DNA of 64,000 bases from Herbiconiux sp. SALV-R1 (GTDB lineage Bacteria; Actinomycetota; Actinomycetes; Actinomycetales; Microbacteriaceae), in the NCBI RefSeq assembly GCF_013113715.1, contig NZ_CP053344.1, forward strand, positions 3,038,001-3,102,000, in the 5' to 3' direction. Under the pieces are notes generated by a model. It had not been told where the DNA came from. It saw only the letters and a program-made list of their open reading frames with translations, and searched no databases. Positions within the stretch are counted from its first letter, which is position 1; each line of letters opens with the position of its first letter. Shown piece after piece: positions 1 to 64,000 of the stretch. The position numbers were made by a program, and so were the translations under genes.

Positions 1-1
1 C

Positions 2-496
2 CCCTTCCCGCCGCTCGGCACGGTGCAGATGGTGGATGCGAACATCCACAACGACGCCGAAGCATCGGCCCGGGTGTTCGCCGCGCCGCGCAACCAGCTC
101 GTGATGGTGGGCGTGAACGTCACCGCCGGAACGATCGTCGACGAGCAGGCCGTGCAGGCGCTGCACCGCGCCGGCACCGAGTGGGGCACCTTCTCGGCGC
201 AGGTGCTCGAGGCGTACATGGACTTCTACCAGTACTCCTGGGGCCGCCGCGTCTCGCCCGCCCACGACGGCCTCGCCGCCGCGCTGCTCGTGCAGCCCGA
301 GTGGATCACCTCCTCCGTCAGCGGCCCCGTGAACATCACCTCCGACGGCTTCTTCACCCGCGCCCACCTCATGCAGACCGCGAACGGCCTCCCCGTCTCG
401 TGGCCCTCCGACCCCGCCCCCGACACCCTCGTCGTACTCGACGTCGACCGCGAGGCCTTCCTCACCGACTTCGTGCGCGTGCTCTCCGGCCGCTGA
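2..496 (+). CDS. Inosine-uridine-type nucleoside hydrolase, C-terminal part (5' end outside window)
   Basis: The frame is open from base 2 to the TGA at 494-496, giving 164 visible residues. The stretch VDANIHNDAEASARVF matches the family signature in which N, D and E residues follow the metal site (normally NxxxDPEAA), and it is followed by VGVNVT, as in IunH/RihA enzymes. These enzymes hydrolyse the N-glycosidic bond of purine or pyrimidine ribonucleosides using Ca2+. The catalytic DxDxxxDD N-terminus and about 150-170 residues lie upstream of the window. An internal GTG at 23 is very unlikely to be the true start because homology-like sequence precedes it. Nucleoside specificity cannot be read from this fragment. 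Confidence 0.8.
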   Translation, partial: PFPPLGTVQMVDANIHNDAEASARVFAAPRNQLVMVGVNVTAGTIVDEQAVQALHRAGTEWGTFSAQVLEAYMDFYQYSWGRRVSPAHDGLAAALLVQPEWITSSVSGPVNITSDGFFTRAHLMQTANGLPVSWPSDPAPDTLVVLDVDREAFLTDFVRVLSGR

Positions 497-554
497 CCCC
501 TCGCACGCAGAGCGCGCTCGCGCGGGCATGGGTGCGCGCAAGCGCGCGACCCGC

Positions 555-610
555 GTTAGTCGCGCAAACTGCTCCTCTGGGGCGCTTCAAGAGCACTCTG
601 TGCGACTGAC
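555..610. repeat. Hairpin repeat, copy 1 of 6
   Basis: Imperfect inverted repeat with arms at 555-574 and 591-610 (16 of 20 positions complementary) around a 16-nt loop. It has the same arm words (TTAGTCGCGCAAA, GAGCAC, TGCGACT) as five other copies in the window. It lies downstream of the nucleoside hydrolase gene in a 481-bp stretch (497-977) without a gene. Confidence 0.75.
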
Positions 611-669
611 ACGCGGGACAGGATGCGCGCGAGGTCGGGGGTGGTCGCACGCGCGGGGAGGCTGCCTGG

Positions 670-725
670 GTTAGTCGCACAAAATGCTCCCTCGGGGCCC
701 TTTAGGAGCACTTCGCGCGACTAAC
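670..725. repeat. Hairpin repeat, copy 2 of 6
   Basis: Arms at 670-690 and 705-725 are complementary at 18 of 21 positions, with a short GC-rich loop. It belongs to the same family as 555-610 and 785-840, about 60 bp from each neighbour. Confidence 0.75.
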
Positions 726-784
726 GTGCGGGGTTGGATGCTCGCGCAGCTGAAGAGGGAGGCCCAGAAGGGCGGGCTGGCTGC

Positions 785-840
785 TTTGGTCGGGCAAAGT
801 GCTGCTTTGGCGCGCTGAAGGAGCACTTTGTGCGACTAAC
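785..840. repeat. Hairpin repeat, copy 3 of 6
   Basis: The left arm TTGGTCGGGCAAAGTGCT pairs imperfectly with the right arm GAGCACTTTGTGCGACTAA. The loop ends in GCGCTGAAG, as in the copies near 18.5 kb. It is the third copy in this gene-free stretch. Confidence 0.75.
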
Positions 841-905
841 GCGCGGGGCCCGAGGCGCGGGACGCGGGGCCCGAGGCGCGGGGGCGCGGGGGCGCGGGGG
901 CGGGC
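841..905. repeat. GC-rich tandem and direct repeats
   Basis: Two copies of the word GCGGGGCCCGAGGCGCGG are followed by three or four tandem GGGGGCGC-type units. This directly follows hairpin repeat 3. It is low-complexity sequence with no coding signal. The rest of the gap up to 960 shows nothing recognisable beyond a ribosome-binding site for the next gene. Confidence 0.6.
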
Positions 906-977
906 CCGCTTCAGGCTGGCTTCAGCGGGGGTGGGGGATCGTGGGGTTTCACCGAGACGATTCCTCAGGAGGACGAG

Positions 978-1379
978 ATGCGGAAGAAGACCATGATCAT
1001 CGGCGGAGCCGTGGTGGCGGGAGTGCTGCTGCTCGGCGGAACCGGGGTGGCGTACGCCGCGACCGACGGGTTCGAGTTCGACGGGAGCGACGACCGGGCG
1101 GGCGGGCAGGGGTCGGTCGAGACCGTCGACGCCGCCGACGCGCTGACGGGGCCCGACCTCGAGCGGGCCAGCGAGGTCGCGCTGGCCGAGATCGACGGGG
1201 GTTCCGTCGTCACCGCCGAGCGCGACGACGACGGGTTCGAGCTCGAGCTGCGGGCCGACGACGGACGGTACTGGGAGGTCGACCTCGACGCGGCGTTCGC
1301 CGTGGTCAAGGTCGAGCTCGACGACGACGTCGTCGCTCCCGCTCCCGCGCCCACCCCGGCGACCACCACCGCCCCCTGA
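978..1379 (+). CDS. Small exported PepSY-like protein
   Basis: 133 residues. The ATG is preceded by a very good ribosome-binding site (AGGAGGACGAG). Residues 1-27 form a signal peptide or membrane anchor (KK, then a hydrophobic GGAVVAGVLLLGGTGVAYA run). Residues 55-110 fit one PepSY repeat: an ALxxxDLERASEVALAEIDGGSV segment followed by strands ending in YWEVDLDAAFAVVKVELDDD. The C-terminus is a Pro/Ala/Thr tail. PepSY proteins are extracytoplasmic and commonly sit next to two-component systems, as here, where they may bind a ligand or inhibit a protease. The specific role is unknown. It is followed by a hairpin at 1386-1424. Confidence 0.7.
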   Translation: MRKKTMIIGGAVVAGVLLLGGTGVAYAATDGFEFDGSDDRAGGQGSVETVDAADALTGPDLERASEVALAEIDGGSVVTAERDDDGFELELRADDGRYWEVDLDAAFAVVKVELDDDVVAPAPAPTPATTTAP

Positions 1380-1385
1380 GGGGGT

Positions 1386-1424
1386 GCGAGGGGCGGGCGC
1401 GCACGGGCGCACCCCGCCCCTCGC
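1386..1424 (+). terminator. GC-rich hairpin after the PepSY gene
   Basis: A perfect 12-bp inverted repeat (GCGAGGGGCGGG at 1386-1397, CCCGCCCCTCGC at 1413-1424) with a 15-nt loop lies just after the stop codon at 1379. There is no T-tract, so it may be a weak terminator or an RNA-stabilising stem. A TAGCGT -10-like element at 1428-1433 just beyond it suggests that the following regulator operon has its own promoter. Confidence 0.5.
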
Positions 1425-1459
1425 CGGTAGCGTGAGAACGGCGGAGGGAGGGAGATCGG

Positions 1460-2134
1460 ATGCGCATCCTCGTGATCGACGACGAACTCAACCTGCTGCG
1501 GGCCGTCGAGTCGGGCCTCGAAGCCGAGGGTTTCGCCGTCGACACGGCGACGAACGGGGTCGACGGGCTGTGGCTCGCCCGCGAGAACTCGTACGCCGCG
1601 ATCGTGCTCGACATCATGCTCCCCGGGCAGAGCGGATTCCGCGTCTGCGAGGAGTTGCGGCAGGCGGGCGACTGGACCCCCGTCATCATGCTCACCGCGA
1701 AAGACGGCGACCTCGATCAGGTCGAGGCGCTCGACACCGGCGCCGACGACTACCTCACCAAGCCGTTCTCGTTCCAGGTGCTGCTCGCCCGGCTTCGCGC
1801 CCTCATCCGTCGCGGGGCCACCGAGCGGCCCGTGGTGCTGACGGCGGGCGACCTCTCGGTCGACCCGGCGAGCAAGCGCGTCGAGCGCGCGGGCACGCCG
1901 ATCGAGCTCACGACCCGGGAGTTCAGCGTGCTCGAGTTCCTCGTCTCGCGGGCCGGTCAGGTGGTGTCGAAGGCCGAGGTGCTCGGCGCCGTCTGGGACT
2001 TCGACTTCGACGGCGACCCCAACATCGTCGAGGTCTACGTGCGACACCTGCGCAACAAGATCGACCGGCCGTTCGGGCGCTCCACCATCGAGACCCTGCG
2101 CGGGTCGGGCTACCGGCTGCGGGCCGATGGCTGA
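1460..2134 (+). CDS. OmpR/PhoB-family response regulator
   Basis: 224 residues. The receiver domain (about 1-115) has the acidic pair D7/D8, phospho-acceptor D51 (in VLDIMLPG), T79 and K101 (LTKPF). The C-terminal winged-helix domain (about 128-223) has the typical LTTREFSVLEFL and VEVYVRHLRNKID segments and ends at the GSGYRL wing. The ribosome-binding site is GAGGGAGGGAG. The stop overlaps the sensor kinase start by 8 nt, so the two are co-translated. It probably responds to the kinase at 2127. The PepSY protein directly upstream may be part of the sensory complex or a target (inference). Confidence 0.9.
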   Translation: MRILVIDDELNLLRAVESGLEAEGFAVDTATNGVDGLWLARENSYAAIVLDIMLPGQSGFRVCEELRQAGDWTPVIMLTAKDGDLDQVEALDTGADDYLTKPFSFQVLLARLRALIRRGATERPVVLTAGDLSVDPASKRVERAGTPIELTTREFSVLEFLVSRAGQVVSKAEVLGAVWDFDFDGDPNIVEVYVRHLRNKIDRPFGRSTIETLRGSGYRLRADG

Positions 2135-3581
2135 GCCGCGGGAGCGCGCGGCCGAGGCGCGCGGCACGCAGGGCCCGGGCGCCCCGCACACCCAGCGCGA
2201 CCGGGGGCACCCGCGCCGCCCCCGCACCCGCCCCCGCACCCTCCGGGGCCGCATCACCCTCATCACCACACTCGTCATGGCCGCGGCAGTGGCCCTCGGC
2301 GGCAGCGGCTTCGCCGTGGCGCTCTCGCTCAGCCTCCACCAGCAGGCCGTGCAGGCCGCCGAGACCGAACTCGACCGGGTCGAGTCCCTGCTCGAGCGCC
2401 AGGGCCCGACGGCCCTCGCCGAGACCGACGGATGGGCGCAGCTCCTCCGCGAGGGCACGGTCGTGGCCGCGAGCGAGGACCTCGACGACACCAGGCCCCT
2501 CGTCGACACCGACGACGGCTCCACCGACCCCGACGACCTCCTCGGCCGCACCGTCCCCGTGCCGGGCGACGACGATCGCCTCGTCCTCGCCGCCGGCTCC
2601 ACCGACGACGGCCTCCTCGTGGTGGGCGTCGACGACGGCGTCCGCGCCGACGCCGTCGCGACCACCATCGTGCTGCTCGCCATCGCCGCGCCGCTGCTGG
2701 TGGCCCTGATGGCGGTCATCACCTTCGTCTCGGTGGGCCGTGCCCTGCGACCGGTCGACCGCATCCGTGCCGCCACCGACGGCATCACCGCCGACGACCT
2801 CGGCCGCCGCCTCGACGTGCCGCAGGGCTCAGCCGAGCTCGCCCGACTCGCGACCACCATGAATCGGATGCTCGCGCGACTCGACGAGGCCCAGTCACGC
2901 CAGCGACGCTTCGTCTCCGACGCCTCGCACGAACTGCGCTCCCCGCTCAGCGCCCTGCGCCAGACGGCCGAGGTGGCGCGGGACTACCCGGGAACCCTGC
3001 CACCCGACCGCCTCGCGCACACCGTCGCCGAGGAGTCCGAGCGCATGGCCGCGCTCGTCGACGGCCTGCTGCTGCTCACCCGCGCCGACGAGGGCGCGCT
3101 GCGACCCGACGCCCACGAGGTCGATCTCGACGACCTCGTGCTCGCCGAGGCGGCGCGGCTGCGCGCGGCCCACCCGGGGCTGCGCATCGACACCTCGGGC
3201 GTCGGTGCGGCACGGGTGCGCGGCGACTCGGGCATGCTGGGGCGGATGCTGCGCAATCTCGGCGACAACGCGGCACGGCACGCGCGCACGACGGTCGCGC
3301 TGGGGTGCCGGGGGGTCGACGGACGCGCGGAGGTGAGGGTGGCCGACGACGGCTCCGGCATACCTGTCGCCGACCGCGAGCGCGTGTTCGAACGCTTCGT
3401 ACGGCTCGACGAGTCGCGCTCCCGCGACGCCGGCGGATCGGGCCTCGGGCTCGCGATCGTCGCGTCGATCGTGCGGGCCCACGCGGGCACGGTGTCGATC
3501 ACCGACGACGAGCCGGCGGGCGGCGGCGCGGACGTGGCGAGCCCCGGCACGGTCTTCTCCGTGGTGCTTCCCGCGGTGTGA
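2127..3581 (+). CDS. Membrane sensor histidine kinase
   Basis: 484 residues. A basic cytoplasmic N-terminus precedes TM1 (about 43-70). An acidic extracytoplasmic loop (about 71-177, rich in Asp) and TM2 (about 178-203) follow. Next come a HAMP linker (about 204-258), a HisKA domain with phospho-acceptor H268 in SDASHELRSPLSALR, and a HATPase with the N box (RNLGDNAARHA), G1 box (DDGSGIP) and G2 box (GGSGLGLAI). It phosphorylates the regulator encoded upstream. The strongly acidic sensor loop could bind cations, but the signal is not evident from sequence. Confidence 0.9.
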   Translation: MAEPRERAAEARGTQGPGAPHTQRDRGHPRRPRTRPRTLRGRITLITTLVMAAAVALGGSGFAVALSLSLHQQAVQAAETELDRVESLLERQGPTALAETDGWAQLLREGTVVAASEDLDDTRPLVDTDDGSTDPDDLLGRTVPVPGDDDRLVLAAGSTDDGLLVVGVDDGVRADAVATTIVLLAIAAPLLVALMAVITFVSVGRALRPVDRIRAATDGITADDLGRRLDVPQGSAELARLATTMNRMLARLDEAQSRQRRFVSDASHELRSPLSALRQTAEVARDYPGTLPPDRLAHTVAEESERMAALVDGLLLLTRADEGALRPDAHEVDLDDLVLAEAARLRAAHPGLRIDTSGVGAARVRGDSGMLGRMLRNLGDNAARHARTTVALGCRGVDGRAEVRVADDGSGIPVADRERVFERFVRLDESRSRDAGGSGLGLAIVASIVRAHAGTVSITDDEPAGGGADVASPGTVFSVVLPAV

Positions 3582-3592
3582 GGGCGCCGACC

Positions 3593-3605
3593 TACGATAA
3601 GGCGC
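3593..3605 (+). promoter_or_regulatory. Probable -10 element of a leaderless gene
   Basis: TACGAT at 3593-3598 matches the actinobacterial TANNNT -10 consensus. It ends 7 nt before the ATG at 3606, which places the expected transcription start at the start codon itself. No clear -35 element was seen. Confidence 0.45.
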
Positions 3606-3833
3606 ATGGACGAACCCACCGAAGACCAGCTCGAGGCCTCCCCGAAGCTGGAGAAGCGCACCGTCGGCGACGAGATCCGCTACTACGTGAAGAACATCAA
3701 GGAGCACTGGCCCGTCGTGGTCGAGCAGAATCCGGATGCGGCGGGGCACGAGGCGTGGTGGACCAAAGACGGCAAGTTCCACGCCACCCACGACCAGCTG
3801 CGCCGCGATGCGATGGTGGGTGCGATCGTCTGA
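3606..3833 (+). CDS. Small conserved-looking hypothetical protein
   Basis: 75 residues, soluble and without a signal peptide or membrane segment. It contains the segments DEIRYYVKNIKEHWPVVVEQ and HEAWWTKDGKFHATHDQLRRDAM, rich in Trp, His and Lys and unlike random GC-rich reading frames. A TACGAT -10 element 7 nt upstream of the ATG suggests a leaderless mRNA. I do not recognise the family and assign no function. It lies between the sensor kinase and a convergent lipoprotein gene. Confidence 0.65.
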   Translation: MDEPTEDQLEASPKLEKRTVGDEIRYYVKNIKEHWPVVVEQNPDAAGHEAWWTKDGKFHATHDQLRRDAMVGAIV

Positions 3834-3912
3834 ACGCCGAACCAGCGCCCGGACGCGGTCGCGATGCTGCGGCGGCGAGGCGCCGCGCTCAGCCGACCCG
3901 CACGACCGGACC

Positions 3913-4479
3913 TCAGTCGACCCGCACGACCGACAGCGCGTAGATCGACGGCGCCCCGTCGTGAACGAGCGTCGTGACGAGCCCCTGCTCGGGGATGGTC
4001 GCGTCGAAGGCGATGGTCGCATTGCTGCACACCGTCCCCTCCCCCGCCGACGCGCCGTCGACCGTCGTGACGCTCGCGGTGATCGTGCCCTCCCCCCGGC
4101 AGGCCAACTGCAGCTGGTAGCTCCCCGCCTCGAGCGTGGTGTTCGTCGAGGTGAGCTGCTGGGCCGAGTGCTCGCTCATCCAGCCCGACGAGGTGGTGCG
4201 ATGCCCCGGCGACCCCGCCGCGGGCACGGCCTCCGCGGCCCACTTCGCGATCTCGTCGGCGGGCAACGGCAGCTGCGCCTCCTCCTCGTCGGCCCGCGGA
4301 TCGATCGTCGGAGTGGGGCTCGCCGACGTCGGCGCCGCCGTCGCGCTCGCGGCGGACCCGCCCGCCTCACCCCCGTCGTCGCCCGGCCCGACACAGGCGC
4401 TCAGCGCTACCGCCGTCAGCACGACCGCGGCCAACGATCCAGCGGTCCGGACTGTGGTGGTTCCCGTGGTGGCAGTCAT
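3913..4479 (-). CDS. Secreted lipoprotein of unknown function
   Basis: 188 residues. It has a signal peptide (about 1-28) with a hydrophobic AAVVLTAVAL core and the lipobox LSAC (predicted lipidated cysteine C29). A Gly/Ala/Thr/Pro-rich linker (about 30-60) follows, then a globular region (about 70-188). That region contains two cysteines (in QLACRGEG and TVCSNAT) that may form a disulfide, a pattern seen in small actinobacterial lipoproteins with a beta-sandwich fold. It is convergent with the small gene at 3606. No enzyme motif was found. Confidence 0.75.
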   Translation of the reverse strand: MTATTGTTTVRTAGSLAAVVLTAVALSACVGPGDDGGEAGGSAASATAAPTSASPTPTIDPRADEEEAQLPLPADEIAKWAAEAVPAAGSPGHRTTSSGWMSEHSAQQLTSTNTTLEAGSYQLQLACRGEGTITASVTTVDGASAGEGTVCSNATIAFDATIPEQGLVTTLVHDGAPSIYALSVVRVD

Positions 4480-4538
4480 CCCGGCACGCTATTCGACGAA
4501 CGTTGAGACCCCATCCGAGCGGATGCGCCCCGACGGTG

Positions 4539-5735
4539 CTAGGGTCGGCGCCCGCTGGTGGCCACGAACGCGAGCCCCGTGGTCGTCACGTCGACCGAGC
4601 CGGAGTCGGGCGACACGAACACCGCCCCGCCCGGCGCGAGCTCGCGCGTCGCCGACGCGTCGGTGACGGAGGTCGCGCCCTCCACCCCCAGCACGATCGC
4701 CGCCTCGGGCAGATTCACCCGCGCGGTGCCGGGCTCGAGTCGCAGCAGACGGAAGTCGTCGAGCGGCACCTCGTACTCACTGAGCACCCCGCCCCGTGGC
4801 ACCGCGGGGGCGAACGGCACGGGCATCTCGGCGAAGTCGAGCACGGCCAGCAATTCGGGCACGTCGACGGGTTTCGTGGTGAGGCCTCCGCGCAGCACGT
4901 TGTCGCTGGCCGCCATGATCTCGACACCGAGACCATCCACGTAGGCGTGGATGTTGCCGGCCGGAAGGTACAGCGCTTCCCCCGGCTGCAACCTCACCAC
5001 GTTGAGCAGCACCGCTACCGCGATACCGGGGTCGCCGGGGTAGTGGCGCTCGAGGTCGGCGATCAGCCGCGTCTCGGCGCGCCACTCCTCGTCGTCGACG
5101 CACCCGGCCGCCGCGACCAACGCCCGAACGAGCGGCCCCGAATCGCCGAGCAGCACCGCACCGACCACCTCTCCGAGGCCTCCCGTCGCCAGCAGCTCGC
5201 GCTGGTCGGCGATGAGGCGGGCACCGGCATCCTCACCCGCCGCGGCGGCGGCGAGTTCGAGCCGCCGCAGCAGCTCCAACGTGCGTGCGACCGGCCGGAA
5301 GCCGCACATCGCCGTGAACCCGGGGCGCAGCGCCACCATGAGCTCGGGCTTGTGCCACTCGTCTCGGTAGTTGCGCCTCGCAGAGTCGCGCGGAACCCCT
5401 CGCGCCTCCTCGTCGGCGAACCCCGCCCTGGCGCGCTCGAGCGTGGGGTGCGCCTGGATGGAGAGCGGCTTCTCCGCCGCGAGCAGCTTGAGCAGGAAGG
5501 GCAGGCGGGTGCGGTCGCCGCCGAGCGCGCGCTGCGGATCGCGCGCGATCCAGTCGTTCAGGGTGTCGGGGAGACCGTCGACCCGTTCGGTGAAGGTGGT
5601 GGTGCTGTCGGGATGCGCACCCAACCACAGCTCGGCCTGCGGCTCCCCGGTGGGCTCCTCGCCGAACAGCGCGGGCAGAGCGGTGCGAGAGCCCCAGTGA
5701 TAGTTCTTGGGCGCGGCGGAGACACGGATGAGCAT
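4539..5735 (-). CDS. manA: Mannose-6-phosphate isomerase, class I
   Basis: 398 residues. Interconverts mannose-6-phosphate and fructose-6-phosphate with bound zinc. It has the type I PMI zinc-site segments: SIQAHP (Q94, H96), HKPE (E131) and LPAGNIHAYVDGLGVEIMAASDNVLRGG further on. The start chosen is the ATG at 5735 (MLIRVSAAPKNYHWGS), because this is where homology-like sequence begins. A longer frame upstream would overlap the GntR gene out of frame. It lies 67 bp downstream of the GntR regulator on the same strand, so it may be read through from the sugar operon, or it may be an independent housekeeping gene for nucleotide-sugar supply. Confidence 0.9.
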   Translation of the reverse strand: MLIRVSAAPKNYHWGSRTALPALFGEEPTGEPQAELWLGAHPDSTTTFTERVDGLPDTLNDWIARDPQRALGGDRTRLPFLLKLLAAEKPLSIQAHPTLERARAGFADEEARGVPRDSARRNYRDEWHKPELMVALRPGFTAMCGFRPVARTLELLRRLELAAAAAGEDAGARLIADQRELLATGGLGEVVGAVLLGDSGPLVRALVAAAGCVDDEEWRAETRLIADLERHYPGDPGIAVAVLLNVVRLQPGEALYLPAGNIHAYVDGLGVEIMAASDNVLRGGLTTKPVDVPELLAVLDFAEMPVPFAPAVPRGGVLSEYEVPLDDFRLLRLEPGTARVNLPEAAIVLGVEGATSVTDASATRELAPGGAVFVSPDSGSVDVTTTGLAFVATSGRRP

Positions 5736-5802
5736 GGTGACGATCCCGTCGTCGGGCCGGCTGTGCCGGCGGAGGAGGAAGAAGAGGAGGGGCAGCGCGT
5801 CG

Positions 5803-6546
5803 TCAGCGACGACGGATGACGTTGAACGCGATCTCGCTGCTGCGGTGGTAGTCGAGGGCGTAGAGCACGCGCCGGCCCTCCCGGGTGAGGCAGGTCTCCT
5901 CGACCAGGAGCCACGGGTCGTACCGCTCGAGGTCGTGCTTGGCCGCGTACTCGGCGGGGAGGTTCGCGGCACTGATGCGGGCGATCGACGATCCGATGCT
6001 GTGACCGTGGCCCTCGAGGGCGCTCGTGATGGAGATGCCCCAGTCGCGGTAGGCGAGCGGCCCAGGCAGGCTGTCGCGGCGGATGATGTTGATGCTGAAC
6101 ACCATCGGCTCGTCGTTGCCGAGCCGCAGCCTCACCAGCCTGATGACGGGGTCGCCCGGCTGGAGGCCCAGCTGGTCGGCGATGTGCTCGTCGGCGACGT
6201 CTTCGGAGACGCTCAGCACCACGTTCGTCACCGCGTAGCCGAGGCCCTCGAGCATCTCGGTGATGCTCTCGTAGATCGTCACCGGGCGTTCGATGCTCAT
6301 CGCCCCGAGAGCCGACAAGAACCGGCCACGGCCCTGGATGGCGTTCACCAGCCCGTCTTGCTCGAGCAGCTTCAGTGCCTCCCGCACCGTCGACCGCGAG
6401 GCGCCGAAGCGCTCGGCGAGCTCGGGCTCGGTGGGCAGCTGGTCGCCGGGGGTGAGCTCCTCGGCCGCGATGAGCTCGAGCAGATCGTCTTTCAGCTTGT
6501 GGGCAAGGGGAGCCCGCTTCGCCTCCGCGTTCTTCGCAGCGTTCAC
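5803..6546 (-). CDS. GntR/HutC-family transcriptional regulator with UTRA domain
   Basis: 247 residues. The winged HTH (about 10-75) contains LTPGDQLPTEPELAERFGASRSTVREALKLLEQDGLV followed by QGRGRFL. The UTRA effector domain (about 95-240) has LGLQPGDPVIRLVRLRLGNDEPMVFSI and ends in ALDYHRSSEIAFNVIRRR. This is the HutC subfamily, whose members usually sense sugar phosphates or amino sugars, and FrlR is a member. It is the last gene of the minus-strand operon starting at 13035, separated by 81 bp from the M20 gene, so it may also have its own promoter. It probably controls that operon (inference). Confidence 0.85.
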   Translation of the reverse strand: MNAAKNAEAKRAPLAHKLKDDLLELIAAEELTPGDQLPTEPELAERFGASRSTVREALKLLEQDGLVNAIQGRGRFLSALGAMSIERPVTIYESITEMLEGLGYAVTNVVLSVSEDVADEHIADQLGLQPGDPVIRLVRLRLGNDEPMVFSINIIRRDSLPGPLAYRDWGISITSALEGHGHSIGSSIARISAANLPAEYAAKHDLERYDPWLLVEETCLTREGRRVLYALDYHRSSEIAFNVIRRR

Positions 6547-6627
6547 GGCAGCCCTCCTCCGCGGCGCCGACAGCGCCCGTGCAGACCCAGTGTAGGGGTC
6601 ATTCGTCTGACAACCATGGCAAATGTC

Positions 6628-7998
6628 CTACCTGTTGTCGATGCGCGCTTCAGTGCCCGCTTCGCCGGCCGCTCCGACACCGCACCAGTCGACGGCGGCG
6701 CGGGCGATCATCCGGGCCGCCAGGGCGATGTTCGCAAGCGCGACGCGCTCGTCGGCGGCGTGCGCCACCCGCACGTCGCCCGGGCCGCAGACGAGCGCCG
6801 GAATGCCGTAGGCCTCGTAGAAGTTGGCGTCGGACTGCGCGGCGGCGGTGACGGGAGCGTCGAGCTGAGGCACGGCCGACTCGACGGCGGCGAGCCCGGT
6901 CCGGCTCGCCATCACCGATCTCGCGAACTCGCCCTCGGGGTCGGTGAAGGCCGGGGGCCAGGAGTCGATCCAGGTGAACTCCACCGGATGCTCGCGCAAC
7001 CACGGATCGAGTCGCGAGGCGAGCGCGATGTGCTCCTCCACCTCGGTCGCGATCTCGTCGGAGGTGTACCCCGGCGGGAACGACAGGAGATAGTCGATGC
7101 GCGCCCGGTCGGGGAAGTAGGGAGCGGCCTCCACCCCGATATCCGCCCGCAGCACGCCGGGGTGGATGATGAAGGCTCCGGCGGGGAAGCTCGGATGCGT
7201 CTTCGTGAACGCCCACTGCTCTTCGAGCTGGCGCATCGCACCGTAGACGTAGACGACCTTGTCGATCGCGTTCACGCCGATCTCGTCGCCCGGCCCGCCG
7301 GCACGGATCGCCAGGTTGCGCGAGGCCCAGTGCGTGGATTTACCGCGCACCGTCACGGAGAAGAGATGGTTCCCGGCCGCCGCGTTGGCGACGCGCAGCA
7401 GATCGGGTGCCGTCGAGGTGGGCTCGGGAACGATGACCCCGTCGACCAGATAGCCGGCCTCGAGCACGGCCGTGGTGCCGATCTCATGGCTCATCGTCTC
7501 CTCGCCCACGACGGAGTGGATGTGCAGATCACCCGCCAAGGTGACGCCCGCACTCCGCAACGCCCTGGCCGCGAGCCACATCGCGGCATGGCCCGCCTTC
7601 ATGTCGGTGGCACCGAGACCGTACAGCCAGCCGTCTTCGATCACCGCCGTCCACGGGTCGTCGAACCGGCCGGCCTGGGGCGAGACGGTGTCGATGTGCC
7701 CGTTGAGAGCGAGGGAGCGCCCGCCACCGCTCCCCGGGAGCACCGCGACGAGGTTCGGGCGGCCCTCCGCCGCGTCCACCCAGTCGATGGTGAAGCCGAG
7801 CGGCCCGAGCGCATCGGCGAGCACCTCGTTCGCCCGCTTCTCCTCACCCGTGTAGAGGCTTCCGTCGACGCCCGGTTGGAGCGGGTTCACGCTGCGCACG
7901 GCGACGAGTCGCGTGAGCAGATCGGTGGCCTCGTCGGCGAACTCGTCGACGGCGGCGTCGATCGCGGCGTAGGCCTCGGCTGCAGCCTGCTCGGTCAT
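6628..7998 (-). CDS. M20-family deacylase/peptidase (ArgE/DapE/ACY1 type)
   Basis: 456 residues. The binuclear zinc-site motifs are visible: ALNGHIDTVSP (metal His and Asp), GATDMKAGHAA (bridging Asp), VVGEETMSHE (catalytic and metal Glu), VPEPTS (metal Glu) and the C-terminal VAHAADERV (metal His). The inserted dimerisation lid lies between. Members hydrolyse an amide bond next to a carboxylate (N-acyl amino acids or dipeptides). The stop overlaps nothing, but the start overlaps the kinase stop by 4 bp, so it is translated with the sugar genes. In an Amadori-product operon it could release the amino acid part of an acylated or peptide-linked substrate (inference). Confidence 0.85.
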   Translation of the reverse strand: MTEQAAAEAYAAIDAAVDEFADEATDLLTRLVAVRSVNPLQPGVDGSLYTGEEKRANEVLADALGPLGFTIDWVDAAEGRPNLVAVLPGSGGGRSLALNGHIDTVSPQAGRFDDPWTAVIEDGWLYGLGATDMKAGHAAMWLAARALRSAGVTLAGDLHIHSVVGEETMSHEIGTTAVLEAGYLVDGVIVPEPTSTAPDLLRVANAAAGNHLFSVTVRGKSTHWASRNLAIRAGGPGDEIGVNAIDKVVYVYGAMRQLEEQWAFTKTHPSFPAGAFIIHPGVLRADIGVEAAPYFPDRARIDYLLSFPPGYTSDEIATEVEEHIALASRLDPWLREHPVEFTWIDSWPPAFTDPEGEFARSVMASRTGLAAVESAVPQLDAPVTAAAQSDANFYEAYGIPALVCGPGDVRVAHAADERVALANIALAARMIARAAVDWCGVGAAGEAGTEARIDNR

Positions 7999-8849
7999 CG
8001 GGTCTCCTCGGTGGTCGGTGTGGTGGGGTTCGGGGTCGGAACCGTCGTCTCGGGCGGGTGCGGCCAGCCGGCCGGGTGGGTGCAGGTCTCGGCGGCGTGC
8101 GCGGCCCCGCCCGCGAGAGCGTCGGCGACCCCGCCTCCGCCGACCCGCCGGGCGATGAAGCCCGCGATGAAGCTGTCACCCGCCCCGGTGGTGTCGACGA
8201 CCGTGGTGGGCACGGCCTGCTGCACCCAGGTCGACTCGCCGTCGAAGCCCAGCGCGCCCTCGGCACCCCGCGTCACGACCACGAGCGGCACGCCCTCGGC
8301 CGCCGTCGCCGCGGCGAGCGCCGCCGCATCCGCCCCCTCCCCCGCCGAGAGGAACGCGACGTCGAGGTGGTCGAGGCCGGCGGCAACCGCGCAGTCCTGA
8401 CTCACCGTGCCGCTGCCTCGTCGGGCCAGTTCGGCACGCAGCTCGCTGGCACGCGGGAGCATGCCGAGGTGCACCCAGTCCGCCGAGGCGATCGCCTCGA
8501 GCGCCGCGGGGTCGGGGTAGTAGTCGGCGGTGACCCCGAAGTCCTCGCGCTCGAAGACGCGGTCGCCGCCCGGGAGGAGCCGGATGACGGTGACGGCGGT
8601 CTCCCCCGGCAGCACCGCGAGGTCGTCGGCCGGGATGCCGTTGACGGCGAGTCCGCGCTCGATGATGCGCGCATCCGGGTCGTCGGCGACGGCGCCGAAG
8701 TAGCGCACCGGCACGCCGAGGCGGGCGAGTTGCACGGCGACGTTGAACGCGTTGCCACCCGAGTACTCGACGGTGGAGTCGGCCAGGTAGCGGTCGACGG
8801 TGTTGTCGCCGACGACGGCGACCCAGGGTGCGCTCGTGGGGCCCGTCAT
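7995..8849 (-). CDS. PfkB-family sugar kinase, FrlD-like
   Basis: 284 residues. The C-terminal PfkB signature VVDTTGAGDSFIAGF carries the catalytic Asp and anion hole. The N-terminal GGNAFNVAVQLARLG is the sugar-binding region. Several segments recall fructoselysine 6-kinase FrlD from memory of that protein: GGNAxNVAV, YFGAVADDPDA, the DRVFxxxxxGVTADY stretch and the short C-terminus around GW. The start chosen is the ATG at 8849, which overlaps the ATPase stop as ATGA. A longer in-frame start would lie inside the ATPase gene. Expected reaction: 6-phosphorylation of an imported fructosamine. A generic ribokinase or fructokinase role remains possible. Confidence 0.75.
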   Translation of the reverse strand: MTGPTSAPWVAVVGDNTVDRYLADSTVEYSGGNAFNVAVQLARLGVPVRYFGAVADDPDARIIERGLAVNGIPADDLAVLPGETAVTVIRLLPGGDRVFEREDFGVTADYYPDPAALEAIASADWVHLGMLPRASELRAELARRGSGTVSQDCAVAAGLDHLDVAFLSAGEGADAAALAAATAAEGVPLVVVTRGAEGALGFDGESTWVQQAVPTTVVDTTGAGDSFIAGFIARRVGGGGVADALAGGAAHAAETCTHPAGWPHPPETTVPTPNPTTPTTEETR

Positions 8850-9625
8850 GCCGCCTGCGCTCCCGTCATGATGGCGACCGCCTCGGTCATCGAGTGCGAC
8901 TGCGGGGTGATGGTGGCGGCGCACTTGCCGAGGCGCTGGATGTGGATGCGGTCGGCGACCTGGAACACCTGCGGCATGTTGTGGCTGATGATGATGACCG
9001 GGATGCCCCGCTCCCGGAGCGCCTCCACGAGGCCGAGCACCTGGTTCGACTCGCGCACGCCGAGGGCGGCGGTGGGCTCGTCGAGCACCACGACCTTCGA
9101 CCCGAAGGCCGCAGCTCGAGCCACGGCGACGGCCTGGCGCTGGCCGCCAGAGAGGTTCTCCACCGGCACGGTCACGTCTTGCAGGGTCGAGATGCCGAGT
9201 TCGGTGAGCTCGCGCTTGGCCTTGTCGCGCATCCCCTTGGTGTCGAGCACGCGGAAGAAGGAGCCGAGTATCCCGGGCTTGCGCTCCTCACGGCCGAGGA
9301 ACAGGTTCGACGCCACGTCGAGCGCGGGCGAGACAGCGAGGTTCTGGTACACCGTCTCGATGCCGGCGAGCCTGGCGTCTTGCGGCCGCTTGAAGCTCAC
9401 CGGGCTGCCGTCGAGCAGCAGTTCGCCGGTGTCGGGCGCCTCGGCGCCGGTGAGGCACTTCACCAGGGTCGACTTGCCCGCACCGTTGTCGCCGATGATG
9501 GCGAGCACCTCGCCCGGGTAGAGCTTCAGGCCCACCCCGTCGAGGCCGACGACGCGCCCGTAGGTCTTCACGAGCCCGCGCGCCTCGAGGATGGGAGTAA
9601 GGGTCGATGAGGGGGTCGGGGTCAT
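8846..9625 (-). CDS. CUT2-type sugar ABC transporter ATPase (single domain)
   Basis: 259 residues. One ABC domain with Walker A GDNGAGKST, signature NLSGGQRQAVAVARA, Walker B KVVVLDEPTA and the switch His in IIISHN. CUT2 (ribose-type) ATPases usually carry two ABC modules, but the FrcA subgroup has one, as here. The start is the ATG at 9625, overlapping the permease TGA (ATGA). It couples ATP hydrolysis to the permease at 9622 and works with the binding protein at 10749. Confidence 0.9.
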   Translation of the reverse strand: MTPTPSSTLTPILEARGLVKTYGRVVGLDGVGLKLYPGEVLAIIGDNGAGKSTLVKCLTGAEAPDTGELLLDGSPVSFKRPQDARLAGIETVYQNLAVSPALDVASNLFLGREERKPGILGSFFRVLDTKGMRDKAKRELTELGISTLQDVTVPVENLSGGQRQAVAVARAAAFGSKVVVLDEPTAALGVRESNQVLGLVEALRERGIPVIIISHNMPQVFQVADRIHIQRLGKCAATITPQSHSMTEAVAIMTGAQAA

Positions 9626-10656
9626 GAGCGGGCCTTCCTGATCCACTGGTCGACGGCGACGGCGACGATGATGAGCACTCCGACGGCGAGCGTCTGGTAG
9701 AGCACGTCGAGGCCGGCGAGGGCGAGTCCGTTCCTGAACACTCCCACGATGAGGGCGCCGAGGAGGGTGCCCCAGATGGCGCCGCGACCGCCGAACAGGC
9801 TCGTGCCGCCGATCACGACGGCGGTGATCGAGTCGAGGTTGAGGTCGATTCCCGAGTTGGGGCTCGCCGCGTTGGTGCGGCCGATCTGGATCCAGGCGGT
9901 GATGGCGATGATGACGCCCGCGGTGAGGTACACCGAGAGCAGCACGCGGTCGACCCGGATGCCGGCGAGCCTCGCCGCCTCCTTGTCGTCGCCCACGGCG
10001 TAGACGTGCTTGCCCCAAGCGGTGCGATTGAGCACGAAGGCCATCACCACGTAGAGCACCAGCATGATGACCACGCCGACCGTGAGGCTGATGCCCGCGA
10101 CGCCGAAGCTCGCGCCCGTGACGGTGAGGAGCGGGGGCAGGTCGGAGCCGCGCACGGTTCCGCCGCCGGTGTAGAGCAGCGTCACGGCCGTGAAGATGCT
10201 GAGCGTGCCGAGGGTCACGATGAACGGTGGGAGCCGCAGCCGGGTGACCAGCAGACCGTTCAGGCCCCCGGCGGCGAGGCCGACGACCATGCCGAGGAGA
10301 AGACAGAGGAAGGTCGGGAGGCCCGTCGTCGCCGCGGTCTGCGCCATCACCATCGCGGAGAGGATCATGACGGCCCCCACCGACAGGTCGATGCCCGCGG
10401 TGAGGATGATGAGGGTCTGGGCGATCGCGAGCGTGCCTACGACGGCGACCTGCTGCGTGATGAGCGAGAGGTTCTCGGGCCTCAGGAAGCGGTCGTTGAG
10501 CAGGCCGAAGACGATCACGGCGATGACCAGCACGACGGCGGGACTGATGGCGGGGTGGCGGTGGAGCAGGCTCCGGATGCGGGTGGCGGGCGTCGTGCGG
10601 TCGAGGAACTCCTCGGCCAGGTCGACTGACCCGGTGGGGCGTGCGGTGTCGGTCAC
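9622..10656 (-). CDS. CUT2-type sugar ABC transporter permease
   Basis: 344 residues of the RbsC/FrcC type (BPD_transp_2). It has about 9-10 hydrophobic segments, starting with ISPAVVLVIAVIVFGLL. It includes the family's conserved GGIDLSVGAV-like stretch (TAGIDLSVGAVMILSAM) and the EAARLAGIRVDRV loop that contacts the ATPase, followed by GGTSLFGGRGAIWGTLLGA. It forms the membrane channel of the importer and is translationally coupled to the ATPase. Two hairpins lie between it and the binding-protein gene upstream. Confidence 0.9.
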   Translation of the reverse strand: MTDTARPTGSVDLAEEFLDRTTPATRIRSLLHRHPAISPAVVLVIAVIVFGLLNDRFLRPENLSLITQQVAVVGTLAIAQTLIILTAGIDLSVGAVMILSAMVMAQTAATTGLPTFLCLLLGMVVGLAAGGLNGLLVTRLRLPPFIVTLGTLSIFTAVTLLYTGGGTVRGSDLPPLLTVTGASFGVAGISLTVGVVIMLVLYVVMAFVLNRTAWGKHVYAVGDDKEAARLAGIRVDRVLLSVYLTAGVIIAITAWIQIGRTNAASPNSGIDLNLDSITAVVIGGTSLFGGRGAIWGTLLGALIVGVFRNGLALAGLDVLYQTLAVGVLIIVAVAVDQWIRKARS

Positions 10657-10685
10657 GGTGGTCTCCTGGTTGGGGACGGGAGGGA

Positions 10686-10741
10686 GGGGCGGCCCCGCGG
10701 GGAGCCGCCCCGAGCGGCGCGCTCCTCGGTGAGCGCGCCGC
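10686..10741 (-). terminator. Tandem hairpins between binding-protein and permease genes
   Basis: Two perfect stems lie side by side: GGGGCGGC/GCCGCCCC (10686-10693 with 10704-10711) and GCGGCGCGCTC/GAGCGCGCCGC (10714-10724 with 10731-10741). They follow the binding-protein stop at 10749 on the minus strand. In transporter operons such stems commonly act as partial terminators or 3'-end protectors that raise binding-protein mRNA over the downstream genes (inference). Confidence 0.6.
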
Positions 10742-10748
10742 CGGTGGG

Positions 10749-11861
10749 TCAGAAGCAGACCTCGAGCCCTTCCGTCACGTCGATGCTCGGCACGCCGGGC
10801 ATCGGGTCGTTAGTGATGAGCTGCACTCCCGTGTTGAAGAAGTCCTCTCCGTCTTCGGGCTGCGGCGCGGTTCCCGTCGTCACCAGATCGTAGATGGCCT
10901 GCACGCCGAGCTCCGCCATCTTGAGCGGGTACTGCTGGGCGGTCGCCTGCAGGATGCCGTCTTCGACGTACTGGGCGCCGTCGCACGAGCCGTCGATCGA
11001 GACCGTGATGAGGCCCTCGGTCTTGCCGGCCGCTTCGAGCGCCTGGTAGCCACCGTAGGAGGCCGGCTCGTTGATGCCGTAGATGACATTGATGTCGGGG
11101 TTCTTGCTGAGCAGGGTCTCCGCTGCGGTGCGGCCGCCCTCCTCGGTGCCCTGGGTGGCGAGGTTGCCCACGATCGTGTAGCTGCCGCCCTTGCCGCCGG
11201 TGTAGCTGCCGGTGGGGGCTTCGTCGCCGTTCACCGTCGGGTCGGCGACGTCGATGCCCATGCCGTCGAGGAAGCCCTGGTCGCGGTCGTAGTCGACGGT
11301 GAGCACCTTGTCGTCGAACAGGTCGAGCAGCGCGATGACGGCGTCGCCGCCGTCGAGCTTCTCGGCCGTCCACTGGCCCACCAGCTGACCGGCGAGGTAG
11401 TTGTCGGTGGCGAAGGTGATGTCGACCGAATCGGCGGGGTCGGGAACCGTGTCGAGGGCGATGACGTAGAGCCCGGCGTCACGCGCCTTCTGGATGGCGT
11501 CGAAGACGCTGGGGCCGTTGGGGGTGATGAGGATGCCCTGGTCGCCTCGCGAGATGGCGTTCTCGATGGCCTGGATCTGGGTGTCTTCGTCGCCGTCGAC
11601 CTTGCCGGCGGCGACCGTGAGGTTCACGCCCAGCTCGTCGGCCGCCGCCTCGGCGCCGTCGGCCATCTCCTGGAAGAACGAGGTGCCCTGGGTCTTGATG
11701 ATGAGGGTGACCGCGACATCGTCTCCGTCGGCGGCGGCGGTCGAACCCGTGTTCGCGGAGCCCGACGAGCATCCGGCGAGGGCGAACAGAGCGAGCCCGG
11801 CGGTGGCCGCGGTGGCCAGGCGGAGGGACGTCGCTCGTCGGAAGGGGGTCTTGATGATCAT
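10749..11861 (-). CDS. CUT2-type sugar-binding lipoprotein (periplasmic-binding-protein type 1 fold)
   Basis: 370 residues. Signal peptide with lipobox LAGC (lipid Cys C31), then a Ser/Gly/Thr linker. The two-lobe type 1 fold begins at VTLIIKTQGTSFFQEMADGAEAAADELG, the pattern of ribose and fructose binding proteins, with GDEDTQIQAIENAISRGDQGILITPNG and VIALDTVP further on. Seven C-terminal residues include a Cys. The start is the ATG at 11861 (MIIKTPFRR), preceded by TAGGAACC; a longer frame has no signal-peptide sense. It captures the substrate for the permease/ATPase pair downstream. Confidence 0.9.
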   Translation of the reverse strand: MIIKTPFRRATSLRLATAATAGLALFALAGCSSGSANTGSTAAADGDDVAVTLIIKTQGTSFFQEMADGAEAAADELGVNLTVAAGKVDGDEDTQIQAIENAISRGDQGILITPNGPSVFDAIQKARDAGLYVIALDTVPDPADSVDITFATDNYLAGQLVGQWTAEKLDGGDAVIALLDLFDDKVLTVDYDRDQGFLDGMGIDVADPTVNGDEAPTGSYTGGKGGSYTIVGNLATQGTEEGGRTAAETLLSKNPDINVIYGINEPASYGGYQALEAAGKTEGLITVSIDGSCDGAQYVEDGILQATAQQYPLKMAELGVQAIYDLVTTGTAPQPEDGEDFFNTGVQLITNDPMPGVPSIDVTEGLEVCF

Positions 11862-12021
11862 GTGGGTTCCTAACCCGGCGGCGTCAGCCGCGCGATGGTG
11901 AGAGTGATGGGGACAGGTGGTGTGGTGTTTCGGAGGTGCATTTCGGTTCTGATGGAGCGCGCCGCGCGCAGGTCGGTGATCGAGCGGGGCGGGGGCGCGG
12001 CAGCCCCGCCCCGCTGTGGCG

Positions 12022-13035
12022 TCAGTAGTCGAGACGGCGGTAGTACCGCCGGGTGGTGAGGGGGTGGTCACGAGCGATCTCGAGGTGAGCGCTGTAGCGC
12101 TCGAGCACGGTCGCGAGCACGATGTGCGAGATGAGCCCCCGCACGCGGTCGCTCACCCCGGGCAGCTCGAACTCGGCGGAGTCGATCACCGTAAGACTGT
12201 CGGTGACCGTGGGCGCGAACGACTCCACGCGGTCGGCGAGCGGACGGCTGGCGTCTTCGCCCTTCAGCAGGAACACGCTGACGCCCTTCTCGACGAGCTC
12301 GAGCGTGCCGTGGAAGAAGTCGGAGGCGTGCACCGGGCGGGTGCGCACCCACTGCATCTCCTCGAGGATGCAGGTGGCGAAGTACCACGCCTCGGTCCAG
12401 GCCTCGCCGGCGCCGGTGAAGATGTGGTAGCCGACCTCCTTGGTCGACTCGGCGAGTGCCGCGGCGCGGTCTTCGAACGACCGCTTGGCCTCGACCAGCA
12501 GAGCCGGCAGGAGGTCGAGCTCGGCGAGGGTCTCGTCGTACTCGGCGAACTCGCCGCGGCGGCGGAGGATCGACAGCGCGAGCACGAGCGACTGCAGGTA
12601 GAACGACTCCGACGAGGTGTCGTCGGCGGCGAAGTTCACGAAGGTGTGGTCGGCGGCCCGGGCGACGGGTGTGTCGTCGTGGCCGACCAGCGCGATCGTC
12701 ACGGCACCCCGGGTCTTCGCGAACTCGACGACCTCGACGGCCTCCTTCGTGGTGCCGGAGAGCGAGGGGACGACGACGATCGAGCCGGCGCCGAGGTTCG
12801 ACGAGCCCACGGCCATCATCTCTGCGGCGTTCTCGAGGTAGGCGGGGAAGTCGGCGTTGCGGTTGATGAGCTGGGCGGCGGGCTGCATCAGCACACCCGC
12901 GCCACCCGCTCCGAGGAAGAAGATGTTCTTCGCTCCGCCGTCGAGCAGATCGCCGATGAGGGAGTCGAGCGAACCGGCGAGAGCGAGGGCACCGGACTGG
13001 ATCCGGATGAAGCGGGCTTCGTCGAAGTTGAGCAT
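12022..13035 (-). CDS. SIS-domain sugar-phosphate deglycase/isomerase, FrlB-like
   Basis: 337 residues with two SIS modules: IFFLGAGGAGVLM plus the phosphate-loop-like PSLSGTTKEAVE in the first, and YHIFTGAGEAWTEAWY in the second. The segment HASDFFHGTLELVEKGVSVF and the ending DHPLTTRRYYRRLDY closely recall fructoselysine-6-phosphate deglycase FrlB (remembered GEFRHGPLEIVEPGV and DHNPDERRYYGGLVEY). FrlB-type enzymes split 6-phosphofructosamines into glucose-6-phosphate and the free amine. It is the first gene of the operon, with the promoter described at 13076-13118. An amino-sugar isomerase role is the main alternative. Confidence 0.75.
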   Translation of the reverse strand: MLNFDEARFIRIQSGALALAGSLDSLIGDLLDGGAKNIFFLGAGGAGVLMQPAAQLINRNADFPAYLENAAEMMAVGSSNLGAGSIVVVPSLSGTTKEAVEVVEFAKTRGAVTIALVGHDDTPVARAADHTFVNFAADDTSSESFYLQSLVLALSILRRRGEFAEYDETLAELDLLPALLVEAKRSFEDRAAALAESTKEVGYHIFTGAGEAWTEAWYFATCILEEMQWVRTRPVHASDFFHGTLELVEKGVSVFLLKGEDASRPLADRVESFAPTVTDSLTVIDSAEFELPGVSDRVRGLISHIVLATVLERYSAHLEIARDHPLTTRRYYRRLDY

Positions 13036-13075
13036 GTAGGAGCTTTCCGATTTCTATTGTCTGATGACTGAGGTT

Positions 13076-13118
13076 GTCATTGGGCATAAGTATGCAGTCA
13101 TTGGTTTTTTGCTGTCAA
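13076..13118 (-). promoter_or_regulatory. Sigma70-type promoter with overlapping operator for the SIS/ABC operon
   Basis: Read on the minus strand, a perfect -35 TTGACA (13118-13113) and a -10 CATACT (13094-13089) are separated by 18 bp. The -10 sits in a palindrome GCATAAGTATGC (13084-13095). The 8-mer CCAATGAC occurs on each side of it (13083-13076 and 13104-13097), 21 bp apart. This geometry fits repressor binding, most simply by the operon's GntR regulator (inference). The surrounding 13036-13254 region is AT-rich compared with the window. Confidence 0.6.
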
Positions 13119-13254
13119 TCAGTAGTTGGTGGATTTAATATGTTCGACATCTGAACGACGTCACCATACACATGCACTTTTTCGTGTCAAGGGGCTGGCG
13201 CGCGCGTGCAAGTGGAGTTGGGTTGTCTGCGGAAAGCTCAAGAGAGGCGGATGC

Positions 13255-14340
13255 GTGCGGAGCAGTGCAGCACCCATCGGAGACCGCGGGGTCGCGATCG
13301 ATCCCTTCTCGAGCCCGTCCGACGGCGGCGCGCACGTGCTGCTCGACTCGCTGCACGCTCGCGCCGTCGCAGCAGCGGGTGATCGCGCGGCGGAGTTCGC
13401 ACTCGCGCGCGAGCTCGCGCGTGGGGCGGGCGGCCGGAGCGCCGGTGCCGCGTTCGACCTTCTCGCCACCCTCGCCGCAGCCGACGCGACCCTGGCTCGT
13501 GTCGTGGAGCCCCACCTCGACGCCGTGGGCATTCTCGCCGAGTGCCCCGAGCCGGTCGACCTCGACGCGGTCGCGGCGGGCGGTCCGAGCACGTGGGGAG
13601 TGTTCGCGGCCGAAGCTCCGGGCATGCGCCTCGAGGCGCGCGAGACCGACGGCGGGTGGCTGCTCTCCGGCACCAAGCCGTGGTGCTCCCTCGCCGATGA
13701 GCTGAGTCACGCCCTCGTCACCGCACACACCCCCTCCGGCCGGCGCCTGTTCGCTGTCGCCATGCAGCAGGCGGGCGTCACCGCGCATCCGGAGCTGTGG
13801 GCTGCACGCGGGCTGCCGACGGTGCCGAGTGGTCCGGTGGACTTCGACGGGGTGCCCGCCGTGGCCGTGGGCGCGGAGGGCTGGTACCTCCGCCGTCCCG
13901 GGTTCGAGCGTGGAGGCGTGGGCGTCGCCGCCTGCTGGTTCGGCGGAGCCGTCGGTCTCGCCCGCCGCGCCCGCGCCGCCGCACGCCTGCGCCCCGACGA
14001 CGACATCGCCGCGATGCATCTCGGGCGCATCGGAGCGGCGCTTCTTTCCGCGCGGTCGGTGCTCGCTCACGCGGCCCGATCCTTCGACGCGAGCGACCAC
14101 GGCGACCCGGGTCGCGACCTCGCCCTGCTCGCCCAGCTCACCCGCAGCGTGGTGCGGCGCGAGTGCGAGCTCGTGCTCCGCGAGTGCGGGCACCTGCTCG
14201 GCCCCGCCCCCTACGCCACCGAGTCCGAGGTGGCCGCGCGCGCCGCCGACCTCGAGCTGTACCTGCGGCAAGACCACGCCGAACGCGACGAGGCACGAGC
14301 GGGCCGGATGCTCGCCGCAGCCGGAGAGGACGAGCGATGA
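13255..14340 (+). CDS. Acyl-CoA-dehydrogenase-like flavoprotein
   Basis: 361 residues. The start is GTG 13255 with AGAGAGG 6 nt upstream; open frame further upstream lies in the AT-rich promoter region. The N-terminal half has the ACAD-like pattern GWLLSGTKPWCSLADELSHALVTA (the usual G.K.W...A), and the C-terminal half is helical (LARRARAAARL..., ECGHLLGP). No clear catalytic glutamate can be named, and the protein is somewhat divergent and short for the family. The stop overlaps the next start (ATGA). It belongs to a recurrent actinobacterial set of ACAD-like, PIG-L/methyltransferase and glycosyltransferase genes whose product is unknown to me. Confidence 0.7.
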   Translation: MRSSAAPIGDRGVAIDPFSSPSDGGAHVLLDSLHARAVAAAGDRAAEFALARELARGAGGRSAGAAFDLLATLAAADATLARVVEPHLDAVGILAECPEPVDLDAVAAGGPSTWGVFAAEAPGMRLEARETDGGWLLSGTKPWCSLADELSHALVTAHTPSGRRLFAVAMQQAGVTAHPELWAARGLPTVPSGPVDFDGVPAVAVGAEGWYLRRPGFERGGVGVAACWFGGAVGLARRARAAARLRPDDDIAAMHLGRIGAALLSARSVLAHAARSFDASDHGDPGRDLALLAQLTRSVVRRECELVLRECGHLLGPAPYATESEVAARAADLELYLRQDHAERDEARAGRMLAAAGEDER

Positions 14341-15992
14341 CCTTCTCGCACCGCGACAGCGGCACCCCCGAACCCCTCTGGCGCGACGCCCTCGCCGAGC
14401 GCGGCCCCGCACCCCTCGCCTTCGCGCAGAGCGTGCTCGCCGAGGCCGATCACCTCCTCGTGGTCGCCGCCCACCCCGACGACGAGACCCTGGGCGCCTC
14501 GGGCGCACTCGCGCTCGCCTCGGCGGCCGGCCTGTCGACCACCGTCCTGGTGGCGACCTCGGGCGAGGCGTCGCACCCCGACTCCCCCACGCACCCGGCC
14601 GAGTCGCTCGGGCACCTGCGCGAAGACGAGACCGCCACCGCCGTCAGCGCCCTGGCACCCGACGCCGAGTTGCTGTTCACCCGCTTCCCCGACGGGCGGC
14701 TCGCCGAGCTGATCTCCCCGCTCGCCGACGACATCGAACGGATGCTGCGCCCCGGCGCCCGCACCGTGCTGCTGTGCCCGTGGGCCGGTGACGGGCATCC
14801 CGACCACTCGGCTGCAGCACGCGCCACCGCGATCGTCGCCGCCCGGCGGGGCCTCACGGTTCTCGCCTACCCCATCTGGCTCTGGCACTGGGCCCGGCCC
14901 GACGACGGCACCGTGCCGTGGGACGACCTGACGGCTCTCGCCCTCCCCGCCGAGGTCGTGGAGGCGAAGCGCGGCGCCCTGCGTGAGCACCGCAGCCAGG
15001 TCGAGCCGCTGAGCGACGCCCCCGGAGACGAGGTGCTGCTCGACGCGCCCATGCTCGCGCACTTCGAGCGCGACGCCGAGTACTTCGTGACCGTGCGTGT
15101 TCCCTCGAGGGCGACCGGCGCATCCGGAACCGGCGTCGGCACCCCCGCAGACACCGGCGTAGGCACCCCCGCCTCCGGCATCGCCCCGGGCCTCCGCGCC
15201 GTGCGCAGCCCCGCCGCGGCCTCGCGCGGCGCTGCGGACCCCTCCGACCCCACACCGCCCGACGACGACCCGGTGCCCGAGCTCGACGTCGTCGGCAGCG
15301 CCCTCGCCGCCGCCCGCGCCGCGGCCGCCTCCGACCATTTCGACGGGGTGCACCAGTCCGCCTCCGACCCCTGGGGTTTCGAGTCGCGCTGGTACGAGGA
15401 GCGCAAGCGCGGGATCCTGCTGGCGACCCTGCCCGAACGGCGCGTCCGGCGCACCCTTGAGGTGGGCTGCTCGACCGGGGTGCTCTCGCGCGAGCTCGCG
15501 GCGCGCACCTCGGAGGCGTTCCTCGGCCTCGACATCTCGTCGGTCGCGCTCGATCGGGCCCGCGCCCGCAACGCCGACCTGGCCCACGCCCGCTTCGAGC
15601 GCGCCTTCGTTCCCGAGGAGTGGCCCGAGGAGCGCTTCGACCTCGTGGTCATCTCCGAGATCGGGTACTACCTCGACGACCACGAGCTCGAACGGCTCGT
15701 CGACCGCAGCATCGCCTCGACGCGGGCCTCGGTCTCCCGCCCCGACGACCGCGGCGGACTCGTGGTGTGCTGCCACTGGCGGCACCCCGTCGAGGGGCGG
15801 CTGTTCAGCGGCGACCGGGTTCACGACGCGTTCCGGGTGCGGAGGGAGCTGGAGCTGCTCGCCCACCACCTGGAGGAGGACTTCGTGCTCGACGTGTTCG
15901 AGCATCCTCGCCCCGGAGCATCCGGAGCATCCGGAGCCGCCGGGCCGGCCGGGCACGCACGCTCGGTCGCGGCCCGGGAGGGGATCGTGTGA
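14337..15992 (+). CDS. Fusion of PIG-L/LmbE-type deacetylase and SAM methyltransferase
   Basis: 551 residues, two domains. Residues about 38-255 form a PIG-L (LmbE) zinc amidase: AAHPDDETLG (H46, D48, D49) and GDGHPDH (H154, H157). A low-complexity linker rich in Gly, Ala, Thr and Pro (about 256-320) follows. Residues about 335-530 form a class I methyltransferase resembling NodS, with DPWGFESRWYEERKR and the SAM motif LEVGCSTG (374-381). PIG-L enzymes remove N-acetyl groups from GlcNAc-containing glycans or thiol precursors, and NodS methylates the freed amine. The start is ATG 14337, overlapping the previous stop. Confidence 0.85.
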   Translation: MTFSHRDSGTPEPLWRDALAERGPAPLAFAQSVLAEADHLLVVAAHPDDETLGASGALALASAAGLSTTVLVATSGEASHPDSPTHPAESLGHLREDETATAVSALAPDAELLFTRFPDGRLAELISPLADDIERMLRPGARTVLLCPWAGDGHPDHSAAARATAIVAARRGLTVLAYPIWLWHWARPDDGTVPWDDLTALALPAEVVEAKRGALREHRSQVEPLSDAPGDEVLLDAPMLAHFERDAEYFVTVRVPSRATGASGTGVGTPADTGVGTPASGIAPGLRAVRSPAAASRGAADPSDPTPPDDDPVPELDVVGSALAAARAAAASDHFDGVHQSASDPWGFESRWYEERKRGILLATLPERRVRRTLEVGCSTGVLSRELAARTSEAFLGLDISSVALDRARARNADLAHARFERAFVPEEWPEERFDLVVISEIGYYLDDHELERLVDRSIASTRASVSRPDDRGGLVVCCHWRHPVEGRLFSGDRVHDAFRVRRELELLAHHLEEDFVLDVFEHPRPGASGASGAAGPAGHARSVAAREGIV

Positions 15993-16759
15993 TCGAGCGG
16001 ATCGACGTCGTGATCCCCGCCCGCGACGAGGAGGAGGGGCTCGGCCCCGCACTCGAGGCGGTGCTCGCGGCCCGCGTCGCCCTGCTCGAACGGCAGCCCG
16101 AGGTGCACTGCCGGGTGGTTGTGGTGCTCGACGCCTGCAGCGACGCGTCGCCCGAGGTGGCGCACAGCTGGGCGCTCTCGGCGGGCGGCTCCGAACGCGA
16201 CGGGCGGGTGATCGAGGTGCTCGAGGTGCCGTTCGGCAACGTGGGGCGGGCCCGCGCCGCAGGGGTCGAGCTGGCGCTCGACGAGGCCGGTGGTGTCGAG
16301 CCTGCCGGGCACTGGCTCTGCTCGACCGACGCCGACTCGGAGGTCCCCGAGAGCTGGCTGCTCGACCACCTCGACGCGGCGCGGGCGGGCGCCCTGCTCG
16401 CGCTCGGCCCGGTGCTCCCCGCCGAGCACGGGCTCACGGCCGAGGCCCGCGAGACCTGGATGCGCGAGCACGGCGGCACCGCAGAACGGCACGTCTTCGG
16501 CGCCAACCTCGGCGTGCGCGCCGACGCCTACCTCGCCACGGGCGGGTTCCCGGCCGAGCGGAGCGGGGAGGACGTGGCGCTCGCGCAGGCGGTCGAGGCC
16601 TTCGTCGCGCTCGCGGGCCGGCCCGAGCTGGTGGTCGAGCTCGACGCGCGTCCCGTCACCACCTCGGCCCGGCTGCAGGGTCGGGCGCCCGGAGGCTTCG
16701 CCGGCTATCTGCGCACGCTCGTGGAGGGGATTCCCCCGGAAAGGCTGTCAAGCCCGTAG
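15989..16759 (+). CDS. Family 2-like glycosyltransferase
   Basis: 256 residues. GTG 15989 overlaps the preceding TGA. It begins IERIDVVIPARDEEEGL, a classic GT-A start, and has VVVLDACSDASPEVA, the metal-binding STDADSEVPESWL (DxD) and the acceptor-side FGANLGVRADAYLATGGFP followed by GEDVAL. It has no membrane segments, so it probably works in the cytoplasm on a nucleotide-sugar donor. Co-translated with the deacetylase-methyltransferase, it may build the glycan that those enzymes modify (inference). Confidence 0.85.
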   Translation: MIERIDVVIPARDEEEGLGPALEAVLAARVALLERQPEVHCRVVVVLDACSDASPEVAHSWALSAGGSERDGRVIEVLEVPFGNVGRARAAGVELALDEAGGVEPAGHWLCSTDADSEVPESWLLDHLDAARAGALLALGPVLPAEHGLTAEARETWMREHGGTAERHVFGANLGVRADAYLATGGFPAERSGEDVALAQAVEAFVALAGRPELVVELDARPVTTSARLQGRAPGGFAGYLRTLVEGIPPERLSSP

Positions 16760-16790
16760 CGCTACGCCTGAGCGGGAGTAAGCCGGAACC

Positions 16791-17966
16791 ATGAGAGCAC
16801 TCACCTGGCAAGCAACAATGAAGGTCGCCGTCGACGAGGTTCCCGACCCCGTGATCGAGCAGCCGACCGACGTCGTCATCCGCGTCACGTCCACCGCGAT
16901 CTGCGGCTCCGACCTGCACCTCTACGACGTGCTCGGGCCGTTCCTGTCCAAGGGCGACGTGCTCGGGCACGAGCCGATGGGGGTCGTCGAGCAGGTCGGG
17001 TCCGAGGTGCGCAACCTCGCCGTGGGCGACCGCATCGTGGTGCCGTTCGTCATCGCCTGCGGCAGCTGCTTCATGTGTCAGCGCGGGCTCACCACGCAGT
17101 GCGAGACCACGCAGAACCGCGAGAGCGGCACGGGCGCCTCGCTCTACGGCTACACCGAGCTCTACGGGTCGGTGCCCGGCGGGCAGGCCGAACGGCTCCG
17201 CGTGCCGCTCGCCGACTTCAACGCCATCAAGGTGGGGAGCGAGCTGCCGGATGAGCGCTACCTGTTCCTGAGCGACATCCTGCCCACGGCGTGGCAGGGC
17301 GTGCAGTACGCCGAGCTGCCGGAGGGCGGGGTGCTCGGCGTGATCGGGCTCGGGCCGGTGGGCCAGTTCGCCGCGCGCATCGGGCGCTACCTCGGGCACC
17401 GCGTCATCGCCGTCGACCCGGTGGCGGAGCGGCGCGAGATGGCCGAACGCCACGGCATCGAGACGCTCGACCTCACCGACGACGTGCTCGATCGGCTGCG
17501 CGAGCTCACCGACGGACGCGGGCCCGACTCCATCGTCGACGCCGTCGGCATGGAGGCGCATGGCAACCCGGGCGCCGCGTTCGCGCAGTTCGCCGCCGGG
17601 CTGCTGCCCGACCCGCTCGCCAAGAAGGCCGCGAAGACCGTGGGCGTCGACCGCATGGCCGCGCTGCTGCTCGCGCTCGACGCGGTGCGCCGCGGAGGCA
17701 CGGTGTCGCTCAGCGGCGTGTACGTCGGCGCCGCCGACCCGATGCCGTTCGTGACCATGTTCGACAAGGGGATCACGCTGCGCATGGGCCAGTGCAACGT
17801 GCAGTCGTGGATCGACACGCTGCTGCCGATCGTCGAAGACCCGGCCGACCCGCTGGGCGTCGAAGACCTCGTCACGCACACCGTGCCGCTCGACGAGGCC
17901 GCGCGCATGTACGACGTGTTCAAGAAGAAGGAAGACGGATGCATCAAGGTCGTTCTGAAGCCGTGA
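16791..17966 (+). CDS. Zinc-dependent alcohol dehydrogenase, FDH-like subgroup
   Basis: 391 residues. Medium-chain dehydrogenase with catalytic zinc ligands in TAICGSDLHLYD and GHEPMGVVEQVG. The structural zinc cluster is unusual, reading CGSCFMCQRGLTTQC with four Cys. The Rossmann motif is GVIGLGPVGQFAA, followed by VIAVDPVAER. The long insertion and the SLYGYTELYGSVPGGQAE segment place it with the glutathione-independent formaldehyde dehydrogenase-like MDRs that are common next to SDRs in actinobacteria. The substrate is not determined. The stop overlaps the GTG of the next gene by 4 bp. Confidence 0.85.
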   Translation: MRALTWQATMKVAVDEVPDPVIEQPTDVVIRVTSTAICGSDLHLYDVLGPFLSKGDVLGHEPMGVVEQVGSEVRNLAVGDRIVVPFVIACGSCFMCQRGLTTQCETTQNRESGTGASLYGYTELYGSVPGGQAERLRVPLADFNAIKVGSELPDERYLFLSDILPTAWQGVQYAELPEGGVLGVIGLGPVGQFAARIGRYLGHRVIAVDPVAERREMAERHGIETLDLTDDVLDRLRELTDGRGPDSIVDAVGMEAHGNPGAAFAQFAAGLLPDPLAKKAAKTVGVDRMAALLLALDAVRRGGTVSLSGVYVGAADPMPFVTMFDKGITLRMGQCNVQSWIDTLLPIVEDPADPLGVEDLVTHTVPLDEAARMYDVFKKKEDGCIKVVLKP

Positions 17967-18409
17967 GCCCGTGGGACGAACCCGGCGAGGCCCACACCCG
18001 CCCGCCGGGTGTCGACGACGTGACGGTCGAGGCGCTCGGCAAGCTCTCGGAGGCGCTCGAGGTGGTGGAGCAGGCGCGCGGTGAGCTGTACGCGTTCCAT
18101 CGGCTCACCGGGATGGCCGATCTGGCGCTCGGCGAGGCGGTGGAGCTGTTCCGCTCGGCGGGGCACTCCCATCTCGCCGACCGGCTCGAGACCGAGCTGG
18201 TGGGGCGCAACATCATCGAGGGGCGCTGGACCTTCCAGCTCGTCGAGGAGTACGACGACGGGTACTACGCGGCGTTCCGCGACGCCGAGCGCGACGCCCG
18301 CGACCGCCTCGTCGAGGGCCGCCGCCACCTCTTCGAGGCCGAGATGAAGGAAGACCGCCGCACCCACGGCCACCGCCACCACGAGGCGCGGCCCGCGCAG
18401 CACGAGTAG
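17963..18409 (+). CDS. Conserved actinobacterial-type hypothetical protein
   Basis: 148 residues. GTG 17963 overlaps the dehydrogenase TGA (GTGA). It is mostly helical and charged: EALGKLSEALEVVEQARGELYAFHRLTGMADLALGEAVELF, then IIEGRWTFQLVEEYDDGYY and a basic His-rich tail. There is no signal peptide, membrane segment or known catalytic motif. Coupling to the alcohol dehydrogenase suggests a shared context, but I assign no function. A cluster of hairpin repeats follows the stop. Confidence 0.75.
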   Translation: MSPWDEPGEAHTRPPGVDDVTVEALGKLSEALEVVEQARGELYAFHRLTGMADLALGEAVELFRSAGHSHLADRLETELVGRNIIEGRWTFQLVEEYDDGYYAAFRDAERDARDRLVEGRRHLFEAEMKEDRRTHGHRHHEARPAQHE

Positions 18410-18440
18410 CCCGCGGCCTCGCGTCCACCCCACCCCCACC

Positions 18441-18498
18441 CTTTGGTCGCGCAAAGTGCTCGCTCGCGGCGCTGAAGGAGCACTTTGCGCGACCAAAG
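18441..18498. repeat. Hairpin repeat, copy 4 of 6 (perfect stem)
   Basis: A perfect 21-bp inverted repeat (18441-18461 with 18478-18498) with a 16-nt loop GCTCGCGGCGCTGAAG. The left arm core is TTGGTCGCGCAAAGTGCTC. It lies in the 341-bp gene-free stretch 18410-18750 between convergent genes. Confidence 0.85.
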
Positions 18499-18568
18499 TC
18501 TCCGACGCGACCCCGCCCGCGCATCCTGCCCCACCCCGCCCGCGCAGCGCTGACCCACCCGCGCGCGC

Positions 18569-18624
18569 GTTGGTCGCGCAAAGTGCTCGCTCGCGGCGCT
18601 GAAAGAGCACTTTGCGCGACCAAC
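18569..18624. repeat. Hairpin repeat, copy 5 of 6 (perfect stem)
   Basis: A perfect 20-bp inverted repeat (18569-18588 with 18605-18624) around a 16-nt loop that differs from copy 4 at only its last base. Confidence 0.85.
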
Positions 18625-18649
18625 ACGAGGGGTCCCGCGCATCCCACCC

Positions 18650-18705
18650 TTTAGTCGCGCAAACTGCTCGCTCGCGGCGCTGAAGGAGCAGTTTGCGCGA
18701 CCAAC
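18650..18705. repeat. Hairpin repeat, copy 6 of 6 (compensatory change)
   Basis: Arms at 18650-18669 and 18686-18705 with the identical 16-nt loop. Here AAAGTGCTC becomes AAACTGCTC on the left and GAGCACTTT becomes GAGCAGTTT on the right, a paired substitution that keeps the stem. Two mismatches remain near the stem base. The rest of 18410-18750 holds nothing else recognisable. Confidence 0.85.
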
Positions 18706-18750
18706 ACGAGGGTGGCTGCCGCGCGCACCCCGCACCACGCGCGGGGCGCG

Positions 18751-20190
18751 CTAGCGGCGCGGGGTGGCGGTGGCGCGCACGCGCGAGCGCAGCGAGGGGC
18801 GGAGTGCCGCGAGCGACCGCCCGCGCCAGGCGCTCAGCCACACACCCGCGCCGTAGGCGATGTCGTCGAGCCGGCGGAGCACCGCGAAGCGCACCGGGTC
18901 GAGCTCGGCCCGCGTGCGCCTCCACTCGAACAGCGCGTCGACGACCGCGGCCACAGCGAGCGCGCGCCGCACCCGGCGCGAGAACAGCGCTGCCGCCACC
19001 GCTCCGGGCCACCAGTGCCGAAGCAGCAGCGCCGACGCCTGCACGAACGAAGCCCCGGTGCCGTCGGCCACGAGCCGCGCCGCCGAGGCCACGGGCCGCG
19101 AGCTCCGTGGCAGCCGGCGCGCCAGCCGCACGATCGTCGCCGTCACGATCACCCCCGCCAGCGGCAGCGACCACCGCCGCTGCGCCAGCAGCGCGAGCAT
19201 CATCGCCGCGCTCCACGGCGCCAGCACCGCGGGCGCGATCTCCTGGGGGTGACGGAGGGCGAGCGGATGCGCACCCGTGCCGTAGAACGCCTTCCGCCCG
19301 AACCAGGCGCGCATCCCCGTTCTCAGTTCGTGCCGCGCCACCGCCGCCGGTTCGTAGCGCACGCGATGCCCCTCGGCATCGAGCCGCCAGACCAGGTCGA
19401 CATCTTCGGCGACGCGCATCCCTTCGCCGAACCCCTCTCCGAGGGCGTCGACGCGGCCCAGCAGGCAGGTGCTCGACACCCACGACACCCGTGAGCGCGG
19501 TCGCACGAGCGCCGGCAGCCGCCCCAGGTCGAGCGAGGCCCGGGCCGCCTCGTAGCGCTCGACGGCGGTCGGCCGGTCGACCTCCAGCCCCACGATCCGC
19601 GGTGCCACGACGGCCACGGCGGGGTCGGCGAAGTGCTTCAGCATGAGCTCCACGGCCGCCGGCTCGAGCACAGCGTCGGAGTCGACGAACAGCACGAGCG
19701 GCGTCTCCACCAGCCCGAGCCCGTGGTTGCGGGCACCCGCCGGCCCGAGGTTCTCGGCGAGCGACGCGACCCGGGCGCCGTGCGCCTCGGCCACCCGCCG
19801 CACCGGCCCGGCATCGTCCGAGGCGTCGTCGACGACGATCACCCGGCCCGGGAAGGCCGTGCCGAGCCCCTCGAGCAGCCGCTCCAGCTGACGGGCGCGG
19901 TCGCGCACGGGCACCACGACGGTCACGTCGTCGCGCGCGAATCGCGACGGTGCCAGCCGCTCGATGACCGGATCGGCCACCCCCGTGCCGAGCAGCAGGT
20001 CGGCAAGCGCCGCGCTCGCGGCGTCGGAGACGACGAGCTCCCGGGCGTTCAGGCGGCGTGCCGCTGCGGGGGTGAGGTGCAGCATCCGGAGCGGTGCCCC
20101 GCCGACGAGCGTGCGACCGCCGTCTTCGACCCGCACCCGCCTGCCGAGCCGCACGATGAAGCCGTCGGGGAGCCTGTCTGCGGTCGCCAT
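18751..20190 (-). CDS. Membrane-associated glycosyltransferase resembling MftF
   Basis: 479 residues. ATG 20190 has a strong GGAGGAA site. An N-terminal domain of about 75 residues (LPDGFIVRLGRRVRVEDGGRTLVGGAPLRMLHLTPAAARRL) precedes a GT2 domain with VTVVVPVRDRARQLERLL, VIVVDDASDD, FVDSDAVLEP (DxD) and VAEDVDLVWRL. Hydrophobic helices follow in the C-terminal third (about 310-400). This architecture matches the mycofactocin glycosyltransferase MftF group. No other mycofactocin gene is in the window, so the name describes resemblance, not proven function. It is divergent from the ThDP-enzyme operon. Confidence 0.75.
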   Translation of the reverse strand: MATADRLPDGFIVRLGRRVRVEDGGRTLVGGAPLRMLHLTPAAARRLNARELVVSDAASAALADLLLGTGVADPVIERLAPSRFARDDVTVVVPVRDRARQLERLLEGLGTAFPGRVIVVDDASDDAGPVRRVAEAHGARVASLAENLGPAGARNHGLGLVETPLVLFVDSDAVLEPAAVELMLKHFADPAVAVVAPRIVGLEVDRPTAVERYEAARASLDLGRLPALVRPRSRVSWVSSTCLLGRVDALGEGFGEGMRVAEDVDLVWRLDAEGHRVRYEPAAVARHELRTGMRAWFGRKAFYGTGAHPLALRHPQEIAPAVLAPWSAAMMLALLAQRRWSLPLAGVIVTATIVRLARRLPRSSRPVASAARLVADGTGASFVQASALLLRHWWPGAVAAALFSRRVRRALAVAAVVDALFEWRRTRAELDPVRFAVLRRLDDIAYGAGVWLSAWRGRSLAALRPSLRSRVRATATPRR

Positions 20191-20281
20191 GCGTTCCTCC
20201 CACCCGGCCGGCACCGGCGCGGGGCTCGCTCTCGATGGTATCGATCAGGCACCGCTGCTGCGCAGTGTCGGGGGCTCGGCC

Positions 20282-20287
20282 TACGAT
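20282..20287 (+). promoter_or_regulatory. Possible -10 element upstream of the ThDP-enzyme operon
   Basis: TACGAT fits TANNNT and lies about 115 bp upstream of the GTG at 20402, in the 211-bp divergent region 20191-20401. No convincing -35 element was found. The region also contains an A6 run at about 20323-20328. Confidence 0.3.
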
Positions 20288-20401
20288 GAGGGGGTCAGGC
20301 CGCGCATCCGGCCGGTGCTCGAAAAAAGGGCACGACACCGCCGCCGGCCGCGGCGCGAGACACACACGGAATCGAACCGTCACGTCTCGAAAGGCCCCGC
20401 C

Positions 20402-22249
20402 GTGCCCACTGTGTCGACCCATGTCGCCGTCACCCTCTCGCGCTTCGTCTCCGACATGTTCGGGGTGATGGGCAACGGCAACGCCCATCTACTCGATGCG
20501 CTCGACCGCCTCACCCCCGTCGTGTACACCGCCGTGCGGCACGAGAGCGGGGCGGTGGCGGCTGCCGACGCCTACCACCGGGCCGGCGGAGGTCTCGCGG
20601 CGGCGACCACCACCTACGGCGCGGGGTTCAGCAACACCCTCACGGCCCTGGCCGAGGCCGTGCAGGCGCGTTCGCCGCTCGTGCTGGTGGTGGGTGACGA
20701 ACCCACCTCGGGCCCGCGCGACTGGGACGTCGACCAGATCGCGCTCGCCTCGGCCGTGGGTGCGCGCACCTACACGGTGGGGCGAACGGATGCTGCGGCC
20801 ACGACAGCGATCGCCGTCGAGCACGCCCTCGCGTACCGCCTGCCGGTGGTGCTCGCGCTCCCCTACGACGTGGCGACGGTGGAAGCGGGTGCGGTGCCGC
20901 CCGCGCCCGAGCTGCGGCTGCCGCACCCCGTGCCGCCGAGCGGACCGTTCGCCGAGGCCGCCGTGCGCGATCTCGCCCGCGTGCTGCGTGAGGCGGAGCG
21001 ACCCGTGTTGCTCGCCGGCCGCGGGGCGTGGCTGGCCGGGGCGGGCGACGCCCTCGGCCGCCTCGCCGCGCTCACGGGCGCGCTCACCGCGACCACGGCG
21101 CTCGGGCGCGGGGTGTTCCCCGACGCCCGCTACGACCTCGGGGTCACCGGGGGCTTCGGTTCGGAGGCCGCCATGGAGCTCATCGCCCGCGCCGACGTCG
21201 CCGTGGTGTTCGGGGCGTCGCTCAATGCCTTCACGATGCGGTTCGGGGAGCTGTTCGGTCCGGGTGCGCTGGTGACGCAGGTCGACCTCGCGGAGGCGGC
21301 GACGCATCCGCACGTGGGCCGGTACCTGCGCGCCGACGCGCGACTGGTGGCGGAGGCGCTCGTGGCCGAGCTCGAGGCGGGGGCTGCCGCTGCCGTCGCT
21401 GGCTCGAGCGCCGACACTGCCATGGGGATGGGCGCGCGCGTTAGTGCAGGCGCGGATGCGGATGCGGATGCGGGCATCAGCGCTGGCACGAGGGTGGGTG
21501 CCGGCGAGGTCACGACGACGAGTGCGGGCGTGGCCGTGGGCCTACTCCCGCCCCACCTCGGCCGCTCGATCGCGACTGCCCCCGACCGGCGCTCGTGGCG
21601 TGAGAGCGCGCCGCTCGACGGGGTGCACGACCGGCACGAGGGCGAGACCTTCGCCGATGACGGCCGGCTCGATCCGCGCTCTGCGGCGAAGCGGCTCGGC
21701 GAGTTGCTGCCGGCCGACCGGGTCGTGGTCTCCGACGGCGGGCACTTCATGGGCTGGGCAAACATGTACTGGCCCGTGGCCTCACCCGACCGCATGGTGA
21801 TGGTGGGAACGGCGTACCAGTCGATCGGCCTCGGCTTCCCGAGCGTCGCCGGCGCCGCCCGCGCGCGGCCCGAACCCGTGGTGGTGCTGAGCACCGGCGA
21901 TGGCGGCGGCCTGATGGCCCTCGCCGATTTCGAGACCGCGGTGCGCACCGCATCCGGTCGCGGCATCGCCGTGGTGTGGAACGATGCGGCCTACGGCGCC
22001 GAGGTCAACCTGTACGGGCTGAAGGGTCTGGCGCAGCATCCGATGCGCATCCCGGAAGTCGACTTCGCATCGATCGGCGAGGCGCTCGGCGCCGAGGGGG
22101 TCGTCGTGCGGCACCTCGACGACCTCGACGCGGTGCGGGTGTGGGCGGGGCGGCCGGTGGCCGAGCGGCGGTTCCTCGTGGTCGACCTGCGCATCAGCGC
22201 CGAGGTGCGGTCACCGCACCAGGAGGAGATCATCCGGTCGACGCGGTGA
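20402..22249 (+). CDS. Thiamine-diphosphate-dependent enzyme (acetolactate-synthase-like)
   Basis: 615 residues. GTG 20402 with GAAAGG 8 nt upstream; GTG 20411 is an alternative. The three ThDP-enzyme domains are present: an N-terminal PYR domain with activating glutamate E48 in AVRHESGAVAAADAY, a central domain (about 190-320), and a C-terminal PP domain with the Mg-ThDP motif from GDG (499-501) to N527. Residues about 327-385 are an Ala/Gly/Asp/Thr-rich low-complexity stretch in the linker, not typical of the family. The substrate is probably a 2-keto acid. Its neighbours are glycan genes, so it may make an unusual carbon unit for a surface polymer (inference). Confidence 0.8.
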   Translation: MPTVSTHVAVTLSRFVSDMFGVMGNGNAHLLDALDRLTPVVYTAVRHESGAVAAADAYHRAGGGLAAATTTYGAGFSNTLTALAEAVQARSPLVLVVGDEPTSGPRDWDVDQIALASAVGARTYTVGRTDAAATTAIAVEHALAYRLPVVLALPYDVATVEAGAVPPAPELRLPHPVPPSGPFAEAAVRDLARVLREAERPVLLAGRGAWLAGAGDALGRLAALTGALTATTALGRGVFPDARYDLGVTGGFGSEAAMELIARADVAVVFGASLNAFTMRFGELFGPGALVTQVDLAEAATHPHVGRYLRADARLVAEALVAELEAGAAAAVAGSSADTAMGMGARVSAGADADADAGISAGTRVGAGEVTTTSAGVAVGLLPPHLGRSIATAPDRRSWRESAPLDGVHDRHEGETFADDGRLDPRSAAKRLGELLPADRVVVSDGGHFMGWANMYWPVASPDRMVMVGTAYQSIGLGFPSVAGAARARPEPVVVLSTGDGGGLMALADFETAVRTASGRGIAVVWNDAAYGAEVNLYGLKGLAQHPMRIPEVDFASIGEALGAEGVVVRHLDDLDAVRVWAGRPVAERRFLVVDLRISAEVRSPHQEEIIRSTR

Positions 22250-22296
22250 GGCCGCGGGGGCGTGCGGGCCGGGGCGGATCGAGCCAGAGTGAAGAG

Positions 22297-23214
22297 GTGC
22301 CCGACCTCTCCTTGCCGACCGCTCCGCCGCACCTGCGCCTGTTCCACTCCTCGCCCGCGCAGGCGGCGGCCGACGGCGAGCGCGTCGTGCTCACGATCGG
22401 CAACTGCCAGGCCGAGTCGCTGCGGGTGGTTCTGCCGCGGGAGGCCGGTCTGCTCACCGTGCGCACTCCCCCGGTGCACGAACTCACCGAAACGGATGCG
22501 GCGCAGCTCCACGCCTGGATGGCCCGCGCCGACCTCGTCGCCCTCCAGCCCGTGCGCGACGACTACCGCGGTCTGCCCGTCGGCACCCGGCAGCTGCTGC
22601 GGGCGAACGCGGTCCGGGCGCGGGTGGCGGTCGTGCCGATCATCCGCTTCGCCGGGCTCTACCCCCGGCAGCTCATCGTGCGCCCGCCGTCGGACACCTC
22701 GCTCACCCCACCCCTCGTGCCCTACCACGACGCCGCGGTGCTGCTCGAGGCCGCCGGACGCTCGCTGCCCCCGCTCACCCGTAGTGCCGTGCGCGCCGTG
22801 ACCGACCTCTCGCTCGCCGAGCTGCGCACCCGCGAGCTCGCCCACGGCACGGTGCGCGCCTCCGACCTCTTCGACGCCCCGAGCTTCGAGCTCATGCGCA
22901 CCATCAACCACCCCGGCAACCCGATCTGGGCGGCCCTCGCCGCCCGCGTGCTCGAGACCTGGGGCGTCGACGCGCCGCCCCACGACCCGGGCCGGCCGCT
23001 GCTCGACTCGGTGCACGCCCCGCGGGAGCAAGCGGTGATCGACGCCTTCGACCTGCAGACGGATGCTCGCGCCGACTGGATCGTCGACGGGACGCCCGTG
23101 CCCACCGAGCAGGTGAGGCGGGCGCACCTCGCGTGGTACGCCGAGCATCCGGATGCCGTCGCCGCGGGCCTCGCCCGCCACGAGCCGACGCTGCGCGCGC
23201 TGGCCGCCGCATGA
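22297..23214 (+). CDS. WcbI-family polysaccharide biosynthesis protein (putative acetyltransferase)
   Basis: 305 residues from GTG 22297. An in-frame GTG at 22246 overlapping the previous stop would add 17 residues of arginine/glycine-rich sequence, and the start is not settled. It has the family hallmark VLTIGNCQAESLRVVL (the G-N-C-Q motif), then VALQPVRDDYRGLPVGTRQLL and PIIRFAGLYPRQL. The HPGNPIWAALAARVLETWG segment is also typical. WcbI of Burkholderia binds CoA and is required for capsule assembly. The stop overlaps the next ATG by 4 bp. Confidence 0.8.
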   Translation: MPDLSLPTAPPHLRLFHSSPAQAAADGERVVLTIGNCQAESLRVVLPREAGLLTVRTPPVHELTETDAAQLHAWMARADLVALQPVRDDYRGLPVGTRQLLRANAVRARVAVVPIIRFAGLYPRQLIVRPPSDTSLTPPLVPYHDAAVLLEAAGRSLPPLTRSAVRAVTDLSLAELRTRELAHGTVRASDLFDAPSFELMRTINHPGNPIWAALAARVLETWGVDAPPHDPGRPLLDSVHAPREQAVIDAFDLQTDARADWIVDGTPVPTEQVRRAHLAWYAEHPDAVAAGLARHEPTLRALAAA

Positions 23215-24377
23215 GCGCGATCACGACCGCGACCTCCACCGCCCCGGGCCCGGTGCGGAACAGGCAGCCGCTGCTCCCGCCCTCGGCGCCACCCGCCGAC
23301 GACCCGCACCTGCTCATCACCCGCGACCCGCGCCACGGTGTGACGCTCTACGCCCAGCAGATCGCGGATGCGCTGGCCGGCCCGACCGGTCACCTCACGA
23401 AGGAGCTCGACGGCTCTCCCACCCCGGCTGAAGACCGGGTGCACCTGCACTTCACCGACCGGCTCTGGGGCGACGACCCGGCGAGCGCCGCCGCCGCCAT
23501 CGAGCGGATCGCCGAGCGCGCCACGGTGACGGTGACGCTGCACGACCTCCCGCAGCCCTCCGACGGGGCGCGCGGCCTGCCCCGCCGCGCCGCCGCCTAT
23601 CGCCGCGTGGTCGCAGCGGCGGCGGGAGTGGTGTGCAACAGCGACCACGAGGTGGCGCTGCTGCACAGCTTCGTGTCGGCGTCGGTCGAGCCCGCGGTCA
23701 TCCCGCTGCCGGTCGACCCCGCCCCCGCTTCCCCGGCGACGACCGTGGGCGAGGCTCCGGTCTGGCTCGGCGGAGCCGGCGGCTCCGCGAGCGACCGCGC
23801 CGTGGGCGACCGCGCCGTGGGCGACCGCCACCACCACTACCGCCCGCCCTGGCCCACGGTCGGTGTGCTCGGCTACATCTACCCCGGCAAAGGACACGAC
23901 CGCGTGCTGCGGGCCGTCGGCACGCTCGGGCGCTGGCCGCGGCCCTCGGTCGAGGCGCTCGGCCGGGCGTCGGAGGGCCACGAGCACGACCTGCAGAACC
24001 TGCGCCGACACGCGCGCTACGCCGGTGTGGCGCTCACGGTGAGCGGGTATCTCGGCGACGCCGAGCTGCTCGCCCGATGCCGCGGCACCGACGTCCCCGT
24101 CATCGCGCACGCGCACGTGTCGGCCTCGGGCTCACTCGGCTCGTGGCTCTCGGCCGGCCGCCGACCTGTGGTGCTGCGCAGCCCGTACATGGAGGAGATG
24201 GCCGAGCTGCATCGGGACTCTCTCACCCTCGTCGACCCCCGCGAGCTGACCGGGGCCATCGAGCACGCACTCCTCCATCCGGAGTCGACCCGGCTCGCCC
24301 CGAGCGCCCTCCTCGGGCCCAGCCTCGCCGAGGTCGCCACCCGGTACCGCTCGTTCTGGGCCGGGGTGGGGTGGTGA
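23211..24377 (+). CDS. GT4-like glycosyltransferase
   Basis: 388 residues. ATG 23211 overlaps the upstream stop. It has a Rossmann-like N-domain (VHLHFTDRLWG, TVTVTLHDLPQP, AAGVVCNSDHE) and a C-domain with VGVLGYIYPGKGHDRVLRAV. The latter resembles the GxxxPxKGhd donor-binding start of GT-B enzymes, and the acceptor-side region includes HVSASGSLGSWLSAGRRPVV. A duplicated DRAVGDRAVGDR stretch sits near residue 200. It is part of a tightly coupled four-gene glycan operon. Confidence 0.75.
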   Translation: MSAITTATSTAPGPVRNRQPLLPPSAPPADDPHLLITRDPRHGVTLYAQQIADALAGPTGHLTKELDGSPTPAEDRVHLHFTDRLWGDDPASAAAAIERIAERATVTVTLHDLPQPSDGARGLPRRAAAYRRVVAAAAGVVCNSDHEVALLHSFVSASVEPAVIPLPVDPAPASPATTVGEAPVWLGGAGGSASDRAVGDRAVGDRHHHYRPPWPTVGVLGYIYPGKGHDRVLRAVGTLGRWPRPSVEALGRASEGHEHDLQNLRRHARYAGVALTVSGYLGDAELLARCRGTDVPVIAHAHVSASGSLGSWLSAGRRPVVLRSPYMEEMAELHRDSLTLVDPRELTGAIEHALLHPESTRLAPSALLGPSLAEVATRYRSFWAGVGW

Positions 24378-26023
24378 GCGGCGTCGATCACGCGGTGCCC
24401 GCGAACGACTGGACGGTCCTCGACGGGCTCGTCGCCGACCCCGCTCCGCTCGTCTCCGTGATCGTCGTGCACTACGAGCAGCCCGCCGATCTGGCGCGCA
24501 CCCTCCACGCGCTCGGGCGGCAGAGCTACGACGCCGCCCTCGTCGAGGTGATCGTGGTCGACGACGGCTCCGCGCATCCGCCCGCCGTGCCCGAGGGCGT
24601 GCGGCTCGTCGTGCAACCCGACCGCGGGTTCCGGGTGGCGGCGGCGCGCAACGCCGGCGCGGCGCTCGCGCGCGGCGAGGTGCTCTGCTTCCTCGACGCC
24701 GACACCTCGCCCGAGCCCGGGTACGTCGAGGCGCTCACCCGGCTTCCGGCCCTGTGCTCCGACGTGGTGACGGTGGGCCGCCGCAGGCACGCCGAGTTCG
24801 CCGCGAGTGCAGGCGCCGGTGCGTCTGCTGCCGCGGCGCGGGATGATGCAGCGGCAGGGGATGCTGCCGCGGCGGGCGAGCGTGTCGAGCCCGGTGAGCC
24901 CGTCGAGATCGCCGGGCCGCGAGCCGAGCTCACCGAGCCGCAGTGGCTTCGCGAGGCGTACGCGCGGTCGCGCGACCTGCTCGAGGCCGACCAGCGCTCG
25001 TACCGCTTCGTCATCTCGGCGGTGCTCGCCTGCTCGCGACGCATCTTCGAGCTCACCGGAGGATTCGACGAGAGCTTCGACGCTTACGGCGGCGAGGACT
25101 GGGAGTGGGCCGACCGCGCCTGGCGCCTCGGCGCCGTGTTCGCGCACGTTCCTGAGGCCGTCGCGTGGCACGCGGGGCCCGACCTGGCCGAGCGGTCGGC
25201 CGATCGCGACGAGCTCGTGCGCCGCAAGAACGCCGAGGCGCTCGTGCTGCTCGATCGCATAGCGGTGGTGCCGGCGCGGCGCGACCGCGGTCTGCTCAGC
25301 GCCGCCGTCGACGTCGTGGTGGAGGTGCCCTCGGGGTCGGCGGCCGCATCCGTCGTCTGTGCGGACGTGGTGCTCGCCGCGCTGCCGGCGGCACGGGTGC
25401 TGATCGACGACGACCACGCCGCTCGCCTGGCCGGCGATGCGCGGGTGCTCGGCCGCCACTCGGCCGCCGCCGAAGCGGCGCGGACCTCGGCCCGGGTGGT
25501 GGTGCGCGCCTCGCACCTCTTCACGGTGCCGCGGGATGCGCGCCCCGCCTTTGCCGACCAGCTCACCACCGCGACCGAACAGGTGGGCACAGGCACTCTC
25601 GGCTGGCGCGAACTCGTGACCGCCCACCCAGCCGACGCGGCGGTCGACGACTCCGCCACCGATATGGCCGCCGACCCAGCCGACACCGCTGTCGACAACC
25701 CCGGCACCGATGCGGCCGCCGACTCAAGCGACGCGCCCGGCGCCCCCGCTGCCGATATGACCGCCGACCCGGCCGACGCCGCGCCCGGCGACTCGGTCGA
25801 CGCCCCCGGCGACTTCGCCGACACGGTGGCCGACGACGCCCCCACCGACCCCACCGCATCCGCACCCGCGCTCGTGATCGAGGTGGCCGCGGCCCGCGCC
25901 GAGCACCGGCGGGCGCGGCGCCCCGACGCGCACGGGTTCGTGCGCGACCGGCAGCCGTGCGCGGCCTCGGCGCTGCTGCACGAGCCCGACCTCGAGGCCC
26001 ACCTCGCCGGCTGGGGTGGCTGA
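24374..26023 (+). CDS. GT2 glycosyltransferase with repetitive Ala/Asp-rich C-terminal region
   Basis: 549 residues. GTG 24374 overlaps the previous TGA. The GT2 domain (about 24-290) has VSVIVVHYEQPADLARTLHAL, VIVVDDGSA, DAD at 108-110 and the galactosyltransferase-type GGFDESFDAYGGEDWEWADRAW. An Ala/Gly/Asp-rich insert lies at about 143-170. Residues about 415-497 are a degenerate repeat of units like PADxAxDxxxTD, strongly acidic and probably disordered. A short basic tail with HGFVRDRQP closes the protein. It probably adds a sugar to a surface glycan. The repeats may be prone to length variation. Confidence 0.8.
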   Translation: MSGVDHAVPANDWTVLDGLVADPAPLVSVIVVHYEQPADLARTLHALGRQSYDAALVEVIVVDDGSAHPPAVPEGVRLVVQPDRGFRVAAARNAGAALARGEVLCFLDADTSPEPGYVEALTRLPALCSDVVTVGRRRHAEFAASAGAGASAAAARDDAAAGDAAAAGERVEPGEPVEIAGPRAELTEPQWLREAYARSRDLLEADQRSYRFVISAVLACSRRIFELTGGFDESFDAYGGEDWEWADRAWRLGAVFAHVPEAVAWHAGPDLAERSADRDELVRRKNAEALVLLDRIAVVPARRDRGLLSAAVDVVVEVPSGSAAASVVCADVVLAALPAARVLIDDDHAARLAGDARVLGRHSAAAEAARTSARVVVRASHLFTVPRDARPAFADQLTTATEQVGTGTLGWRELVTAHPADAAVDDSATDMAADPADTAVDNPGTDAAADSSDAPGAPAADMTADPADAAPGDSVDAPGDFADTVADDAPTDPTASAPALVIEVAAARAEHRRARRPDAHGFVRDRQPCAASALLHEPDLEAHLAGWGG

Positions 26024-26046
26024 CCGCCCCTGACCCGGCACGAAGT

Positions 26047-26121
26047 GGTTCGAAAGTGCACGTATTTCGGTGACCGAGCCGCATATGGGGTCGGTCGTCG
26101 GAATACTTGCGGTTTCGAACC
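26047..26121. repeat. Large imperfect palindrome between convergent genes
   Basis: Arms of 31 nt (26047-26077 and 26091-26121) match at 25 positions and enclose a 13-nt loop. The outer 9 bp, GGTTCGAAA/TTTCGAACC, are perfect. It is less GC-rich than its surroundings and lies between the ends of the GT2 gene and the IclR gene. It could be a bidirectional terminator (though without T-tracts) or a dispersed palindromic element. Confidence 0.65.
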
Positions 26122-26157
26122 GGGAGCAGCGCGCGAACGCGCCCGCGCCGCGCGAGC

Positions 26158-26991
26158 TCAGTGCCCGTCGGCGATCGCCGTGCGGAACTCCTTCGCGCCC
26201 CAGCGCACGCACTCCGCGATCTGCGCCTTGTGCTCGTCGGAGAGCCGGTAGTCGGGCGCGACGATGGTGAGCGCGCCCACGGTGATGCCGTTGGTCTGCA
26301 CGCTCGCCGCCGCCGCCCACACGCCGCGGTCGACCTCGCCCGCGCTCTCGGCGTAGCCGGTCTCGCGCAGCGGTTCGAGGTCGCGCTCGAGCTTCGTCTT
26401 GGCCTGCTTCGACAGCACGGGCCCGAGCCGGTTGAAGTACTGGGCGAGCTTCGGCGGGGGCAGCTCGCTGAGCAGCAGCTTGGCCGCCGCACCGCCGTAG
26501 AGCGGCATGAGCGTGCCTGGCTGGAACGAGATGGAGATCGGGTGGTCGCTCTCGGCCATGGCCAGACACACCGCCGAGTCGTTCACCCGTCGCAGGTACA
26601 GCGCCGTCTCACCGGTCTCCTCCGCCATGCGGTTGAGGATGGGCTGCACCTGACCCCGGAAGTCGATGGTCGTCTCGGCGGCCCTGGCGAGCCGGAAGAT
26701 CTGGGGCGAGAGCACGAAGCGCCCCTTTTCCCGCTCCTCGATGAGGTCGAGCTCACGCAGCAGCGAGATGTAGCGGTAGGCGCTCGGCACCGAGATGTCG
26801 TGCTTCTCGAGCACGTTGTCGACGGTGAGTTCCGGCGTGCTCTCGCTGAACTCCAGCAGGATCTGCAACGCCCGCCGGGCGCTGTCGACGCCTTTTGTGC
26901 GCTGCGCCTCGGCGGGTGCGGGCGCCGGCGCACCCATCTCGTCGAGACGACCCTCGTCGGCGTCGTCGATGTTCTCTGCGGCGTTCATCAT
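26158..26991 (-). CDS. IclR-family transcriptional regulator
   Basis: 277 residues. An N-terminal winged HTH (about 32-95; RALQILLEFSESTPELTVDNVLEKHDISVPSAYRYISLLRELDLI) is followed by the IclR effector domain (about 110-270) with ETGETALYLRRVNDSAVCLAMAES and VQTNGITVGALTIVAPDYRL. IclR regulators respond to small aromatic or carboxylic compounds. It is the last gene after the BMP-type importer (43-bp gap) and the only regulator gene in the B6 island, so it is the likely controller of importer and catabolic operons. The inducer, perhaps pyridoxine or 4-pyridoxate, is inference. Confidence 0.85.
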   Translation of the reverse strand: MMNAAENIDDADEGRLDEMGAPAPAPAEAQRTKGVDSARRALQILLEFSESTPELTVDNVLEKHDISVPSAYRYISLLRELDLIEEREKGRFVLSPQIFRLARAAETTIDFRGQVQPILNRMAEETGETALYLRRVNDSAVCLAMAESDHPISISFQPGTLMPLYGGAAAKLLLSELPPPKLAQYFNRLGPVLSKQAKTKLERDLEPLRETGYAESAGEVDRGVWAAAASVQTNGITVGALTIVAPDYRLSDEHKAQIAECVRWGAKEFRTAIADGH

Positions 26992-27034
26992 CGGCTCCGA
27001 TCGATCCTACCCGCGAGTTGCGCGACATCCGTCG

Positions 27035-27970
27035 TCATCGAGCACCGCGGGTGTACGGCGTGCCCAGGGCGGGCGGCACCACGGAACTCCGCGCGAAGAC
27101 GATGAGCATGAGGATGACGATGATGAACGGCAGCATCTTGATGATGTCGGCGGGCACGGTGAACCCGATCACCTGGAGCGCGGGGCCGATGGCTACGGCG
27201 AGACCGTAGACCAGCGAGGTGATCATGACGACGAGGATGCGCCCCCGCGACAGCATGGTGATGACGATGGCGATGAAGCCGAGACCGTTGGTGAGCATCG
27301 GGCTGAACGTCGCGGTCGTGATGAGCGACAGGTAGGCGCCGCCGAAGCCGACCAGCGCGCCGCTCAGCAGCACGGCGATCGAACGGGTGCGCATCACGCT
27401 GCCGCCCGCCGCGTCGAGCGACGACGGCTTCTGCCCCGCCGACCGGGTCGACAGCCCCCAGTTGGTGCGGGCCATGGCGAAGGCGAGGCCGAGGGCGACG
27501 ATGACGGCGATCCAGAAGATGCCGGTCTGGCCGAACAGCGACGGGCCGATCACGGGGATGTCGGAGAGCCCCGGGATGGCGAGCTTCGGCGCAGCGCCGA
27601 GGCTCGCCGGCGACTTGGTGTAGTTCTGCAGGTACAGGACGCTCGTGATGCCCTCGCCGATGAGCGTCACGGCGAGACCGATGACGATCTGGTTGAGGCC
27701 GAGCCACACGTTCAGCACCAGCATGGCGAGGTTGCCGACGATGCCGCCGACGATGCCGGCGAGCACGCCGACCCAGAAGCTGCCCGAGACCAGGGTGGCG
27801 ACGAAGGCGGAGTAGGCGCCGATGAGCATGACGCCCTCGATGCCGAGGTTGAGCACACCCGCCTGTTCGCCGATGGTCTCGCCGACCGCCGCGAGCATGA
27901 GCGGCATGGCCTGGGAGAGCACGGTGGCGATGAAGACCGTGACGAAGGCGGCCGTGAGCATGTCGCTCAT
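27035..27970 (-). CDS. BMP-type ABC importer permease 2 (NupQ-like)
   Basis: 311 residues, about 8-10 membrane segments, BPD_transp_2 family. It has the signature AAVGETIGEQAGVLNLGIEGVMLIGAYSAF characteristic of nucleoside/BMP-type second permeases. VGFGGAYLSLITTATFSPMLTNGLGFIAIVITMLSRGR and a short basic C-terminus follow. It pairs with the permease at 27967 (4-bp ATGA overlap) to form the channel of the importer. Confidence 0.9.
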   Translation of the reverse strand: MSDMLTAAFVTVFIATVLSQAMPLMLAAVGETIGEQAGVLNLGIEGVMLIGAYSAFVATLVSGSFWVGVLAGIVGGIVGNLAMLVLNVWLGLNQIVIGLAVTLIGEGITSVLYLQNYTKSPASLGAAPKLAIPGLSDIPVIGPSLFGQTGIFWIAVIVALGLAFAMARTNWGLSTRSAGQKPSSLDAAGGSVMRTRSIAVLLSGALVGFGGAYLSLITTATFSPMLTNGLGFIAIVITMLSRGRILVVMITSLVYGLAVAIGPALQVIGFTVPADIIKMLPFIIVILMLIVFARSSVVPPALGTPYTRGAR

Positions 27971-29133
27971 ACCGGGGTCCTTTCCGATGCGCTGCGGTTC
28001 TCGGTGCCCGAGGTGCCCGCCGAGGAGGAGGCCACCGAGGAGCCGAGGAAGGGCTTCAGCACCGTGCGGCGGAGCCCGGCCGGCACGTAGCTCTGCCCGA
28101 GCCGTCGCCGGTCGCCGATGTACTCGGTGATGGTCATGAACAGCAGGATGAGGCCGACGATCACGAGCAGGAAGTCGACGTTGAGCCCCGCCTGCTGGGC
28201 GGCGAGGGTGCCGCCGGTGGCCAGCACGGCGTAGAACGCCACGAACGGGATGGCCGCGACCGGCCGGAACCGGGCGAGGAACACCAGCGGCATGACGGCG
28301 TCGCCGTACCGCGGGTCCCAGTCGGCGCGCTGGTAGGTGAACTGGCCGAGGATGTCGATCGATCCGGCGAAGGCGATGAGCCCGCTCGACAGCGCGAACA
28401 GCAGGATGACCATCCAGGTCGAGTTGAGGCCCACGTGGCGGGCCGCCTTCGGGCTCGCCCCGAAGATGTCGACCCGCAGACCGAACGAGGTGCGGCTCAG
28501 CACGAACTGGGCGACGACGGCGAGCACGATCGCGATGACGAAGCCGATGTGGATCTGGGTGCCCGGGATGTAGGGCAGCAGCTCGTCATCGGGGATGACC
28601 GCGGTCTGCGGGGTGGTCACTCCGGGGTCTTTGAAGATGCCCTTGATGAGCAGGTTCACCACGCCCACCGCGATGAACGACATGACGAGCGAGGTGATGA
28701 TCTCGTTCGTGCCGTAGCGGGCTTTGAGAATGGCCGGGATGAGCGACCACACCGCCCCCGCGAGCACGGCCACGATGAACACGACGATGGTGGCGAGGAA
28801 GGCGGGCATGACGTCGAACAGGATGGGCCCGAGACCCGACGCGACGACGGCGCCGAGGAGGTACTGGCCGTTGTAGCCCAGGTTCCACAGCTGCCCGCGG
28901 AAGGCGACGATGAGGCCCACCGCCACGATCACGAGCGGCGCCATGAGCACGAGGCTGCGCTGCCAGTTGTTGCCGGTGATGCCGTACTTCCAGACGCCGG
29001 CGAAGAACTCGAGCGGGCTCGCGCCGATGGCCATCATCACGAAGGCCGACACGATGAGTGCGAGCAGCACGGGCACGACGGCCCTGATGAAGCCCTCCGC
29101 GAAGCGACGCGCGGCAGATGTCTCGGTGTTCAT
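27967..29133 (-). CDS. BMP-type ABC importer permease 1 (NupP-like)
   Basis: 388 residues. ATG 29133 overlaps the ATPase stop. It has about 9 hydrophobic segments. The family pattern AFRGQLWNLGYNGQYLLGAV and RYGTNEIITSLVMSFIAVGVVNLLI are visible, as is the coupling-helix region FGASPKAARHVGLN. It is the longer of the two BMP-system permeases. Ser/Thr/Glu-rich residues form the C-terminal tail. Confidence 0.9.
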   Translation of the reverse strand: MNTETSAARRFAEGFIRAVVPVLLALIVSAFVMMAIGASPLEFFAGVWKYGITGNNWQRSLVLMAPLVIVAVGLIVAFRGQLWNLGYNGQYLLGAVVASGLGPILFDVMPAFLATIVVFIVAVLAGAVWSLIPAILKARYGTNEIITSLVMSFIAVGVVNLLIKGIFKDPGVTTPQTAVIPDDELLPYIPGTQIHIGFVIAIVLAVVAQFVLSRTSFGLRVDIFGASPKAARHVGLNSTWMVILLFALSSGLIAFAGSIDILGQFTYQRADWDPRYGDAVMPLVFLARFRPVAAIPFVAFYAVLATGGTLAAQQAGLNVDFLLVIVGLILLFMTITEYIGDRRRLGQSYVPAGLRRTVLKPFLGSSVASSSAGTSGTENRSASERTPV

Positions 29134-30734
29134 TCGGTGCCCTCGATCGCTCCGGTCATGTAGTGGCCCACCTTCTCGGCCGTTCCCGGCCCGTCGTTCA
29201 CCACGCCGCCGACGAGGCGGCCGCGGGAGATGACCTCGATGCGGTGGGAGAGCTCGATGAGCTCGTCGAGGTCGGTGGACAGCAGCAGCACGCTGCCGCC
29301 CGACGCCGCGAAGTCGATGAGCAGCTCGCGCACGAGGTGCACGGTCTTGAGGTCGAGCCCGTAGGTGGGCTTGTTCACCACCACCAGCCGGGCGCCGTTC
29401 GTGAGCTCGCGGGCGAGCAGGATCTTCTGGATGTTGCCGCCCGAGAGCGTTCCCGCCCGGGTCGCCGGCGACGGGGTGCGGATGCCGTACTCGTCGATGA
29501 GACGGCGGGCCTCCACGTCGACGGCCTTGGGCTGGATGCGCCCCGCCTTCCAGAACGGGGCCTGGCCGATGCGCTTGATGACGAGGTTGAGCGCCACCGA
29601 CATGGAGCCGATGGTGCCCTCGTGCAGGCGGTCGTCGGTGACGTAGCGCACGCCCTGCTGCTGCCGGCTGCGCACGCCCGAGCGGGTGATGTCGGCACCG
29701 TCGAACAGCACGGTGCCCGACGAGGCGGGCCGTTGCCCGGCGACGAGTTCGGCGAGCGCCTGCTGGCCGTGCCCGTCGATGCCCGCGATGCCGAGGATCT
29801 CGCCCTCGTGCACGGTGAGCGAGACGTCTTCGGCCTCGACGTCGCGGCCGAGACCCTTGCTCGAGACCCCGCGCAGCTCGAGCCGCACGGGCCGTGCCGA
29901 GAAGTCGATCGACCGGGTCTCGCGGGTGGCCTCGGTGGCGCCGGCCAGGTCGGCGAGCTCGGCGGTGCTGGCCGACGAGGCGACCAGCTCGTCGCCGAAC
30001 ATGGCGGCGAGGATCGCATCCTGCGCCTGCTGCTCGGTGTACGAGGCAAGTTCGGCCTCGGAGATGTGGCCGACGTTGCGGCCGCCGCGCAGGATGGTGA
30101 CGCAGTCGCCCATGTCGTAGGCCTCGCGCAGCTTGTGGGTGATGAGCACGACGGCGAGGCCGTTGGCCTTGACCCGGTCGATGCTCTCGCCGAGGTGCTC
30201 GATGGCCTGGGGGGTGAGCATCGAGGTGGGCTCGTCGAGCACGAGCAGGCGGCTGCCCTTCCACATCGCCTTGGCGATCTCCACCTGCTGCTGCTGGCCG
30301 AGACCGAGGTCGGAGGTGAGGGCGTGCGGGTCGATGCGCACGCCGAGGAGCTCCGCGAGCTCTTCGAGCCGCTCGGTGGCCCGCTTCTTGTTCTGCATTG
30401 CGCCCGACTCGCCGAGCATGAGGTTCTCGAGCACCGTGAACGCGGGCACGAGCGTGGAGTGCTGGTGCACCACGCCGATGCCGTAGTCGACCGCCACCTT
30501 CGGCGAGGAGATGTCGACCGGCGCTCCGCCGATCGAGATGGTCCCCGAGTCGGGCTGCTGCATGCCGGCGAGGATGCTGATGAGCGTCGACTTGCCGGCT
30601 CCGTTCTCGCCGAGCAGGCAGTGCACCTGTCCGCCGACGATGTCGAGCGAGACGTCGTTGTTGGCGATCACCCCCGGGAAGGCCTTGGTGATGCCCCTCA
30701 GCGAGATGACCTCGCTCGTGGCCGTTGTCGTCAC
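29130..30734 (-). CDS. BMP-type ABC importer ATPase (two ABC modules)
   Basis: 534 residues. The first module has Walker A GENGAGKST, signature LGLGQQQQVEIAKAM and Walker B LLVLDEPTS. The second has the degenerate P-loop GIAGIDGHGQQALAEL and an altered Walker B (LVVVNKPTYGLD), with signature TLSGGNIQKILLAREL. This asymmetric pair is normal for NupO/BmpC-type ATPases. It drives uptake of the ligand captured by the lipoprotein at 30803. A hairpin at 30761-30788 separates the two genes. Confidence 0.9.
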   Translation of the reverse strand: MTTTATSEVISLRGITKAFPGVIANNDVSLDIVGGQVHCLLGENGAGKSTLISILAGMQQPDSGTISIGGAPVDISSPKVAVDYGIGVVHQHSTLVPAFTVLENLMLGESGAMQNKKRATERLEELAELLGVRIDPHALTSDLGLGQQQQVEIAKAMWKGSRLLVLDEPTSMLTPQAIEHLGESIDRVKANGLAVVLITHKLREAYDMGDCVTILRGGRNVGHISEAELASYTEQQAQDAILAAMFGDELVASSASTAELADLAGATEATRETRSIDFSARPVRLELRGVSSKGLGRDVEAEDVSLTVHEGEILGIAGIDGHGQQALAELVAGQRPASSGTVLFDGADITRSGVRSRQQQGVRYVTDDRLHEGTIGSMSVALNLVIKRIGQAPFWKAGRIQPKAVDVEARRLIDEYGIRTPSPATRAGTLSGGNIQKILLARELTNGARLVVVNKPTYGLDLKTVHLVRELLIDFAASGGSVLLLSTDLDELIELSHRIEVISRGRLVGGVVNDGPGTAEKVGHYMTGAIEGTE

Positions 30735-30760
30735 GGATGCTCCTTGTGTGTGGCGGGTGG

Positions 30761-30788
30761 GGGGCCGGCTCCCGGGAGAGCCGGCCCC
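30761..30788 (-). terminator. Hairpin between BMP-lipoprotein and ATPase genes
   Basis: A perfect 11-bp stem GGGGCCGGCTC/GAGCCGGCCCC with a 6-nt loop sits just after the binding-protein stop, the same placement as the hairpins at 10686-10741. It probably tunes expression so that the binding protein is made in excess (inference). Confidence 0.6.
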
Positions 30789-30802
30789 GTCGAGGCGTCG
30801 GG

Positions 30803-31903
30803 TCAGTTGCCCTTGGCGGCGATGACCGCGGCGACCTCGTCGGCCGACGTGGCGATCGTGGGCGTGATGCTCCCATCGATGATGCCCTCGGAGGCCTTGT
30901 CGACGGCGGCCTTGATCTCCGGGGTCATGGCGTCGGTGTCCTGAAGGTACATGCCGCCGTTCTCCACGTCGACCGGGTAGGTCTTGGTGCCGAAGGTGCC
31001 GGCGTCGACGTCCTTGATGGCCTCGACGTAGGCGGGCTCGTAGTTCCAGCGCACCGAGGTGAGCAGCTTCGACGGGTCGCTGAGGCCCGGGGTGACGTCA
31101 CCGATGTCGGCGATGTACTTCACGTTCGACGCGGCGTCGATGGCCTGCAGGTAACCGTGGGTCGCTCCGTCGCCCATGCCGAACACGACGTCGGCGCCCG
31201 AGGCGATGATCTGCTCGGTCGCGACCTTGCCGCCGGCGGCGTCGGCGTAGGCCGCCGGGCCGACCGAGGTGTAGAGCACCTGGATGCTGGGGTCGACACT
31301 GTAGACGCCCTCGGCGAAGCCGGACGACATGGCGAACCAGTTCGCGTTGTCGGCCGAGACCACGATGCCGACCTTCTTCGAGGTGGTCGCCATGGCGGCG
31401 GCGATGCCCGCGAGGTAGCCGCCCTCCTGGCCCTCGGGCTTGGCGGCGGCGATCTGGCCGGGCACGTTCTCGTCTTCGCCGGCGTCCTGGATGAGGATCG
31501 GCACCTTCTTGGCGGCGGCGGTGGCCGCGGCACCCACGTTGTAGCCGGAGGCGTGGGCGACGATGAACTGCGCTCCCCCGTCGGCGACCTGGGTGAGGAC
31601 GGTCTCGATGTTGTCGTAGCCGGCGTCGGGGACGATGGTCACCTCGATGCCGAGTTCCTTCGCCGCCTCGTTGGCGGCCTCGATACCGGCCTGGTTGTAG
31701 CCGTAGTCCGACTCGTTCTCGGGGGCGACGAGGGCGAACTGCGTGACCTCGGTGCCTCCCGACGCGGTCGAGTCGTCGGTGGGGGCGTCGCCGCCGCGGC
31801 CTGAGGAGCAGGCGGCGAGGCTGAGCGCGAGTGCGCCGGAGACGGTGACGACGACCAGTCGCGACGCTGTGCGCCGCCGGCCACCGCTGGTGAGAATGTT
31901 CAT
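30803..31903 (-). CDS. BMP-family substrate-binding lipoprotein
   Basis: 366 residues. Signal peptide with lipobox LAAC (lipid Cys at about 32), then a Gly/Asp/Ser linker. The Bmp domain has FALVAPENESDYGYNQAGIEAANEAAKELG, IVAHASGYN, KVGIVVSADNANWFAMSSGFAEG and GADVVFGMGDGATHGYLQAID. BMP lipoproteins bind nucleosides, and the treponemal relative RfuA binds riboflavin, so vitamin ligands have precedent. Divergent from the B6 catabolic genes, it is a candidate pyridoxine or pyridoxal binder (inference). It is the first gene of the importer operon, with GAGAGGAAG as ribosome-binding site. Confidence 0.9.
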   Translation of the reverse strand: MNILTSGGRRRTASRLVVVTVSGALALSLAACSSGRGGDAPTDDSTASGGTEVTQFALVAPENESDYGYNQAGIEAANEAAKELGIEVTIVPDAGYDNIETVLTQVADGGAQFIVAHASGYNVGAAATAAAKKVPILIQDAGEDENVPGQIAAAKPEGQEGGYLAGIAAAMATTSKKVGIVVSADNANWFAMSSGFAEGVYSVDPSIQVLYTSVGPAAYADAAGGKVATEQIIASGADVVFGMGDGATHGYLQAIDAASNVKYIADIGDVTPGLSDPSKLLTSVRWNYEPAYVEAIKDVDAGTFGTKTYPVDVENGGMYLQDTDAMTPEIKAAVDKASEGIIDGSITPTIATSADEVAAVIAAKGN

Positions 31904-31948
31904 TGCCAGAATCTTCCTCTCAGGATGATGGGCCCCGGCTTCTTTGCT

Positions 31949-32001
31949 TCGGATCCTCTTACATTGTGCAGGGGTGACGCTACGATATGAGAAGAATCCG
32001 A
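31949..32001. promoter_or_regulatory. Dyad in the divergent importer/catabolic control region
   Basis: TCGGAT (31949-31954) and ATCCGA (31996-32001) form an inverted pair; flanking CTCTT and AAGA bases extend it imperfectly. It lies in the 174-bp region between the importer operon and the plus-strand lipoprotein. It is a possible IclR-type operator, with weak evidence. Confidence 0.3.
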
Positions 32002-32077
32002 GCTTGCCAAGCCCGAAATCGAGTTGTTACTTGTCCGAAACACGCGGAGTCGACGATGACGCCAGGAGGTTCTGCCC

Positions 32078-32473
32078 GTGACATCACGCCCTTTCATCGC
32101 CCTTCTCGCCGTCTCCGTGCTGGCGCTCGCCGGCTGCTCGAGCGCTCCGGCGCTGACTGACGACGACGCCGCGGCCCTCGCCACGCTAGCGGAGGTGGCG
32201 GGCCCGACGTCGAACGTCGACCCCGCCACGATCACCCGCACCGAGTGCTGGCTGCCGTCGGAGCACCTCATCGACGACCCCTCGGTGAGCTCGACCACCT
32301 GGAAGGTGCTCTGCCGCACCCACTACGTCGACGACTCGGGCGACCGCTACCAGGACGCCACCTGCGTCGGCGACTTCGCCCTCACGCCCATGCTCGATCA
32401 CTGCTACCGCTGGGCGTTCTACACCGGCATGCCCCACTTCGAGGACTTCCCCGGCGTCGAGGCCGGCGGCTGA
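32078..32473 (+). CDS. Small secreted lipoprotein in the B6 island
   Basis: 131 residues. GTG 32078 has a strong AGGAGGT site 8 nt upstream. Signal peptide with lipobox LAGC (C20), then a globular domain with four further cysteines (ECWLP, LCRTH, TCVGD, HCYRW) that could form two disulfides. It is Trp/Tyr-rich and acidic. I do not recognise the family. It lies between the divergent importer operon and the lactonase promoter. A link with B6 uptake is only positional, and the lactonase has its own promoter downstream. Confidence 0.7.
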   Translation: MTSRPFIALLAVSVLALAGCSSAPALTDDDAAALATLAEVAGPTSNVDPATITRTECWLPSEHLIDDPSVSSTTWKVLCRTHYVDDSGDRYQDATCVGDFALTPMLDHCYRWAFYTGMPHFEDFPGVEAGG

Positions 32474-32512
32474 GACCGTGTGTTTCGAGTCTGTGAACAG
32501 TGCGGCGGATCC

Positions 32513-32542
32513 TTGACACCGCTCGCAGCGTTCTCATAACGT
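32513..32542 (+). promoter_or_regulatory. Sigma70-type promoter of the lactonase/dehydrogenase/oxidase operon
   Basis: A perfect -35 TTGACA (32513-32518), an 18-bp spacer and -10 TAACGT (32537-32542). The copy of the motif GATCGACAATT directly downstream (32543-32553) overlaps the expected start region and recurs twice before the next gene. Confidence 0.65.
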
Positions 32543-32584
32543 GATCGACAATTACCGAATGATGATAAAGATCGGAGCATCCCG

Positions 32585-33355
32585 ATGACGGATCCGAAGG
32601 TGTATCTGCTCGACGGAGGAACTCTCGTCATCGACGAGTCCGACGTGCACTGGCACATCAACGCCGGCAACCCCGTGCGCTTCCCGGTGTACAGCGTGCT
32701 GATCGAGCATCCGGATGCGCTCATCCTGTTCGACACCGGTTTCGACCTCGACCACGTGAACCGGGTGCTCCCGTTCGAGCTGCCCGAGCAGACCGAGGAG
32801 CAGACCATCCCCGCCCAGCTGGCGAAGTGCGGCTTCACACCCGAAGACGTCGACATCGTGGTGAACTCGCACTTCCACTTCGACCACGTGGGCGGCAACA
32901 AGTACCTCACCAAGGCCACCACGCTCGTGCACAAGGAGGAGCTGCGGCACGCCAAGGTGCCCGAGCCCTTCGAGCGTCTCGGCTACTCCGACCTCTCGTT
33001 CGACCACGAGGGCGTGAGCTACACGCCCATCTCGGGCGACTACGAGATCGTGCCCGGTGTCTGGCTGTTCGAGACCCCGGGTCACACGATCGGCCATTAC
33101 TCGCTGCTCGTCGAGCTCGAGAACGATCGCAACATGCTGTTCTGCGGCGACGCCGCCTACACCCGCACCACTCTCGAGAAGGAGTGGATCGCCGGCTTCC
33201 ACCTCGACCCCACCAAGTCGGTCGAGGCGATCCGCCGCCTGAACTACCTCGCGCGCACGAAGGACGCCGACGTGTACCCCTCGCACGAGCTCGAGCCCTA
33301 CCTCACCTGGAAGCTCGCCCCCGCCTACTACGGCGGCGGCGAGGGCCAGGCCTGA
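32585..33355 (+). CDS. 4-pyridoxolactonase (MBL fold), vitamin B6 degradation
   Basis: 256 residues. The metallo-beta-lactamase-fold zinc motif is NSHFHFDH (H96, H98, D100, H101), with later ligands in TPGHTIGHYS and FCGDAAYT. From memory, the Mesorhizobium loti 4-pyridoxolactonase Mlr6805 shares KVYLLDGG, RFPVYSxLIEH, DxDHVxxVLPFE, VVNSHFHFDHxGGNKY and the FEHLGYSDLSF-like stretch (FERLGYSDLSF here). It opens 4-pyridoxolactone to 4-pyridoxic acid. AHL lactonases share the fold but not these segments. It is followed 49 bp later by pyridoxal 4-dehydrogenase, which makes its substrate. Confidence 0.9.
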   Translation: MTDPKVYLLDGGTLVIDESDVHWHINAGNPVRFPVYSVLIEHPDALILFDTGFDLDHVNRVLPFELPEQTEEQTIPAQLAKCGFTPEDVDIVVNSHFHFDHVGGNKYLTKATTLVHKEELRHAKVPEPFERLGYSDLSFDHEGVSYTPISGDYEIVPGVWLFETPGHTIGHYSLLVELENDRNMLFCGDAAYTRTTLEKEWIAGFHLDPTKSVEAIRRLNYLARTKDADVYPSHELEPYLTWKLAPAYYGGGEGQA

Positions 33356-33362
33356 CACCTCC

Positions 33363-33386
33363 GATCGACAGTTGCGATCGACAGCT
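33363..33386 (+). promoter_or_regulatory. Tandem copies of a GATCGACARYT motif
   Basis: GATCGACAGTT (33363-33373) and GATCGACAGCT (33376-33386) lie 13 bp apart just upstream of the ribosome-binding site of the pyridoxal dehydrogenase gene. A third copy lies at 32543-32553 downstream of the lactonase promoter. It may be a regulator-binding or RNA element; its function is unknown. Confidence 0.4.
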
Positions 33387-33404
33387 ATATATAAGGAGCA
33401 CGAC

Positions 33405-34139
33405 ATGACCGACCAGACCCGACGGGTGGCCCTCGTCACCGGAGCAGCCCAGGGCATCGGAGCCGCGATCGCCGACGAGCTCGCCGGCGAGGGGATGACC
33501 GTGGTCGTCGCCGACGTGAACCTCGAGGGCGCGGAGGCCGTCGCCGCTCGCAACGGCGGGGTGGCGAAGAAGCTCGACGTGAGCGACCCGGAGCGGGTCT
33601 CCCAGGTCGTCGACGAGATCGTCGCCGAGTTCGGCCGCATCGACGTGCTCGTGAACAACGCGGCACTGGTGCCGCTCACCCCGTGGGCCGACATCACCTT
33701 CGAGGAATGGCGCAAGGTCATGTCGGTGAACCTCGACGGCCTCTACCTCGTCACCCACGCCGTGACGCCCGTGATGGGCAAGGCGGGCTACGGGCGCATC
33801 GTCAACATCGCCTCGAACACCTTCGTGGCCGGCACCCCCGACTGCGCCCACTACGTGGCGACGAAGGGCGCCTCCATCGGTCTCGTGCGCGCACTGGCCG
33901 GCGAGCTCGGCCGGCTCGGCATCACCATCAACGCCGTCGCCCCCGGCATCATCGCGAGCGAGGGCGTGCTCTCCGGCCCGCACCAGGCCGGCTTCGACTA
34001 CGTCGTTCCGATGCAGGCGTTCGACCGCCGGGGTCTCCCGCAAGACGTGGCGCCCGCCGTCGCCTTCCTCGCCAGCGAGAAGGCCGGCTGGGTGACCGGG
34101 CAGACCCTCGTGGTCGACGCCGGCCACACGCGCAACTGA
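33405..34139 (+). CDS. Pyridoxal 4-dehydrogenase (SDR family)
   Basis: 244 residues. ATG 33405 with AAGGAG. Classical SDR: cofactor motif TGAAQGIG (12-19), NNAALVP, catalytic S137, Y150 and K154. It strongly recalls the M. loti pyridoxal 4-dehydrogenase Mlr6807: NNAxxVPxxxW, ASNTFxAGTP, YVAxKGxxIG, NAVxPGxIxSxGV and ITGQTLxVDAG-like ends. It oxidises pyridoxal (as hemiacetal) to 4-pyridoxolactone with NAD+. It sits between the lactonase and the oxidase that supplies pyridoxal, so all three upper-pathway steps are in one operon. Confidence 0.9.
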   Translation: MTDQTRRVALVTGAAQGIGAAIADELAGEGMTVVVADVNLEGAEAVAARNGGVAKKLDVSDPERVSQVVDEIVAEFGRIDVLVNNAALVPLTPWADITFEEWRKVMSVNLDGLYLVTHAVTPVMGKAGYGRIVNIASNTFVAGTPDCAHYVATKGASIGLVRALAGELGRLGITINAVAPGIIASEGVLSGPHQAGFDYVVPMQAFDRRGLPQDVAPAVAFLASEKAGWVTGQTLVVDAGHTRN

Positions 34140-34146
34140 CGCCGGC

Positions 34147-35688
34147 ATGGGTTCCGACGTCCTCATCATCGGCGCGGGCTCGGCCGGCAGCGTCGTCGCG
34201 CGTCGGCTGAGCGCCGACCCGTCCCGGCGCGTCACCGTGCTCGAGGCCGGCGAGCGTGTCACCGACCCCGAGATGCGACGGCCCGAGCTGTGGCCGTTCA
34301 TCCACCATCGCAGTTACGACTGGGACTACCGCACAACCCCGCAGAAGGGCCTCGCCGGGCGATCGCTCGACTGGGCCCGCGGCAAGGGCCCGGGCGGTTC
34401 GAGCCTGGTGCACGCCATGGCTCACATGCGCGGCTGCCGCGCCGACTTCGACCGCTGGGTCGTGCTCACCGGCGACGCCCGATGGGGGTGGGATGCGCTG
34501 CTCCCCGCCTTCACACGGTCGGAGACCTTCTCGGGTGGCGCCGATGCGGTGCACGGCGACGACGGGCCGCTCCCGGTGCTGCTGCCCGGCCCCGAGCTCT
34601 CCTCCCCGCTGGTGCAGGACTACCTGGCCGCCTGGGAGGCGCTCGGCGTGCCGCGCATCCCCGACCACAACGGCGGCGAGATGCTCGGGGCGACGCCCAA
34701 CTCGCTCACCATCCGCGACGGCGAGCGGGTCACGGTCTCCGACGTGTACCTCGACCCGGTGCTCGATCGCCCGAACCTCACACTGCTCACCGGTGTCGAC
34801 GTGCACCGGCTCCTCATCGGAGGAGGCCGTGTCACCGGCGTGGCCGTCACCCGCGACGGCGTCGACGAGGTGCTGGAGGCCGGCGAGGTCATCCTCTGCG
34901 GAGGCTCCATCGGCGACCCGCTGCTGCTCATGCGTTCGGGCATCGGAGACCCCGCGGTGCTGGCGGCGGCGGGCGTGAGCACCGTGCTCGAGTCGGCACA
35001 GGTGGGGAAGAACCTCCACGACCACCTGCTCGGGGCCGGCAACCTGTATGCCTCGCGCATCCCGGTGCCGCCGACCCGGCTGCAGCTGTCGGAGTCGATG
35101 ACCTACCAGTCGCGTCACGGCCTCGAGCAGAGCGCGGGAGCCGTCGACATCGTCGTGGGCTGCGTGGTCGGCCCCAGCGCCTCGGAGGCACTTGCCGATC
35201 AGGCCGCCGACGTGGTGCCCGGCGAGGGCTACACGCTGCTGTTCGGCGTGACCAACCCGACCAGCCGCGGCTCGCTCGCCATCTCGGGCCCGTCGCTCGC
35301 CGACGCCCCCGTGATCGACCCGAACTACCTCGACACCGAGCACGACCGCGCGATGTTCCGCCTCGCCCTGGAGCGGGCGCGCCTGGTGGGCGGCTCGGAG
35401 GGCCTCTCCGCCTGGCGCGACCACGAGGTGCTCCCGGGCACGGCGGTGCAGAGCGACGCCGAGGCCGACGCCTTCATCGCGCGCGCGGCCATCACCCACC
35501 ACCACCCGGTGGGCACGCTGAGCATGGGCTCCTCCGATGAGGCACCGGTGACCCCGGACCTGCGCTTCCGCGGGCTAGACAACCTCCACGTGGTCGACGC
35601 CTCGGTCATCCCCTCCATCACGGCGGGCCCGGTTCACGCCGCAACGATAGCGATCGCGGAGTCGTTCGCAGCGGAGTACACCCGCTGA
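34147..35688 (+). CDS. pno: Pyridoxine 4-oxidase (GMC flavoprotein)
   Basis: 513 residues. FAD motif GAGSAG (9-14), a GMC signature with KGPGGSSLVHAMAHMRG, and the C-terminal catalytic region ITHHHPVGT (449-457), then VVDASVIPSITAGPVHAA. Segments closely match the remembered M. loti pyridoxine 4-oxidase: YDWDYRT, RWGWDxLLP, HNxGEMxGxTPNSLxIRDG, NLxDHLLGAGNLYA, PTSRG. It oxidises pyridoxine to pyridoxal with O2. Pyridoxine 4-oxidase is also known from Microbacterium luteolum. It lies 7 bp after the dehydrogenase stop. A terminator follows at 35711. Confidence 0.9.
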   Translation: MGSDVLIIGAGSAGSVVARRLSADPSRRVTVLEAGERVTDPEMRRPELWPFIHHRSYDWDYRTTPQKGLAGRSLDWARGKGPGGSSLVHAMAHMRGCRADFDRWVVLTGDARWGWDALLPAFTRSETFSGGADAVHGDDGPLPVLLPGPELSSPLVQDYLAAWEALGVPRIPDHNGGEMLGATPNSLTIRDGERVTVSDVYLDPVLDRPNLTLLTGVDVHRLLIGGGRVTGVAVTRDGVDEVLEAGEVILCGGSIGDPLLLMRSGIGDPAVLAAAGVSTVLESAQVGKNLHDHLLGAGNLYASRIPVPPTRLQLSESMTYQSRHGLEQSAGAVDIVVGCVVGPSASEALADQAADVVPGEGYTLLFGVTNPTSRGSLAISGPSLADAPVIDPNYLDTEHDRAMFRLALERARLVGGSEGLSAWRDHEVLPGTAVQSDAEADAFIARAAITHHHPVGTLSMGSSDEAPVTPDLRFRGLDNLHVVDASVIPSITAGPVHAATIAIAESFAAEYTR

Positions 35689-35710
35689 CCCCTCCGCATC
35701 ACGCCGTCAC

Positions 35711-35751
35711 GCACGAACGCCGCCCCGGAGCATCCGGAGCGGCGTTCGTGC
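35711..35751. terminator. Bidirectional intrinsic-terminator-like hairpin
   Basis: A perfect 13-bp stem GCACGAACGCCGC (35711-35723) with its complement at 35739-35751 and a 15-nt loop. It lies midway between the convergent ends of the pyridoxine oxidase (35688) and YbhB (35766) genes. Confidence 0.75.
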
Positions 35752-35765
35752 TTCGAGGGTCGGTT

Positions 35766-36221
35766 TCAGCGGCTGAACAGACCCACGTAGCGCGCCTGCT
35801 CGATGATGTCGTCGGCGTAGCGGGTGAGGAACTCCTCGCGGGTGGGCTCGCCCTCCACCTTCGTGCCGAGCGCGTAGACGAAGAAGTAGTAGTGGTGCTC
35901 GCCGTGCCCGGCGGGCGGCTGCGGGCCGAAGTACGACGCGACGCCCGCGCCGTTCGGAGCCACGCGCACGCCCTCGGCCTCGAGGTCGAGCGTCTGGGCG
36001 TCGGGAGCGATGCCATAGACCACCCAGTGGGTGAAGCCCTGCGCGAGGGGCGCATCCGGGTCGTTCACGATGAGGGCGAGCTCGACGGTGCCCTCCGGCG
36101 CGCCGGTGAACTCCACGACGGGGGTCTTGTTGCCGCCGTCGGCGCTGAACTCCTCGGGGATGCGGCCGAGGTTGTTGAAGTCGGGGCTCGAGACAGCGAG
36201 CTTGTCGATGAACAGGGGCAT
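35766..36221 (-). CDS. YbhB/YbcL-type PEBP-family protein
   Basis: 151 residues. Phosphatidylethanolamine-binding-protein fold: DGGNKTPVVEFTGAP, ALIVNDPDAPLAQGFTHWVVYGI (the DPDAP ligand-site motif and HW), then GEHHYYFFVYAL. Bacterial members have no settled biochemical role. It is the last gene of the minus-strand B6 operon, 20 bp after the acetamidomethylene-succinate hydrolase, with ribosome-binding site AAAGGAAC. Members of this family do turn up in catabolic operons. It could bind a pathway intermediate, but this is speculative. Confidence 0.8.
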   Translation of the reverse strand: MPLFIDKLAVSSPDFNNLGRIPEEFSADGGNKTPVVEFTGAPEGTVELALIVNDPDAPLAQGFTHWVVYGIAPDAQTLDLEAEGVRVAPNGAGVASYFGPQPPAGHGEHHYYFFVYALGTKVEGEPTREEFLTRYADDIIEQARYVGLFSR

Positions 36222-36241
36222 GGTGTTCCTTTCGTTCGGCG

Positions 36242-37111
36242 TCAGAGGACGCGGGCGATCTCTGCCGCGACCAGGTCGGGCAGTTCTTCGGGGATGTAGT
36301 GGTCGGCACCCTCGACCTCGACCCAGCGGTCGCCGGGTCTGGCCTCACGCGCCGAGCGCCACGCGCTCTCGCTCACGATCTTGCTCGCATCTCCGCGCAG
36401 GTGCACCATCGGATGCGGAACACCCTGGAACTCCTCGGCGAACGGCGTGCGGAACCCGTCGATGAGCTGCGCCATGGCTTCGGCCGAGGCGAGGGGCTCC
36501 CAGGCCCCCTCGGCCACTTCGCGGTAGCCCCAGCGGGCGCGCCGCGACACGGCACCGGGCAGGATGCGCGGGTAGCGATCGGCAAGGTAGGCCTCGATCT
36601 CGGCGGGCCCGGTGAAGCGCCGGAAGCCCATGGCCACCCGCACGTCGAGCTCGTCGAGCACGGCGGCCTCGACGAAGGGCGTGTAGTCGACCACCACGGC
36701 GCGGGTCACCCGCTCGGGGTGGCGGGCGGCCGCCAGCCACGCGTTGCGGCCGCCGAGCGAGTGCCCGCCCACGACCGCCTGCTCGATGCCGAGGGCGTCG
36801 AGCACGGTCACGACGTCGGAGGCGAAGTCGTCGCCGCGATACCCGGTGGCGGGCTTGTCGCTGCGGCCGTGCCCGCGCTGGTCGAGCGCGATCACGGTGG
36901 CGCGCCCCTCGAGCAGGTCGCCCACGGGCTCCCACACGGCGTGGTTCGCCGAGGTGCCGTGCAGCAGCACCACCGCGGGGCCCTCGCCCCGCACCCGGAA
37001 CGCGATGTCGACATCGGCGCCCCGGGTGCGGCTGAGACCGTCGCCGATGCTCTCGACCGTCACCGGCGCCGGCGAGGTCGCCGGGCCGGTGTGCGAGACG
37101 GCGCCCGCCAT
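36242..37111 (-). CDS. 2-(Acetamidomethylene)succinate hydrolase (alpha/beta hydrolase)
   Basis: 289 residues. Alpha/beta-hydrolase fold with oxyanion segment LLHGTSANHAVW, nucleophile S118 (GGHSLGGRN), acid D142 (DYTPF) and His 271 (GADHYIPEE). It matches the remembered M. loti Mlr6787 enzyme in DQRGHGxSDKPxTGY, GHSLGxRN, EAYLAxRYPxI, PLASxxAMAQ and VRGxxSKxVS. It finishes the pathway by converting 2-(acetamidomethylene)succinate to succinate semialdehyde, acetate, ammonia and CO2. The start is ATG 37111, sharing a base with the previous stop (TGATG). Confidence 0.9.
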   Translation of the reverse strand: MAGAVSHTGPATSPAPVTVESIGDGLSRTRGADVDIAFRVRGEGPAVVLLHGTSANHAVWEPVGDLLEGRATVIALDQRGHGRSDKPATGYRGDDFASDVVTVLDALGIEQAVVGGHSLGGRNAWLAAARHPERVTRAVVVDYTPFVEAAVLDELDVRVAMGFRRFTGPAEIEAYLADRYPRILPGAVSRRARWGYREVAEGAWEPLASAEAMAQLIDGFRTPFAEEFQGVPHPMVHLRGDASKIVSESAWRSAREARPGDRWVEVEGADHYIPEELPDLVAAEIARVL

Positions 37112-38046
37112 CAGACGTTCGGGATGGAGGAGAGCGTCTTGCGGGCGGCGATGAGACCGGTGATGATCTCCTTGCGCTTGGCGTCGACGTCGCCCTCGCC
37201 GTACTCGTACATGCCGCCGTTCGACTTGAAGCCGAGCTTGCCCTCCGCGATCTTCTCCTTGATGAACTCGGGGGTGTCGGTGCTGTTGTCGAGGTCTTTG
37301 TTGAGGTAGCTCGAGACGGCCTGGTAGATGTCGAGCCCCGCCATGTCGAGCAGGCGCGTCGGGCCGATCACCGAGAGCTTGTAGCCGATGCCCCACTTCA
37401 CACAGGCGTCGAGGCCCTCGGGCGTGACGATGCCCTCTTCGAGCAGCGCCATGCACTCGCGGAGGATGGCGTAGAGCACGCGGTTCTCGACGAAGCCGGG
37501 GATCTCCTTCTCGAGCACGGGCACGTAGTTGAACGCCTTGACGATCTCGGTGAGCTTGCCGACGAGCGCCTCGTCGGTGGCCTTGCCGGGGATGATCTCG
37601 ATCATCGGGATGAGGTGCGGCGGGTTCGACCAGTGCATGCCGATGAGGCGGCCGGGCAGGGTCATCGACTCGGCCATGGTGCTGATCGGGATGCCGGAGG
37701 TGTTGCTGGCGATGATGACCTCGTCGCCGATGCGGGCCTCGAGGTCGGCGAGCACCTGCTGCTTGAGCTCGAGCTTCTCGGGCACGGCCTCGATGACGAG
37801 CTCGGTGCCCTCGAGGGCTGCGTCGAGGTCGGTGCCGAAGCTCACCGAGCCGCCGGGGGCCGACGGCGAGTCGACGGCCTCGAGCACGTTCTGCACGACG
37901 CCGTAGGCGGCCTCGGCACGCGCGATCGCGTCGTCGGAGATGTCGTAGAGACGGACGGTGGCGCCGGCGCGGGCCAGGGTCGCGGCGATGCCGGGGCCCA
38001 TGGTGCCCGAACCGATGACGGTGGCGATGGTGGGGAGACTGCTCAT
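37111..38046 (-). CDS. FHMPC 5-dehydrogenase (3-hydroxyacyl-CoA-dehydrogenase family)
   Basis: 311 residues. NAD-binding motif VIGSGTMGPG (about 10-19), the SNTSGIPI and H138-containing GMHWSNPPHLIPMIEIIPG segments, and a helical C-domain with VPGFVENRVLYAILREC-like (here IPGFVENRVLYAILREC) and KWGIGYKLSVIGPTRLLDMAGLDIYQAVSS. These agree with the remembered M. loti Mlr6793, which oxidises 5-formyl-3-hydroxy-2-methylpyridine-4-carboxylate to the 4,5-dicarboxylate. Genes for ordinary beta-oxidation would be expected beside thiolases, and none is present. It is coupled to the hydrolase downstream. Confidence 0.88.
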   Translation of the reverse strand: MSSLPTIATVIGSGTMGPGIAATLARAGATVRLYDISDDAIARAEAAYGVVQNVLEAVDSPSAPGGSVSFGTDLDAALEGTELVIEAVPEKLELKQQVLADLEARIGDEVIIASNTSGIPISTMAESMTLPGRLIGMHWSNPPHLIPMIEIIPGKATDEALVGKLTEIVKAFNYVPVLEKEIPGFVENRVLYAILRECMALLEEGIVTPEGLDACVKWGIGYKLSVIGPTRLLDMAGLDIYQAVSSYLNKDLDNSTDTPEFIKEKIAEGKLGFKSNGGMYEYGEGDVDAKRKEIITGLIAARKTLSSIPNV

Positions 38047-38097
38047 CTTCGTGCTCTCTTTCGCGGTACGTGGGTGGGGTCGATGGGGTCGGTGGGC

Positions 38098-38877
38098 TCA
38101 GATGCCCGGGGGCAGCGCGATCGGCGAGATACCGGTGCCGAAGGCGCCCTCGACACGGTCGAGTCGGCGGTTGAAGAAGGTCCAGAAGTTGTGCTGGGCC
38201 TTCGCCGGGTAGATGCGGTCGAACTTCTCCTTGGTCTCCTCCGCATCCGGTTCGATCGGGGCGAAACCGGAGGACTTGAGGTCGACCTGGAAGCGCGCGG
38301 CCTTCTCGAGGAAGATTCCCGTCAGGGTCACCTCGGCCACGGTGCTGCCGACGAAGGCCACGCCGTGGTTGGCCAGCAGGATCGCCTGCGCGTCGCCCAG
38401 GGCCTTCGCCGCGGCCACGCCGAGCGGAACCGTGGTGATGATGTGGCTGGTCTCGGCGAAGCGGGGCACGCCCTCGTAGGCGAACCACACGCCGTGGTTG
38501 TTGTAGGGCTTGAGCTCCTCCTCCGAGGCGCCGAGCACCGTCGAGTAGTGCGCGTGCGAGTGGCCCACGAAGTTCACGTCGGGGCGCGCCTTCATGATCT
38601 CGGCGTGCAGCGGCCACTCGAGGTGGCGGAGCCCGGTGCCCTCGAGCACGGTGCCGTCGAAGTCGATGAGGATGAAGTCGTCACCCTCCACCTCGCTGAG
38701 CGCGAGGTTGCCGCGCTTGAGCCACAGCCCGCGGCCGAACGGGTCGCGGAACGACAGGTGACCCATCGACATGTCGCCGTGGCCCTCGAGCTCGAGGATG
38801 CGGTGCGCTCGCGCCACGTCGGCGAGGATGCTCGCGATGGACTGGTCTTCGTAGTACTGGGTGTGCGAATAGCTCAT
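38098..38877 (-). CDS. 3-Hydroxy-2-methylpyridine-4,5-dicarboxylate 4-decarboxylase (class II aldolase family)
   Basis: 259 residues. Class II aldolase/adducin fold with metal ligands in GHSHAH (H106, H108, H110 region) and ANHG (H171), and an acidic residue in EWPLHAEIM. The N-terminal EGHGDMSMGHLSFRDP replaces the usual SxGNxS loop. The M. loti decarboxylase Mlr6791 belongs to this family and carries out the step between the dehydrogenase and the oxygenase encoded on either side here. Very strong ribosome-binding site (AGGAGGAGATC). Assignment rests on family plus context. Confidence 0.82.
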   Translation of the reverse strand: MSYSHTQYYEDQSIASILADVARAHRILELEGHGDMSMGHLSFRDPFGRGLWLKRGNLALSEVEGDDFILIDFDGTVLEGTGLRHLEWPLHAEIMKARPDVNFVGHSHAHYSTVLGASEEELKPYNNHGVWFAYEGVPRFAETSHIITTVPLGVAAAKALGDAQAILLANHGVAFVGSTVAEVTLTGIFLEKAARFQVDLKSSGFAPIEPDAEETKEKFDRIYPAKAQHNFWTFFNRRLDRVEGAFGTGISPIALPPGI

Positions 38878-38892
38878 GATCTCCTCCTGGGT

Positions 38893-39477
38893 CTACTGTG
38901 CGCCTGCGCGCACCTCGGCCACGGTCATGCCGCCGACGCGCGCGTTCACGCGCCCTCCGGTGGCGACGGCGGCGATGATGACGATCTCGTCGGGGCGGGG
39001 TGCGTCGGGAAGGGCGAGGGTGATGGCGTCGTAGTGCGACCTCACGTACACCTCGTCTTTGAACGCGAGCGGGATGTCGATGGTGGCGCCGGTCGGGGCG
39101 ACCTTGGTGGCCGAGGAGATCCAGGCCTCGCCGCCGCCGACGGCGTCGCGGAGCGCGTTGCCGAACACGGTGGTGACGCAAGCCACGATGTGCTCCTGCT
39201 CCCCGTTCACGCCCACCATGCCGCCCTTGCCGTAGCTCTCGACGGGCCGGCCGCCGAGCAGCGCCGCCGCGCGCTCGCCGAGCTCGGTGCCGAGCGAGGC
39301 GCTCGCGTCGGTGAGCGGCGACAGGTCGTCGACCCAGCGACCGGAGAACGGGTTCTCGAACACCACGGCGACCGCGGCCTTCACCAGGGGCTGCTCGGGT
39401 GCGGGGCCGAGCTCGTGCACGGTCTCCTGCACGAAGGAGTGCCAGGCGCGGACCTTGTAGATGGAGTCGATGCTCAT
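38893..39477 (-). CDS. Amino-acid-synthesis-family protein (DUF1185), unknown role in the B6 operon
   Basis: 194 residues. ATG 39477 overlaps the oxygenase TGA. Recognisable AA_synth/DUF1185 features are the N-terminal KVRAWHSFVQETVHELG, AVAVVFENPFSGRWVDDLSPL, the Gly-rich ESYGKGGMVGVNGEQEH and the end of the domain with PRPDEIVIIAAVATGGRVNARVGG. No biochemical function is established for the family to my knowledge. Its place between decarboxylase and oxygenase makes it a candidate accessory or missing-step protein of pyridine-ring catabolism (inference). Confidence 0.75.
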   Translation of the reverse strand: MSIDSIYKVRAWHSFVQETVHELGPAPEQPLVKAAVAVVFENPFSGRWVDDLSPLTDASASLGTELGERAAALLGGRPVESYGKGGMVGVNGEQEHIVACVTTVFGNALRDAVGGGEAWISSATKVAPTGATIDIPLAFKDEVYVRSHYDAITLALPDAPRPDEIVIIAAVATGGRVNARVGGMTVAEVRAGAQ

Positions 39478-40622
39478 GCTGCGTGTACCTCGTGTCGGTG
39501 GGGGTCGGTCGGATTGTAGAGGGCGGTCTCGACGCTCTCGCCCACGAACTGATTGCCCTTGGCCATCTCGCGGGTGTCGGCGTACCACTGCGACCGGTTC
39601 TGGGCCAGGTCGGTGACGGGGCGCTCGAGGCGCTCCCAGTCGCGCAGGGCGGTCGGCAGGTCGTCGCCCGCGGCGAGCGCCTCGGTGGCCTTGACGGCCA
39701 GGGTCCAGGCGTTCTGCATCGCGGTGCCCGCACCCTGCGCGAGCGCCGGGCACATGGCGTGCGCGGCGTCGCCGATGAGGGCCACCCGCCCCTCGGTCCA
39801 GTGGTCGAGCCGGGTGGTCTGGTAGCCGTAGTACCGGCCCTGGATGCCCGCCGCATCCTGCAGCACCGGTGCCAGTTGCGGGAACACCGAGGTCCACAGC
39901 TCGAGGTCGATCGGCACCCGCGAGCCTGCGGCGTCGGCGGCCGGTGACATGAGGGCGATGTAGAGCTCTTCGTCGTTCGCCGGGGTGTAGAGCACGCGCA
40001 GCACGCGAGGCTCGAGGTTCCAGAAGTCGATGACGTTGTCCCACTCGGTGTCGGGCTCGAGCGCCTGAAGCTCGGCCTTGCGCCGGGGCACGAGGAAGCG
40101 GGTGATGCCGTCGCGCGAGCGCTCGCGCTTCAGCGGGATGCCGAGCGAGTCGCGCACCGCCGAGCCGACGCCGTCGGCGCCGACCACGAGCTCGGCCTCG
40201 GCCGTGGAGCCGTCGGCGAAGCTCACGACACCCTCCGCCGTGGCGCCCGTGACCTCGGAGTCCGCGACGATCTCGACGCCCGACTCGCGCGCCGCGGTGA
40301 GCAGGCTCTGGTGCAGGTGCGGGCGCGTCATGGTGCGCCAGCGGATGCCGTCGAGCGTCTCCTGCGACTGGATGACGTTGTTCATGCGGGTCTCGTACGC
40401 GGGCGGGGTCATCGAGCGCGAGTCGAGGTCGGGAGTGGCCCCGATGCGGTCGAGCACCTGGAGGCTGTTGTTCCAGAGCACGATGCCCGCGCCCTCGGCC
40501 CGGAGCTCCGCTGCTCGCTCGTGAACCCGCACGCGCCACCCCATCTGGGCGAGGGCGGTGGCCGCGGTGAGTCCCGCGAAGCCTCCGCCCGAGATCTCGG
40601 CGCGGCGTGGGCTGTCGGTCAT
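39474..40622 (-). CDS. 3-Hydroxy-2-methylpyridine-5-carboxylate (MHPC) dioxygenase/monooxygenase, FAD
   Basis: 382 residues. Class A flavin hydroxylase fold: GGGFAGLTAA (12-21), the second FAD/NAD motif LVVGADGVGSAVRDSLG and GDAAHAMCPALAQGAG (284-299). It matches the remembered M. loti MHPC oxygenase Mlr6788 in RAExxGGGFAGLTAA, ELRAxGAGIxLW, WRxMTRxHLH, VPIDLExW and GDAAHAMCPALAQGAG. It opens the pyridine ring to 2-(acetamidomethylene)succinate with NADH and O2. The start is ATG 40622; a longer frame lacks a ribosome-binding site and fold sense. It is the key ring-cleavage enzyme of the island. Confidence 0.92.
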   Translation of the reverse strand: MTDSPRRAEISGGGFAGLTAATALAQMGWRVRVHERAAELRAEGAGIVLWNNSLQVLDRIGATPDLDSRSMTPPAYETRMNNVIQSQETLDGIRWRTMTRPHLHQSLLTAARESGVEIVADSEVTGATAEGVVSFADGSTAEAELVVGADGVGSAVRDSLGIPLKRERSRDGITRFLVPRRKAELQALEPDTEWDNVIDFWNLEPRVLRVLYTPANDEELYIALMSPAADAAGSRVPIDLELWTSVFPQLAPVLQDAAGIQGRYYGYQTTRLDHWTEGRVALIGDAAHAMCPALAQGAGTAMQNAWTLAVKATEALAAGDDLPTALRDWERLERPVTDLAQNRSQWYADTREMAKGNQFVGESVETALYNPTDPHRHEVHAA

Positions 40623-40687
40623 GAGCTGGTCCTGTCTGTTCTGTGCATGGCTGTACGTGGGGCCGTCGACGGTCTGCGAGCGGAGGC

Positions 40688-41824
40688 TCACAGATCGCGT
40701 GCGGCTCCGATCCTGAGAGCGGCGAGGCCGATCACCTCGGCGATGTCGAGCGCGTTGCGAGTGCCGGCGGGCCCCGCGAACTCCTCGCCGCCGGTGGGCG
40801 TGTGGTAGCGCCAGCCCTCCTCACGGCCGACGCCCACGATCGCGGCGCGCACCACCTGGGTGACGTTGCCGAAGTCGGTGGCGAAGCCGAGCGCCGGGGG
40901 GTCGGCGATGAAGTCGCGGCCGGCCGCCGCGAAGGCGTCGGCGACGAGGGCGGTGACGGCGGCATCGGGCCGCACCTCGGCGATCGCCGCCGAGCTCGAC
41001 CAGGTGCCCTCGCCGAACTGCCCTCTGAGCTCGGCGGCGAGGGCGTCGAGCTCCTGCTCGGTGTCGGCGAAGAGCAGGAAGCTCGCGTCGATCACCATGC
41101 CCGCCGACTCCTCGACGTCGCCGTCGAGGAGCACGGTCTCGACCATGAGGCGGGCGGGGTCGAAGGTGGAGGGGATGCGCGCGATGACGGCGAGGGCATC
41201 GAGCGGGCTGGAGACGACGTCGCGCTTGAGGGTGCGGATGCCGACGATGCGCACCGACTCCCGCCGCATCCAGAGCGACGACGGCCAGACGGTGTCGATG
41301 AACTCGGGGTGGGGGTAGAGGGCGACGTCGATGTCGTCCCACAGGCCGCGCGCGGCGCTCAGCGCCTTGCCGCTGCCGAGTTCGCGGGTGCGCGGGGAGT
41401 GAATCTCGTCGGCGGGGCAGCCGACGATCACGACGGTGCCGCTCAGCTCGTCGCGCACCGCGGCGAGGGCGAGCGCGGCGCCGATCACGCCGCCCGACTG
41501 GGCGCCGTGGCCGCAGGAGTGCACGGGAGCGACGTCACCCTCGGGGCTCTTCGCGGCGACGGCGTCGTACACGGCGACGACGCCGACGGTGGAGCCGGGC
41601 GCACCCCCGACGAGCTCGGCCCGGAAGGCGGTCGGCATGCCCGCGACACCGGTGGTGACGGAGTAACCCGCGTCGCGGAGACGGGCGACGAGGTGCTCGG
41701 AGCTCTCGACCTCTTCATGGGCGAGTTCGGGGTGGGCGGTGATGAACTCCACGATCGCGGCGACGTCTGCCGCCCGCTCGTCGAGAGCCGCCTTGAAGCG
41801 TTCGTCGACCTGCTCCGGTGCCAT
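40688..41824 (-). CDS. M20D-family amidohydrolase heading the lower B6 operon
   Basis: 378 residues. M20 peptidase of the aminoacylase/p-aminobenzoyl-glutamate-hydrolase type: HPELAHEEVESSEHL, PVHSCGHGAQSGGVIGAA (metal Cys/His) and VGCPADEIHSPRTRELGSGKA (Glu). The usual CGHxxH reads CGHGAQ, so one metal-ligand position is Gln instead of His or Asp. First gene after the promoter region 41825-41960, ribosome-binding site GGGGAGGACC. It could act on an amide in B6 metabolism (acylated or peptide-linked substrates) or on another compound. It is not a known member of the M. loti pathway. Confidence 0.75.
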   Translation of the reverse strand: MAPEQVDERFKAALDERAADVAAIVEFITAHPELAHEEVESSEHLVARLRDAGYSVTTGVAGMPTAFRAELVGGAPGSTVGVVAVYDAVAAKSPEGDVAPVHSCGHGAQSGGVIGAALALAAVRDELSGTVVIVGCPADEIHSPRTRELGSGKALSAARGLWDDIDVALYPHPEFIDTVWPSSLWMRRESVRIVGIRTLKRDVVSSPLDALAVIARIPSTFDPARLMVETVLLDGDVEESAGMVIDASFLLFADTEQELDALAAELRGQFGEGTWSSSAAIAEVRPDAAVTALVADAFAAAGRDFIADPPALGFATDFGNVTQVVRAAIVGVGREEGWRYHTPTGGEEFAGPAGTRNALDIAEVIGLAALRIGAARDL

Positions 41825-41960
41825 CGAGGTCCTCCCCAGTGATTCGCCGATTCTTACAATATGGATCGCAGTGTCAGCATATGATGCGCTGCAGTGAATT
41901 ATTCATGACGAGGCGAAATGTAACAAGGCCTTAATATCCGGGGTCGACGATGACCCGCCG
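41825..41960 (-). promoter_or_regulatory. AT-rich control region of the lower B6 operon with small palindromes
   Basis: Clearly AT-richer than the window. It contains the perfect palindromes TGAATTATTCA and GCATATGATGC and a direct repeat GCAGTG, all upstream of the M20 start on the minus strand. TGTTAC and TAAGAAT words could serve as promoter elements, but spacing is not convincing. It is a plausible site for the island's IclR regulator. Confidence 0.4.
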
Positions 41961-42013
41961 GAGCGGGTGAGGCGACCACGCGGATCGGCGCCGCGGACCG
42001 GCGACTCAGCGGG

Positions 42014-42202
42014 TCAGCGTGCGGGTGTCGGCGCCGGGGTGGGAGTCGGGCACACGAGCGGGCCCGCGTTCGCGGGCGGGGTGCTGAGCTCGCAGGCGTT
42101 CGGTACCAGGGTCTGCACCGCCAGCGCCCACACGACGCAGACGGCGAGGATCACGACGGTGACCGCGACGGTGGCGCGGCGGGCAGCTCGGGAACGCCAC
42201 AT
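42014..42202 (-). CDS. Small single-pass membrane protein
   Basis: 62 residues. ATG 42202 begins 1 nt after the stop of the ferric-reductase-like gene, so it is translationally coupled. Residues about 10-32 are one hydrophobic helix (VAVTVVILAVCVVWALAV) with basic residues before it. The outer part has two cysteines (NACEL, LVCPT) and a PTPTPAPTP tail. It may be an accessory subunit of the flavoprotein. No family is recognised. Confidence 0.6.
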   Translation of the reverse strand: MWRSRAARRATVAVTVVILAVCVVWALAVQTLVPNACELSTPPANAGPLVCPTPTPAPTPAR

Positions 42203-42203
42203 C

Positions 42204-43640
42204 TCACACCATCCCGAAGCGCTCGGAGCGGATGGCATCGCTCGGCACACCGGCGGTGGAGAGCGCCGCCTCGATGTCGTCCATCATCGCGTCGGGCCCG
42301 CAGATGCAGAAGGTCGAGCCCGGTGCCACCTGCGGCAGCCTGCTCGTGACGAACGCGGCGTCGACCCGTCCGCGAGGGCCGGCCCACGCATCCGTCGGTC
42401 GTGACAGCACGTGCACCACCTCCAGGTCGAGCCGCGCGGTCAGCTCCTCGAGCTCGGCACGGCCCGGAATGCTCGTCTCGTCACGGTTGCCGAGCCAGAT
42501 CTCGCAGCGCCGGGTGTCGCGACGGTCGGCGAGGGTCTCGAGCATGCTGAGCAGCGGGGTCACCCCGACTCCCGCGCCGATGAGCACGAGCGGGCCGGTG
42601 GGCGGCAGCACGAAGGCACCGAAGGGGCCGTCGACGAACATCCGGTCGCCCGGCTGCAGGTCGGCGATGTCGCGGCTGAAGTGGTCGTGCTCCTTGATGG
42701 CGAAGCTGATGCGTTCGGGATGCTCGGCGCTCGAGGAGATGGAGAAGGGGTGGTAGGTGAGGGCGAAGGCCGAGCGGCGCGCCTGCAGCCAGGCGAACTG
42801 GCCGGGCTCGAAGCGGAAGGGGCGCGTCGCCAGCCCCGAGGCCATCTCGGAGCGGCTGCCGCCGTTCTCACGATCGTGCTCGTGCGGATGCTCGTGCGGC
42901 ACGCCCGGGGCGAACTCGGGAACCCGGTCGCGCGGGTGGATGGTGATGGTGGTCACGCCCGCCTCGCGCTCGATCGACTCCACCACCCAGGGGCGGCGCT
43001 GCCGCAGCGCGGGCTTCAGCAGCCGCACCCACACGCCCAGGCCGATGAAGGCGACGCTCAGCACGATCCAGAGCAGCTGCTCCCACCACTCCCGCACGTA
43101 GTAGCCGACGAGCAGCACGTGCAGCAGGGCGGTGATGACGACGGCCACGGCGAGCACGGCGTGCGTGATCTGCCAGGTCTCGTAGCGGAGGCGCAGCCGC
43201 TGTCTGAAGACGGAGAGCGCGATCAGCACGAGCAGCAGCACGCACGACGACACCGCGAACTTCGCCCGCAGCGGCGAGGTGAACACGTCGAGGAGGCCGA
43301 GGAAGCGCGAGTCGACCAGGAACAGGATGATCGGATGCGCGAACACCAGCAGCGTCGCGAGGTACGCCATCTGGCGGTGGAAGCCGAGCACGAGGTCCAT
43401 GCCCACCGGGTGCACCACCACGAAGGTGCGCGCCACCATCACGAACTGCAGCCCGAACATGGCGAGCCCCACGAAGCCGAACGCGATCGACAGGTTGACC
43501 CAGAACCCGCGGCCCGGGTCGAGACTGATCAGCGCGAGCGGCAGCGGAAGCACCGCGAGCAGCGTGTACATCGCCACCCACACCGCGAAGGCGGCGCGGC
43601 TCCGCCGCTCCACCAGCCCCCGCACCGCGCTCGCCCGCAT
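42204..43640 (-). CDS. Ferric-reductase-like transmembrane flavoprotein
   Basis: 478 residues. Six or so membrane helices (about 15-215) carry the heme-ligand-type histidines in GFHRQMAYLATLLVFAHP and QITHAVLAVAVVITALLH. The cytoplasmic part has an FAD-binding domain with YHPFSISSSAEHPERISFAIKEHDHFS (RxYS-like position replaced by YHPFSI). It also has an NAD-binding domain with GPLVLIGAGVGVTPLLSML and FCICGPDAMMDDIE. An insert of about 30 residues before the FAD domain is His/Glu-rich (PHEHPHEHDRE). It transfers electrons from NAD(P)H across the membrane via heme b; the acceptor is unknown. Confidence 0.85.
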   Translation of the reverse strand: MRASAVRGLVERRSRAAFAVWVAMYTLLAVLPLPLALISLDPGRGFWVNLSIAFGFVGLAMFGLQFVMVARTFVVVHPVGMDLVLGFHRQMAYLATLLVFAHPIILFLVDSRFLGLLDVFTSPLRAKFAVSSCVLLLVLIALSVFRQRLRLRYETWQITHAVLAVAVVITALLHVLLVGYYVREWWEQLLWIVLSVAFIGLGVWVRLLKPALRQRRPWVVESIEREAGVTTITIHPRDRVPEFAPGVPHEHPHEHDRENGGSRSEMASGLATRPFRFEPGQFAWLQARRSAFALTYHPFSISSSAEHPERISFAIKEHDHFSRDIADLQPGDRMFVDGPFGAFVLPPTGPLVLIGAGVGVTPLLSMLETLADRRDTRRCEIWLGNRDETSIPGRAELEELTARLDLEVVHVLSRPTDAWAGPRGRVDAAFVTSRLPQVAPGSTFCICGPDAMMDDIEAALSTAGVPSDAIRSERFGMV

Positions 43641-43664
43641 CGCCTCCCCCGCCTCCGGAGCGAC

Positions 43665-43710
43665 CAGTGCTCCCTGCCGAACAGTACACCGCGGTCGGCA
43701 AGGAGCACTG
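43665..43710 (-). terminator. Hairpin downstream region between two minus-strand genes
   Basis: A 16-bp inverted repeat (43665-43680 with 43695-43710, one mismatch) with a 14-nt loop. It lies after the binding-protein stop at 43734. Its outer GTGCTCC/GGAGCAC core resembles the inner arms of the six hairpin repeats, so it may be a diverged member. Confidence 0.6.
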
Positions 43711-43733
43711 CGCCGCGCGCCGGAGCGCGCCCG

Positions 43734-45047
43734 CTACTTCGCGAGGGCGGCGTTCGATTCCTGGACGGCGTCGTCGAGCGCGCTCTGAGGGTCGCCCTGG
43801 CCCTGCAGCACCTCCGAGATCGCCTTGCCGGCCGCGGTGGCGACATCGGCGAAACCGTCGGCGGTCGGGAGGGCGTTCTCGATGTTGCCGAGGTTCTCGA
43901 CGAAGACGTCGTAGCCGGGGTAGACCGCCGACTGCTCCTTCACGGCGTCGGTGTCGAGCTCGGAGGTGCGCAGCGGCAGGTTGCCGTTCTCGACATTGAA
44001 CCGCGCATCCTGCTCGGGCTGGGTGAGCCAGTTCGTGAAGTCGGTCGCCCAGTAGGCACGGTTCACGTCGTCGTGGTCGAGCAGCGCCCACATGTCGGGC
44101 CCACCCACGGTCTGGTGGTCGCCGTCGGTGCCGGGCAGCTGCACCACGCCGTAGTCGGTGCCGGCGGCTTTGAAGTCGGTGAGGTTCCAGGGGCCCGAGG
44201 TCACCATGGCGATGCGGTCGCTGGCGAACAGCTGGAGGTACTGCGTCTCGGTCTGGTCGAGGTAGATGCTCTTGTCGTCGATCGCCATGGCCTGGAGGTC
44301 GGCGAGCGCCTCGACCCCGGCCGCCGAGTTGAAGGCCGCCCCCTTCGAGTCGTCGTCGAGGATCTGCCCGCCGTTCTGCCACAGGCGCGGCCAGAACTGG
44401 AAGGCGGTCGAGCCGGTGCCCGAGACCGTGGTGCCGTACCCGAACACCTGCGTCGCAGGGTCGGTCAGCTCTCTGGCCGCCTCGCGGAAGTCGTCCCAGG
44501 TCCAGTCGTCGGTGGGGTAGTCCAGGCCCGCCTGGTCGAAGATCGTCTTGTTGTAGATGAGGCCGATGTTGTCGATGACGGCGGGGAACCCGATGATCTC
44601 CTCGCCGGAGGGCTGCACGGTCTGGCGGGCGGCGGCGGGGAAGTCGTCCCAGCCGACAGCGGGATCCTCGACGGCCTCCGCGATGTCGAGGGTGCGACCC
44701 GAGTCGTGGAGCTCGCTCGCCCAGCGGCCGTAGGCGTAGGAGACGTCGGGGTACTGGTTGGCGGCGAAGCCCGAGAGCAGCTTCTGCAGCAGCAGGTCGG
44801 CCGTGGGCGCTCCCGACGAGAGCTTGACGGTGACGTTCGGGTGGGCCTCGTGGTACTCGTCGGCGAGCGCCTGCAGAGTCTCTTGAACCGCGTCGACCTG
44901 CCCCGACCACACCTCGATGGTGACGTCGGCGTCGGTGTCGAGTTCGGTGACCGGAGCCGGGCCCGCGCAGCCGGCGAGAGCGGCGGTGAGGGCGGAGGCG
45001 GTGAACAGGGCTGCTGCCGCGACGATGCGGCGGTGGTGCTGGGTCAT
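43734..45047 (-). CDS. CUT1-type sugar-binding lipoprotein, cassette A
   Basis: 437 residues. Signal peptide with lipobox LAGC (about position 27), then a SBP_bac_1 fold: VTIEVWSGQVDAVQETLQALADEYHEAHPNVTVK, IGFPAVIDNIGLIYNKTIFDQAGLDYPTDDWTWDDFREAA and QFWPRLWQNGGQILDD. It is a clear paralogue of the binding protein at 55718, sharing long stretches, including PTDDWTWDDFR and LPGTDGDHQTV. No permease or ATPase gene adjoins it, so it may use the permeases at 57973-59843. Ribosome-binding site AAGGAGC. Confidence 0.9.
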   Translation of the reverse strand: MTQHHRRIVAAAALFTASALTAALAGCAGPAPVTELDTDADVTIEVWSGQVDAVQETLQALADEYHEAHPNVTVKLSSGAPTADLLLQKLLSGFAANQYPDVSYAYGRWASELHDSGRTLDIAEAVEDPAVGWDDFPAAARQTVQPSGEEIIGFPAVIDNIGLIYNKTIFDQAGLDYPTDDWTWDDFREAARELTDPATQVFGYGTTVSGTGSTAFQFWPRLWQNGGQILDDDSKGAAFNSAAGVEALADLQAMAIDDKSIYLDQTETQYLQLFASDRIAMVTSGPWNLTDFKAAGTDYGVVQLPGTDGDHQTVGGPDMWALLDHDDVNRAYWATDFTNWLTQPEQDARFNVENGNLPLRTSELDTDAVKEQSAVYPGYDVFVENLGNIENALPTADGFADVATAAGKAISEVLQGQGDPQSALDDAVQESNAALAK

Positions 45048-45061
45048 GGTGATGCTCCTTC

Positions 45062-45085
45062 GCAGGGGTGCAGGGGTGCAGGGGT
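45062..45085. repeat. Three perfect tandem copies of an 8-mer
   Basis: GCAGGGGT occurs three times in a row in the 72-bp gap between the GH4 stop and the start of the binding protein, so it lies in the latter's leader. It could vary in copy number. Function unknown. Confidence 0.7.
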
Positions 45086-45119
45086 GCTGTGGTCGGTGCG
45101 GTGGGGTCGGTGGGTGGGG

Positions 45120-46454
45120 TCAGCGGGGTGAGGGGACGTCGACGAGCTCCGCCTGCCCGCCGAGCTCGACCGGCAGGTACGCAGCGTGCAGCTCGGTGAG
45201 GCGGTCGCAGAGACTCCAGATCTGGGCGGGTGTCAGCACGGCTGTGGCGAGGGGATCGGCGAGCACCGCCTGCCGCACCTTCTCGCGGTCGCCGGTGAGC
45301 GCCGCCTCGAGGGTGAGTTCGGCGAGCGACACCGCAGAGCGGTTGAGTGCGGCACCGGCGGTCGGGATGCGCCCCATGCGGATCGGGGTCACCCCCGATC
45401 CGTTCACCATCGCGGGCACCTCGACGACCGCATCCGCCGGCAGGTTGTCGATCAGTCCGTCGTTCACGACGTTGACGTGGATCTCGCGCTCGCTGCCCGT
45501 CACCAGGGAGTGGATGAGCTGCGGTGCGTACTCGGTCGCCTCGTCTTCGAGTGCGAGCTGCCGCCCCTCGGCGAGCGCGGCCCGCGCGTCTTCGTAGGCG
45601 GAGAGGTTCTGCTCGTCGGAGGCGATGTGCCAGAGCGGGACGAGGCGGTAGCGTTCGATCTGCTCGGGCGTGCGCAGGAACCACGAGGTGTACTCGGCTG
45701 AGTGCTCGCTGTTCTCGGTCGGGTAGGAGCCGATGCGCCGGAAGATCTCGACCCGCACCCGTCTCTCGAGCTCGGGGTCGGCGGCGATGCGGTCCCGTAG
45801 CCGGGGATAGAGGTCTTCGCCGTCGTGGGTCCACTCGGTGAGCCAGGACTGGTGATTGACACCCGCCGCGCGGAACCGTGTGCCCTCCAGCGGAACCCCG
45901 ACGAGCTCGCAGAGGTCGTGCACCGTCCAGTAGATGCTGTGGCAGAGCCCGTAGCTCTTCAGCCACGGCGCGACGGCGGCGAGCCACCCGACGTTCATGG
46001 CCATCGGGTTCGTGTAGTTGAGGAAGAGGGCAGTCGGGCACAGCTCGGCCATGTCGCGGGCGATCGCCGACAGCAGCGGGAAGGTGCGCAACGCCCTGAA
46101 GACGCCGCCGATGCCCGTGGTGTCGGCGACGGTCTGCAGCAGACCGAGCTCGGCGGGCACCTCGAGATCGATGCGCCCGGGCGCCGCCCCACCCACGAGC
46201 ACCACGTTGACGACGAAGTCGGCGCCCTCGAGCGCGCGGCGCCGATCAGTGGTGGCCGAGAACGCGGCCACCCGGCCGAACCGCTCGGCGAGCTGATGGG
46301 CGGTGCCGAGCGCGACGTCGAGGCGGTCGCGCGAGATGTCGTGCAGCACCACCTCGAGCGGGCCGAGGTCGTCGAACTGGAGCAGGTCGGCCAGCAGCTG
46401 TCGGGTGAAGACGACACTGCCGGCACCGATGAAGATGATTCGAGTCACAGCCAT
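45120..46454 (-). CDS. GH4-family NAD-dependent glycosidase, cassette A
   Basis: 444 residues. NAD motif IIFIGAGSVVFTRQL, then LNYTNPMA (N149). The metal motif is C171-H172-S173 in YGLCHSIYW, the CHS form of alpha-galactosidase (MelA/AglA)-type GH4 enzymes, and the second metal ligand is H201 (GVNHQSW). GH4 enzymes need NAD+ and Mn2+ and act by oxidation-elimination. The neighbouring altronate dehydratase and oxidoreductase make an alpha-galacturonidase function (also found in GH4) attractive. The start is ATG 46454; it overlaps the oxidoreductase stop by 10 nt. Paralogue at 52262. Confidence 0.88.
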   Translation of the reverse strand: MAVTRIIFIGAGSVVFTRQLLADLLQFDDLGPLEVVLHDISRDRLDVALGTAHQLAERFGRVAAFSATTDRRRALEGADFVVNVVLVGGAAPGRIDLEVPAELGLLQTVADTTGIGGVFRALRTFPLLSAIARDMAELCPTALFLNYTNPMAMNVGWLAAVAPWLKSYGLCHSIYWTVHDLCELVGVPLEGTRFRAAGVNHQSWLTEWTHDGEDLYPRLRDRIAADPELERRVRVEIFRRIGSYPTENSEHSAEYTSWFLRTPEQIERYRLVPLWHIASDEQNLSAYEDARAALAEGRQLALEDEATEYAPQLIHSLVTGSEREIHVNVVNDGLIDNLPADAVVEVPAMVNGSGVTPIRMGRIPTAGAALNRSAVSLAELTLEAALTGDREKVRQAVLADPLATAVLTPAQIWSLCDRLTELHAAYLPVELGGQAELVDVPSPR

Positions 46455-47869
46455 ATTGTTGCGCCTTGCTGCGAGTTTCTGCAAGCCCTGTCATCGGATT
46501 CATTCCCTCCGGTGAACAGGCACCGCGCGTGATCAGCGGCCTCCCTCACGAACGCGGCGCCGAGCACGCCCCGACGCTCCTCCTCCACCACGAGATCGAG
46601 CAGACCCTCGACGACCGCGTCGACCCGTCGCTGCGACCGGCCCACCAGTTCAGCGAGGGCGGAGGCCAGCGGGTCGTCGAGATCACCGCCGGTCTCCACC
46701 TGACGCAGCACGAGCGCCGCCCAGGCCCCGACGGCGAAGGCACCGGCTGGAGCCTCCCGACCCTGCGCGCGCGCCTCCAGCACGGGCTCGAGGATGCGCA
46801 TCCCGACCTTCTGGGAGGTGTCACGGGCGATCTGCGCCGTGGTGTGGGTGAGGCCCCGGTTCGAGAAGCGGCCCCGCACCTCCCGGGCGTAGTCGCCCCA
46901 GTCGACCCCGTCGAGTGCGGGCAGGGTGCGCTGCGCCTCCTCCTGCCAGCGGAGGCACCAGCGCAGCAGACGGGGGTCGCCCATCGCCTCGACGATCGTG
47001 GCGTGGCCGAGCACCGCGCCCGCGCACGCGATGAGCGTGTGAGTGCCGTTGAGCAGGCGCAGCTTGCCCGCCTCGTACACCTCGACGTCGGCGACGAAGA
47101 CCGCCCCGGCGAGCTCCCACGGCGGGCGGGAACCGGCGAAGTCGTCCTTGATCACCCACTGCCCGAAGGGCTCGGCCACCACGAGCGCCGCGTCGGCGAA
47201 TCCGCTCAGTGTGCCGGCTTCGTCGCGGTCGACGGCGGTCGTGCTCGGCGTGATGCGGTCGACCACCGAGCACGGGAAGGCGACGTCGTCGGCGAGCCAC
47301 CGTCGGAATGCGGCGGGCGCCCCACGCGTGACGTGGCGCACGAGCCGCTCGAGACGGCGACCGTTCGAGAGCAGGTTGTCACAGCTGAGCACGGTGAGCG
47401 GCGCCCCGCCGGCCTCGTGGCGTCGTCGGAGGCCGTGCGCGAGCAGCCCGAGCGGAACACTGTCGGGCGCGTAGGCCTTCTCGGTGACGGTGAGCGTCAC
47501 CACCCGCGTCTGCTCGTGGGCGATCGCCGCCGTGACGCGATGCCGTTCCGACGAGGCGGCCACCCCGGTGAGCGATCCCACCCAGCGCAGGCGGGACTCC
47601 GCACCCTCGCGGAACAGCACCCCGTACAGCTCCTCCTGGGCACGCAGCACCTCGGCGCTCTCGGGCCGCCGGCCGGTGACGCCGAGGATGCCCCAGGCAG
47701 CGCTCCCCGCCCGCTCGGCGGCGAGTTCGGTGTAGTGGAAGGTGTGGGCGCGCGCGAACGCCCCCACCCCGAGGTGCACGACGCCCGTCTGCGCCGGCCT
47801 CGCCACGGGCGGGCTCACCGAAGCCCTCGGAGCGCGCTCGACCGCGCGCCGCGTGACGCGCGCGGTCAT
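46445..47869 (-). CDS. Mannitol-dehydrogenase-family oxidoreductase (candidate tagaturonate/fructuronate reductase)
   Basis: 474 residues. NAD-binding start GVVHLGVGAFARAHTFHYTE, then LTVTEKAYAP, LTVLSCDNLLSNGRRLE, FPCSVVDRITPST and the catalytic Lys region WVIKDDFAG and KLRLLNGTHTLIACAG. This is the polyol-specific long-chain dehydrogenase family that includes mannitol dehydrogenase, UxuB and UxaB. With altronate dehydratase encoded 2 kb away, tagaturonate reductase (UxaB) is the best guess. The start is ATG 47869, divergent from LacI with a 45-bp gap. Confidence 0.8.
   Translation of the reverse strand: MTARVTRRAVERAPRASVSPPVARPAQTGVVHLGVGAFARAHTFHYTELAAERAGSAAWGILGVTGRRPESAEVLRAQEELYGVLFREGAESRLRWVGSLTGVAASSERHRVTAAIAHEQTRVVTLTVTEKAYAPDSVPLGLLAHGLRRRHEAGGAPLTVLSCDNLLSNGRRLERLVRHVTRGAPAAFRRWLADDVAFPCSVVDRITPSTTAVDRDEAGTLSGFADAALVVAEPFGQWVIKDDFAGSRPPWELAGAVFVADVEVYEAGKLRLLNGTHTLIACAGAVLGHATIVEAMGDPRLLRWCLRWQEEAQRTLPALDGVDWGDYAREVRGRFSNRGLTHTTAQIARDTSQKVGMRILEPVLEARAQGREAPAGAFAVGAWAALVLRQVETGGDLDDPLASALAELVGRSQRRVDAVVEGLLDLVVEEERRGVLGAAFVREAADHARCLFTGGNESDDRACRNSQQGATIWL
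46465..46485. promoter_or_regulatory. Probable LacI-type operator upstream of the cassette A GH4 gene
   Basis: CTTGCTGCGAG (46465-46475) followed by CTGCAAG (46479-46485). The near-palindrome recurs as a perfect CTTGCTGCAAG at 49747-49757, with a CTTGCAG half-site nearby in each case. It lies within the last codons of the oxidoreductase gene, so it would serve an internal promoter. Confidence 0.5.
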
Positions 47870-47914
47870 GCGTGCGCCCCGTGCGCCCGGCGGCCCGTGA
47901 CTACACTGACTCTT

Positions 47915-48937
47915 GTGACGGTCCGGAACGAGGATGCGGCGGTGACGCTCGCGCAGATCGCCGCCCGCCTGGGGCTGTCGGAGTCGACCGTCTCGCGGGC
48001 CTTCGCCGACCCGGGCAAGGTCGCGCCGCGCACCCGCGAGCTCGTGCTCGCCGAGGCGACAGCGCTCGGGTACGAGCACCCCAGCACCAGCCGCCCGCGC
48101 GCCCAGCCGACGGGCATCGGCGTGATCGTCCCCGACATCGCCAACCCGTTCTTCCCGCCCATCATCCGGGCGATCCAGGCGCGCGCGGGGGCTGCGGGCA
48201 TCCCCGTGCTGATCGCCGACACCGACGAGCACCCGCGCGACGAACTCGCCAGGGCGCGCTTTCTGCACGACAAGGTCGACGGCCTCGTCCTCATCTCCCC
48301 CAGGGCCGACGACGACGATCTCCGCGAGATCGCGCTGCTCGGGCCGACGGTCGTCATCAACCGCGACGTGCCGTTCCTGCCGCAGATCACCCTCGAACCG
48401 CACGAGGGCATCGCCATGGCTGTCGAGCACCTGTGGGCGCTCGGCCACCGGCACATCGCATACCTGAACGGCCCGTCGAGCTCCTGGTCGAACGACCAGC
48501 GGCGCACCGCGGTGCGCAAGGCCATGTCACGCCTCGGCGGCGAACTCACCGAGTTCGGGCCGTTCGAACCGACCATGACCTCGGGCGTGCACGCCGCCGA
48601 CCTCGTCTCCGCCTCCGACGCGACGGCAGTGCTCGCGTACGACGACATGATCGCCCTCGGGCTGATGGCTCGCATGCAGTTCCGCGGGCTCCGCATCGGC
48701 GATGACGTGAGCGTGGTGGGCATCGACGACAACCCGCTCTCGGCCACCGCGTACCCCTCGCTCACCACCATCAAGATCCCGGGCGACCGCGCGGGACGGG
48801 TGGCGGTCGACGAACTCACCGCGCACATCACCCGCCCCGGCGAGCCGATCAGCCGGGTGCGCCTCGACGTCAGTCTCGTGGTGCGGGAGTCGACCGGGCC
48901 GGCACCCCAGACCTCACGCCGCACTGCCCAGTCCTGA
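47915..48937 (+). CDS. LacI-family transcriptional regulator
   Basis: 340 residues from GTG 47915. TACACT at 47902-47907 sits 7 nt upstream and suggests a leaderless mRNA; GTG 47942 is an alternative, 9 residues shorter. HTH: VTLAQIAARLGLSESTVSRAFADPGKV. The effector domain has IGVIVPDIANPFFPPIIRAIQ, DGLVLISPR, VVINRDVP and VSVVGIDDNPLSATAYPSLTTI. It lies between divergent cassette A genes and is the likely owner of the CTTGCTGC(A/G)AG sites. Its 3' end overlaps the convergent NagB gene by 24 nt. Confidence 0.88.
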   Translation: MTVRNEDAAVTLAQIAARLGLSESTVSRAFADPGKVAPRTRELVLAEATALGYEHPSTSRPRAQPTGIGVIVPDIANPFFPPIIRAIQARAGAAGIPVLIADTDEHPRDELARARFLHDKVDGLVLISPRADDDDLREIALLGPTVVINRDVPFLPQITLEPHEGIAMAVEHLWALGHRHIAYLNGPSSSWSNDQRRTAVRKAMSRLGGELTEFGPFEPTMTSGVHAADLVSASDATAVLAYDDMIALGLMARMQFRGLRIGDDVSVVGIDDNPLSATAYPSLTTIKIPGDRAGRVAVDELTAHITRPGEPISRVRLDVSLVVRESTGPAPQTSRRTAQS

Positions 48938-49678
48938 CGCGGAGGCGGCGTCGAGATAGAGGGTCGCCCCCGACACCCGGCGCAGGAAGGTCGACGGCAC
49001 GGCCTCGGAGATCTCCTCGTGCAGGGTGGCGCGCACCGCATCCGCCTTACGGCTCTCGGGCGCGCAGATCTGCACCCATCGCGCCGAGGTGAGCGCCGGG
49101 ATCGTCAGCGAGATCGCCTGGGCGGGAACGTCGTCGACCGTCGGGAAGTGGCCCTCGCCCACCTGCTGCGACCGCGACTCGGGCGTCAGGGTGATGACGC
49201 GCGCCCAGCGGTCGTCGGAGAAGTCGGCGTCGAACGGCTCGTTGAACGCGAGGTGCCCGTTCTCGCCGATGCCCATGCACACCAGGTCGAGGGGCGCCGC
49301 CCGCAATAGGCTCTCATACCGCGCGGCCTCGGCCTGCGGGTCGCCGAGTCCGCTGATGTACTCGACCTGGAAAGGGTGCACCCGGTTCTGGATGCGCTCC
49401 CTGATCCAGCGCTGGAAGCTCGCCGGATGATCGGCGTCGATGCCCAGGTACTCGTCCATGTGGAACACCGTCACGTGCCGCCACGGCACCTCCTGGTCGA
49501 CGAGCGCATCGATGAAGGCGTACTGCGAGTTGCCCGTGGCGATCACCACTCTCGCCTCCCCCCGCTCGGCGACCGCTTGCCGCAGGCGTGCGGCGGCGTC
49601 GGCTGCAGCCGCCCGCCCCATCGCCGTCTCGTCGTCGAAGACGCGCACCTCCAGCTCGTCCGTCGTGAACTCGTGCAT
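48914..49678 (-). CDS. nagB: Glucosamine-6-phosphate-deaminase/6-phosphogluconolactonase-family protein (NagB-like)
   Basis: 254 residues from ATG 49678 (GAGG 6 nt upstream); a GTG at 49690 is possible. Motifs: VVIATGNSQYAFIDAL (usually TGxTP), VTVFHMDEYLGI with the general-base Asp pair, CMGIGENGHLAFNEP, and TIPALTSARWVQICAPESRKADAV. NagB converts GlcN-6-phosphate to fructose-6-phosphate and ammonia. TGNSQ instead of TGSTP is seen in NagB-like proteins of sugar cassettes whose substrates may differ, so activity on a galactose-series amino sugar is also possible. It is divergent from the dehydratase gene. Confidence 0.8.
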   Translation of the reverse strand: MHEFTTDELEVRVFDDETAMGRAAAADAAARLRQAVAERGEARVVIATGNSQYAFIDALVDQEVPWRHVTVFHMDEYLGIDADHPASFQRWIRERIQNRVHPFQVEYISGLGDPQAEAARYESLLRAAPLDLVCMGIGENGHLAFNEPFDADFSDDRWARVITLTPESRSQQVGEGHFPTVDDVPAQAISLTIPALTSARWVQICAPESRKADAVRATLHEEISEAVPSTFLRRVSGATLYLDAASASGLGSAA

Positions 49679-49726
49679 CTCGTACCTCACCTCTCGTGGA
49701 ACGCCGGGGAATGCCCCCGGCAGTGA

Positions 49727-49757
49727 CTTGCAGGACTAGTATGCATCTTGCTGCAAG
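49727..49757. promoter_or_regulatory. Divergent promoter/operator between nagB-like and altronate dehydratase genes
   Basis: CTTGCAG (49727-49733) and the perfect palindrome CTTGCTGCAAG (49747-49757) lie 20 bp apart and flank a TAGTAT -10-like box (49737-49742). The palindrome matches the site at 46465, pointing to common control by the LacI regulator. Confidence 0.55.
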
Positions 49758-49771
49758 TTGATGGAGGAACT

Positions 49772-51292
49772 ATGACCTTTGTGCGAGCCCTCGTGCTCTC
49801 CCCGGCAGACGACGTCGCCGTCGTGACCACGAGCTGCGACGACGGCAGGCCGATCGACCTGTCCGACGGATCGAGGGTCGTCGCCGCCGGCGCGATACCC
49901 GCCGGGCACAAGGTCGCGGTGCGCGACCTGCCCGCCGACCACCGGGTGAGGAAGTACGGGCAGGTGATCGGCGCGACCACCTCCCCGGTGCCGCGGGGCG
50001 CGCACGTCCACACCCACAACCTCGTCATGGACACCGGCGACCGCGACCACGAGTTCGCCATCGACGTCGTGCCGCCCGCGCGGCCGCCGGGCCCCGAGCC
50101 GACCTTCCAGGGCTACCGGCGCGCCGACGGCAGGGTCGGCACCCGCAACTACGTCGGCATCGTCACCTCGGTGAACTGCTCCGCCACCACCGCCCGGCTC
50201 ATCGCACAGCACTTCACCCCCGCGGTGCTGGCCGCGCATCCGCAGGTCGACGGCGTGATGGCCCTCACCCACCAGAGCGGATGCGGCATCGTCGGCGACT
50301 CGGAGGGAGCGCGCATGCTCGTGCGCACCCTGCGGGGCTATGCCGAGCATCCGAATTTCGCGGCGATCCTCGTACTCGGGCTGGGCTGCGAGATGGTGAC
50401 GCTCGACCTGCTGAGCGGCTCGCTCGGGAGCACCGTGATCGATCGCCTGAACATCCAGGAGAGCGGAGGCGTGCGCTCGACGGTCGCGCTCGGCATCGAG
50501 CGGATCACCGCGATGCTGCCCGCCATCGACGCCCTCGGCCGCGCGGCGGAACCCGTCAGCGAGCTCGTGCTGGGCCTGAACTGCGGCGGCTCCGACGGCC
50601 TGTCGGGCATCACCGCCAACCCGGCGCTCGGCCTGGCCTCAGACCGGCTCGTCGCCTGGGGCGGCAGCTCGGTGCTCGCCGAGACCCCCGAGATCTACGG
50701 GGCGGAGCACCTGCTCACCCGCCGGGCCGTCGACGAGCAGACGGGCCGCCGGCTGCTCGCCCGCCTCGACTGGTGGCACGACTACCTGCAGGAGGGCGCG
50801 GGCACGCTCGACAACAACCCCTCGCCCGGCAACAAGCAGGGCGGCCTCACGACCATCCTCGAGAAGTCGCTCGGCGCCGTGGCGAAGGGTGGCAGCGCAC
50901 CGCTCGTCGACGTCGTCGAGTACGGCGAGCGGGTGACCCAGAAGGGGTTCACCTTCATGGACACCCCGGGCTACGACCCGGTCTCGGTCACCGGGCTGGT
51001 CGCGGGCGGCGCGAACGTCGTCGTGTTCACCACGGGGCGGGGCTCCGTGTTCGGCTGCAAGCCCGTGCCGAGCATCAAGGTCGCCACGAACAGCGCGCTG
51101 GCGCGCCGCATGCGCGACGACATCGACATCGACGCCGGCATGATCGTCGAGGGTCTGCAGAGCCTGGGCGAGGTGGGTGAGGCGATCTTCGACCGCATCC
51201 TCGCCGTCGCCTCGGGCGAGAAGACCGCGAGCGAGGAGATCGGAGCGGGTCAGGAGGAGTTCGTGCCGTGGCACATCGGGGCGGTCACCTGA
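49772..51292 (+). CDS. uxaA: Altronate dehydratase-like protein (UxaA family)
   Basis: 506 residues. ATG 49772 with GGAGGAAC. An N-terminal SAF domain (about 1-95; GRPIDLSDGSRVVAAGAIPAGHKVAVRDL, HVHTHNL) is followed by the catalytic UxaA domain with QGYRRADGRVGTRNYVGIVTSVNCSATTARLIA, LTHQSGCGI, LGLGCEM, GLNCGGSDGLSGITANPALG and NPSPGNKQGGLTTILEKSLG. These Cys-containing motifs bind the iron cofactor. It dehydrates D-altronate to 2-keto-3-deoxygluconate in galacturonate breakdown. Galactarate dehydratase is the alternative within the family. Confidence 0.85.
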   Translation: MTFVRALVLSPADDVAVVTTSCDDGRPIDLSDGSRVVAAGAIPAGHKVAVRDLPADHRVRKYGQVIGATTSPVPRGAHVHTHNLVMDTGDRDHEFAIDVVPPARPPGPEPTFQGYRRADGRVGTRNYVGIVTSVNCSATTARLIAQHFTPAVLAAHPQVDGVMALTHQSGCGIVGDSEGARMLVRTLRGYAEHPNFAAILVLGLGCEMVTLDLLSGSLGSTVIDRLNIQESGGVRSTVALGIERITAMLPAIDALGRAAEPVSELVLGLNCGGSDGLSGITANPALGLASDRLVAWGGSSVLAETPEIYGAEHLLTRRAVDEQTGRRLLARLDWWHDYLQEGAGTLDNNPSPGNKQGGLTTILEKSLGAVAKGGSAPLVDVVEYGERVTQKGFTFMDTPGYDPVSVTGLVAGGANVVVFTTGRGSVFGCKPVPSIKVATNSALARRMRDDIDIDAGMIVEGLQSLGEVGEAIFDRILAVASGEKTASEEIGAGQEEFVPWHIGAVT

Positions 51293-51340
51293 CCGGAGGG
51301 GTCACCCGGCGGGCCCGACGCGGAACCCCGCCCGCGGCGC

Positions 51341-52177
51341 TCACGCCGCCGGGGTCTCCTCGCCGGCCGCGACGACGATGATCTCGACACCGGACGCGCG
51401 CAGGCGGTCGAGCTCGGCGGGGTCGGCGGAGTCGTCGGTGATGAGCACGTGCACGAGGTCGGCGGGGCACATCTGCGCGAGGGCGGTGCGGCCGATCTTC
51501 GAGCCGTCGGCCACCACGATGGTGCGGCGCGCGCTGGCCACCATGGCGTGGTTGGTGCGGGCCTCCGTCTCGTCGTGGGTGGTGATGCCGGCCTCGGCGG
51601 AGACGCCGTCGGCGCCCAGGATGGCGGTGCCGATGTTCACCGCCGAGAAGGTGCCTTCGGCGAGCACGCCCACGAGCTCGAGCGACTGGGCGCGCAGGAT
51701 GCCCCCCGTCATCACCACCTTGAGTCGCGGATGCGGTGCCACCAGCGAGGCGATCGACAGCGAGTTGGTGACCACCGTGAGATCGGAGTGGTGGGCGAGC
51801 TCGCGGGCCACGCCCGCCGTCGTCGACCCGCCGCTCAGGGCGACGGCGTGCCGTTCTCGCGGCACGAGGGCAACCGCGGCGCGGGCGATCCTCCGCTTCG
51901 CCTCCTGGAACCGGGTGTCGCGCAGGTCGACCGGGAGTTCGAGCACCGAGCTGGTGGCCTTCGCGCCACCGTGCGTTCTCACCAGGAGCCCCTGGTCGGC
52001 GAGCACCGTGAGGTCGCGGCGCACGGTGGCGATGGAGCCGCCGACCAGCTCGCGCAGGCCGTGCAGGGAGATCTCGCCCTGCTCCGCGACGGCATCAAGG
52101 ATCGCTGCGAGACGACGGGAGCGCTTGCGCGACCCGGTCAGTTCGGCGACGGAGGTGGTGCTGGATGCGGTGGCCAC
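51341..52177 (-). CDS. DeoR-family transcriptional regulator
   Basis: 278 residues from GTG 52177; no strong ribosome-binding site, start not certain. The HTH has RRLAAILDAVAEQGEISLHGLRELVGGSIATVRRDLTVLADQGLLVRTHGGA. The DeoR sensor domain has VALSGGSTTAGVARELA, LTVVTNSLSIASLV, ILGADGVSAEAGITTHDETEA and VVADGSKIGRTALAQ. DeoR proteins sense phosphorylated sugars. It is divergent from cassette B and likely binds the TGAGCGATT...GTCAATTC sites before 52262 and 55718. Confidence 0.88.
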   Translation of the reverse strand: MATASSTTSVAELTGSRKRSRRLAAILDAVAEQGEISLHGLRELVGGSIATVRRDLTVLADQGLLVRTHGGAKATSSVLELPVDLRDTRFQEAKRRIARAAVALVPRERHAVALSGGSTTAGVARELAHHSDLTVVTNSLSIASLVAPHPRLKVVMTGGILRAQSLELVGVLAEGTFSAVNIGTAILGADGVSAEAGITTHDETEARTNHAMVASARRTIVVADGSKIGRTALAQMCPADLVHVLITDDSADPAELDRLRASGVEIIVVAAGEETPAA

Positions 52178-52194
52178 GCACCGATCATGACAGG

Positions 52195-52215
52195 TGAGCG
52201 ATTGAGCGTCAATTC
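52195..52215. promoter_or_regulatory. Probable DeoR operator, site 1
   Basis: TGAGCGATT (52195-52203) followed by GTCAATTC (52208-52215) in the 84-bp gap between divergent deoR and GH4 genes. The same two blocks recur at 55618-55636 upstream of the cassette B binding-protein gene, with 2 instead of 4 intervening bases. Confidence 0.55.
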
Positions 52216-52261
52216 GCGCATTCTGTTGCCGTGTTCGCGCACTTCTCGGGATGATCGGTGT

Positions 52262-53581
52262 ATGCCCACCATCGTCTTCCTCGGAGCCGGCAGCGTCGTG
52301 TTCACCCGACAGCTCGCCACCGACCTCCTCCGCTTCTCCGACCTCCCCCGCCTCACCCTGGTGCTGCACGACATCGACGGCGAGCGCCTCGACGTCGCGC
52401 GAGGCACCGTCGAGAACATCTCGGTTCAGCTCGGCACACCGGTCGACGTGCGCGCCACCCTCGATCGGCGCGAGGCGCTCGACGGCGCCGACTTCGTCGT
52501 CAATATGATCCAGGTGGGCGGCATCGCGGCCACCCGCGTCGACCTCGAGCTCCCCTTCCGTCGGGGACTCCGGCAGACCATCGGCGACACCACTGGTGTG
52601 GGCGGCGTCTTCCGCGCCCTCCGTACCTTCCCGGTGCTCAGCGGCATCGCCGCCGACATGAAGGAGCTCTGCCCCGACGCGCTGTTCCTCAACTACACCA
52701 ACCCGATGGCGATGAACGTGTGGTGGATGTCGGTGGTCGCCCCCGAGATCCGCACTTACGGTCTCTGCCACAGCGTGTACTGGACGGTGCACGACCTGTG
52801 CGAGCTGGTGGGCGTGCCCGTCGAGGGAACGCACTACCGCGCCGCGGGCGTGAACCACCAGGCCTGGCTCACGGAGTGGAGCCGCGACGGCGTCGACCTC
52901 TACCCGCGCCTGCGCGAACGCATCGCGAGCGACCCCGAGCTCGACCGGCGGGTGCGTGTCGAGATCCTCAAGCGCATCGGCTACTACCCCACCGAGACGA
53001 GCGAGCACTCGGCCGAGTACCTCGACTGGTTCCTGCGCTCGGATGCTCAGATCGAGCGGTTCCGCCTGAAGCCGTTGGAGTACATCGGCATCTCGGAGGA
53101 GAACGTGCGCGAGTTCGAGCACGCCCGCAACATCCTCGCCGAAGGCGGCGACCTGCCCCTCCACGACGCCGCCGACGCCGCCGAGTACGCGCCGCAGATC
53201 ATCCACTCGGTGCTGACAGGCACGGTGCGGGAGATCCACGTCAACGTGCCGAACGCGGGGCTCATCGCCGAGCTGCCGGAGGGCGCAGCGGTCGAGGTGC
53301 CGGCGACGGTCGACGCGACCGGCGTGCATCCCGAGCGCTCCGGGCCCCTGCCGGCGGCCGGTGCCGCCCTCAACCGCACGTACCTCTCGGTGGCCGAGCT
53401 GACGGTCAATGCAGCGCTCGAGGGCGACCCCGAGCTGGTGCGACGCGCGGTGCTGCTCGACGGCAACGCCAGCTCGTCGCTCACGCCCGACGAGATCTGG
53501 GAGCTCTGCGACGAACTCACCGCGGCTCACGCCGCATTCCTCCCCCGCGCACTCGGCGGAACGCTGGCGGAGGCGCGGTGA
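52262..53581 (+). CDS. GH4-family NAD-dependent glycosidase, cassette B
   Basis: 439 residues. Same architecture as the enzyme at 45120: IVFLGAGSVVFTRQL, LNYTNPMA, metal motif C169-H170-S171 in YGLCHSVYW, and H199 in GVNHQAW. The CHS form points to alpha-galactosidase-type specificity. Long identical stretches with the cassette A enzyme (DTTG.GGVFRALRTFP, VHDLCELVGVP) show a duplication. Here it is followed, with a 4-bp overlap, by a class II aldolase, and by SIS and kinase genes further on, so the released sugar probably goes through tagatose-type phosphates. Confidence 0.88.
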   Translation: MPTIVFLGAGSVVFTRQLATDLLRFSDLPRLTLVLHDIDGERLDVARGTVENISVQLGTPVDVRATLDRREALDGADFVVNMIQVGGIAATRVDLELPFRRGLRQTIGDTTGVGGVFRALRTFPVLSGIAADMKELCPDALFLNYTNPMAMNVWWMSVVAPEIRTYGLCHSVYWTVHDLCELVGVPVEGTHYRAAGVNHQAWLTEWSRDGVDLYPRLRERIASDPELDRRVRVEILKRIGYYPTETSEHSAEYLDWFLRSDAQIERFRLKPLEYIGISEENVREFEHARNILAEGGDLPLHDAADAAEYAPQIIHSVLTGTVREIHVNVPNAGLIAELPEGAAVEVPATVDATGVHPERSGPLPAAGAALNRTYLSVAELTVNAALEGDPELVRRAVLLDGNASSSLTPDEIWELCDELTAAHAAFLPRALGGTLAEAR

Positions 53582-54420
53582 CGCTGGCCGGAGCAGCGGC
53601 GCTCATCACGGATGCGGAGGCACGCGGCCGGGCCGTCCCCGCCTTCAACGTGGTGAGCCTCGAACAGGCCGAGGCCGTCGTCGGGGGCGCCGAAGACGCC
53701 GGGGTGCCGGTGCTCCTGCAAGTCAGCCAGAACGCCATCGTGTGGCACGGCGGCTTCGCCCCGCTGCTGGCCGCCTGCCGCGAGCTCGCGGTGGCGGCGT
53801 CTCTCCCGATCGGCCTGCACGTCGACCACGTCGAGGATGCGGAGCTCGCGCGCTCGGTGATCGAGCGCGCCGCCGAACTCGGTGTCGGGTCGATCATGTT
53901 CGACGCGGCACGGCTCGACGACGACGCGAACACGGAGCTCACCGCGCGGGTGGCCGAACTCGGTCACGACCACGGCCTCTGGGTCGAGGGGGAGCTCGGC
54001 GAGGTGGGCGGCAAGAACGGCGCCCACGCTCCCGGCGTGCGCACCGCCCCGGGTGACGCCGGCCGCTACGTGGCGGCGACCGGGGTCGACGGGCTCGCCG
54101 TCGCCGTCGGGTCGGAGCACGCCATGACCGACCGCTCGGCCAAGCTCGACCTCGACCTCATCGTCCGGCTGCGCCGGGCCGTCGACGTGCCCCTGGTGCT
54201 GCACGGCAGCTCGGGTGTCCCCGACGAGGCACTCCGCGCATCCGTCGCCGCGGGCATCAGGAAGGTCAACGTCGGCACCGCCCTGGGGGTCGAGGGCACG
54301 GCACGGCTCCGCGCCGAGCTCGCCGCGCGGCCCGACGCCGTCGACCCGCGGGGCTACACCGGCCCGGTGCGCGATTCGACCCGGCGCCTCGTCGCCCACC
54401 TCGCCGACGTCGTCGGCTGA
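53578..54420 (+). CDS. Class II fructose/tagatose-bisphosphate aldolase
   Basis: 280 residues. GTG 53578 overlaps the GH4 TGA. Class II aldolase motifs: AVPAFNVVSLEQAEAVV, zinc ligands in GLHVDHVED, EGELGEVGGKNGAH, GVDGLAVAVGSEHAM and the phosphate-binding VLHGSSGVPDEALRASVAAGIRKVNVGT. It cleaves a ketose-1,6-bisphosphate to dihydroxyacetone phosphate and glyceraldehyde-3-phosphate. With a LacC/FruK-like kinase at 60760 in the same locus, tagatose-1,6-bisphosphate is a sensible substrate. Confidence 0.87.
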   Translation: MTLAGAAALITDAEARGRAVPAFNVVSLEQAEAVVGGAEDAGVPVLLQVSQNAIVWHGGFAPLLAACRELAVAASLPIGLHVDHVEDAELARSVIERAAELGVGSIMFDAARLDDDANTELTARVAELGHDHGLWVEGELGEVGGKNGAHAPGVRTAPGDAGRYVAATGVDGLAVAVGSEHAMTDRSAKLDLDLIVRLRRAVDVPLVLHGSSGVPDEALRASVAAGIRKVNVGTALGVEGTARLRAELAARPDAVDPRGYTGPVRDSTRRLVAHLADVVG

Positions 54421-54498
54421 CCGACCTCGACGCGGCCGGCGGCCGGGGCGAGGTGCCGAAGCGAGGCGCCGCCGGCCGGAGCGAGGCGCCGCGCAACC

Positions 54499-55563
54499 TC
54501 ACAGACCCAGCAGGCGGCGCGCGTTGTCGCGGTACACGCCCCGCAGGAGCGCCGGGTCGAGGTCGGCCGCCGACACGGCCCACCGCCCCTGCGGCGGAAC
54601 CGCCTCCTCCGGCGCGTACGAGAACCCCTCGTCGGCGCTCTCGAGGAAGCGGTAGTGCAGCGCGTACTGCTCCGCGGTGGCCGGGTAGATGTCGGTGCCG
54701 AAGAGCACCCGGTCGGGATGCTCGGCGACGAGTCGCGCGAACCGACGCGGCTGCCGCCCGAGCTCGGCCAGCCGGCCTGCGATGTCGACGTGGTAGTTCG
54801 GCGCCGACCGGAGCAGCGCATCCACCCGGTCGAGGTCTTCCGCGGCGCACCCGACATGGGCACCGATGAACGACGTGCCGGGGCAGGCCATGACGAGCCG
54901 GGCGTGCGCCGCGAGCAGCGTGTCGAAGTCGGGGTGACGGCTGCGGTCGCCGAACCACCACTCCGGCATCGCCCCCAGCTCATCGAGCCGCTCGTTGCGC
55001 TCGTCGAGCGGCTCGAAGAAGGCGATCGGGTCGGCGGTGTGGATGAGCACGGGGATGCCGTGCTCGCCGGCCCGCCGCAGCACGGCGACGACCCGGGGGT
55101 CGTCGGGCGCGACGAGCCGCCCCTCGGCATCCACCACCTCGAGGCCCAGGTTCTTCCACACCTTCACCCCGCGGGCTCCCCGCCGCACGCTGTCGTCGAG
55201 CTGGCGCAGCAGGGCCGCGCCGCCGTCGGGCCGGCGCAGCAGCTCCCAGTCGAGCTGGCAGAAGGTGGCGAAGCGACCGGGGTGCGCCAGGTCGTAGCGG
55301 GCGAGGTTCTCGTCGAGCTCCTCACCCCAGCGACCGTCGAGGTTGACGACCAGCTCCACGTCGCAGGCATCCATCACGGCCAGCAGCGACCCGACGTCGT
55401 CGATCATCCACTCCCCCTCCGACAGCCAGCGGCCGAGGTGGTTGTGCACGTCGATGCAGGGCACCGCGGGCCGGGGCACCTCGGTGCGGGCGGCGCGGAG
55501 CTGGGAGACGGGTGCCCAGCGCCGCAGCGGGAGGTCGGGGGTGACGGGAGTCGAGGAGGTCAT
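54499..55563 (-). CDS. Amidohydrolase-2-family (TIM-barrel) metal hydrolase
   Basis: 354 residues from ATG 55563. Metal motif CIDVHNHLGRW (HxH) near the N-terminus, a carboxylate/Lys strand GARGVKVWKNLG, IPVLIHTADP (His), FIGAHVGCAAED (His) and VLFGTDIYP (Asp). This is the Amidohydro_2 type (lactone hydrolases, decarboxylases, dihydroorotase relatives). It is transcribed against the rest of cassette B, between the aldolase and the binding-protein operon. Sugar-lactone hydrolysis is one possibility; the substrate cannot be told. Confidence 0.8.
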   Translation of the reverse strand: MTSSTPVTPDLPLRRWAPVSQLRAARTEVPRPAVPCIDVHNHLGRWLSEGEWMIDDVGSLLAVMDACDVELVVNLDGRWGEELDENLARYDLAHPGRFATFCQLDWELLRRPDGGAALLRQLDDSVRRGARGVKVWKNLGLEVVDAEGRLVAPDDPRVVAVLRRAGEHGIPVLIHTADPIAFFEPLDERNERLDELGAMPEWWFGDRSRHPDFDTLLAAHARLVMACPGTSFIGAHVGCAAEDLDRVDALLRSAPNYHVDIAGRLAELGRQPRRFARLVAEHPDRVLFGTDIYPATAEQYALHYRFLESADEGFSYAPEEAVPPQGRWAVSAADLDPALLRGVYRDNARRLLGL

Positions 55564-55612
55564 GTCGTCAGCCTCACCGCCGAGCTCGACCGAGAGCAAG
55601 CAGGTACGCATT

Positions 55613-55642
55613 TGAAATGAGCGATTCGGTCAATTCATTTCA
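55613..55642. promoter_or_regulatory. Probable DeoR operator, site 2
   Basis: TGAAATGA (55613-55620) and TCATTTCA (55635-55642) form a perfect 8-bp inverted pair. Within them lie TGAGCGATT (55618-55626) and GTCAATTC (55629-55636), shared with site 1. It is upstream of the cassette B binding-protein operon and the divergent amidohydrolase gene. Confidence 0.6.
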
Positions 55643-55717
55643 CGTTCGCTCACGAGCGGGCATCATGGCCTGAAGCTCACCGCACTCCCACTGCAACGAA
55701 CGCATCTGGAGGTCTCC

Positions 55718-57016
55718 GTGCACCGCATCATCCGATCCACCGCCCTGCTCGCCGCCGCAGCGACTATTCTCGCCACAGCCGGCTGCGCCGCCGGCGGCGG
55801 AGCCACCGAACTCGACCCCGAGGCGCCCGTCACCCTCACCTGGTGGACGGGCCAGGCCGACGAGGCCGAGACCATCCTGGAGGGTCTCGCCGCCGAGTTC
55901 GAAGAGCTCCACCCCAACGTCACCATCGACGTGTCATCGGGCGCGTCGTCGACCGAGGAACTGCTGCAGAAGCTGTCGGCCGGCTTCGCGGGCAACAACT
56001 ACCCGAACATCTCCTACTCCTTCGGCTCCTGGGCCAGCGAACTCGAGTCGTCGGGGCGCACCCTCGACATCACCGAGCAAGTCGACGACCCCGAGGTCGC
56101 GTGGGACGAGTTCCCCGAGGCGGCCCGCAAGACGGTGCAGCCCACCGGCGAGAAGACCATCGGCTTCCCCGCCGTCGTCGACAACCTCTCCCTGCTCTAC
56201 AACACCACGGTCTTCGACGCCGCCGGCGTGGAGTACCCGACCGACGACTGGACGTGGGACGACTTCCGCGACGCCGCGGCGAAGCTCACCGACCCGGCGA
56301 CCGAGACCTTCGGCTACGCCTACTCCGTCTCGGGCTCCGAGGAGACCACCTGGCAGTTCTGGCCGCACCTGTGGCAGAACGGCGGCGAGATCCTCGACGA
56401 CGAGGGCCGCGCGGCGTTCAACAGCAGTGCGGGCGCCGACGCCCTCGAGTTCCTCCGGCAGATGGCTCAAGACGACAAGAGCATCTACCTCGACCAGACC
56501 GACACCCGCTTCGGCCAGCTCTTCGCCGGAGACCGCATCGGCATGATCACCTCGGGCCCCTGGCAGCTCAACGACCTGAAGATCGCGGGCACCTCCTACG
56601 GCGTCGCCCAGCTCCCCGGCACCGACGGCGACCACCAGACCGTGCAGGGCGCCGACCTCTGGGCCCTGTTCGACACCCGCGACGCGAACGAGAACCACTG
56701 GGCGTACGAGTTCACCGAGTGGCTCACCTCGGCCGAGCAGGACGAGAAGTGGAACGTCGCCTACGGCAACCTGCCCCTCCGCACCAGCGAGACCGACTCG
56801 GCCGCTTTCGAGGAGCAGGTGAAGGCACTCCCCGGCTACGACGTGATGGCCGAGAACGCCTCCAACGCGGTCAACCCGCGCCCCACCGTGCCCGGTTACG
56901 TCGGCCTTTCCGAAGCGATCGGCGCCGCCATCTCCCAGGTGCTGCAAGGCCAGTCTCAGCCACAGGATGCGCTCGACGAGGCCGCCCGGAAAGCCGACGA
57001 AGCGCTCTCCGACTGA
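55718..57016 (+). CDS. CUT1-type sugar-binding lipoprotein, cassette B
   Basis: 432 residues. GTG 55718 with GGAGG. Signal peptide with lipobox TAGC (about position 24), then a SBP_bac_1 fold: VTLTWWTGQADEAETILEGLAAEFEELHPNVTID, IGFPAVVDNLSLLYNTTVFDAAGVEYPTDDWTWDDFRDAA, QFWPHLWQNGGEILDD and LPGTDGDHQTVQGADLWAL. Paralogue of the protein at 43734. It heads the operon with SIS, two permeases and two kinases, and delivers an oligosaccharide or glycoside to MalF/MalG-type permeases. Confidence 0.9.
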   Translation: MHRIIRSTALLAAAATILATAGCAAGGGATELDPEAPVTLTWWTGQADEAETILEGLAAEFEELHPNVTIDVSSGASSTEELLQKLSAGFAGNNYPNISYSFGSWASELESSGRTLDITEQVDDPEVAWDEFPEAARKTVQPTGEKTIGFPAVVDNLSLLYNTTVFDAAGVEYPTDDWTWDDFRDAAAKLTDPATETFGYAYSVSGSEETTWQFWPHLWQNGGEILDDEGRAAFNSSAGADALEFLRQMAQDDKSIYLDQTDTRFGQLFAGDRIGMITSGPWQLNDLKIAGTSYGVAQLPGTDGDHQTVQGADLWALFDTRDANENHWAYEFTEWLTSAEQDEKWNVAYGNLPLRTSETDSAAFEEQVKALPGYDVMAENASNAVNPRPTVPGYVGLSEAIGAAISQVLQGQSQPQDALDEAARKADEALSD

Positions 57017-57070
57017 CCACAGCATCCTTCCCACCACCCCACCACGACCACCCCCTCTCCTGGAGACACC

Positions 57071-57952
57071 ATGAACCTCACCATGCTCGAGATCGACAGC
57101 CAGCCCGAGGTCTGGCGCACGGCTCTCGACCTCACCGCCGAGGCGCGCCGCATCCTCGCCCGACCGGGCGAGCGGATGCTCGTGATCGGCTGCGGCACGT
57201 CGGCCTTCGTCGCCGAATCGTTCGCCGCCCTCCGCGAGGAGGCGGGCCTCGGCGAGACCGACGCCGCCTACGCGTCCGAGCCCCGGGTCTGGCGCCCCTA
57301 CGACAGCGTGGTCGCGATCACGCGCTCCGGCACCACCACCGAGGTGGCCGACGCGCTGCGCCGGGTTCCCGCGGGCGTCACGACGATCGTCGTCACCGGC
57401 GTCGCCGACTCCCCCTGCGCCGAGCTCGCCGACGAGGTGCTGCTGCTCGACTTCGCCGACGAGCGCTCGGTGGTGCAGACCCGCTTCCCCACCACCTTCC
57501 TTATCCTCGCCCGCGCGGCGCTCGGCGAAGACGTGTCGCAGCTCCCCGCCGCCCTCGAGGCGTCACTCGCCGTCGAGGACTCCGTGGAAGAGCCCGTGTA
57601 CGACCACATCGTCTACCTCGGCAGCGGCTGGACCTACGGTCTCGCGCAGGAGGCAGCCCTCAAGGTGCGGGAGGCGGCTCAGGCCTGGGCTGAGTCGTAC
57701 CCCCTGCTCGACTACCGGCACGGCCCGCTCGCCGTCGCGCATCCGGGCTCACTGGTCTGGTTCCTCGGCACCACCGACGACGACCTCGCCCGCGACATCG
57801 AGACGACGGGAGCCACCGTGAGGCAGCGCGAGGGGGAAGACCCGCTCGTCGCCCTGGTGAGGGCTCAGCGATACGCTGTTCGGGCCGCGACGGCGCGGGG
57901 CCTCGACCCCGACAACCCCCGCCACCTGACGCGTTCGATCGTCCTGTCCTGA
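57071..57952 (+). CDS. SIS-domain sugar-phosphate isomerase/deaminase, AgaS/GlmS-like
   Basis: 293 residues. First SIS module: MLVIGCGTSAFVAESFAALR, VVAITRSGTTTEVADALR (phosphate loop), TIVVTGVADSPCAELADEVLLLDFADERSVVQTRFPTT. Second module: IVYLGSGWTYGLAQEAALKVREAAQAWAESYPLLDYRHGPLAVA, with the catalytic-type Glu and the YRHGP motif shared with GlmS and AgaS. It probably isomerises or deaminates an amino-sugar phosphate, e.g. galactosamine-6-phosphate to tagatose-6-phosphate, feeding the kinase and aldolase of the same locus (inference). Confidence 0.82.
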   Translation: MNLTMLEIDSQPEVWRTALDLTAEARRILARPGERMLVIGCGTSAFVAESFAALREEAGLGETDAAYASEPRVWRPYDSVVAITRSGTTTEVADALRRVPAGVTTIVVTGVADSPCAELADEVLLLDFADERSVVQTRFPTTFLILARAALGEDVSQLPAALEASLAVEDSVEEPVYDHIVYLGSGWTYGLAQEAALKVREAAQAWAESYPLLDYRHGPLAVAHPGSLVWFLGTTDDDLARDIETTGATVRQREGEDPLVALVRAQRYAVRAATARGLDPDNPRHLTRSIVLS

Positions 57953-57972
57953 GACCAGCCAGGGAGTCAACG

Positions 57973-58923
57973 ATGACGATGACACAGACCCGCCCGCCCG
58001 AAGACACCGCGCAGCGGCCCCCTGATATCCCCGGGCCGCGCAAGAAGCGGGGGCGACTCGGCGACCACCTCACCGGTTGGGGCTTCGTCGCCCCGGCGAT
58101 GGTGATCGTGCTCGGGCTGTCGCTGTTCCCGGCCATCTGGGCCCTGGTGCTCTCGTTCCAGGACTGGAACGGCTTCGCCACGCCCGAGTTCGTCGGCGGC
58201 GACAACTACAGCCGGCTGATGAGCGACTCCGAGTTCTGGGACGCCGTCACCCACACCGCCCTCTACGTCGCCCTCTTCGTGCCGGCGTCGGTGCTGGCGG
58301 GTCTGTTCCTCGCCGTCGCCCTCAACCGCAAGATCCGTTTCATCGGGCTGTACCGCACGGCCATCTTCGTGCCGTTCGTCGCCTCGGCAGCCGCCACCGG
58401 CATCCTGGCCTCCTACCTGTTCAGCCCGCAGTACGGGCTGGCGAACAACGTGCTGCGCCAGGTGGGTGCCCCGGCCCAGGGGTGGCTCGAAGACCCGTCG
58501 CAGGCGATGGTGGTGGTCGCGATCATGTCGCTCTGGGGCCAGGCCGCCTTCACCACCGTCATCTACCTCGCCGCTCTGCAGGACATCCCGCCCGACCTCC
58601 TCGAGGCGGCCCGCATCGACGGCGCGTCGCGCTGGCAGACGTTCTGGCAGATCGTCTGGCCCGAGCTCGGCCCGATCACGGTCTTCGTCACCATCTGGCA
58701 GACCATCGGCGCCCTGCAGCTGTTCGATCTCGTCTACACCACCACCCGGGGTGGCCCGCTCGACGCGACCAAGACGATCGTCTACTTCCTCTGGGAGAAG
58801 GCCTTCCGCAGCCTGGAGTTCGGCTACGGCTCCGCCGCCGCCTATGTGCTGTTCGCGGTCACCGTCATCATCACCGCAGCGATGGTCGTCTACACCAGGC
58901 GGCGCAACACGGAGGCCTTCTGA
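57973..58923 (+). CDS. CUT1-type ABC transporter permease (MalF-like)
   Basis: 316 residues, six membrane helices. N-terminus MTMTQTRPPEDTAQRPP is cytoplasmic. The coupling loop EAARIDGASRWQTFWQIVWPELGP is the MalF/UgpA EAA motif; FVPFVASAAATGILASYLFSPQYGLANN is typical. It pairs with the permease at 58923, sharing one base with its start (TGATG). No ATPase gene lies in the locus, so it likely uses a shared MsmK-type ATPase encoded elsewhere. Confidence 0.92.
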   Translation: MTMTQTRPPEDTAQRPPDIPGPRKKRGRLGDHLTGWGFVAPAMVIVLGLSLFPAIWALVLSFQDWNGFATPEFVGGDNYSRLMSDSEFWDAVTHTALYVALFVPASVLAGLFLAVALNRKIRFIGLYRTAIFVPFVASAAATGILASYLFSPQYGLANNVLRQVGAPAQGWLEDPSQAMVVVAIMSLWGQAAFTTVIYLAALQDIPPDLLEAARIDGASRWQTFWQIVWPELGPITVFVTIWQTIGALQLFDLVYTTTRGGPLDATKTIVYFLWEKAFRSLEFGYGSAAAYVLFAVTVIITAAMVVYTRRRNTEAF

Positions 58924-59843
58924 TGACCACCGCATCCCCGTCGCCGGCCACCGCATCCACGTCGCCGGCCACCGCGTCCTCGTCCGACGCCCTCACCGCA
59001 TCCGCACCCCGCCCGGTCGCCCGCCGACGCCGCCCGCGCATCAGCGGCTGGCACTTCGTGCTGGCGCCGCTGGCGTTGCTGTTCGTCATCCCGTTCGCCC
59101 AGATGGTGCTCGCCTCCCTCTCCCCCGCCGGCGAGCTGGTGAAGTTCCCGCCGCCCTTCATCCCCTCCCGGCTCACCCTCGACGGCTTCGTGCAGCTGTT
59201 CGCCACGACGGATGTGCTGCGCTGGCTCCTCAACAGCACCGTCGTCTCGGCCATCGCCATCGTCGGCCACGTCATCCTGTGCTCGCTCGCCGGGTACGGG
59301 TTCGCGCGGCTGAGGTTCAAGGGCCGCAACATGGGCTTCTTCCTCATCGTGGCGACCATCATGATCCCGACCCAGCTGCTCATGATCCCCACCTACGTGC
59401 TGTTCTCCCAGATCGGCATCATCGACACCCTCGCCGCGGCGTTCGTGCCGTGGCTCGCCTCGGCGTTCGGCATCTTCCTCATGCGGCAGTTCTTCCTCAC
59501 CCTCCCCACCGAACTCGAGGAGGCGGCATCCCTCGACGGCGCCAACCGGCTGCAGATCTTCCTGCGGGTGGTGCTGCCGCTGGCGCGACCGGCCATCGCG
59601 ACCCTCGCGATCTTCACCCTGCTGAGCTCGTGGAACGACCTGATCTGGCCGCTCATCGCGATCAACGACGACAGCATCTTCACCGTGCAGCTCGGCATCG
59701 CGAACTTTCAGGGCGCCCGGCGCACCGACTGGTCGCTGCTCATGGCGGGCAACGTCATCGCGACCCTGCCGCTCGTGCTCTTCTTTCTCTTCGCCCAGAA
59801 GCAGTTCGTGGCCACGATGACCATGTCGGGCCTGAAAGGATGA
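58923..59843 (+). CDS. CUT1-type ABC transporter permease (MalG-like)
   Basis: 306 residues. The N-terminal 35 residues are a low-complexity Thr/Ala/Ser/Pro stretch with two near-identical SPATAS units. The MalG fold has six helices; EAA motif ELEEAASLDGANRLQIFLRVVLPLARPAI; C-terminal QKQFVATMTMSGLKG, the usual MalG end. It forms the channel with the upstream permease. The stop overlaps the kinase start by 4 bp (ATGA). Confidence 0.92.
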   Translation: MTTASPSPATASTSPATASSSDALTASAPRPVARRRRPRISGWHFVLAPLALLFVIPFAQMVLASLSPAGELVKFPPPFIPSRLTLDGFVQLFATTDVLRWLLNSTVVSAIAIVGHVILCSLAGYGFARLRFKGRNMGFFLIVATIMIPTQLLMIPTYVLFSQIGIIDTLAAAFVPWLASAFGIFLMRQFFLTLPTELEEAASLDGANRLQIFLRVVLPLARPAIATLAIFTLLSSWNDLIWPLIAINDDSIFTVQLGIANFQGARRTDWSLLMAGNVIATLPLVLFFLFAQKQFVATMTMSGLKG

Positions 59844-60763
59844 CCGTGAAGGTACTCGTCGCCGGAGATGCGAATCTCGACCTCATTCTGCGCGGGGACA
59901 CCGTGCCGCGGTTCGGTCAGGCCGAGCAGCTGCTCTCGGGGGCCGACCTCGTGCTCGGGTCGAGCGCCGGCATCGCGGCGGCAGGCCTCGCCCGCCTCGG
60001 CGTGCCCACGGCACTGGTCGCCCGGGTGGGAGACGACGTGTTCGGGGCGCGCACCAGCGAGCTGCTCGCGGCTGCCGGGGTCGACGTGTCGGAGGTGCGC
60101 GCGGTCGACGAGCCGACGGGCCTGTCGGTCATCCTCTCCGCCACCGACGACCGCGCCATCCTCACCCTCACCGGCGCACTCGCCACCCTGACCGGTGACG
60201 ATGTGCTCGCGGCGGCCGACGGGGCCACCCACGTGCACGTCGCATCCTTTTTCCTGCTGCCGGCGCTGGCCGCCGACCTCCCTCGCGTGCTCGCGACCCT
60301 GCGGTCGCGCGGGGTCACGACGAGTCTCGACACCAACTGGGACCCGGCGGAGCACTGGAGTGGTGTGGAGGAGTGCCTGCCGCACGTCGACGTGCTGCTC
60401 CCCAACGCCACCGAGGCGGTCGCGCTCGCGCAGAGCTTCGGCGAGGCGCCCGCCGACACCGAGCACGCGGCACGCCTGCTGGCGCGGCGCGGCCCGATCG
60501 TGGTCGTGAAAGACGGTGCCCGCGGCGGCCTCGCCGTGTCGGGCGACGAGGTGGTGCGCGCACCCGGGCTCACGCTCGACGTCGTCGACACCACCGGCGC
60601 GGGCGACAGCTTCGACGCGGGGTTCCTCGCGTCGTGGCTGAGCGGAGCACCTCTGCCCGTCGCCGTGCGGTGGGGCGCGGTGGCGGGCTCGCTCTCGACG
60701 CGAGCCCCCGGCGGCACCGGCGGCCAGCCCACGGCCGACCAGGTGGAGCAGGCGGCACGGTGA
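59840..60763 (+). CDS. PfkB-family carbohydrate kinase, ribokinase-like
   Basis: 307 residues. VLVAGDANLDLILRG start, GSSAGIAAAGLARLGVPTALVARVGDDVFG and the PfkB signature LDVVDTTGAGDSFDAGFLASWL. LDTNWDP and LLPNATEA are the substrate/ATP-domain segments. The second PfkB gene follows directly (4-bp overlap), so the operon has two kinases for different steps. This one could phosphorylate the free hexose or amino sugar at C6 before the SIS protein acts (inference). Confidence 0.85.
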   Translation: MTVKVLVAGDANLDLILRGDTVPRFGQAEQLLSGADLVLGSSAGIAAAGLARLGVPTALVARVGDDVFGARTSELLAAAGVDVSEVRAVDEPTGLSVILSATDDRAILTLTGALATLTGDDVLAAADGATHVHVASFFLLPALAADLPRVLATLRSRGVTTSLDTNWDPAEHWSGVEECLPHVDVLLPNATEAVALAQSFGEAPADTEHAARLLARRGPIVVVKDGARGGLAVSGDEVVRAPGLTLDVVDTTGAGDSFDAGFLASWLSGAPLPVAVRWGAVAGSLSTRAPGGTGGQPTADQVEQAAR

Positions 60764-61680
60764 TCACCTGTCTCGGGCTCGCGCCCGCCCTCGACATCAC
60801 CTACGGTGTCTCCTCTGCTCAGCTGGGCGGGCTGCACCGGCCGGAGTGGCAGCTGTCGCTCCCCGGCGGAAAGGCGCTCAACGTCGCGAGGGCGCTCTCG
60901 GCTCTCGGTGCCGCATCCCACTCCCTCGTGCCCGTCGGAGGCCCCACGGGCACCGACCTGCTGAACCGGCTCGCCGCCGAGGGCACCGGCATCGGGTTCG
61001 AGGCGATCGACACCGGCGTCGACACCCGGCGCTGCATCACCATCGTCGACGAGAGCACCGGCGAGCTGACCGAGATCTACGAGCACGCCCCGCCCCTCCC
61101 GGATGCCGCGTGGGGCGAGCTCGTGGAACGGCTCAGGGCCGTCCCCGACGGGTGGCTCGCGGTGTCGGGCTCGGTGCCGTCGCACCGGGTCGACTCACTC
61201 GCCGCCGAGCTGGCGCTGCTCAGCGATCGCGGGGTCAGCGTTGCCCTCGACGTCACGAGGGAAGTGCTCGAGGCGGTGCTCCCCCTCTGCGGCGCCGACC
61301 TGGTGAAGGTCAACCGCCTGGAGGCGACGGATGCTGTGGGCGACGCCCCGGTGCCGGAACTCGCCGAGCGCCTCCGCGAGCGCGGAGCACGAACCGCGGT
61401 CGTCACCGACGGGGCCGACGGGAGCGTCGGTGCCGACCAGCACGGGCACTGGCGTGTGCGGCCCTCCCGCGGCGGCATCTACACCGTGGGTGCGGGCGAC
61501 TCGTTCCTCGCCGGCCTCCTCCTCCGCCTCACCGAGGGCGCACCCCTCGATCGCGCCCTCCGCACCGCGGCGGCTATCGCTGCCGCCAACACCGAGACGC
61601 CGGGCGCCGCCGTCTTCGACACCACGCGCATCCCGCCCCTCGAGGAGTCGGTCTCGGTCTCGCGAGCTACGGGATGGTGA
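60760..61680 (+). CDS. PfkB-family hexose-phosphate kinase (LacC/FruK-like)
   Basis: 306 residues. GTG 60760 overlaps the preceding TGA. It has the 1-phosphofructokinase/tagatose-6-phosphate kinase subgroup start ITCLGLAPALDITYGV, LPGGKALNVARALSALGA, VDESTGELTEIYEHAPPL and the signature YTVGAGDSFLAGLLLRL. LacC-type enzymes convert tagatose-6-phosphate to the 1,6-bisphosphate, which suits the class II aldolase at 53578. The 3' end overlaps the convergent gene at 61667 by 14 nt. Confidence 0.85.
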   Translation: MITCLGLAPALDITYGVSSAQLGGLHRPEWQLSLPGGKALNVARALSALGAASHSLVPVGGPTGTDLLNRLAAEGTGIGFEAIDTGVDTRRCITIVDESTGELTEIYEHAPPLPDAAWGELVERLRAVPDGWLAVSGSVPSHRVDSLAAELALLSDRGVSVALDVTREVLEAVLPLCGADLVKVNRLEATDAVGDAPVPELAERLRERGARTAVVTDGADGSVGADQHGHWRVRPSRGGIYTVGAGDSFLAGLLLRLTEGAPLDRALRTAAAIAAANTETPGAAVFDTTRIPPLEESVSVSRATGW

Positions 61681-62107
61681 TGGGGAAGGGGTAGCTGCGC
61701 GTCTGCGCACCGGGTGCGCTGATGGTGGCGGTGACGGTTCCCGTGGTGCCCGGAGGGGCAGCGAGAACGATCATGCACGGGCCCACCGGGGAACCCGCCG
61801 CGATCTCGTCGTTGGAGACGAAGACGTCGCCCGACCGGGTCCACGACGACCCGAGCCAGCCCGCGATCGCGAAGGCGCCGTGGTCGAGGCTGACCGTGAG
61901 TCGCGCGGGCGCGTTCGTGGTGTTGATCGCGTTCCACGTCCAGTCGACCGAGTCGGGGTACTCCTGGTAGAGCGCCGTCTGATACACGGAGCCGGCCGGA
62001 AGCGGCGAGACCGACGCGGAGGCTGATGGTGCGGCCACCGCCACGGCGACGACGGGCACCGACCACGCGCCGGCGCTGAGCAGGTTCCTGCGAGTGATGT
62101 CGGCCAT
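61667..62107 (-). CDS. Small exported protein with Tat-like signal
   Basis: 146 residues. N-terminus MADITRRNLLSAGAWSVPVVAVAVAAPSASAS has twin Arg followed by a hydrophobic run and an AxA-like cleavage site, so Tat export is likely. The mature part (about 110 residues) is beta-rich, with an Ig-like pattern: VDWTWNAINTTNAPARLTVSLDHGAFAIAG, GTVTATISAPG. One Cys. The signal-peptide style is common in small Microbacteriaceae surface proteins. Family and function are not recognised. Confidence 0.75.
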   Translation of the reverse strand: MADITRRNLLSAGAWSVPVVAVAVAAPSASASVSPLPAGSVYQTALYQEYPDSVDWTWNAINTTNAPARLTVSLDHGAFAIAGWLGSSWTRSGDVFVSNDEIAAGSPVGPCMIVLAAPPGTTGTVTATISAPGAQTRSYPFPITIP

Positions 62108-62125
62108 GACGACGACAATAGCTGG

Positions 62126-62593
62126 TCAGGAGCTGCGCATGCCCTCCGCGATCGAACGGGCAAGACGCACGGACGCCGCCTCGAGATGCTGGTCGTCGCC
62201 ACCGGTGAGCACGCCCTCGGTGAGCCCGTCGATCCCGGCCAGCACGACGAGCGACCACTCCCTGTGCTCCGTCGCACCGAGTTCTGGGCGCCACCTCGCC
62301 AACACGGCTGCGACCTGGTCGATGGCGCGCAGCCTGTCGGCGTGGATGAGAGGGAAGAGTGACTTGTCCGTGCGAGCGAGCACGGTGAGCTCCGCCGACA
62401 CTCGAAACTGATCAGGATGCTGACGCACGCGCCGTAACTGTGTCGTGGTGGCCGAGGTGATCGCCCGGGTGGTCGCACCGGAGATGCCTCGCTCACCCAT
62501 CACCTGAATGGCGGCGTCGAGCAACTGTTGCCTCCTCTCGAGAAGGCTCCGCCGCCCATTGCTGCCCGAGAGCCCGGCACGAGTCGCGGGCAC
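62126..62593 (-). pseudogene. Degenerate TetR-family regulator
   Basis: 155 residues if read from GTG 62593. The beginning RRQQLLDAAIQVMGERGISGATTRAI is a normal TetR start, but the recognition-helix part (usually AxxAGVSxGxxYxHF) is missing. The frame continues with TSATTTQLRRVRQHPDQFRVSAELTVLAR, which looks like the start of a C-terminal domain. The rest (WSLVVLAGIDGLTEGVLTGGDD) fits a TetR C-domain. A deletion of about 25-40 residues in the HTH would abolish DNA binding. It is divergent from the broken SMR genes it probably once controlled. Confidence 0.6.
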
Positions 62594-62615
62594 TGGACTT
62601 GAGAAGAGGATGGGA

Positions 62616-63096
62616 ATGAAAAGGTGGATCATCCTGGCGGGCGCGATCGTCGCGGAAGTAGCCGCAGCAATCGCGATGGGGGCCGCTGCCGACAATCTCT
62701 GGTGGGCAGCGGTGACGGTCGTAGGTTACGTAACGGCGTTCGTCGCGTTGGCGGCAGTTCTGCGCGCCGGAATGCCCATCGGCGCGCTGTACGGCAGATG
62801 GTCGGCGGTGGGAGTCGCGGCGACTGCCGTGCTGGGCACGGTTCTGTTCAGTGAACCGTTCACGATCGCGATCGGCATCGGCATCGGCATCGGCATCGGC
62901 ATCGGCATCGGCATCGGCGTCACCATCGCCGGAGCCGAGGTGGTCGCGGCCCTCTCCCTGCGCGCCTCGGACGGCCTACGGAAGAAGGCCTGGGCAGCTC
63001 CGATCCTCATGCCGGTAGGGGCGCCTACGGAGTCTGGGCATAGCCCTGATCGCTATCGGTGTCCTCGTGATCCAGTTCGGCGCCACCGCCCACTGA
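62616..63096 (+). pseudogene. Collapsed pair of SMR-family efflux genes
   Basis: ATG 62616 (GAGG upstream) opens a normal small-multidrug-resistance protein: MKRWIILAGAIVAEVAAAIAMGAAADNLWW with the essential membrane Glu, then ALYGRWSAVGVAATAVLGTVLFSEPFT. After a GI repeat run it passes into AEVVAALSLRASDGLRKKAWAAP, which looks like the N-terminus of a second SMR protein. Fragments MPVG (frame of the ATG), YGVW (63026, another frame) and LGIALIAIGVLVIQFGATAH ending at TGA 63096 (third frame) are pieces of the second protein. At least two deletions and frameshifts are implied. The intact pair would export cationic drugs. Confidence 0.7.
62871..62918 (+). repeat. Hexanucleotide microsatellite (ATCGGC)x8
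   Basis: Eight perfect tandem copies of ATCGGC, coding Ile-Gly pairs at the start of what should be the fourth membrane helix of the SMR protein. Being in multiples of three, changes in copy number lengthen the protein without shifting the frame. Slippage is expected to make this site variable. Confidence 0.9.
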
Positions 63097-63280
63097 TCGT
63101 CGCAGAGACCGCGACACCCGCCTCGGGGCAGCAGTAAGCGGGGCACGCGGACCGCAGGGGTGTGTGCGAAGCGACATCCTTGCCCGCCAGGCTCGGGAGA
63201 TCTCTCCATGGTGATCAGGCTGGCCATTCGAGAGTGTGGACGAGGGCATGTCGAGCTGACGGCCAGAAAAAGGAGTGGTC

Positions 63281-64000
63281 ATGACGTTCAGGGGTCGCGA
63301 GCTGCGTTCCACGATGACTGACGACGGGAGGCTCTCGCTCACGCTCGAGGAGGTCGAGATCGCCGCGCCCGGTGACGACGACCTGGTGCTGCGCGTCGAG
63401 GCTGCGCCGATCAATCCGAGCGACCTCGGACTGCTCGTCGGCCCGGCCGACCCTTCCTCGGTCGCAGTCGTGCCCGACAGCGGGCCGGGGCTGCAGCTCA
63501 CAGTCCCACAATCCCGGCTGCACGCGATGAGCGCCCGGATGGGCAGATCACTTCCCACGGGAACCGAGGGAGCCGGCACCGTCGTCGCCACGGGCCGGAA
63601 CGCGGCAGACCTCCTCGGACGCCGCGTCGCGACCGGTGCCGGCGGAATGTACGCGGACTACAGGAAGGTGAGCGTCGACTCGGTCACCCCCTTGCCCGAC
63701 GGCGCGACCGCGGCGCAGGGGGCATCGATGTCGGTGAATCCGATGGCGGCGCTGGGGCTGGTCGAGACCGCGCGGCGCGAGGGCCATCGCGCCATCATCC
63801 ACACGGTGGCGGCGTCGAGTCTCGGCCTGATGCTGCAGCGGATCTGCCGGGCAGACGGGATCCCCCTCGTCAACATCGTCCGCCGGCCGGAGCAGGCCGA
63901 GCAGCTGCGCGCGTCGGGTGCCGAGCACGTCGTGCTGAGCTCCGCCGACGACTTCTTCGAGCAACTGGTCGACGCCGCAGAGAAGACCGGAGCCACGATC
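63281..64000 (+). CDS. Zinc-binding-type alcohol dehydrogenase/quinone reductase-like protein (3' end outside window)
   Basis: 240 residues visible from ATG 63281 (ribosome-binding site AAGGAG) to the window end without a stop. MDR fold: N-terminal GroES-like domain with INPSDLGLLVG and a GTEGAGTVVATG substrate-channel segment, then AASMSVNPMAALGLVE and the Rossmann part HTVAASSLGLMLQRICRADGIPLVNIVRRPEQAEQLRASGAEHVVLSS. The usual GGSGGVG loop reads TVAASSLGL, and the catalytic zinc Cys/His set is absent, so it is probably a zinc-free quinone-oxidoreductase relative. The gap 63097-63280 holds nothing else evident. Confidence 0.8.
   Translation, partial: MTFRGRELRSTMTDDGRLSLTLEEVEIAAPGDDDLVLRVEAAPINPSDLGLLVGPADPSSVAVVPDSGPGLQLTVPQSRLHAMSARMGRSLPTGTEGAGTVVATGRNAADLLGRRVATGAGGMYADYRKVSVDSVTPLPDGATAAQGASMSVNPMAALGLVETARREGHRAIIHTVAASSLGLMLQRICRADGIPLVNIVRRPEQAEQLRASGAEHVVLSSADDFFEQLVDAAEKTGATI

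Follow-up and report, generated by a model that had tools for sequence, protein, structure and literature searches.

A predicted vitamin B6 uptake and breakdown locus of Herbiconiux with no recognised 4-pyridoxic acid dehydrogenase

Results

Gene content and layout of the locus

The window, the 64-kb stretch of DNA analysed here, spans positions 3038001-3102000 of the first contig of a Herbiconiux genome (4.52 Mb, 2 contigs, 99.92% complete). It contained no tRNA genes and no Rfam matches. The genes of the island are listed in Table 1, in which the PDB matches are the best matches of phmmer.

Table 1. Genes of the island, with window coordinates and supporting evidence
Feature	Position	Strand	Evidence
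IclR-family regulator	26158..26991	-	Pfam IclR_C 70.1 bits; in 10/10 Microbacteriaceae stretches of 20 kb
ABC importer permease 2	27035..27970	-	ORF; kept beside importer in relatives
ABC importer permease 1	27967..29133	-	ORF and conservation
ABC importer ATPase	29130..30734	-	ORF and conservation
BMP-type substrate-binding lipoprotein, putative B6 importer	30803..31903	-	NF047927 447.6 bits (cut-off 400)
Small lipoprotein, start approximate	about 32075..32473	+	Relatives in 9/10 Microbacteriaceae stretches
4-Pyridoxolactonase	32585..33355	+	3aj3 E 9e-76; NF047925 431.8 bits (cut-off 325)
Pyridoxal 4-dehydrogenase, SDR type	33405..34139	+	3ndr E 1e-71; NF047923 385.3 bits (cut-off 325)
Pyridoxine 4-oxidase (PNOX, GMC)	34147..35688	+	4ha6 E 2e-166; PNOX clade of GMC tree
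PEBP-like protein	35766..36221	-	PF01161 106.2 bits; 40/43 MHPCO loci (set: best 80 of 262)
AAMS hydrolase (alpha/beta hydrolase)	36242..37111	-	3kxp E 5e-59
FHMPC dehydrogenase	37111..38046	-	4om8 E 2e-88, 48% identity; NF042925 388.1 bits (below cut-off 500)
Likely HMPDC decarboxylase (from position), class II aldolase family	38098..38877	-	8iqa E 3e-22; 2z7b fifth, E 4e-15
PF06684 (DUF1185, 'AA_synth') protein	38893..39477	-	Pfam gathering score reached; fold of 3byq/2qtp
MHPC oxygenase (MHPCO), start maybe upstream at 40691	about 39474..40622	-	3alj E 2e-119
M20 amidohydrolase, accessory	40688..41824	-	PF01546 39.7 bits; adjoins MHPCO in 5/10 Microbacteriaceae stretches

An initial annotation had named seven B6 enzymes in this region. 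All seven ORFs were present with matches far above chance, and for six of them the best solved structure was the corresponding B6 enzyme of M. loti. Three island proteins (the lactonase, the SDR-type pyridoxal 4-dehydrogenase and the BMP-type importer protein) passed the NCBIfam models for B6 functions. The importer and IclR genes were also found as described, and no NCBIfam model scored over its cut-off on the regulator. The PF06684, PEBP and small lipoprotein genes had not been listed.

The upper and lower operons converge, with their ends at 35688 and 35766. The gaps in the lower operon, from the M20 gene down to the PEBP gene, were 62, -4, 15, 51, -1 and 20 bases. The start codon of the AAMS hydrolase gene is an ATG sharing one base with the FHMPC dehydrogenase stop codon, which ruled out a 791-aa ORF as its gene. 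A search for an operator shared by the importer and the lower operon found no common 16-mer with three or fewer mismatches (19 and 18 regions).

Conservation and distribution

MHPCO (E 1e-60) was detected in 12 of 149 genomes including the source, and in 8 of 16 within the genus. Of twelve stretches taken from relatives, ten were full (L021-L030); L031 was short (4.7 kb), and L032 was a flank in which nothing matched. The importer, IclR, lactonase and pyridoxal dehydrogenase genes were kept in all ten full Microbacteriaceae stretches, as were the six lower genes (MHPCO, PF06684, aldolase, FHMPC dehydrogenase, AAMS hydrolase and PEBP); PNOX was kept in nine. The proposal that the upper operon, the facing lower operon, the importer and the regulator make up a dedicated B6 locus was supported by the gene assignments, and relatives have the block as well. 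Judged by sequence, the island is a real locus for vitamin B6 uptake and breakdown, and its predicted purpose, the use of B6 as food, is well supported.

In a phylum-wide draw, FHMPC dehydrogenase (E 1e-75) was present in 4 of 396 genomes, source included. The trait is thus rare. MHPCO relatives of less than 60% identity occurred on 12 plasmid records; two of the five neighbourhoods examined adjoined quinolone dioxygenase genes. An MHPCO relative alone is thus no marker of B6 breakdown.

For a wider comparison, named genome contigs were scanned with an FHMPC dehydrogenase alignment, and the best 80 of 262 relatives, together with the window and L030, gave a set of 82 loci. Mechanical gene calling yielded 9276 ORFs, all of which were scored by HMM for family membership. 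Since only the best 80 of 262 were taken, the counts apply to the loci nearest the window rather than to the family at large.

The loci of this best-80-of-262 set fell into four kinds, numbered here I to IV; L061 and L063 lie on short contigs and were assigned to no kind. Kind I (7 loci, mostly alphaproteobacteria) combined MHPCO with an Mlr6791-type aldolase. Kind II (36 loci, window included) had MHPCO with the other aldolase, and these were actinobacteria wherever the record was named beyond 'bacterium'. Kind III (27 loci, proteobacteria) had a gentisate dioxygenase-like cupin and no MHPCO. Kind IV (10 loci, actinobacteria) had a molybdenum hydroxylase and no MHPCO, with a luciferase-like monooxygenase in nine.

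The aldolase-family protein

The class II aldolase-family protein had been taken for an HMPDC decarboxylase of the Mlr6791 type. Its best matches were other class II aldolases, with Mlr6791 (2z7b) fifth, and its identity to Mlr6791-type proteins was about 31%. A kind I protein matched Mlr6791 at E 5.5e-121, and the window aldolase was far from that. The best matches lay in another aldolase subfamily, which overturned the earlier assignment for this protein alone.

The distance from Mlr6791, with other aldolases matched first, would fit a protein that is no HMPDC decarboxylase, its task falling to another such as the PF06684 or the PEBP-like protein. We regard this as improbable. The aldolase gene was present in 36/36 kind II and 9/10 kind IV loci (best-80-of-262 set), and the protein retained E87, H106, H108 and H171, which are common to it and the Mlr6791-type clade. 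Moreover, kind I loci carry PF06684 and PEBP alongside the Mlr6791-type protein, which indicated that those two do not replace the decarboxylase. From its position, the aldolase-family protein is the likely HMPDC decarboxylase.

The PF06684 and PEBP-like proteins

Among the MHPCO-bearing loci of the best-80-of-262 set, M. loti-type loci included, PF06684 was found in 43/43 and PEBP in 40/43. Both genes are part of the core of loci with the ring-opening oxygenase. The PF06684 protein shares its family (PF06684/DUF1185) and fold with BB2672 (3byq) and SPO0826 (2qtp). A comparison with Rid (YjgF) proteins, judged by fold similarity relative to unrelated folds, left a kinship with PF06684 as no more than a possibility. 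A role in amino-acid metabolism has been suggested for those two proteins in an excerpt of PMC2954203; the island gene, on the other hand, goes with B6 ring opening.

Absence of a recognised 4-pyridoxic acid dehydrogenase

The seven enzymes had been read as a complete route from pyridoxine. This reading failed at one step: 4-pyridoxate to FHMPC was left without a recognised enzyme, and no orthologue of 4-pyridoxic acid dehydrogenase (PADH) was found in the source genome. PADH thus appeared to be missing from the island pathway.

The 82 loci (best-80-of-262 set) yielded 61 GMC pieces, of which 7 under 340 aa were dropped. A tree of 57 rows was built from the remaining 54 proteins together with two GMC proteins encoded elsewhere in the source genome and PNOX of M. 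loti. The PADH clade had 14 rows (support 100), all from Pseudomonadota. In six kind I loci of the same set a gene of this clade lay directly before the FHMPC dehydrogenase gene, the place of mlr6792 in M. loti. The PNOX clade had 41 rows (support 98); every one of the 20 actinobacterial locus rows fell in it, as did PNOX of M. loti. The two source-genome paralogues fell outside both clades on long branches. No PADH-clade protein was present at the window locus, and the best matches in the whole genome reached just 36-39%.

The PADH of Rhizobium RU20A was then used as a query. Proteobacterial genomes were searched for 20 of 34 loci (2 kind I, 18 kind III; best-80-of-262 set), and 10/20 gave a match of 65-81%. 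The next full-length matches were at 48%, and one 191-residue piece at 52% came from a genome already with PADH. No orthologue was found in any of 32 actinobacterial genomes, where the best matches were 43% in 11 genomes and 46% in 21 (14 kind II, 7 kind IV); the genomes reached through loci come without stated completeness and some are small MAGs.

Two island proteins were considered as the missing enzyme and set aside. Replacement of PADH by PNOX is unlikely, as PNOX was present in 19/36 kind II loci (best-80-of-262 set), and L030, L056 and L067 keep the lactonase, the pyridoxal dehydrogenase and the lower genes without PNOX in the locus; the L030 genome has one GMC gene elsewhere, off the GMC tree. 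The M20 amidohydrolase was rejected both for this role and as a core gene, given its presence beside MHPCO in just half of the Microbacteriaceae stretches.

Lower-only loci and a possible double role of FHMPC dehydrogenase

The lack of the known PADH enzyme suggests that another enzyme does two jobs. Kind II loci of 20 kb or more numbered 28 (best-80-of-262 set), and eight of them (L057, L058, L060, L064, L065, L066, L084 and L088) carried the lower set and no upper enzyme, lactonase and pyridoxal dehydrogenase both being absent. Automatic gene calls placed an ABC ATPase of one family in 8/8 of these lower-only loci, IclR in 7/8, a binding protein in 6/8 and a permease in 5/8. One binding protein was examined and was NMT1/THI5-like; the loci adjoin an importer other than that of the window. 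The only lactonase relative in their genomes was a weak one (34%). No pyridoxal dehydrogenase was found there at E 1e-50, in a search without a positive control that is uninformative alone.

In the conserved gene set of these loci, FHMPC dehydrogenase was the one NAD dehydrogenase, which argues for a double role. The simplest reading is that 4-pyridoxate would be taken up and both of its oxidations carried out by this dehydrogenase. Residues corresponding to S116, H137, E149 and N188 of the M. loti enzyme, presumably catalytic, did not vary across 81 typed FHMPC dehydrogenase rows (best-80-of-262 set). In M. loti this enzyme acts as a dismutase and can form 4-pyridoxate from FHMPC.

Several observations point the other way. 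No residue separated the FHMPC dehydrogenases of PADH-less genomes from those of PADH-bearing ones. Position 217 (M. loti numbering) is usually Lys in the actinobacterial enzymes and Ser in the proteobacterial ones, and was rejected as a switch; it tracks phylum, because PADH-less proteobacteria also carry Ser as a rule. The window enzyme scored below its NCBIfam cut-off (388.1 against 500). M. loti-type bacteria keep PADH despite their FHMPC dehydrogenase, and 10/20 proteobacterial genomes also lacked PADH, several of these being MAGs of undeclared completeness. Distant GMC proteins (up to 46%) and other alcohol dehydrogenases are present in these genomes.

These last candidates lead to a different solution, in which an unlinked, unrelated alcohol dehydrogenase or a distant GMC enzyme converts 4-pyridoxate to FHMPC and the pathway is complete. 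Each genome offers such candidates, the source genome with its two further GMC proteins among them, and a zinc alcohol dehydrogenase gene occurs in some of the loci without PNOX. That gene was found in just 5/36 kind II loci (best-80-of-262 set), however, and the lower-only loci of kind II keep the same few genes across families. We hold this solution possible, though doubtful. It is plausible that FHMPC dehydrogenase has a double role. We lean towards the island being an actinobacterial version of pathway I, with this enzyme performing both oxidations of 4-pyridoxate.

Supply of B6 and the final step

PdxS was not found in the source genome (10/14 control genomes positive). PdxJ was found neither there nor in any of the 18 genomes searched, with just 4/14 control genomes positive. 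This suggested that the strain may need the vitamin that it degrades. Within Herbiconiux, PdxS was missing in 4/8 island carriers (G000, which is the source, G001, G005 and G014) and in 0/7 others, with G007 left out (p about 0.05, by hand, kinship ignored). The four carriers formed no single clade on the island-protein tree.

These absences could mean that the importer mainly feeds an auxotroph with B6 cofactor and that the breakdown enzymes handle overflow. PdxS is kept in the other four carriers, however, and across all 39 genomes it was missing in 5/24 carriers against 1/15 others. The breakdown genes also outnumber the importer genes. We therefore give the overflow explanation little weight and retain uptake and breakdown of B6 as food.

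The source genome has many aldehyde dehydrogenases. Scored with the succinate semialdehyde dehydrogenase model, the best of them reached 569.7 bits, short of the cut-off at 646.35.

Discussion

We infer each reaction of the pathway from gene identities by sequence, from conservation and from the lack of a detectable PADH orthologue. B6 vitamers would be imported through the BMP-type ABC importer. Pyridoxine would be oxidised to pyridoxal by PNOX, then to 4-pyridoxolactone by the SDR dehydrogenase, and opened to 4-pyridoxate by the lactonase. FHMPC dehydrogenase, acting as a four-electron NAD enzyme, may take 4-pyridoxate through FHMPC to HMPDC, which would be decarboxylated by the class II aldolase-family enzyme, placed here by position and no orthologue of Mlr6791. 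MHPCO would open the ring and AAMS hydrolase would yield succinate semialdehyde, acetate, ammonia and CO2, with the PF06684 and PEBP-like proteins serving this branch.

Pathway I, known from Mesorhizobium loti MAFF303099 (and Pseudomonas sp. MA-1), has PNOX, the SDR-type pyridoxal 4-dehydrogenase, 4-pyridoxolactonase, MHPCO and AAMS hydrolase in common with the island, and an FHMPC dehydrogenase of which the island protein is a probable counterpart. M. loti-like loci also carry PF06684 and PEBP genes. The island differs in gene order, in lacking PADH and in having a different aldolase where M. loti has the Mlr6791 type. Another actinobacterium, Microbacterium luteolum, also has pyridoxine 4-oxidase and pyridoxal 4-dehydrogenase; its dehydrogenase is an aldo-keto reductase, whereas that of the island is of the SDR type.

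Excerpts of PMC3538738 describe B6 breakdown as the best understood cofactor catabolic pathway, with every gene identified in M. loti and a second pathway in Arthrobacter Cr-7. The same excerpts give mlr6786 as the AAMS hydrolase gene, against the Mlr6787 implied by the initial annotation. A search of the literature that left subscription journals mostly outside found no paper on a full B6 pathway in actinobacteria, and nothing relevant on mlr6792 or on FHMPC by name.

A bolder reading, which we offer tentatively, is that one NAD dehydrogenase takes 4-pyridoxate straight to the dicarboxylate, PADH being an extra of the proteobacteria. The proteins of the DUF1185 (PF06684) and PEBP-like families would be obligatory in the ring-opening branch of the two phyla alike, where they might, for instance, help to free ammonia from the enamine that AAMS hydrolysis leaves. 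The strain would be unable to make B6, and pathway I as drawn would be incomplete and partly replaceable.

The island loci would represent actinobacterial B6 breakdown that lacks one known enzyme and has a substitute for another. For PF06684, whose family has solved structures, they offer a setting that can be tested. 4-Pyridoxate is the animal excretion product of B6, and the loci point to bacteria that may live on it. The source strain itself may be auxotrophic for B6 and use the vitamin as food.

Loci without MHPC oxygenase, and a probably mislabelled bin

Among the best 80 of 262 FHMPC dehydrogenase relatives, a gentisate 1,2-dioxygenase-like cupin adjoined the dehydrogenase in L068 and 26 other proteobacterial loci (27/27), which we designated kind III. 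Within the same best 80, these loci also carried an LVIVD protein (27/27), RidA (21/27) and GST (21/27), and MHPC oxygenase (MHPCO), AAMS hydrolase and the aldolase were absent from all 27. The top PDB match of the cupin was 2d40, and the L068 cupin scored 221 against the NCBIfam gentisate model, under the cut-off of 442. In L068, three enzymes (lactonase, pyridoxal dehydrogenase and pyridoxamine-pyruvate transaminase) and the importer protein passed their NCBIfam models. No upper B6 genes were seen in kind III loci L081, L083, L093 and L095. Kind III possibly represents a new lower route, in which the cupin would cleave the HMPDC ring directly, without decarboxylation. The suggestion follows from the salicylate-like OH/COOH pair of HMPDC.

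In L075 and nine other actinobacterial loci (kind IV) among the best 80 of 262 relatives, FHMPC dehydrogenase was accompanied by a molybdenum hydroxylase (10/10), and by a luciferase-like monooxygenase, a cupin, the aldolase, the lactonase and pyridoxal dehydrogenase (9/10 each); MHPCO was absent from these 10. The L075 lactonase and dehydrogenase scored above the NCBIfam cut-offs, and its importer protein missed narrowly (394.4 vs 400). Kind IV perhaps uses a different ring-opening route.

L107 is titled a Bifidobacterium breve MAG, yet its FHMPC dehydrogenase clustered with that of Ilumatobacteraceae locus L108; it is probably a mislabelled bin.

Coordinates of loci and genes
Feature	Sequence	Positions	Remark
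Kind III locus	L068	6535-10903	
Kind IV locus	L075	8-9920	
Small lipoprotein gene	window	32075-32473	between importer and upper operon

Importers and entry into the pathway

Eight kind II loci with the lower set and neither lactonase nor pyridoxal dehydrogenase (L057, L058, L060, L064, L065, L066, L084 and L088) carried an ABC importer, with an NMT1-like binding protein in L060. The importer of these eight loci perhaps takes up 4-pyridoxate. In L068, L092 and L112, a gene of the 4-pyridoxic acid dehydrogenase clade adjoined the same importer families.

Pyridoxine 4-oxidase was missing from L030, L056, L059, L061 and L067. These loci carried a VOC protein and a pyridoxamine-pyruvate transaminase-like protein, together with a zinc alcohol dehydrogenase that could be a source of pyridoxal.

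The window's small lipoprotein gene was kept in 9/10 Microbacteriaceae stretches.

B6 supply in Herbiconiux

Genome search found neither PdxS nor PdxJ in the source genome. PdxS was missing from 4/8 island-bearing Herbiconiux genomes searched, vs 0/7 others. The source strain is predicted to be a B6 auxotroph that carries a B6 breakdown island.
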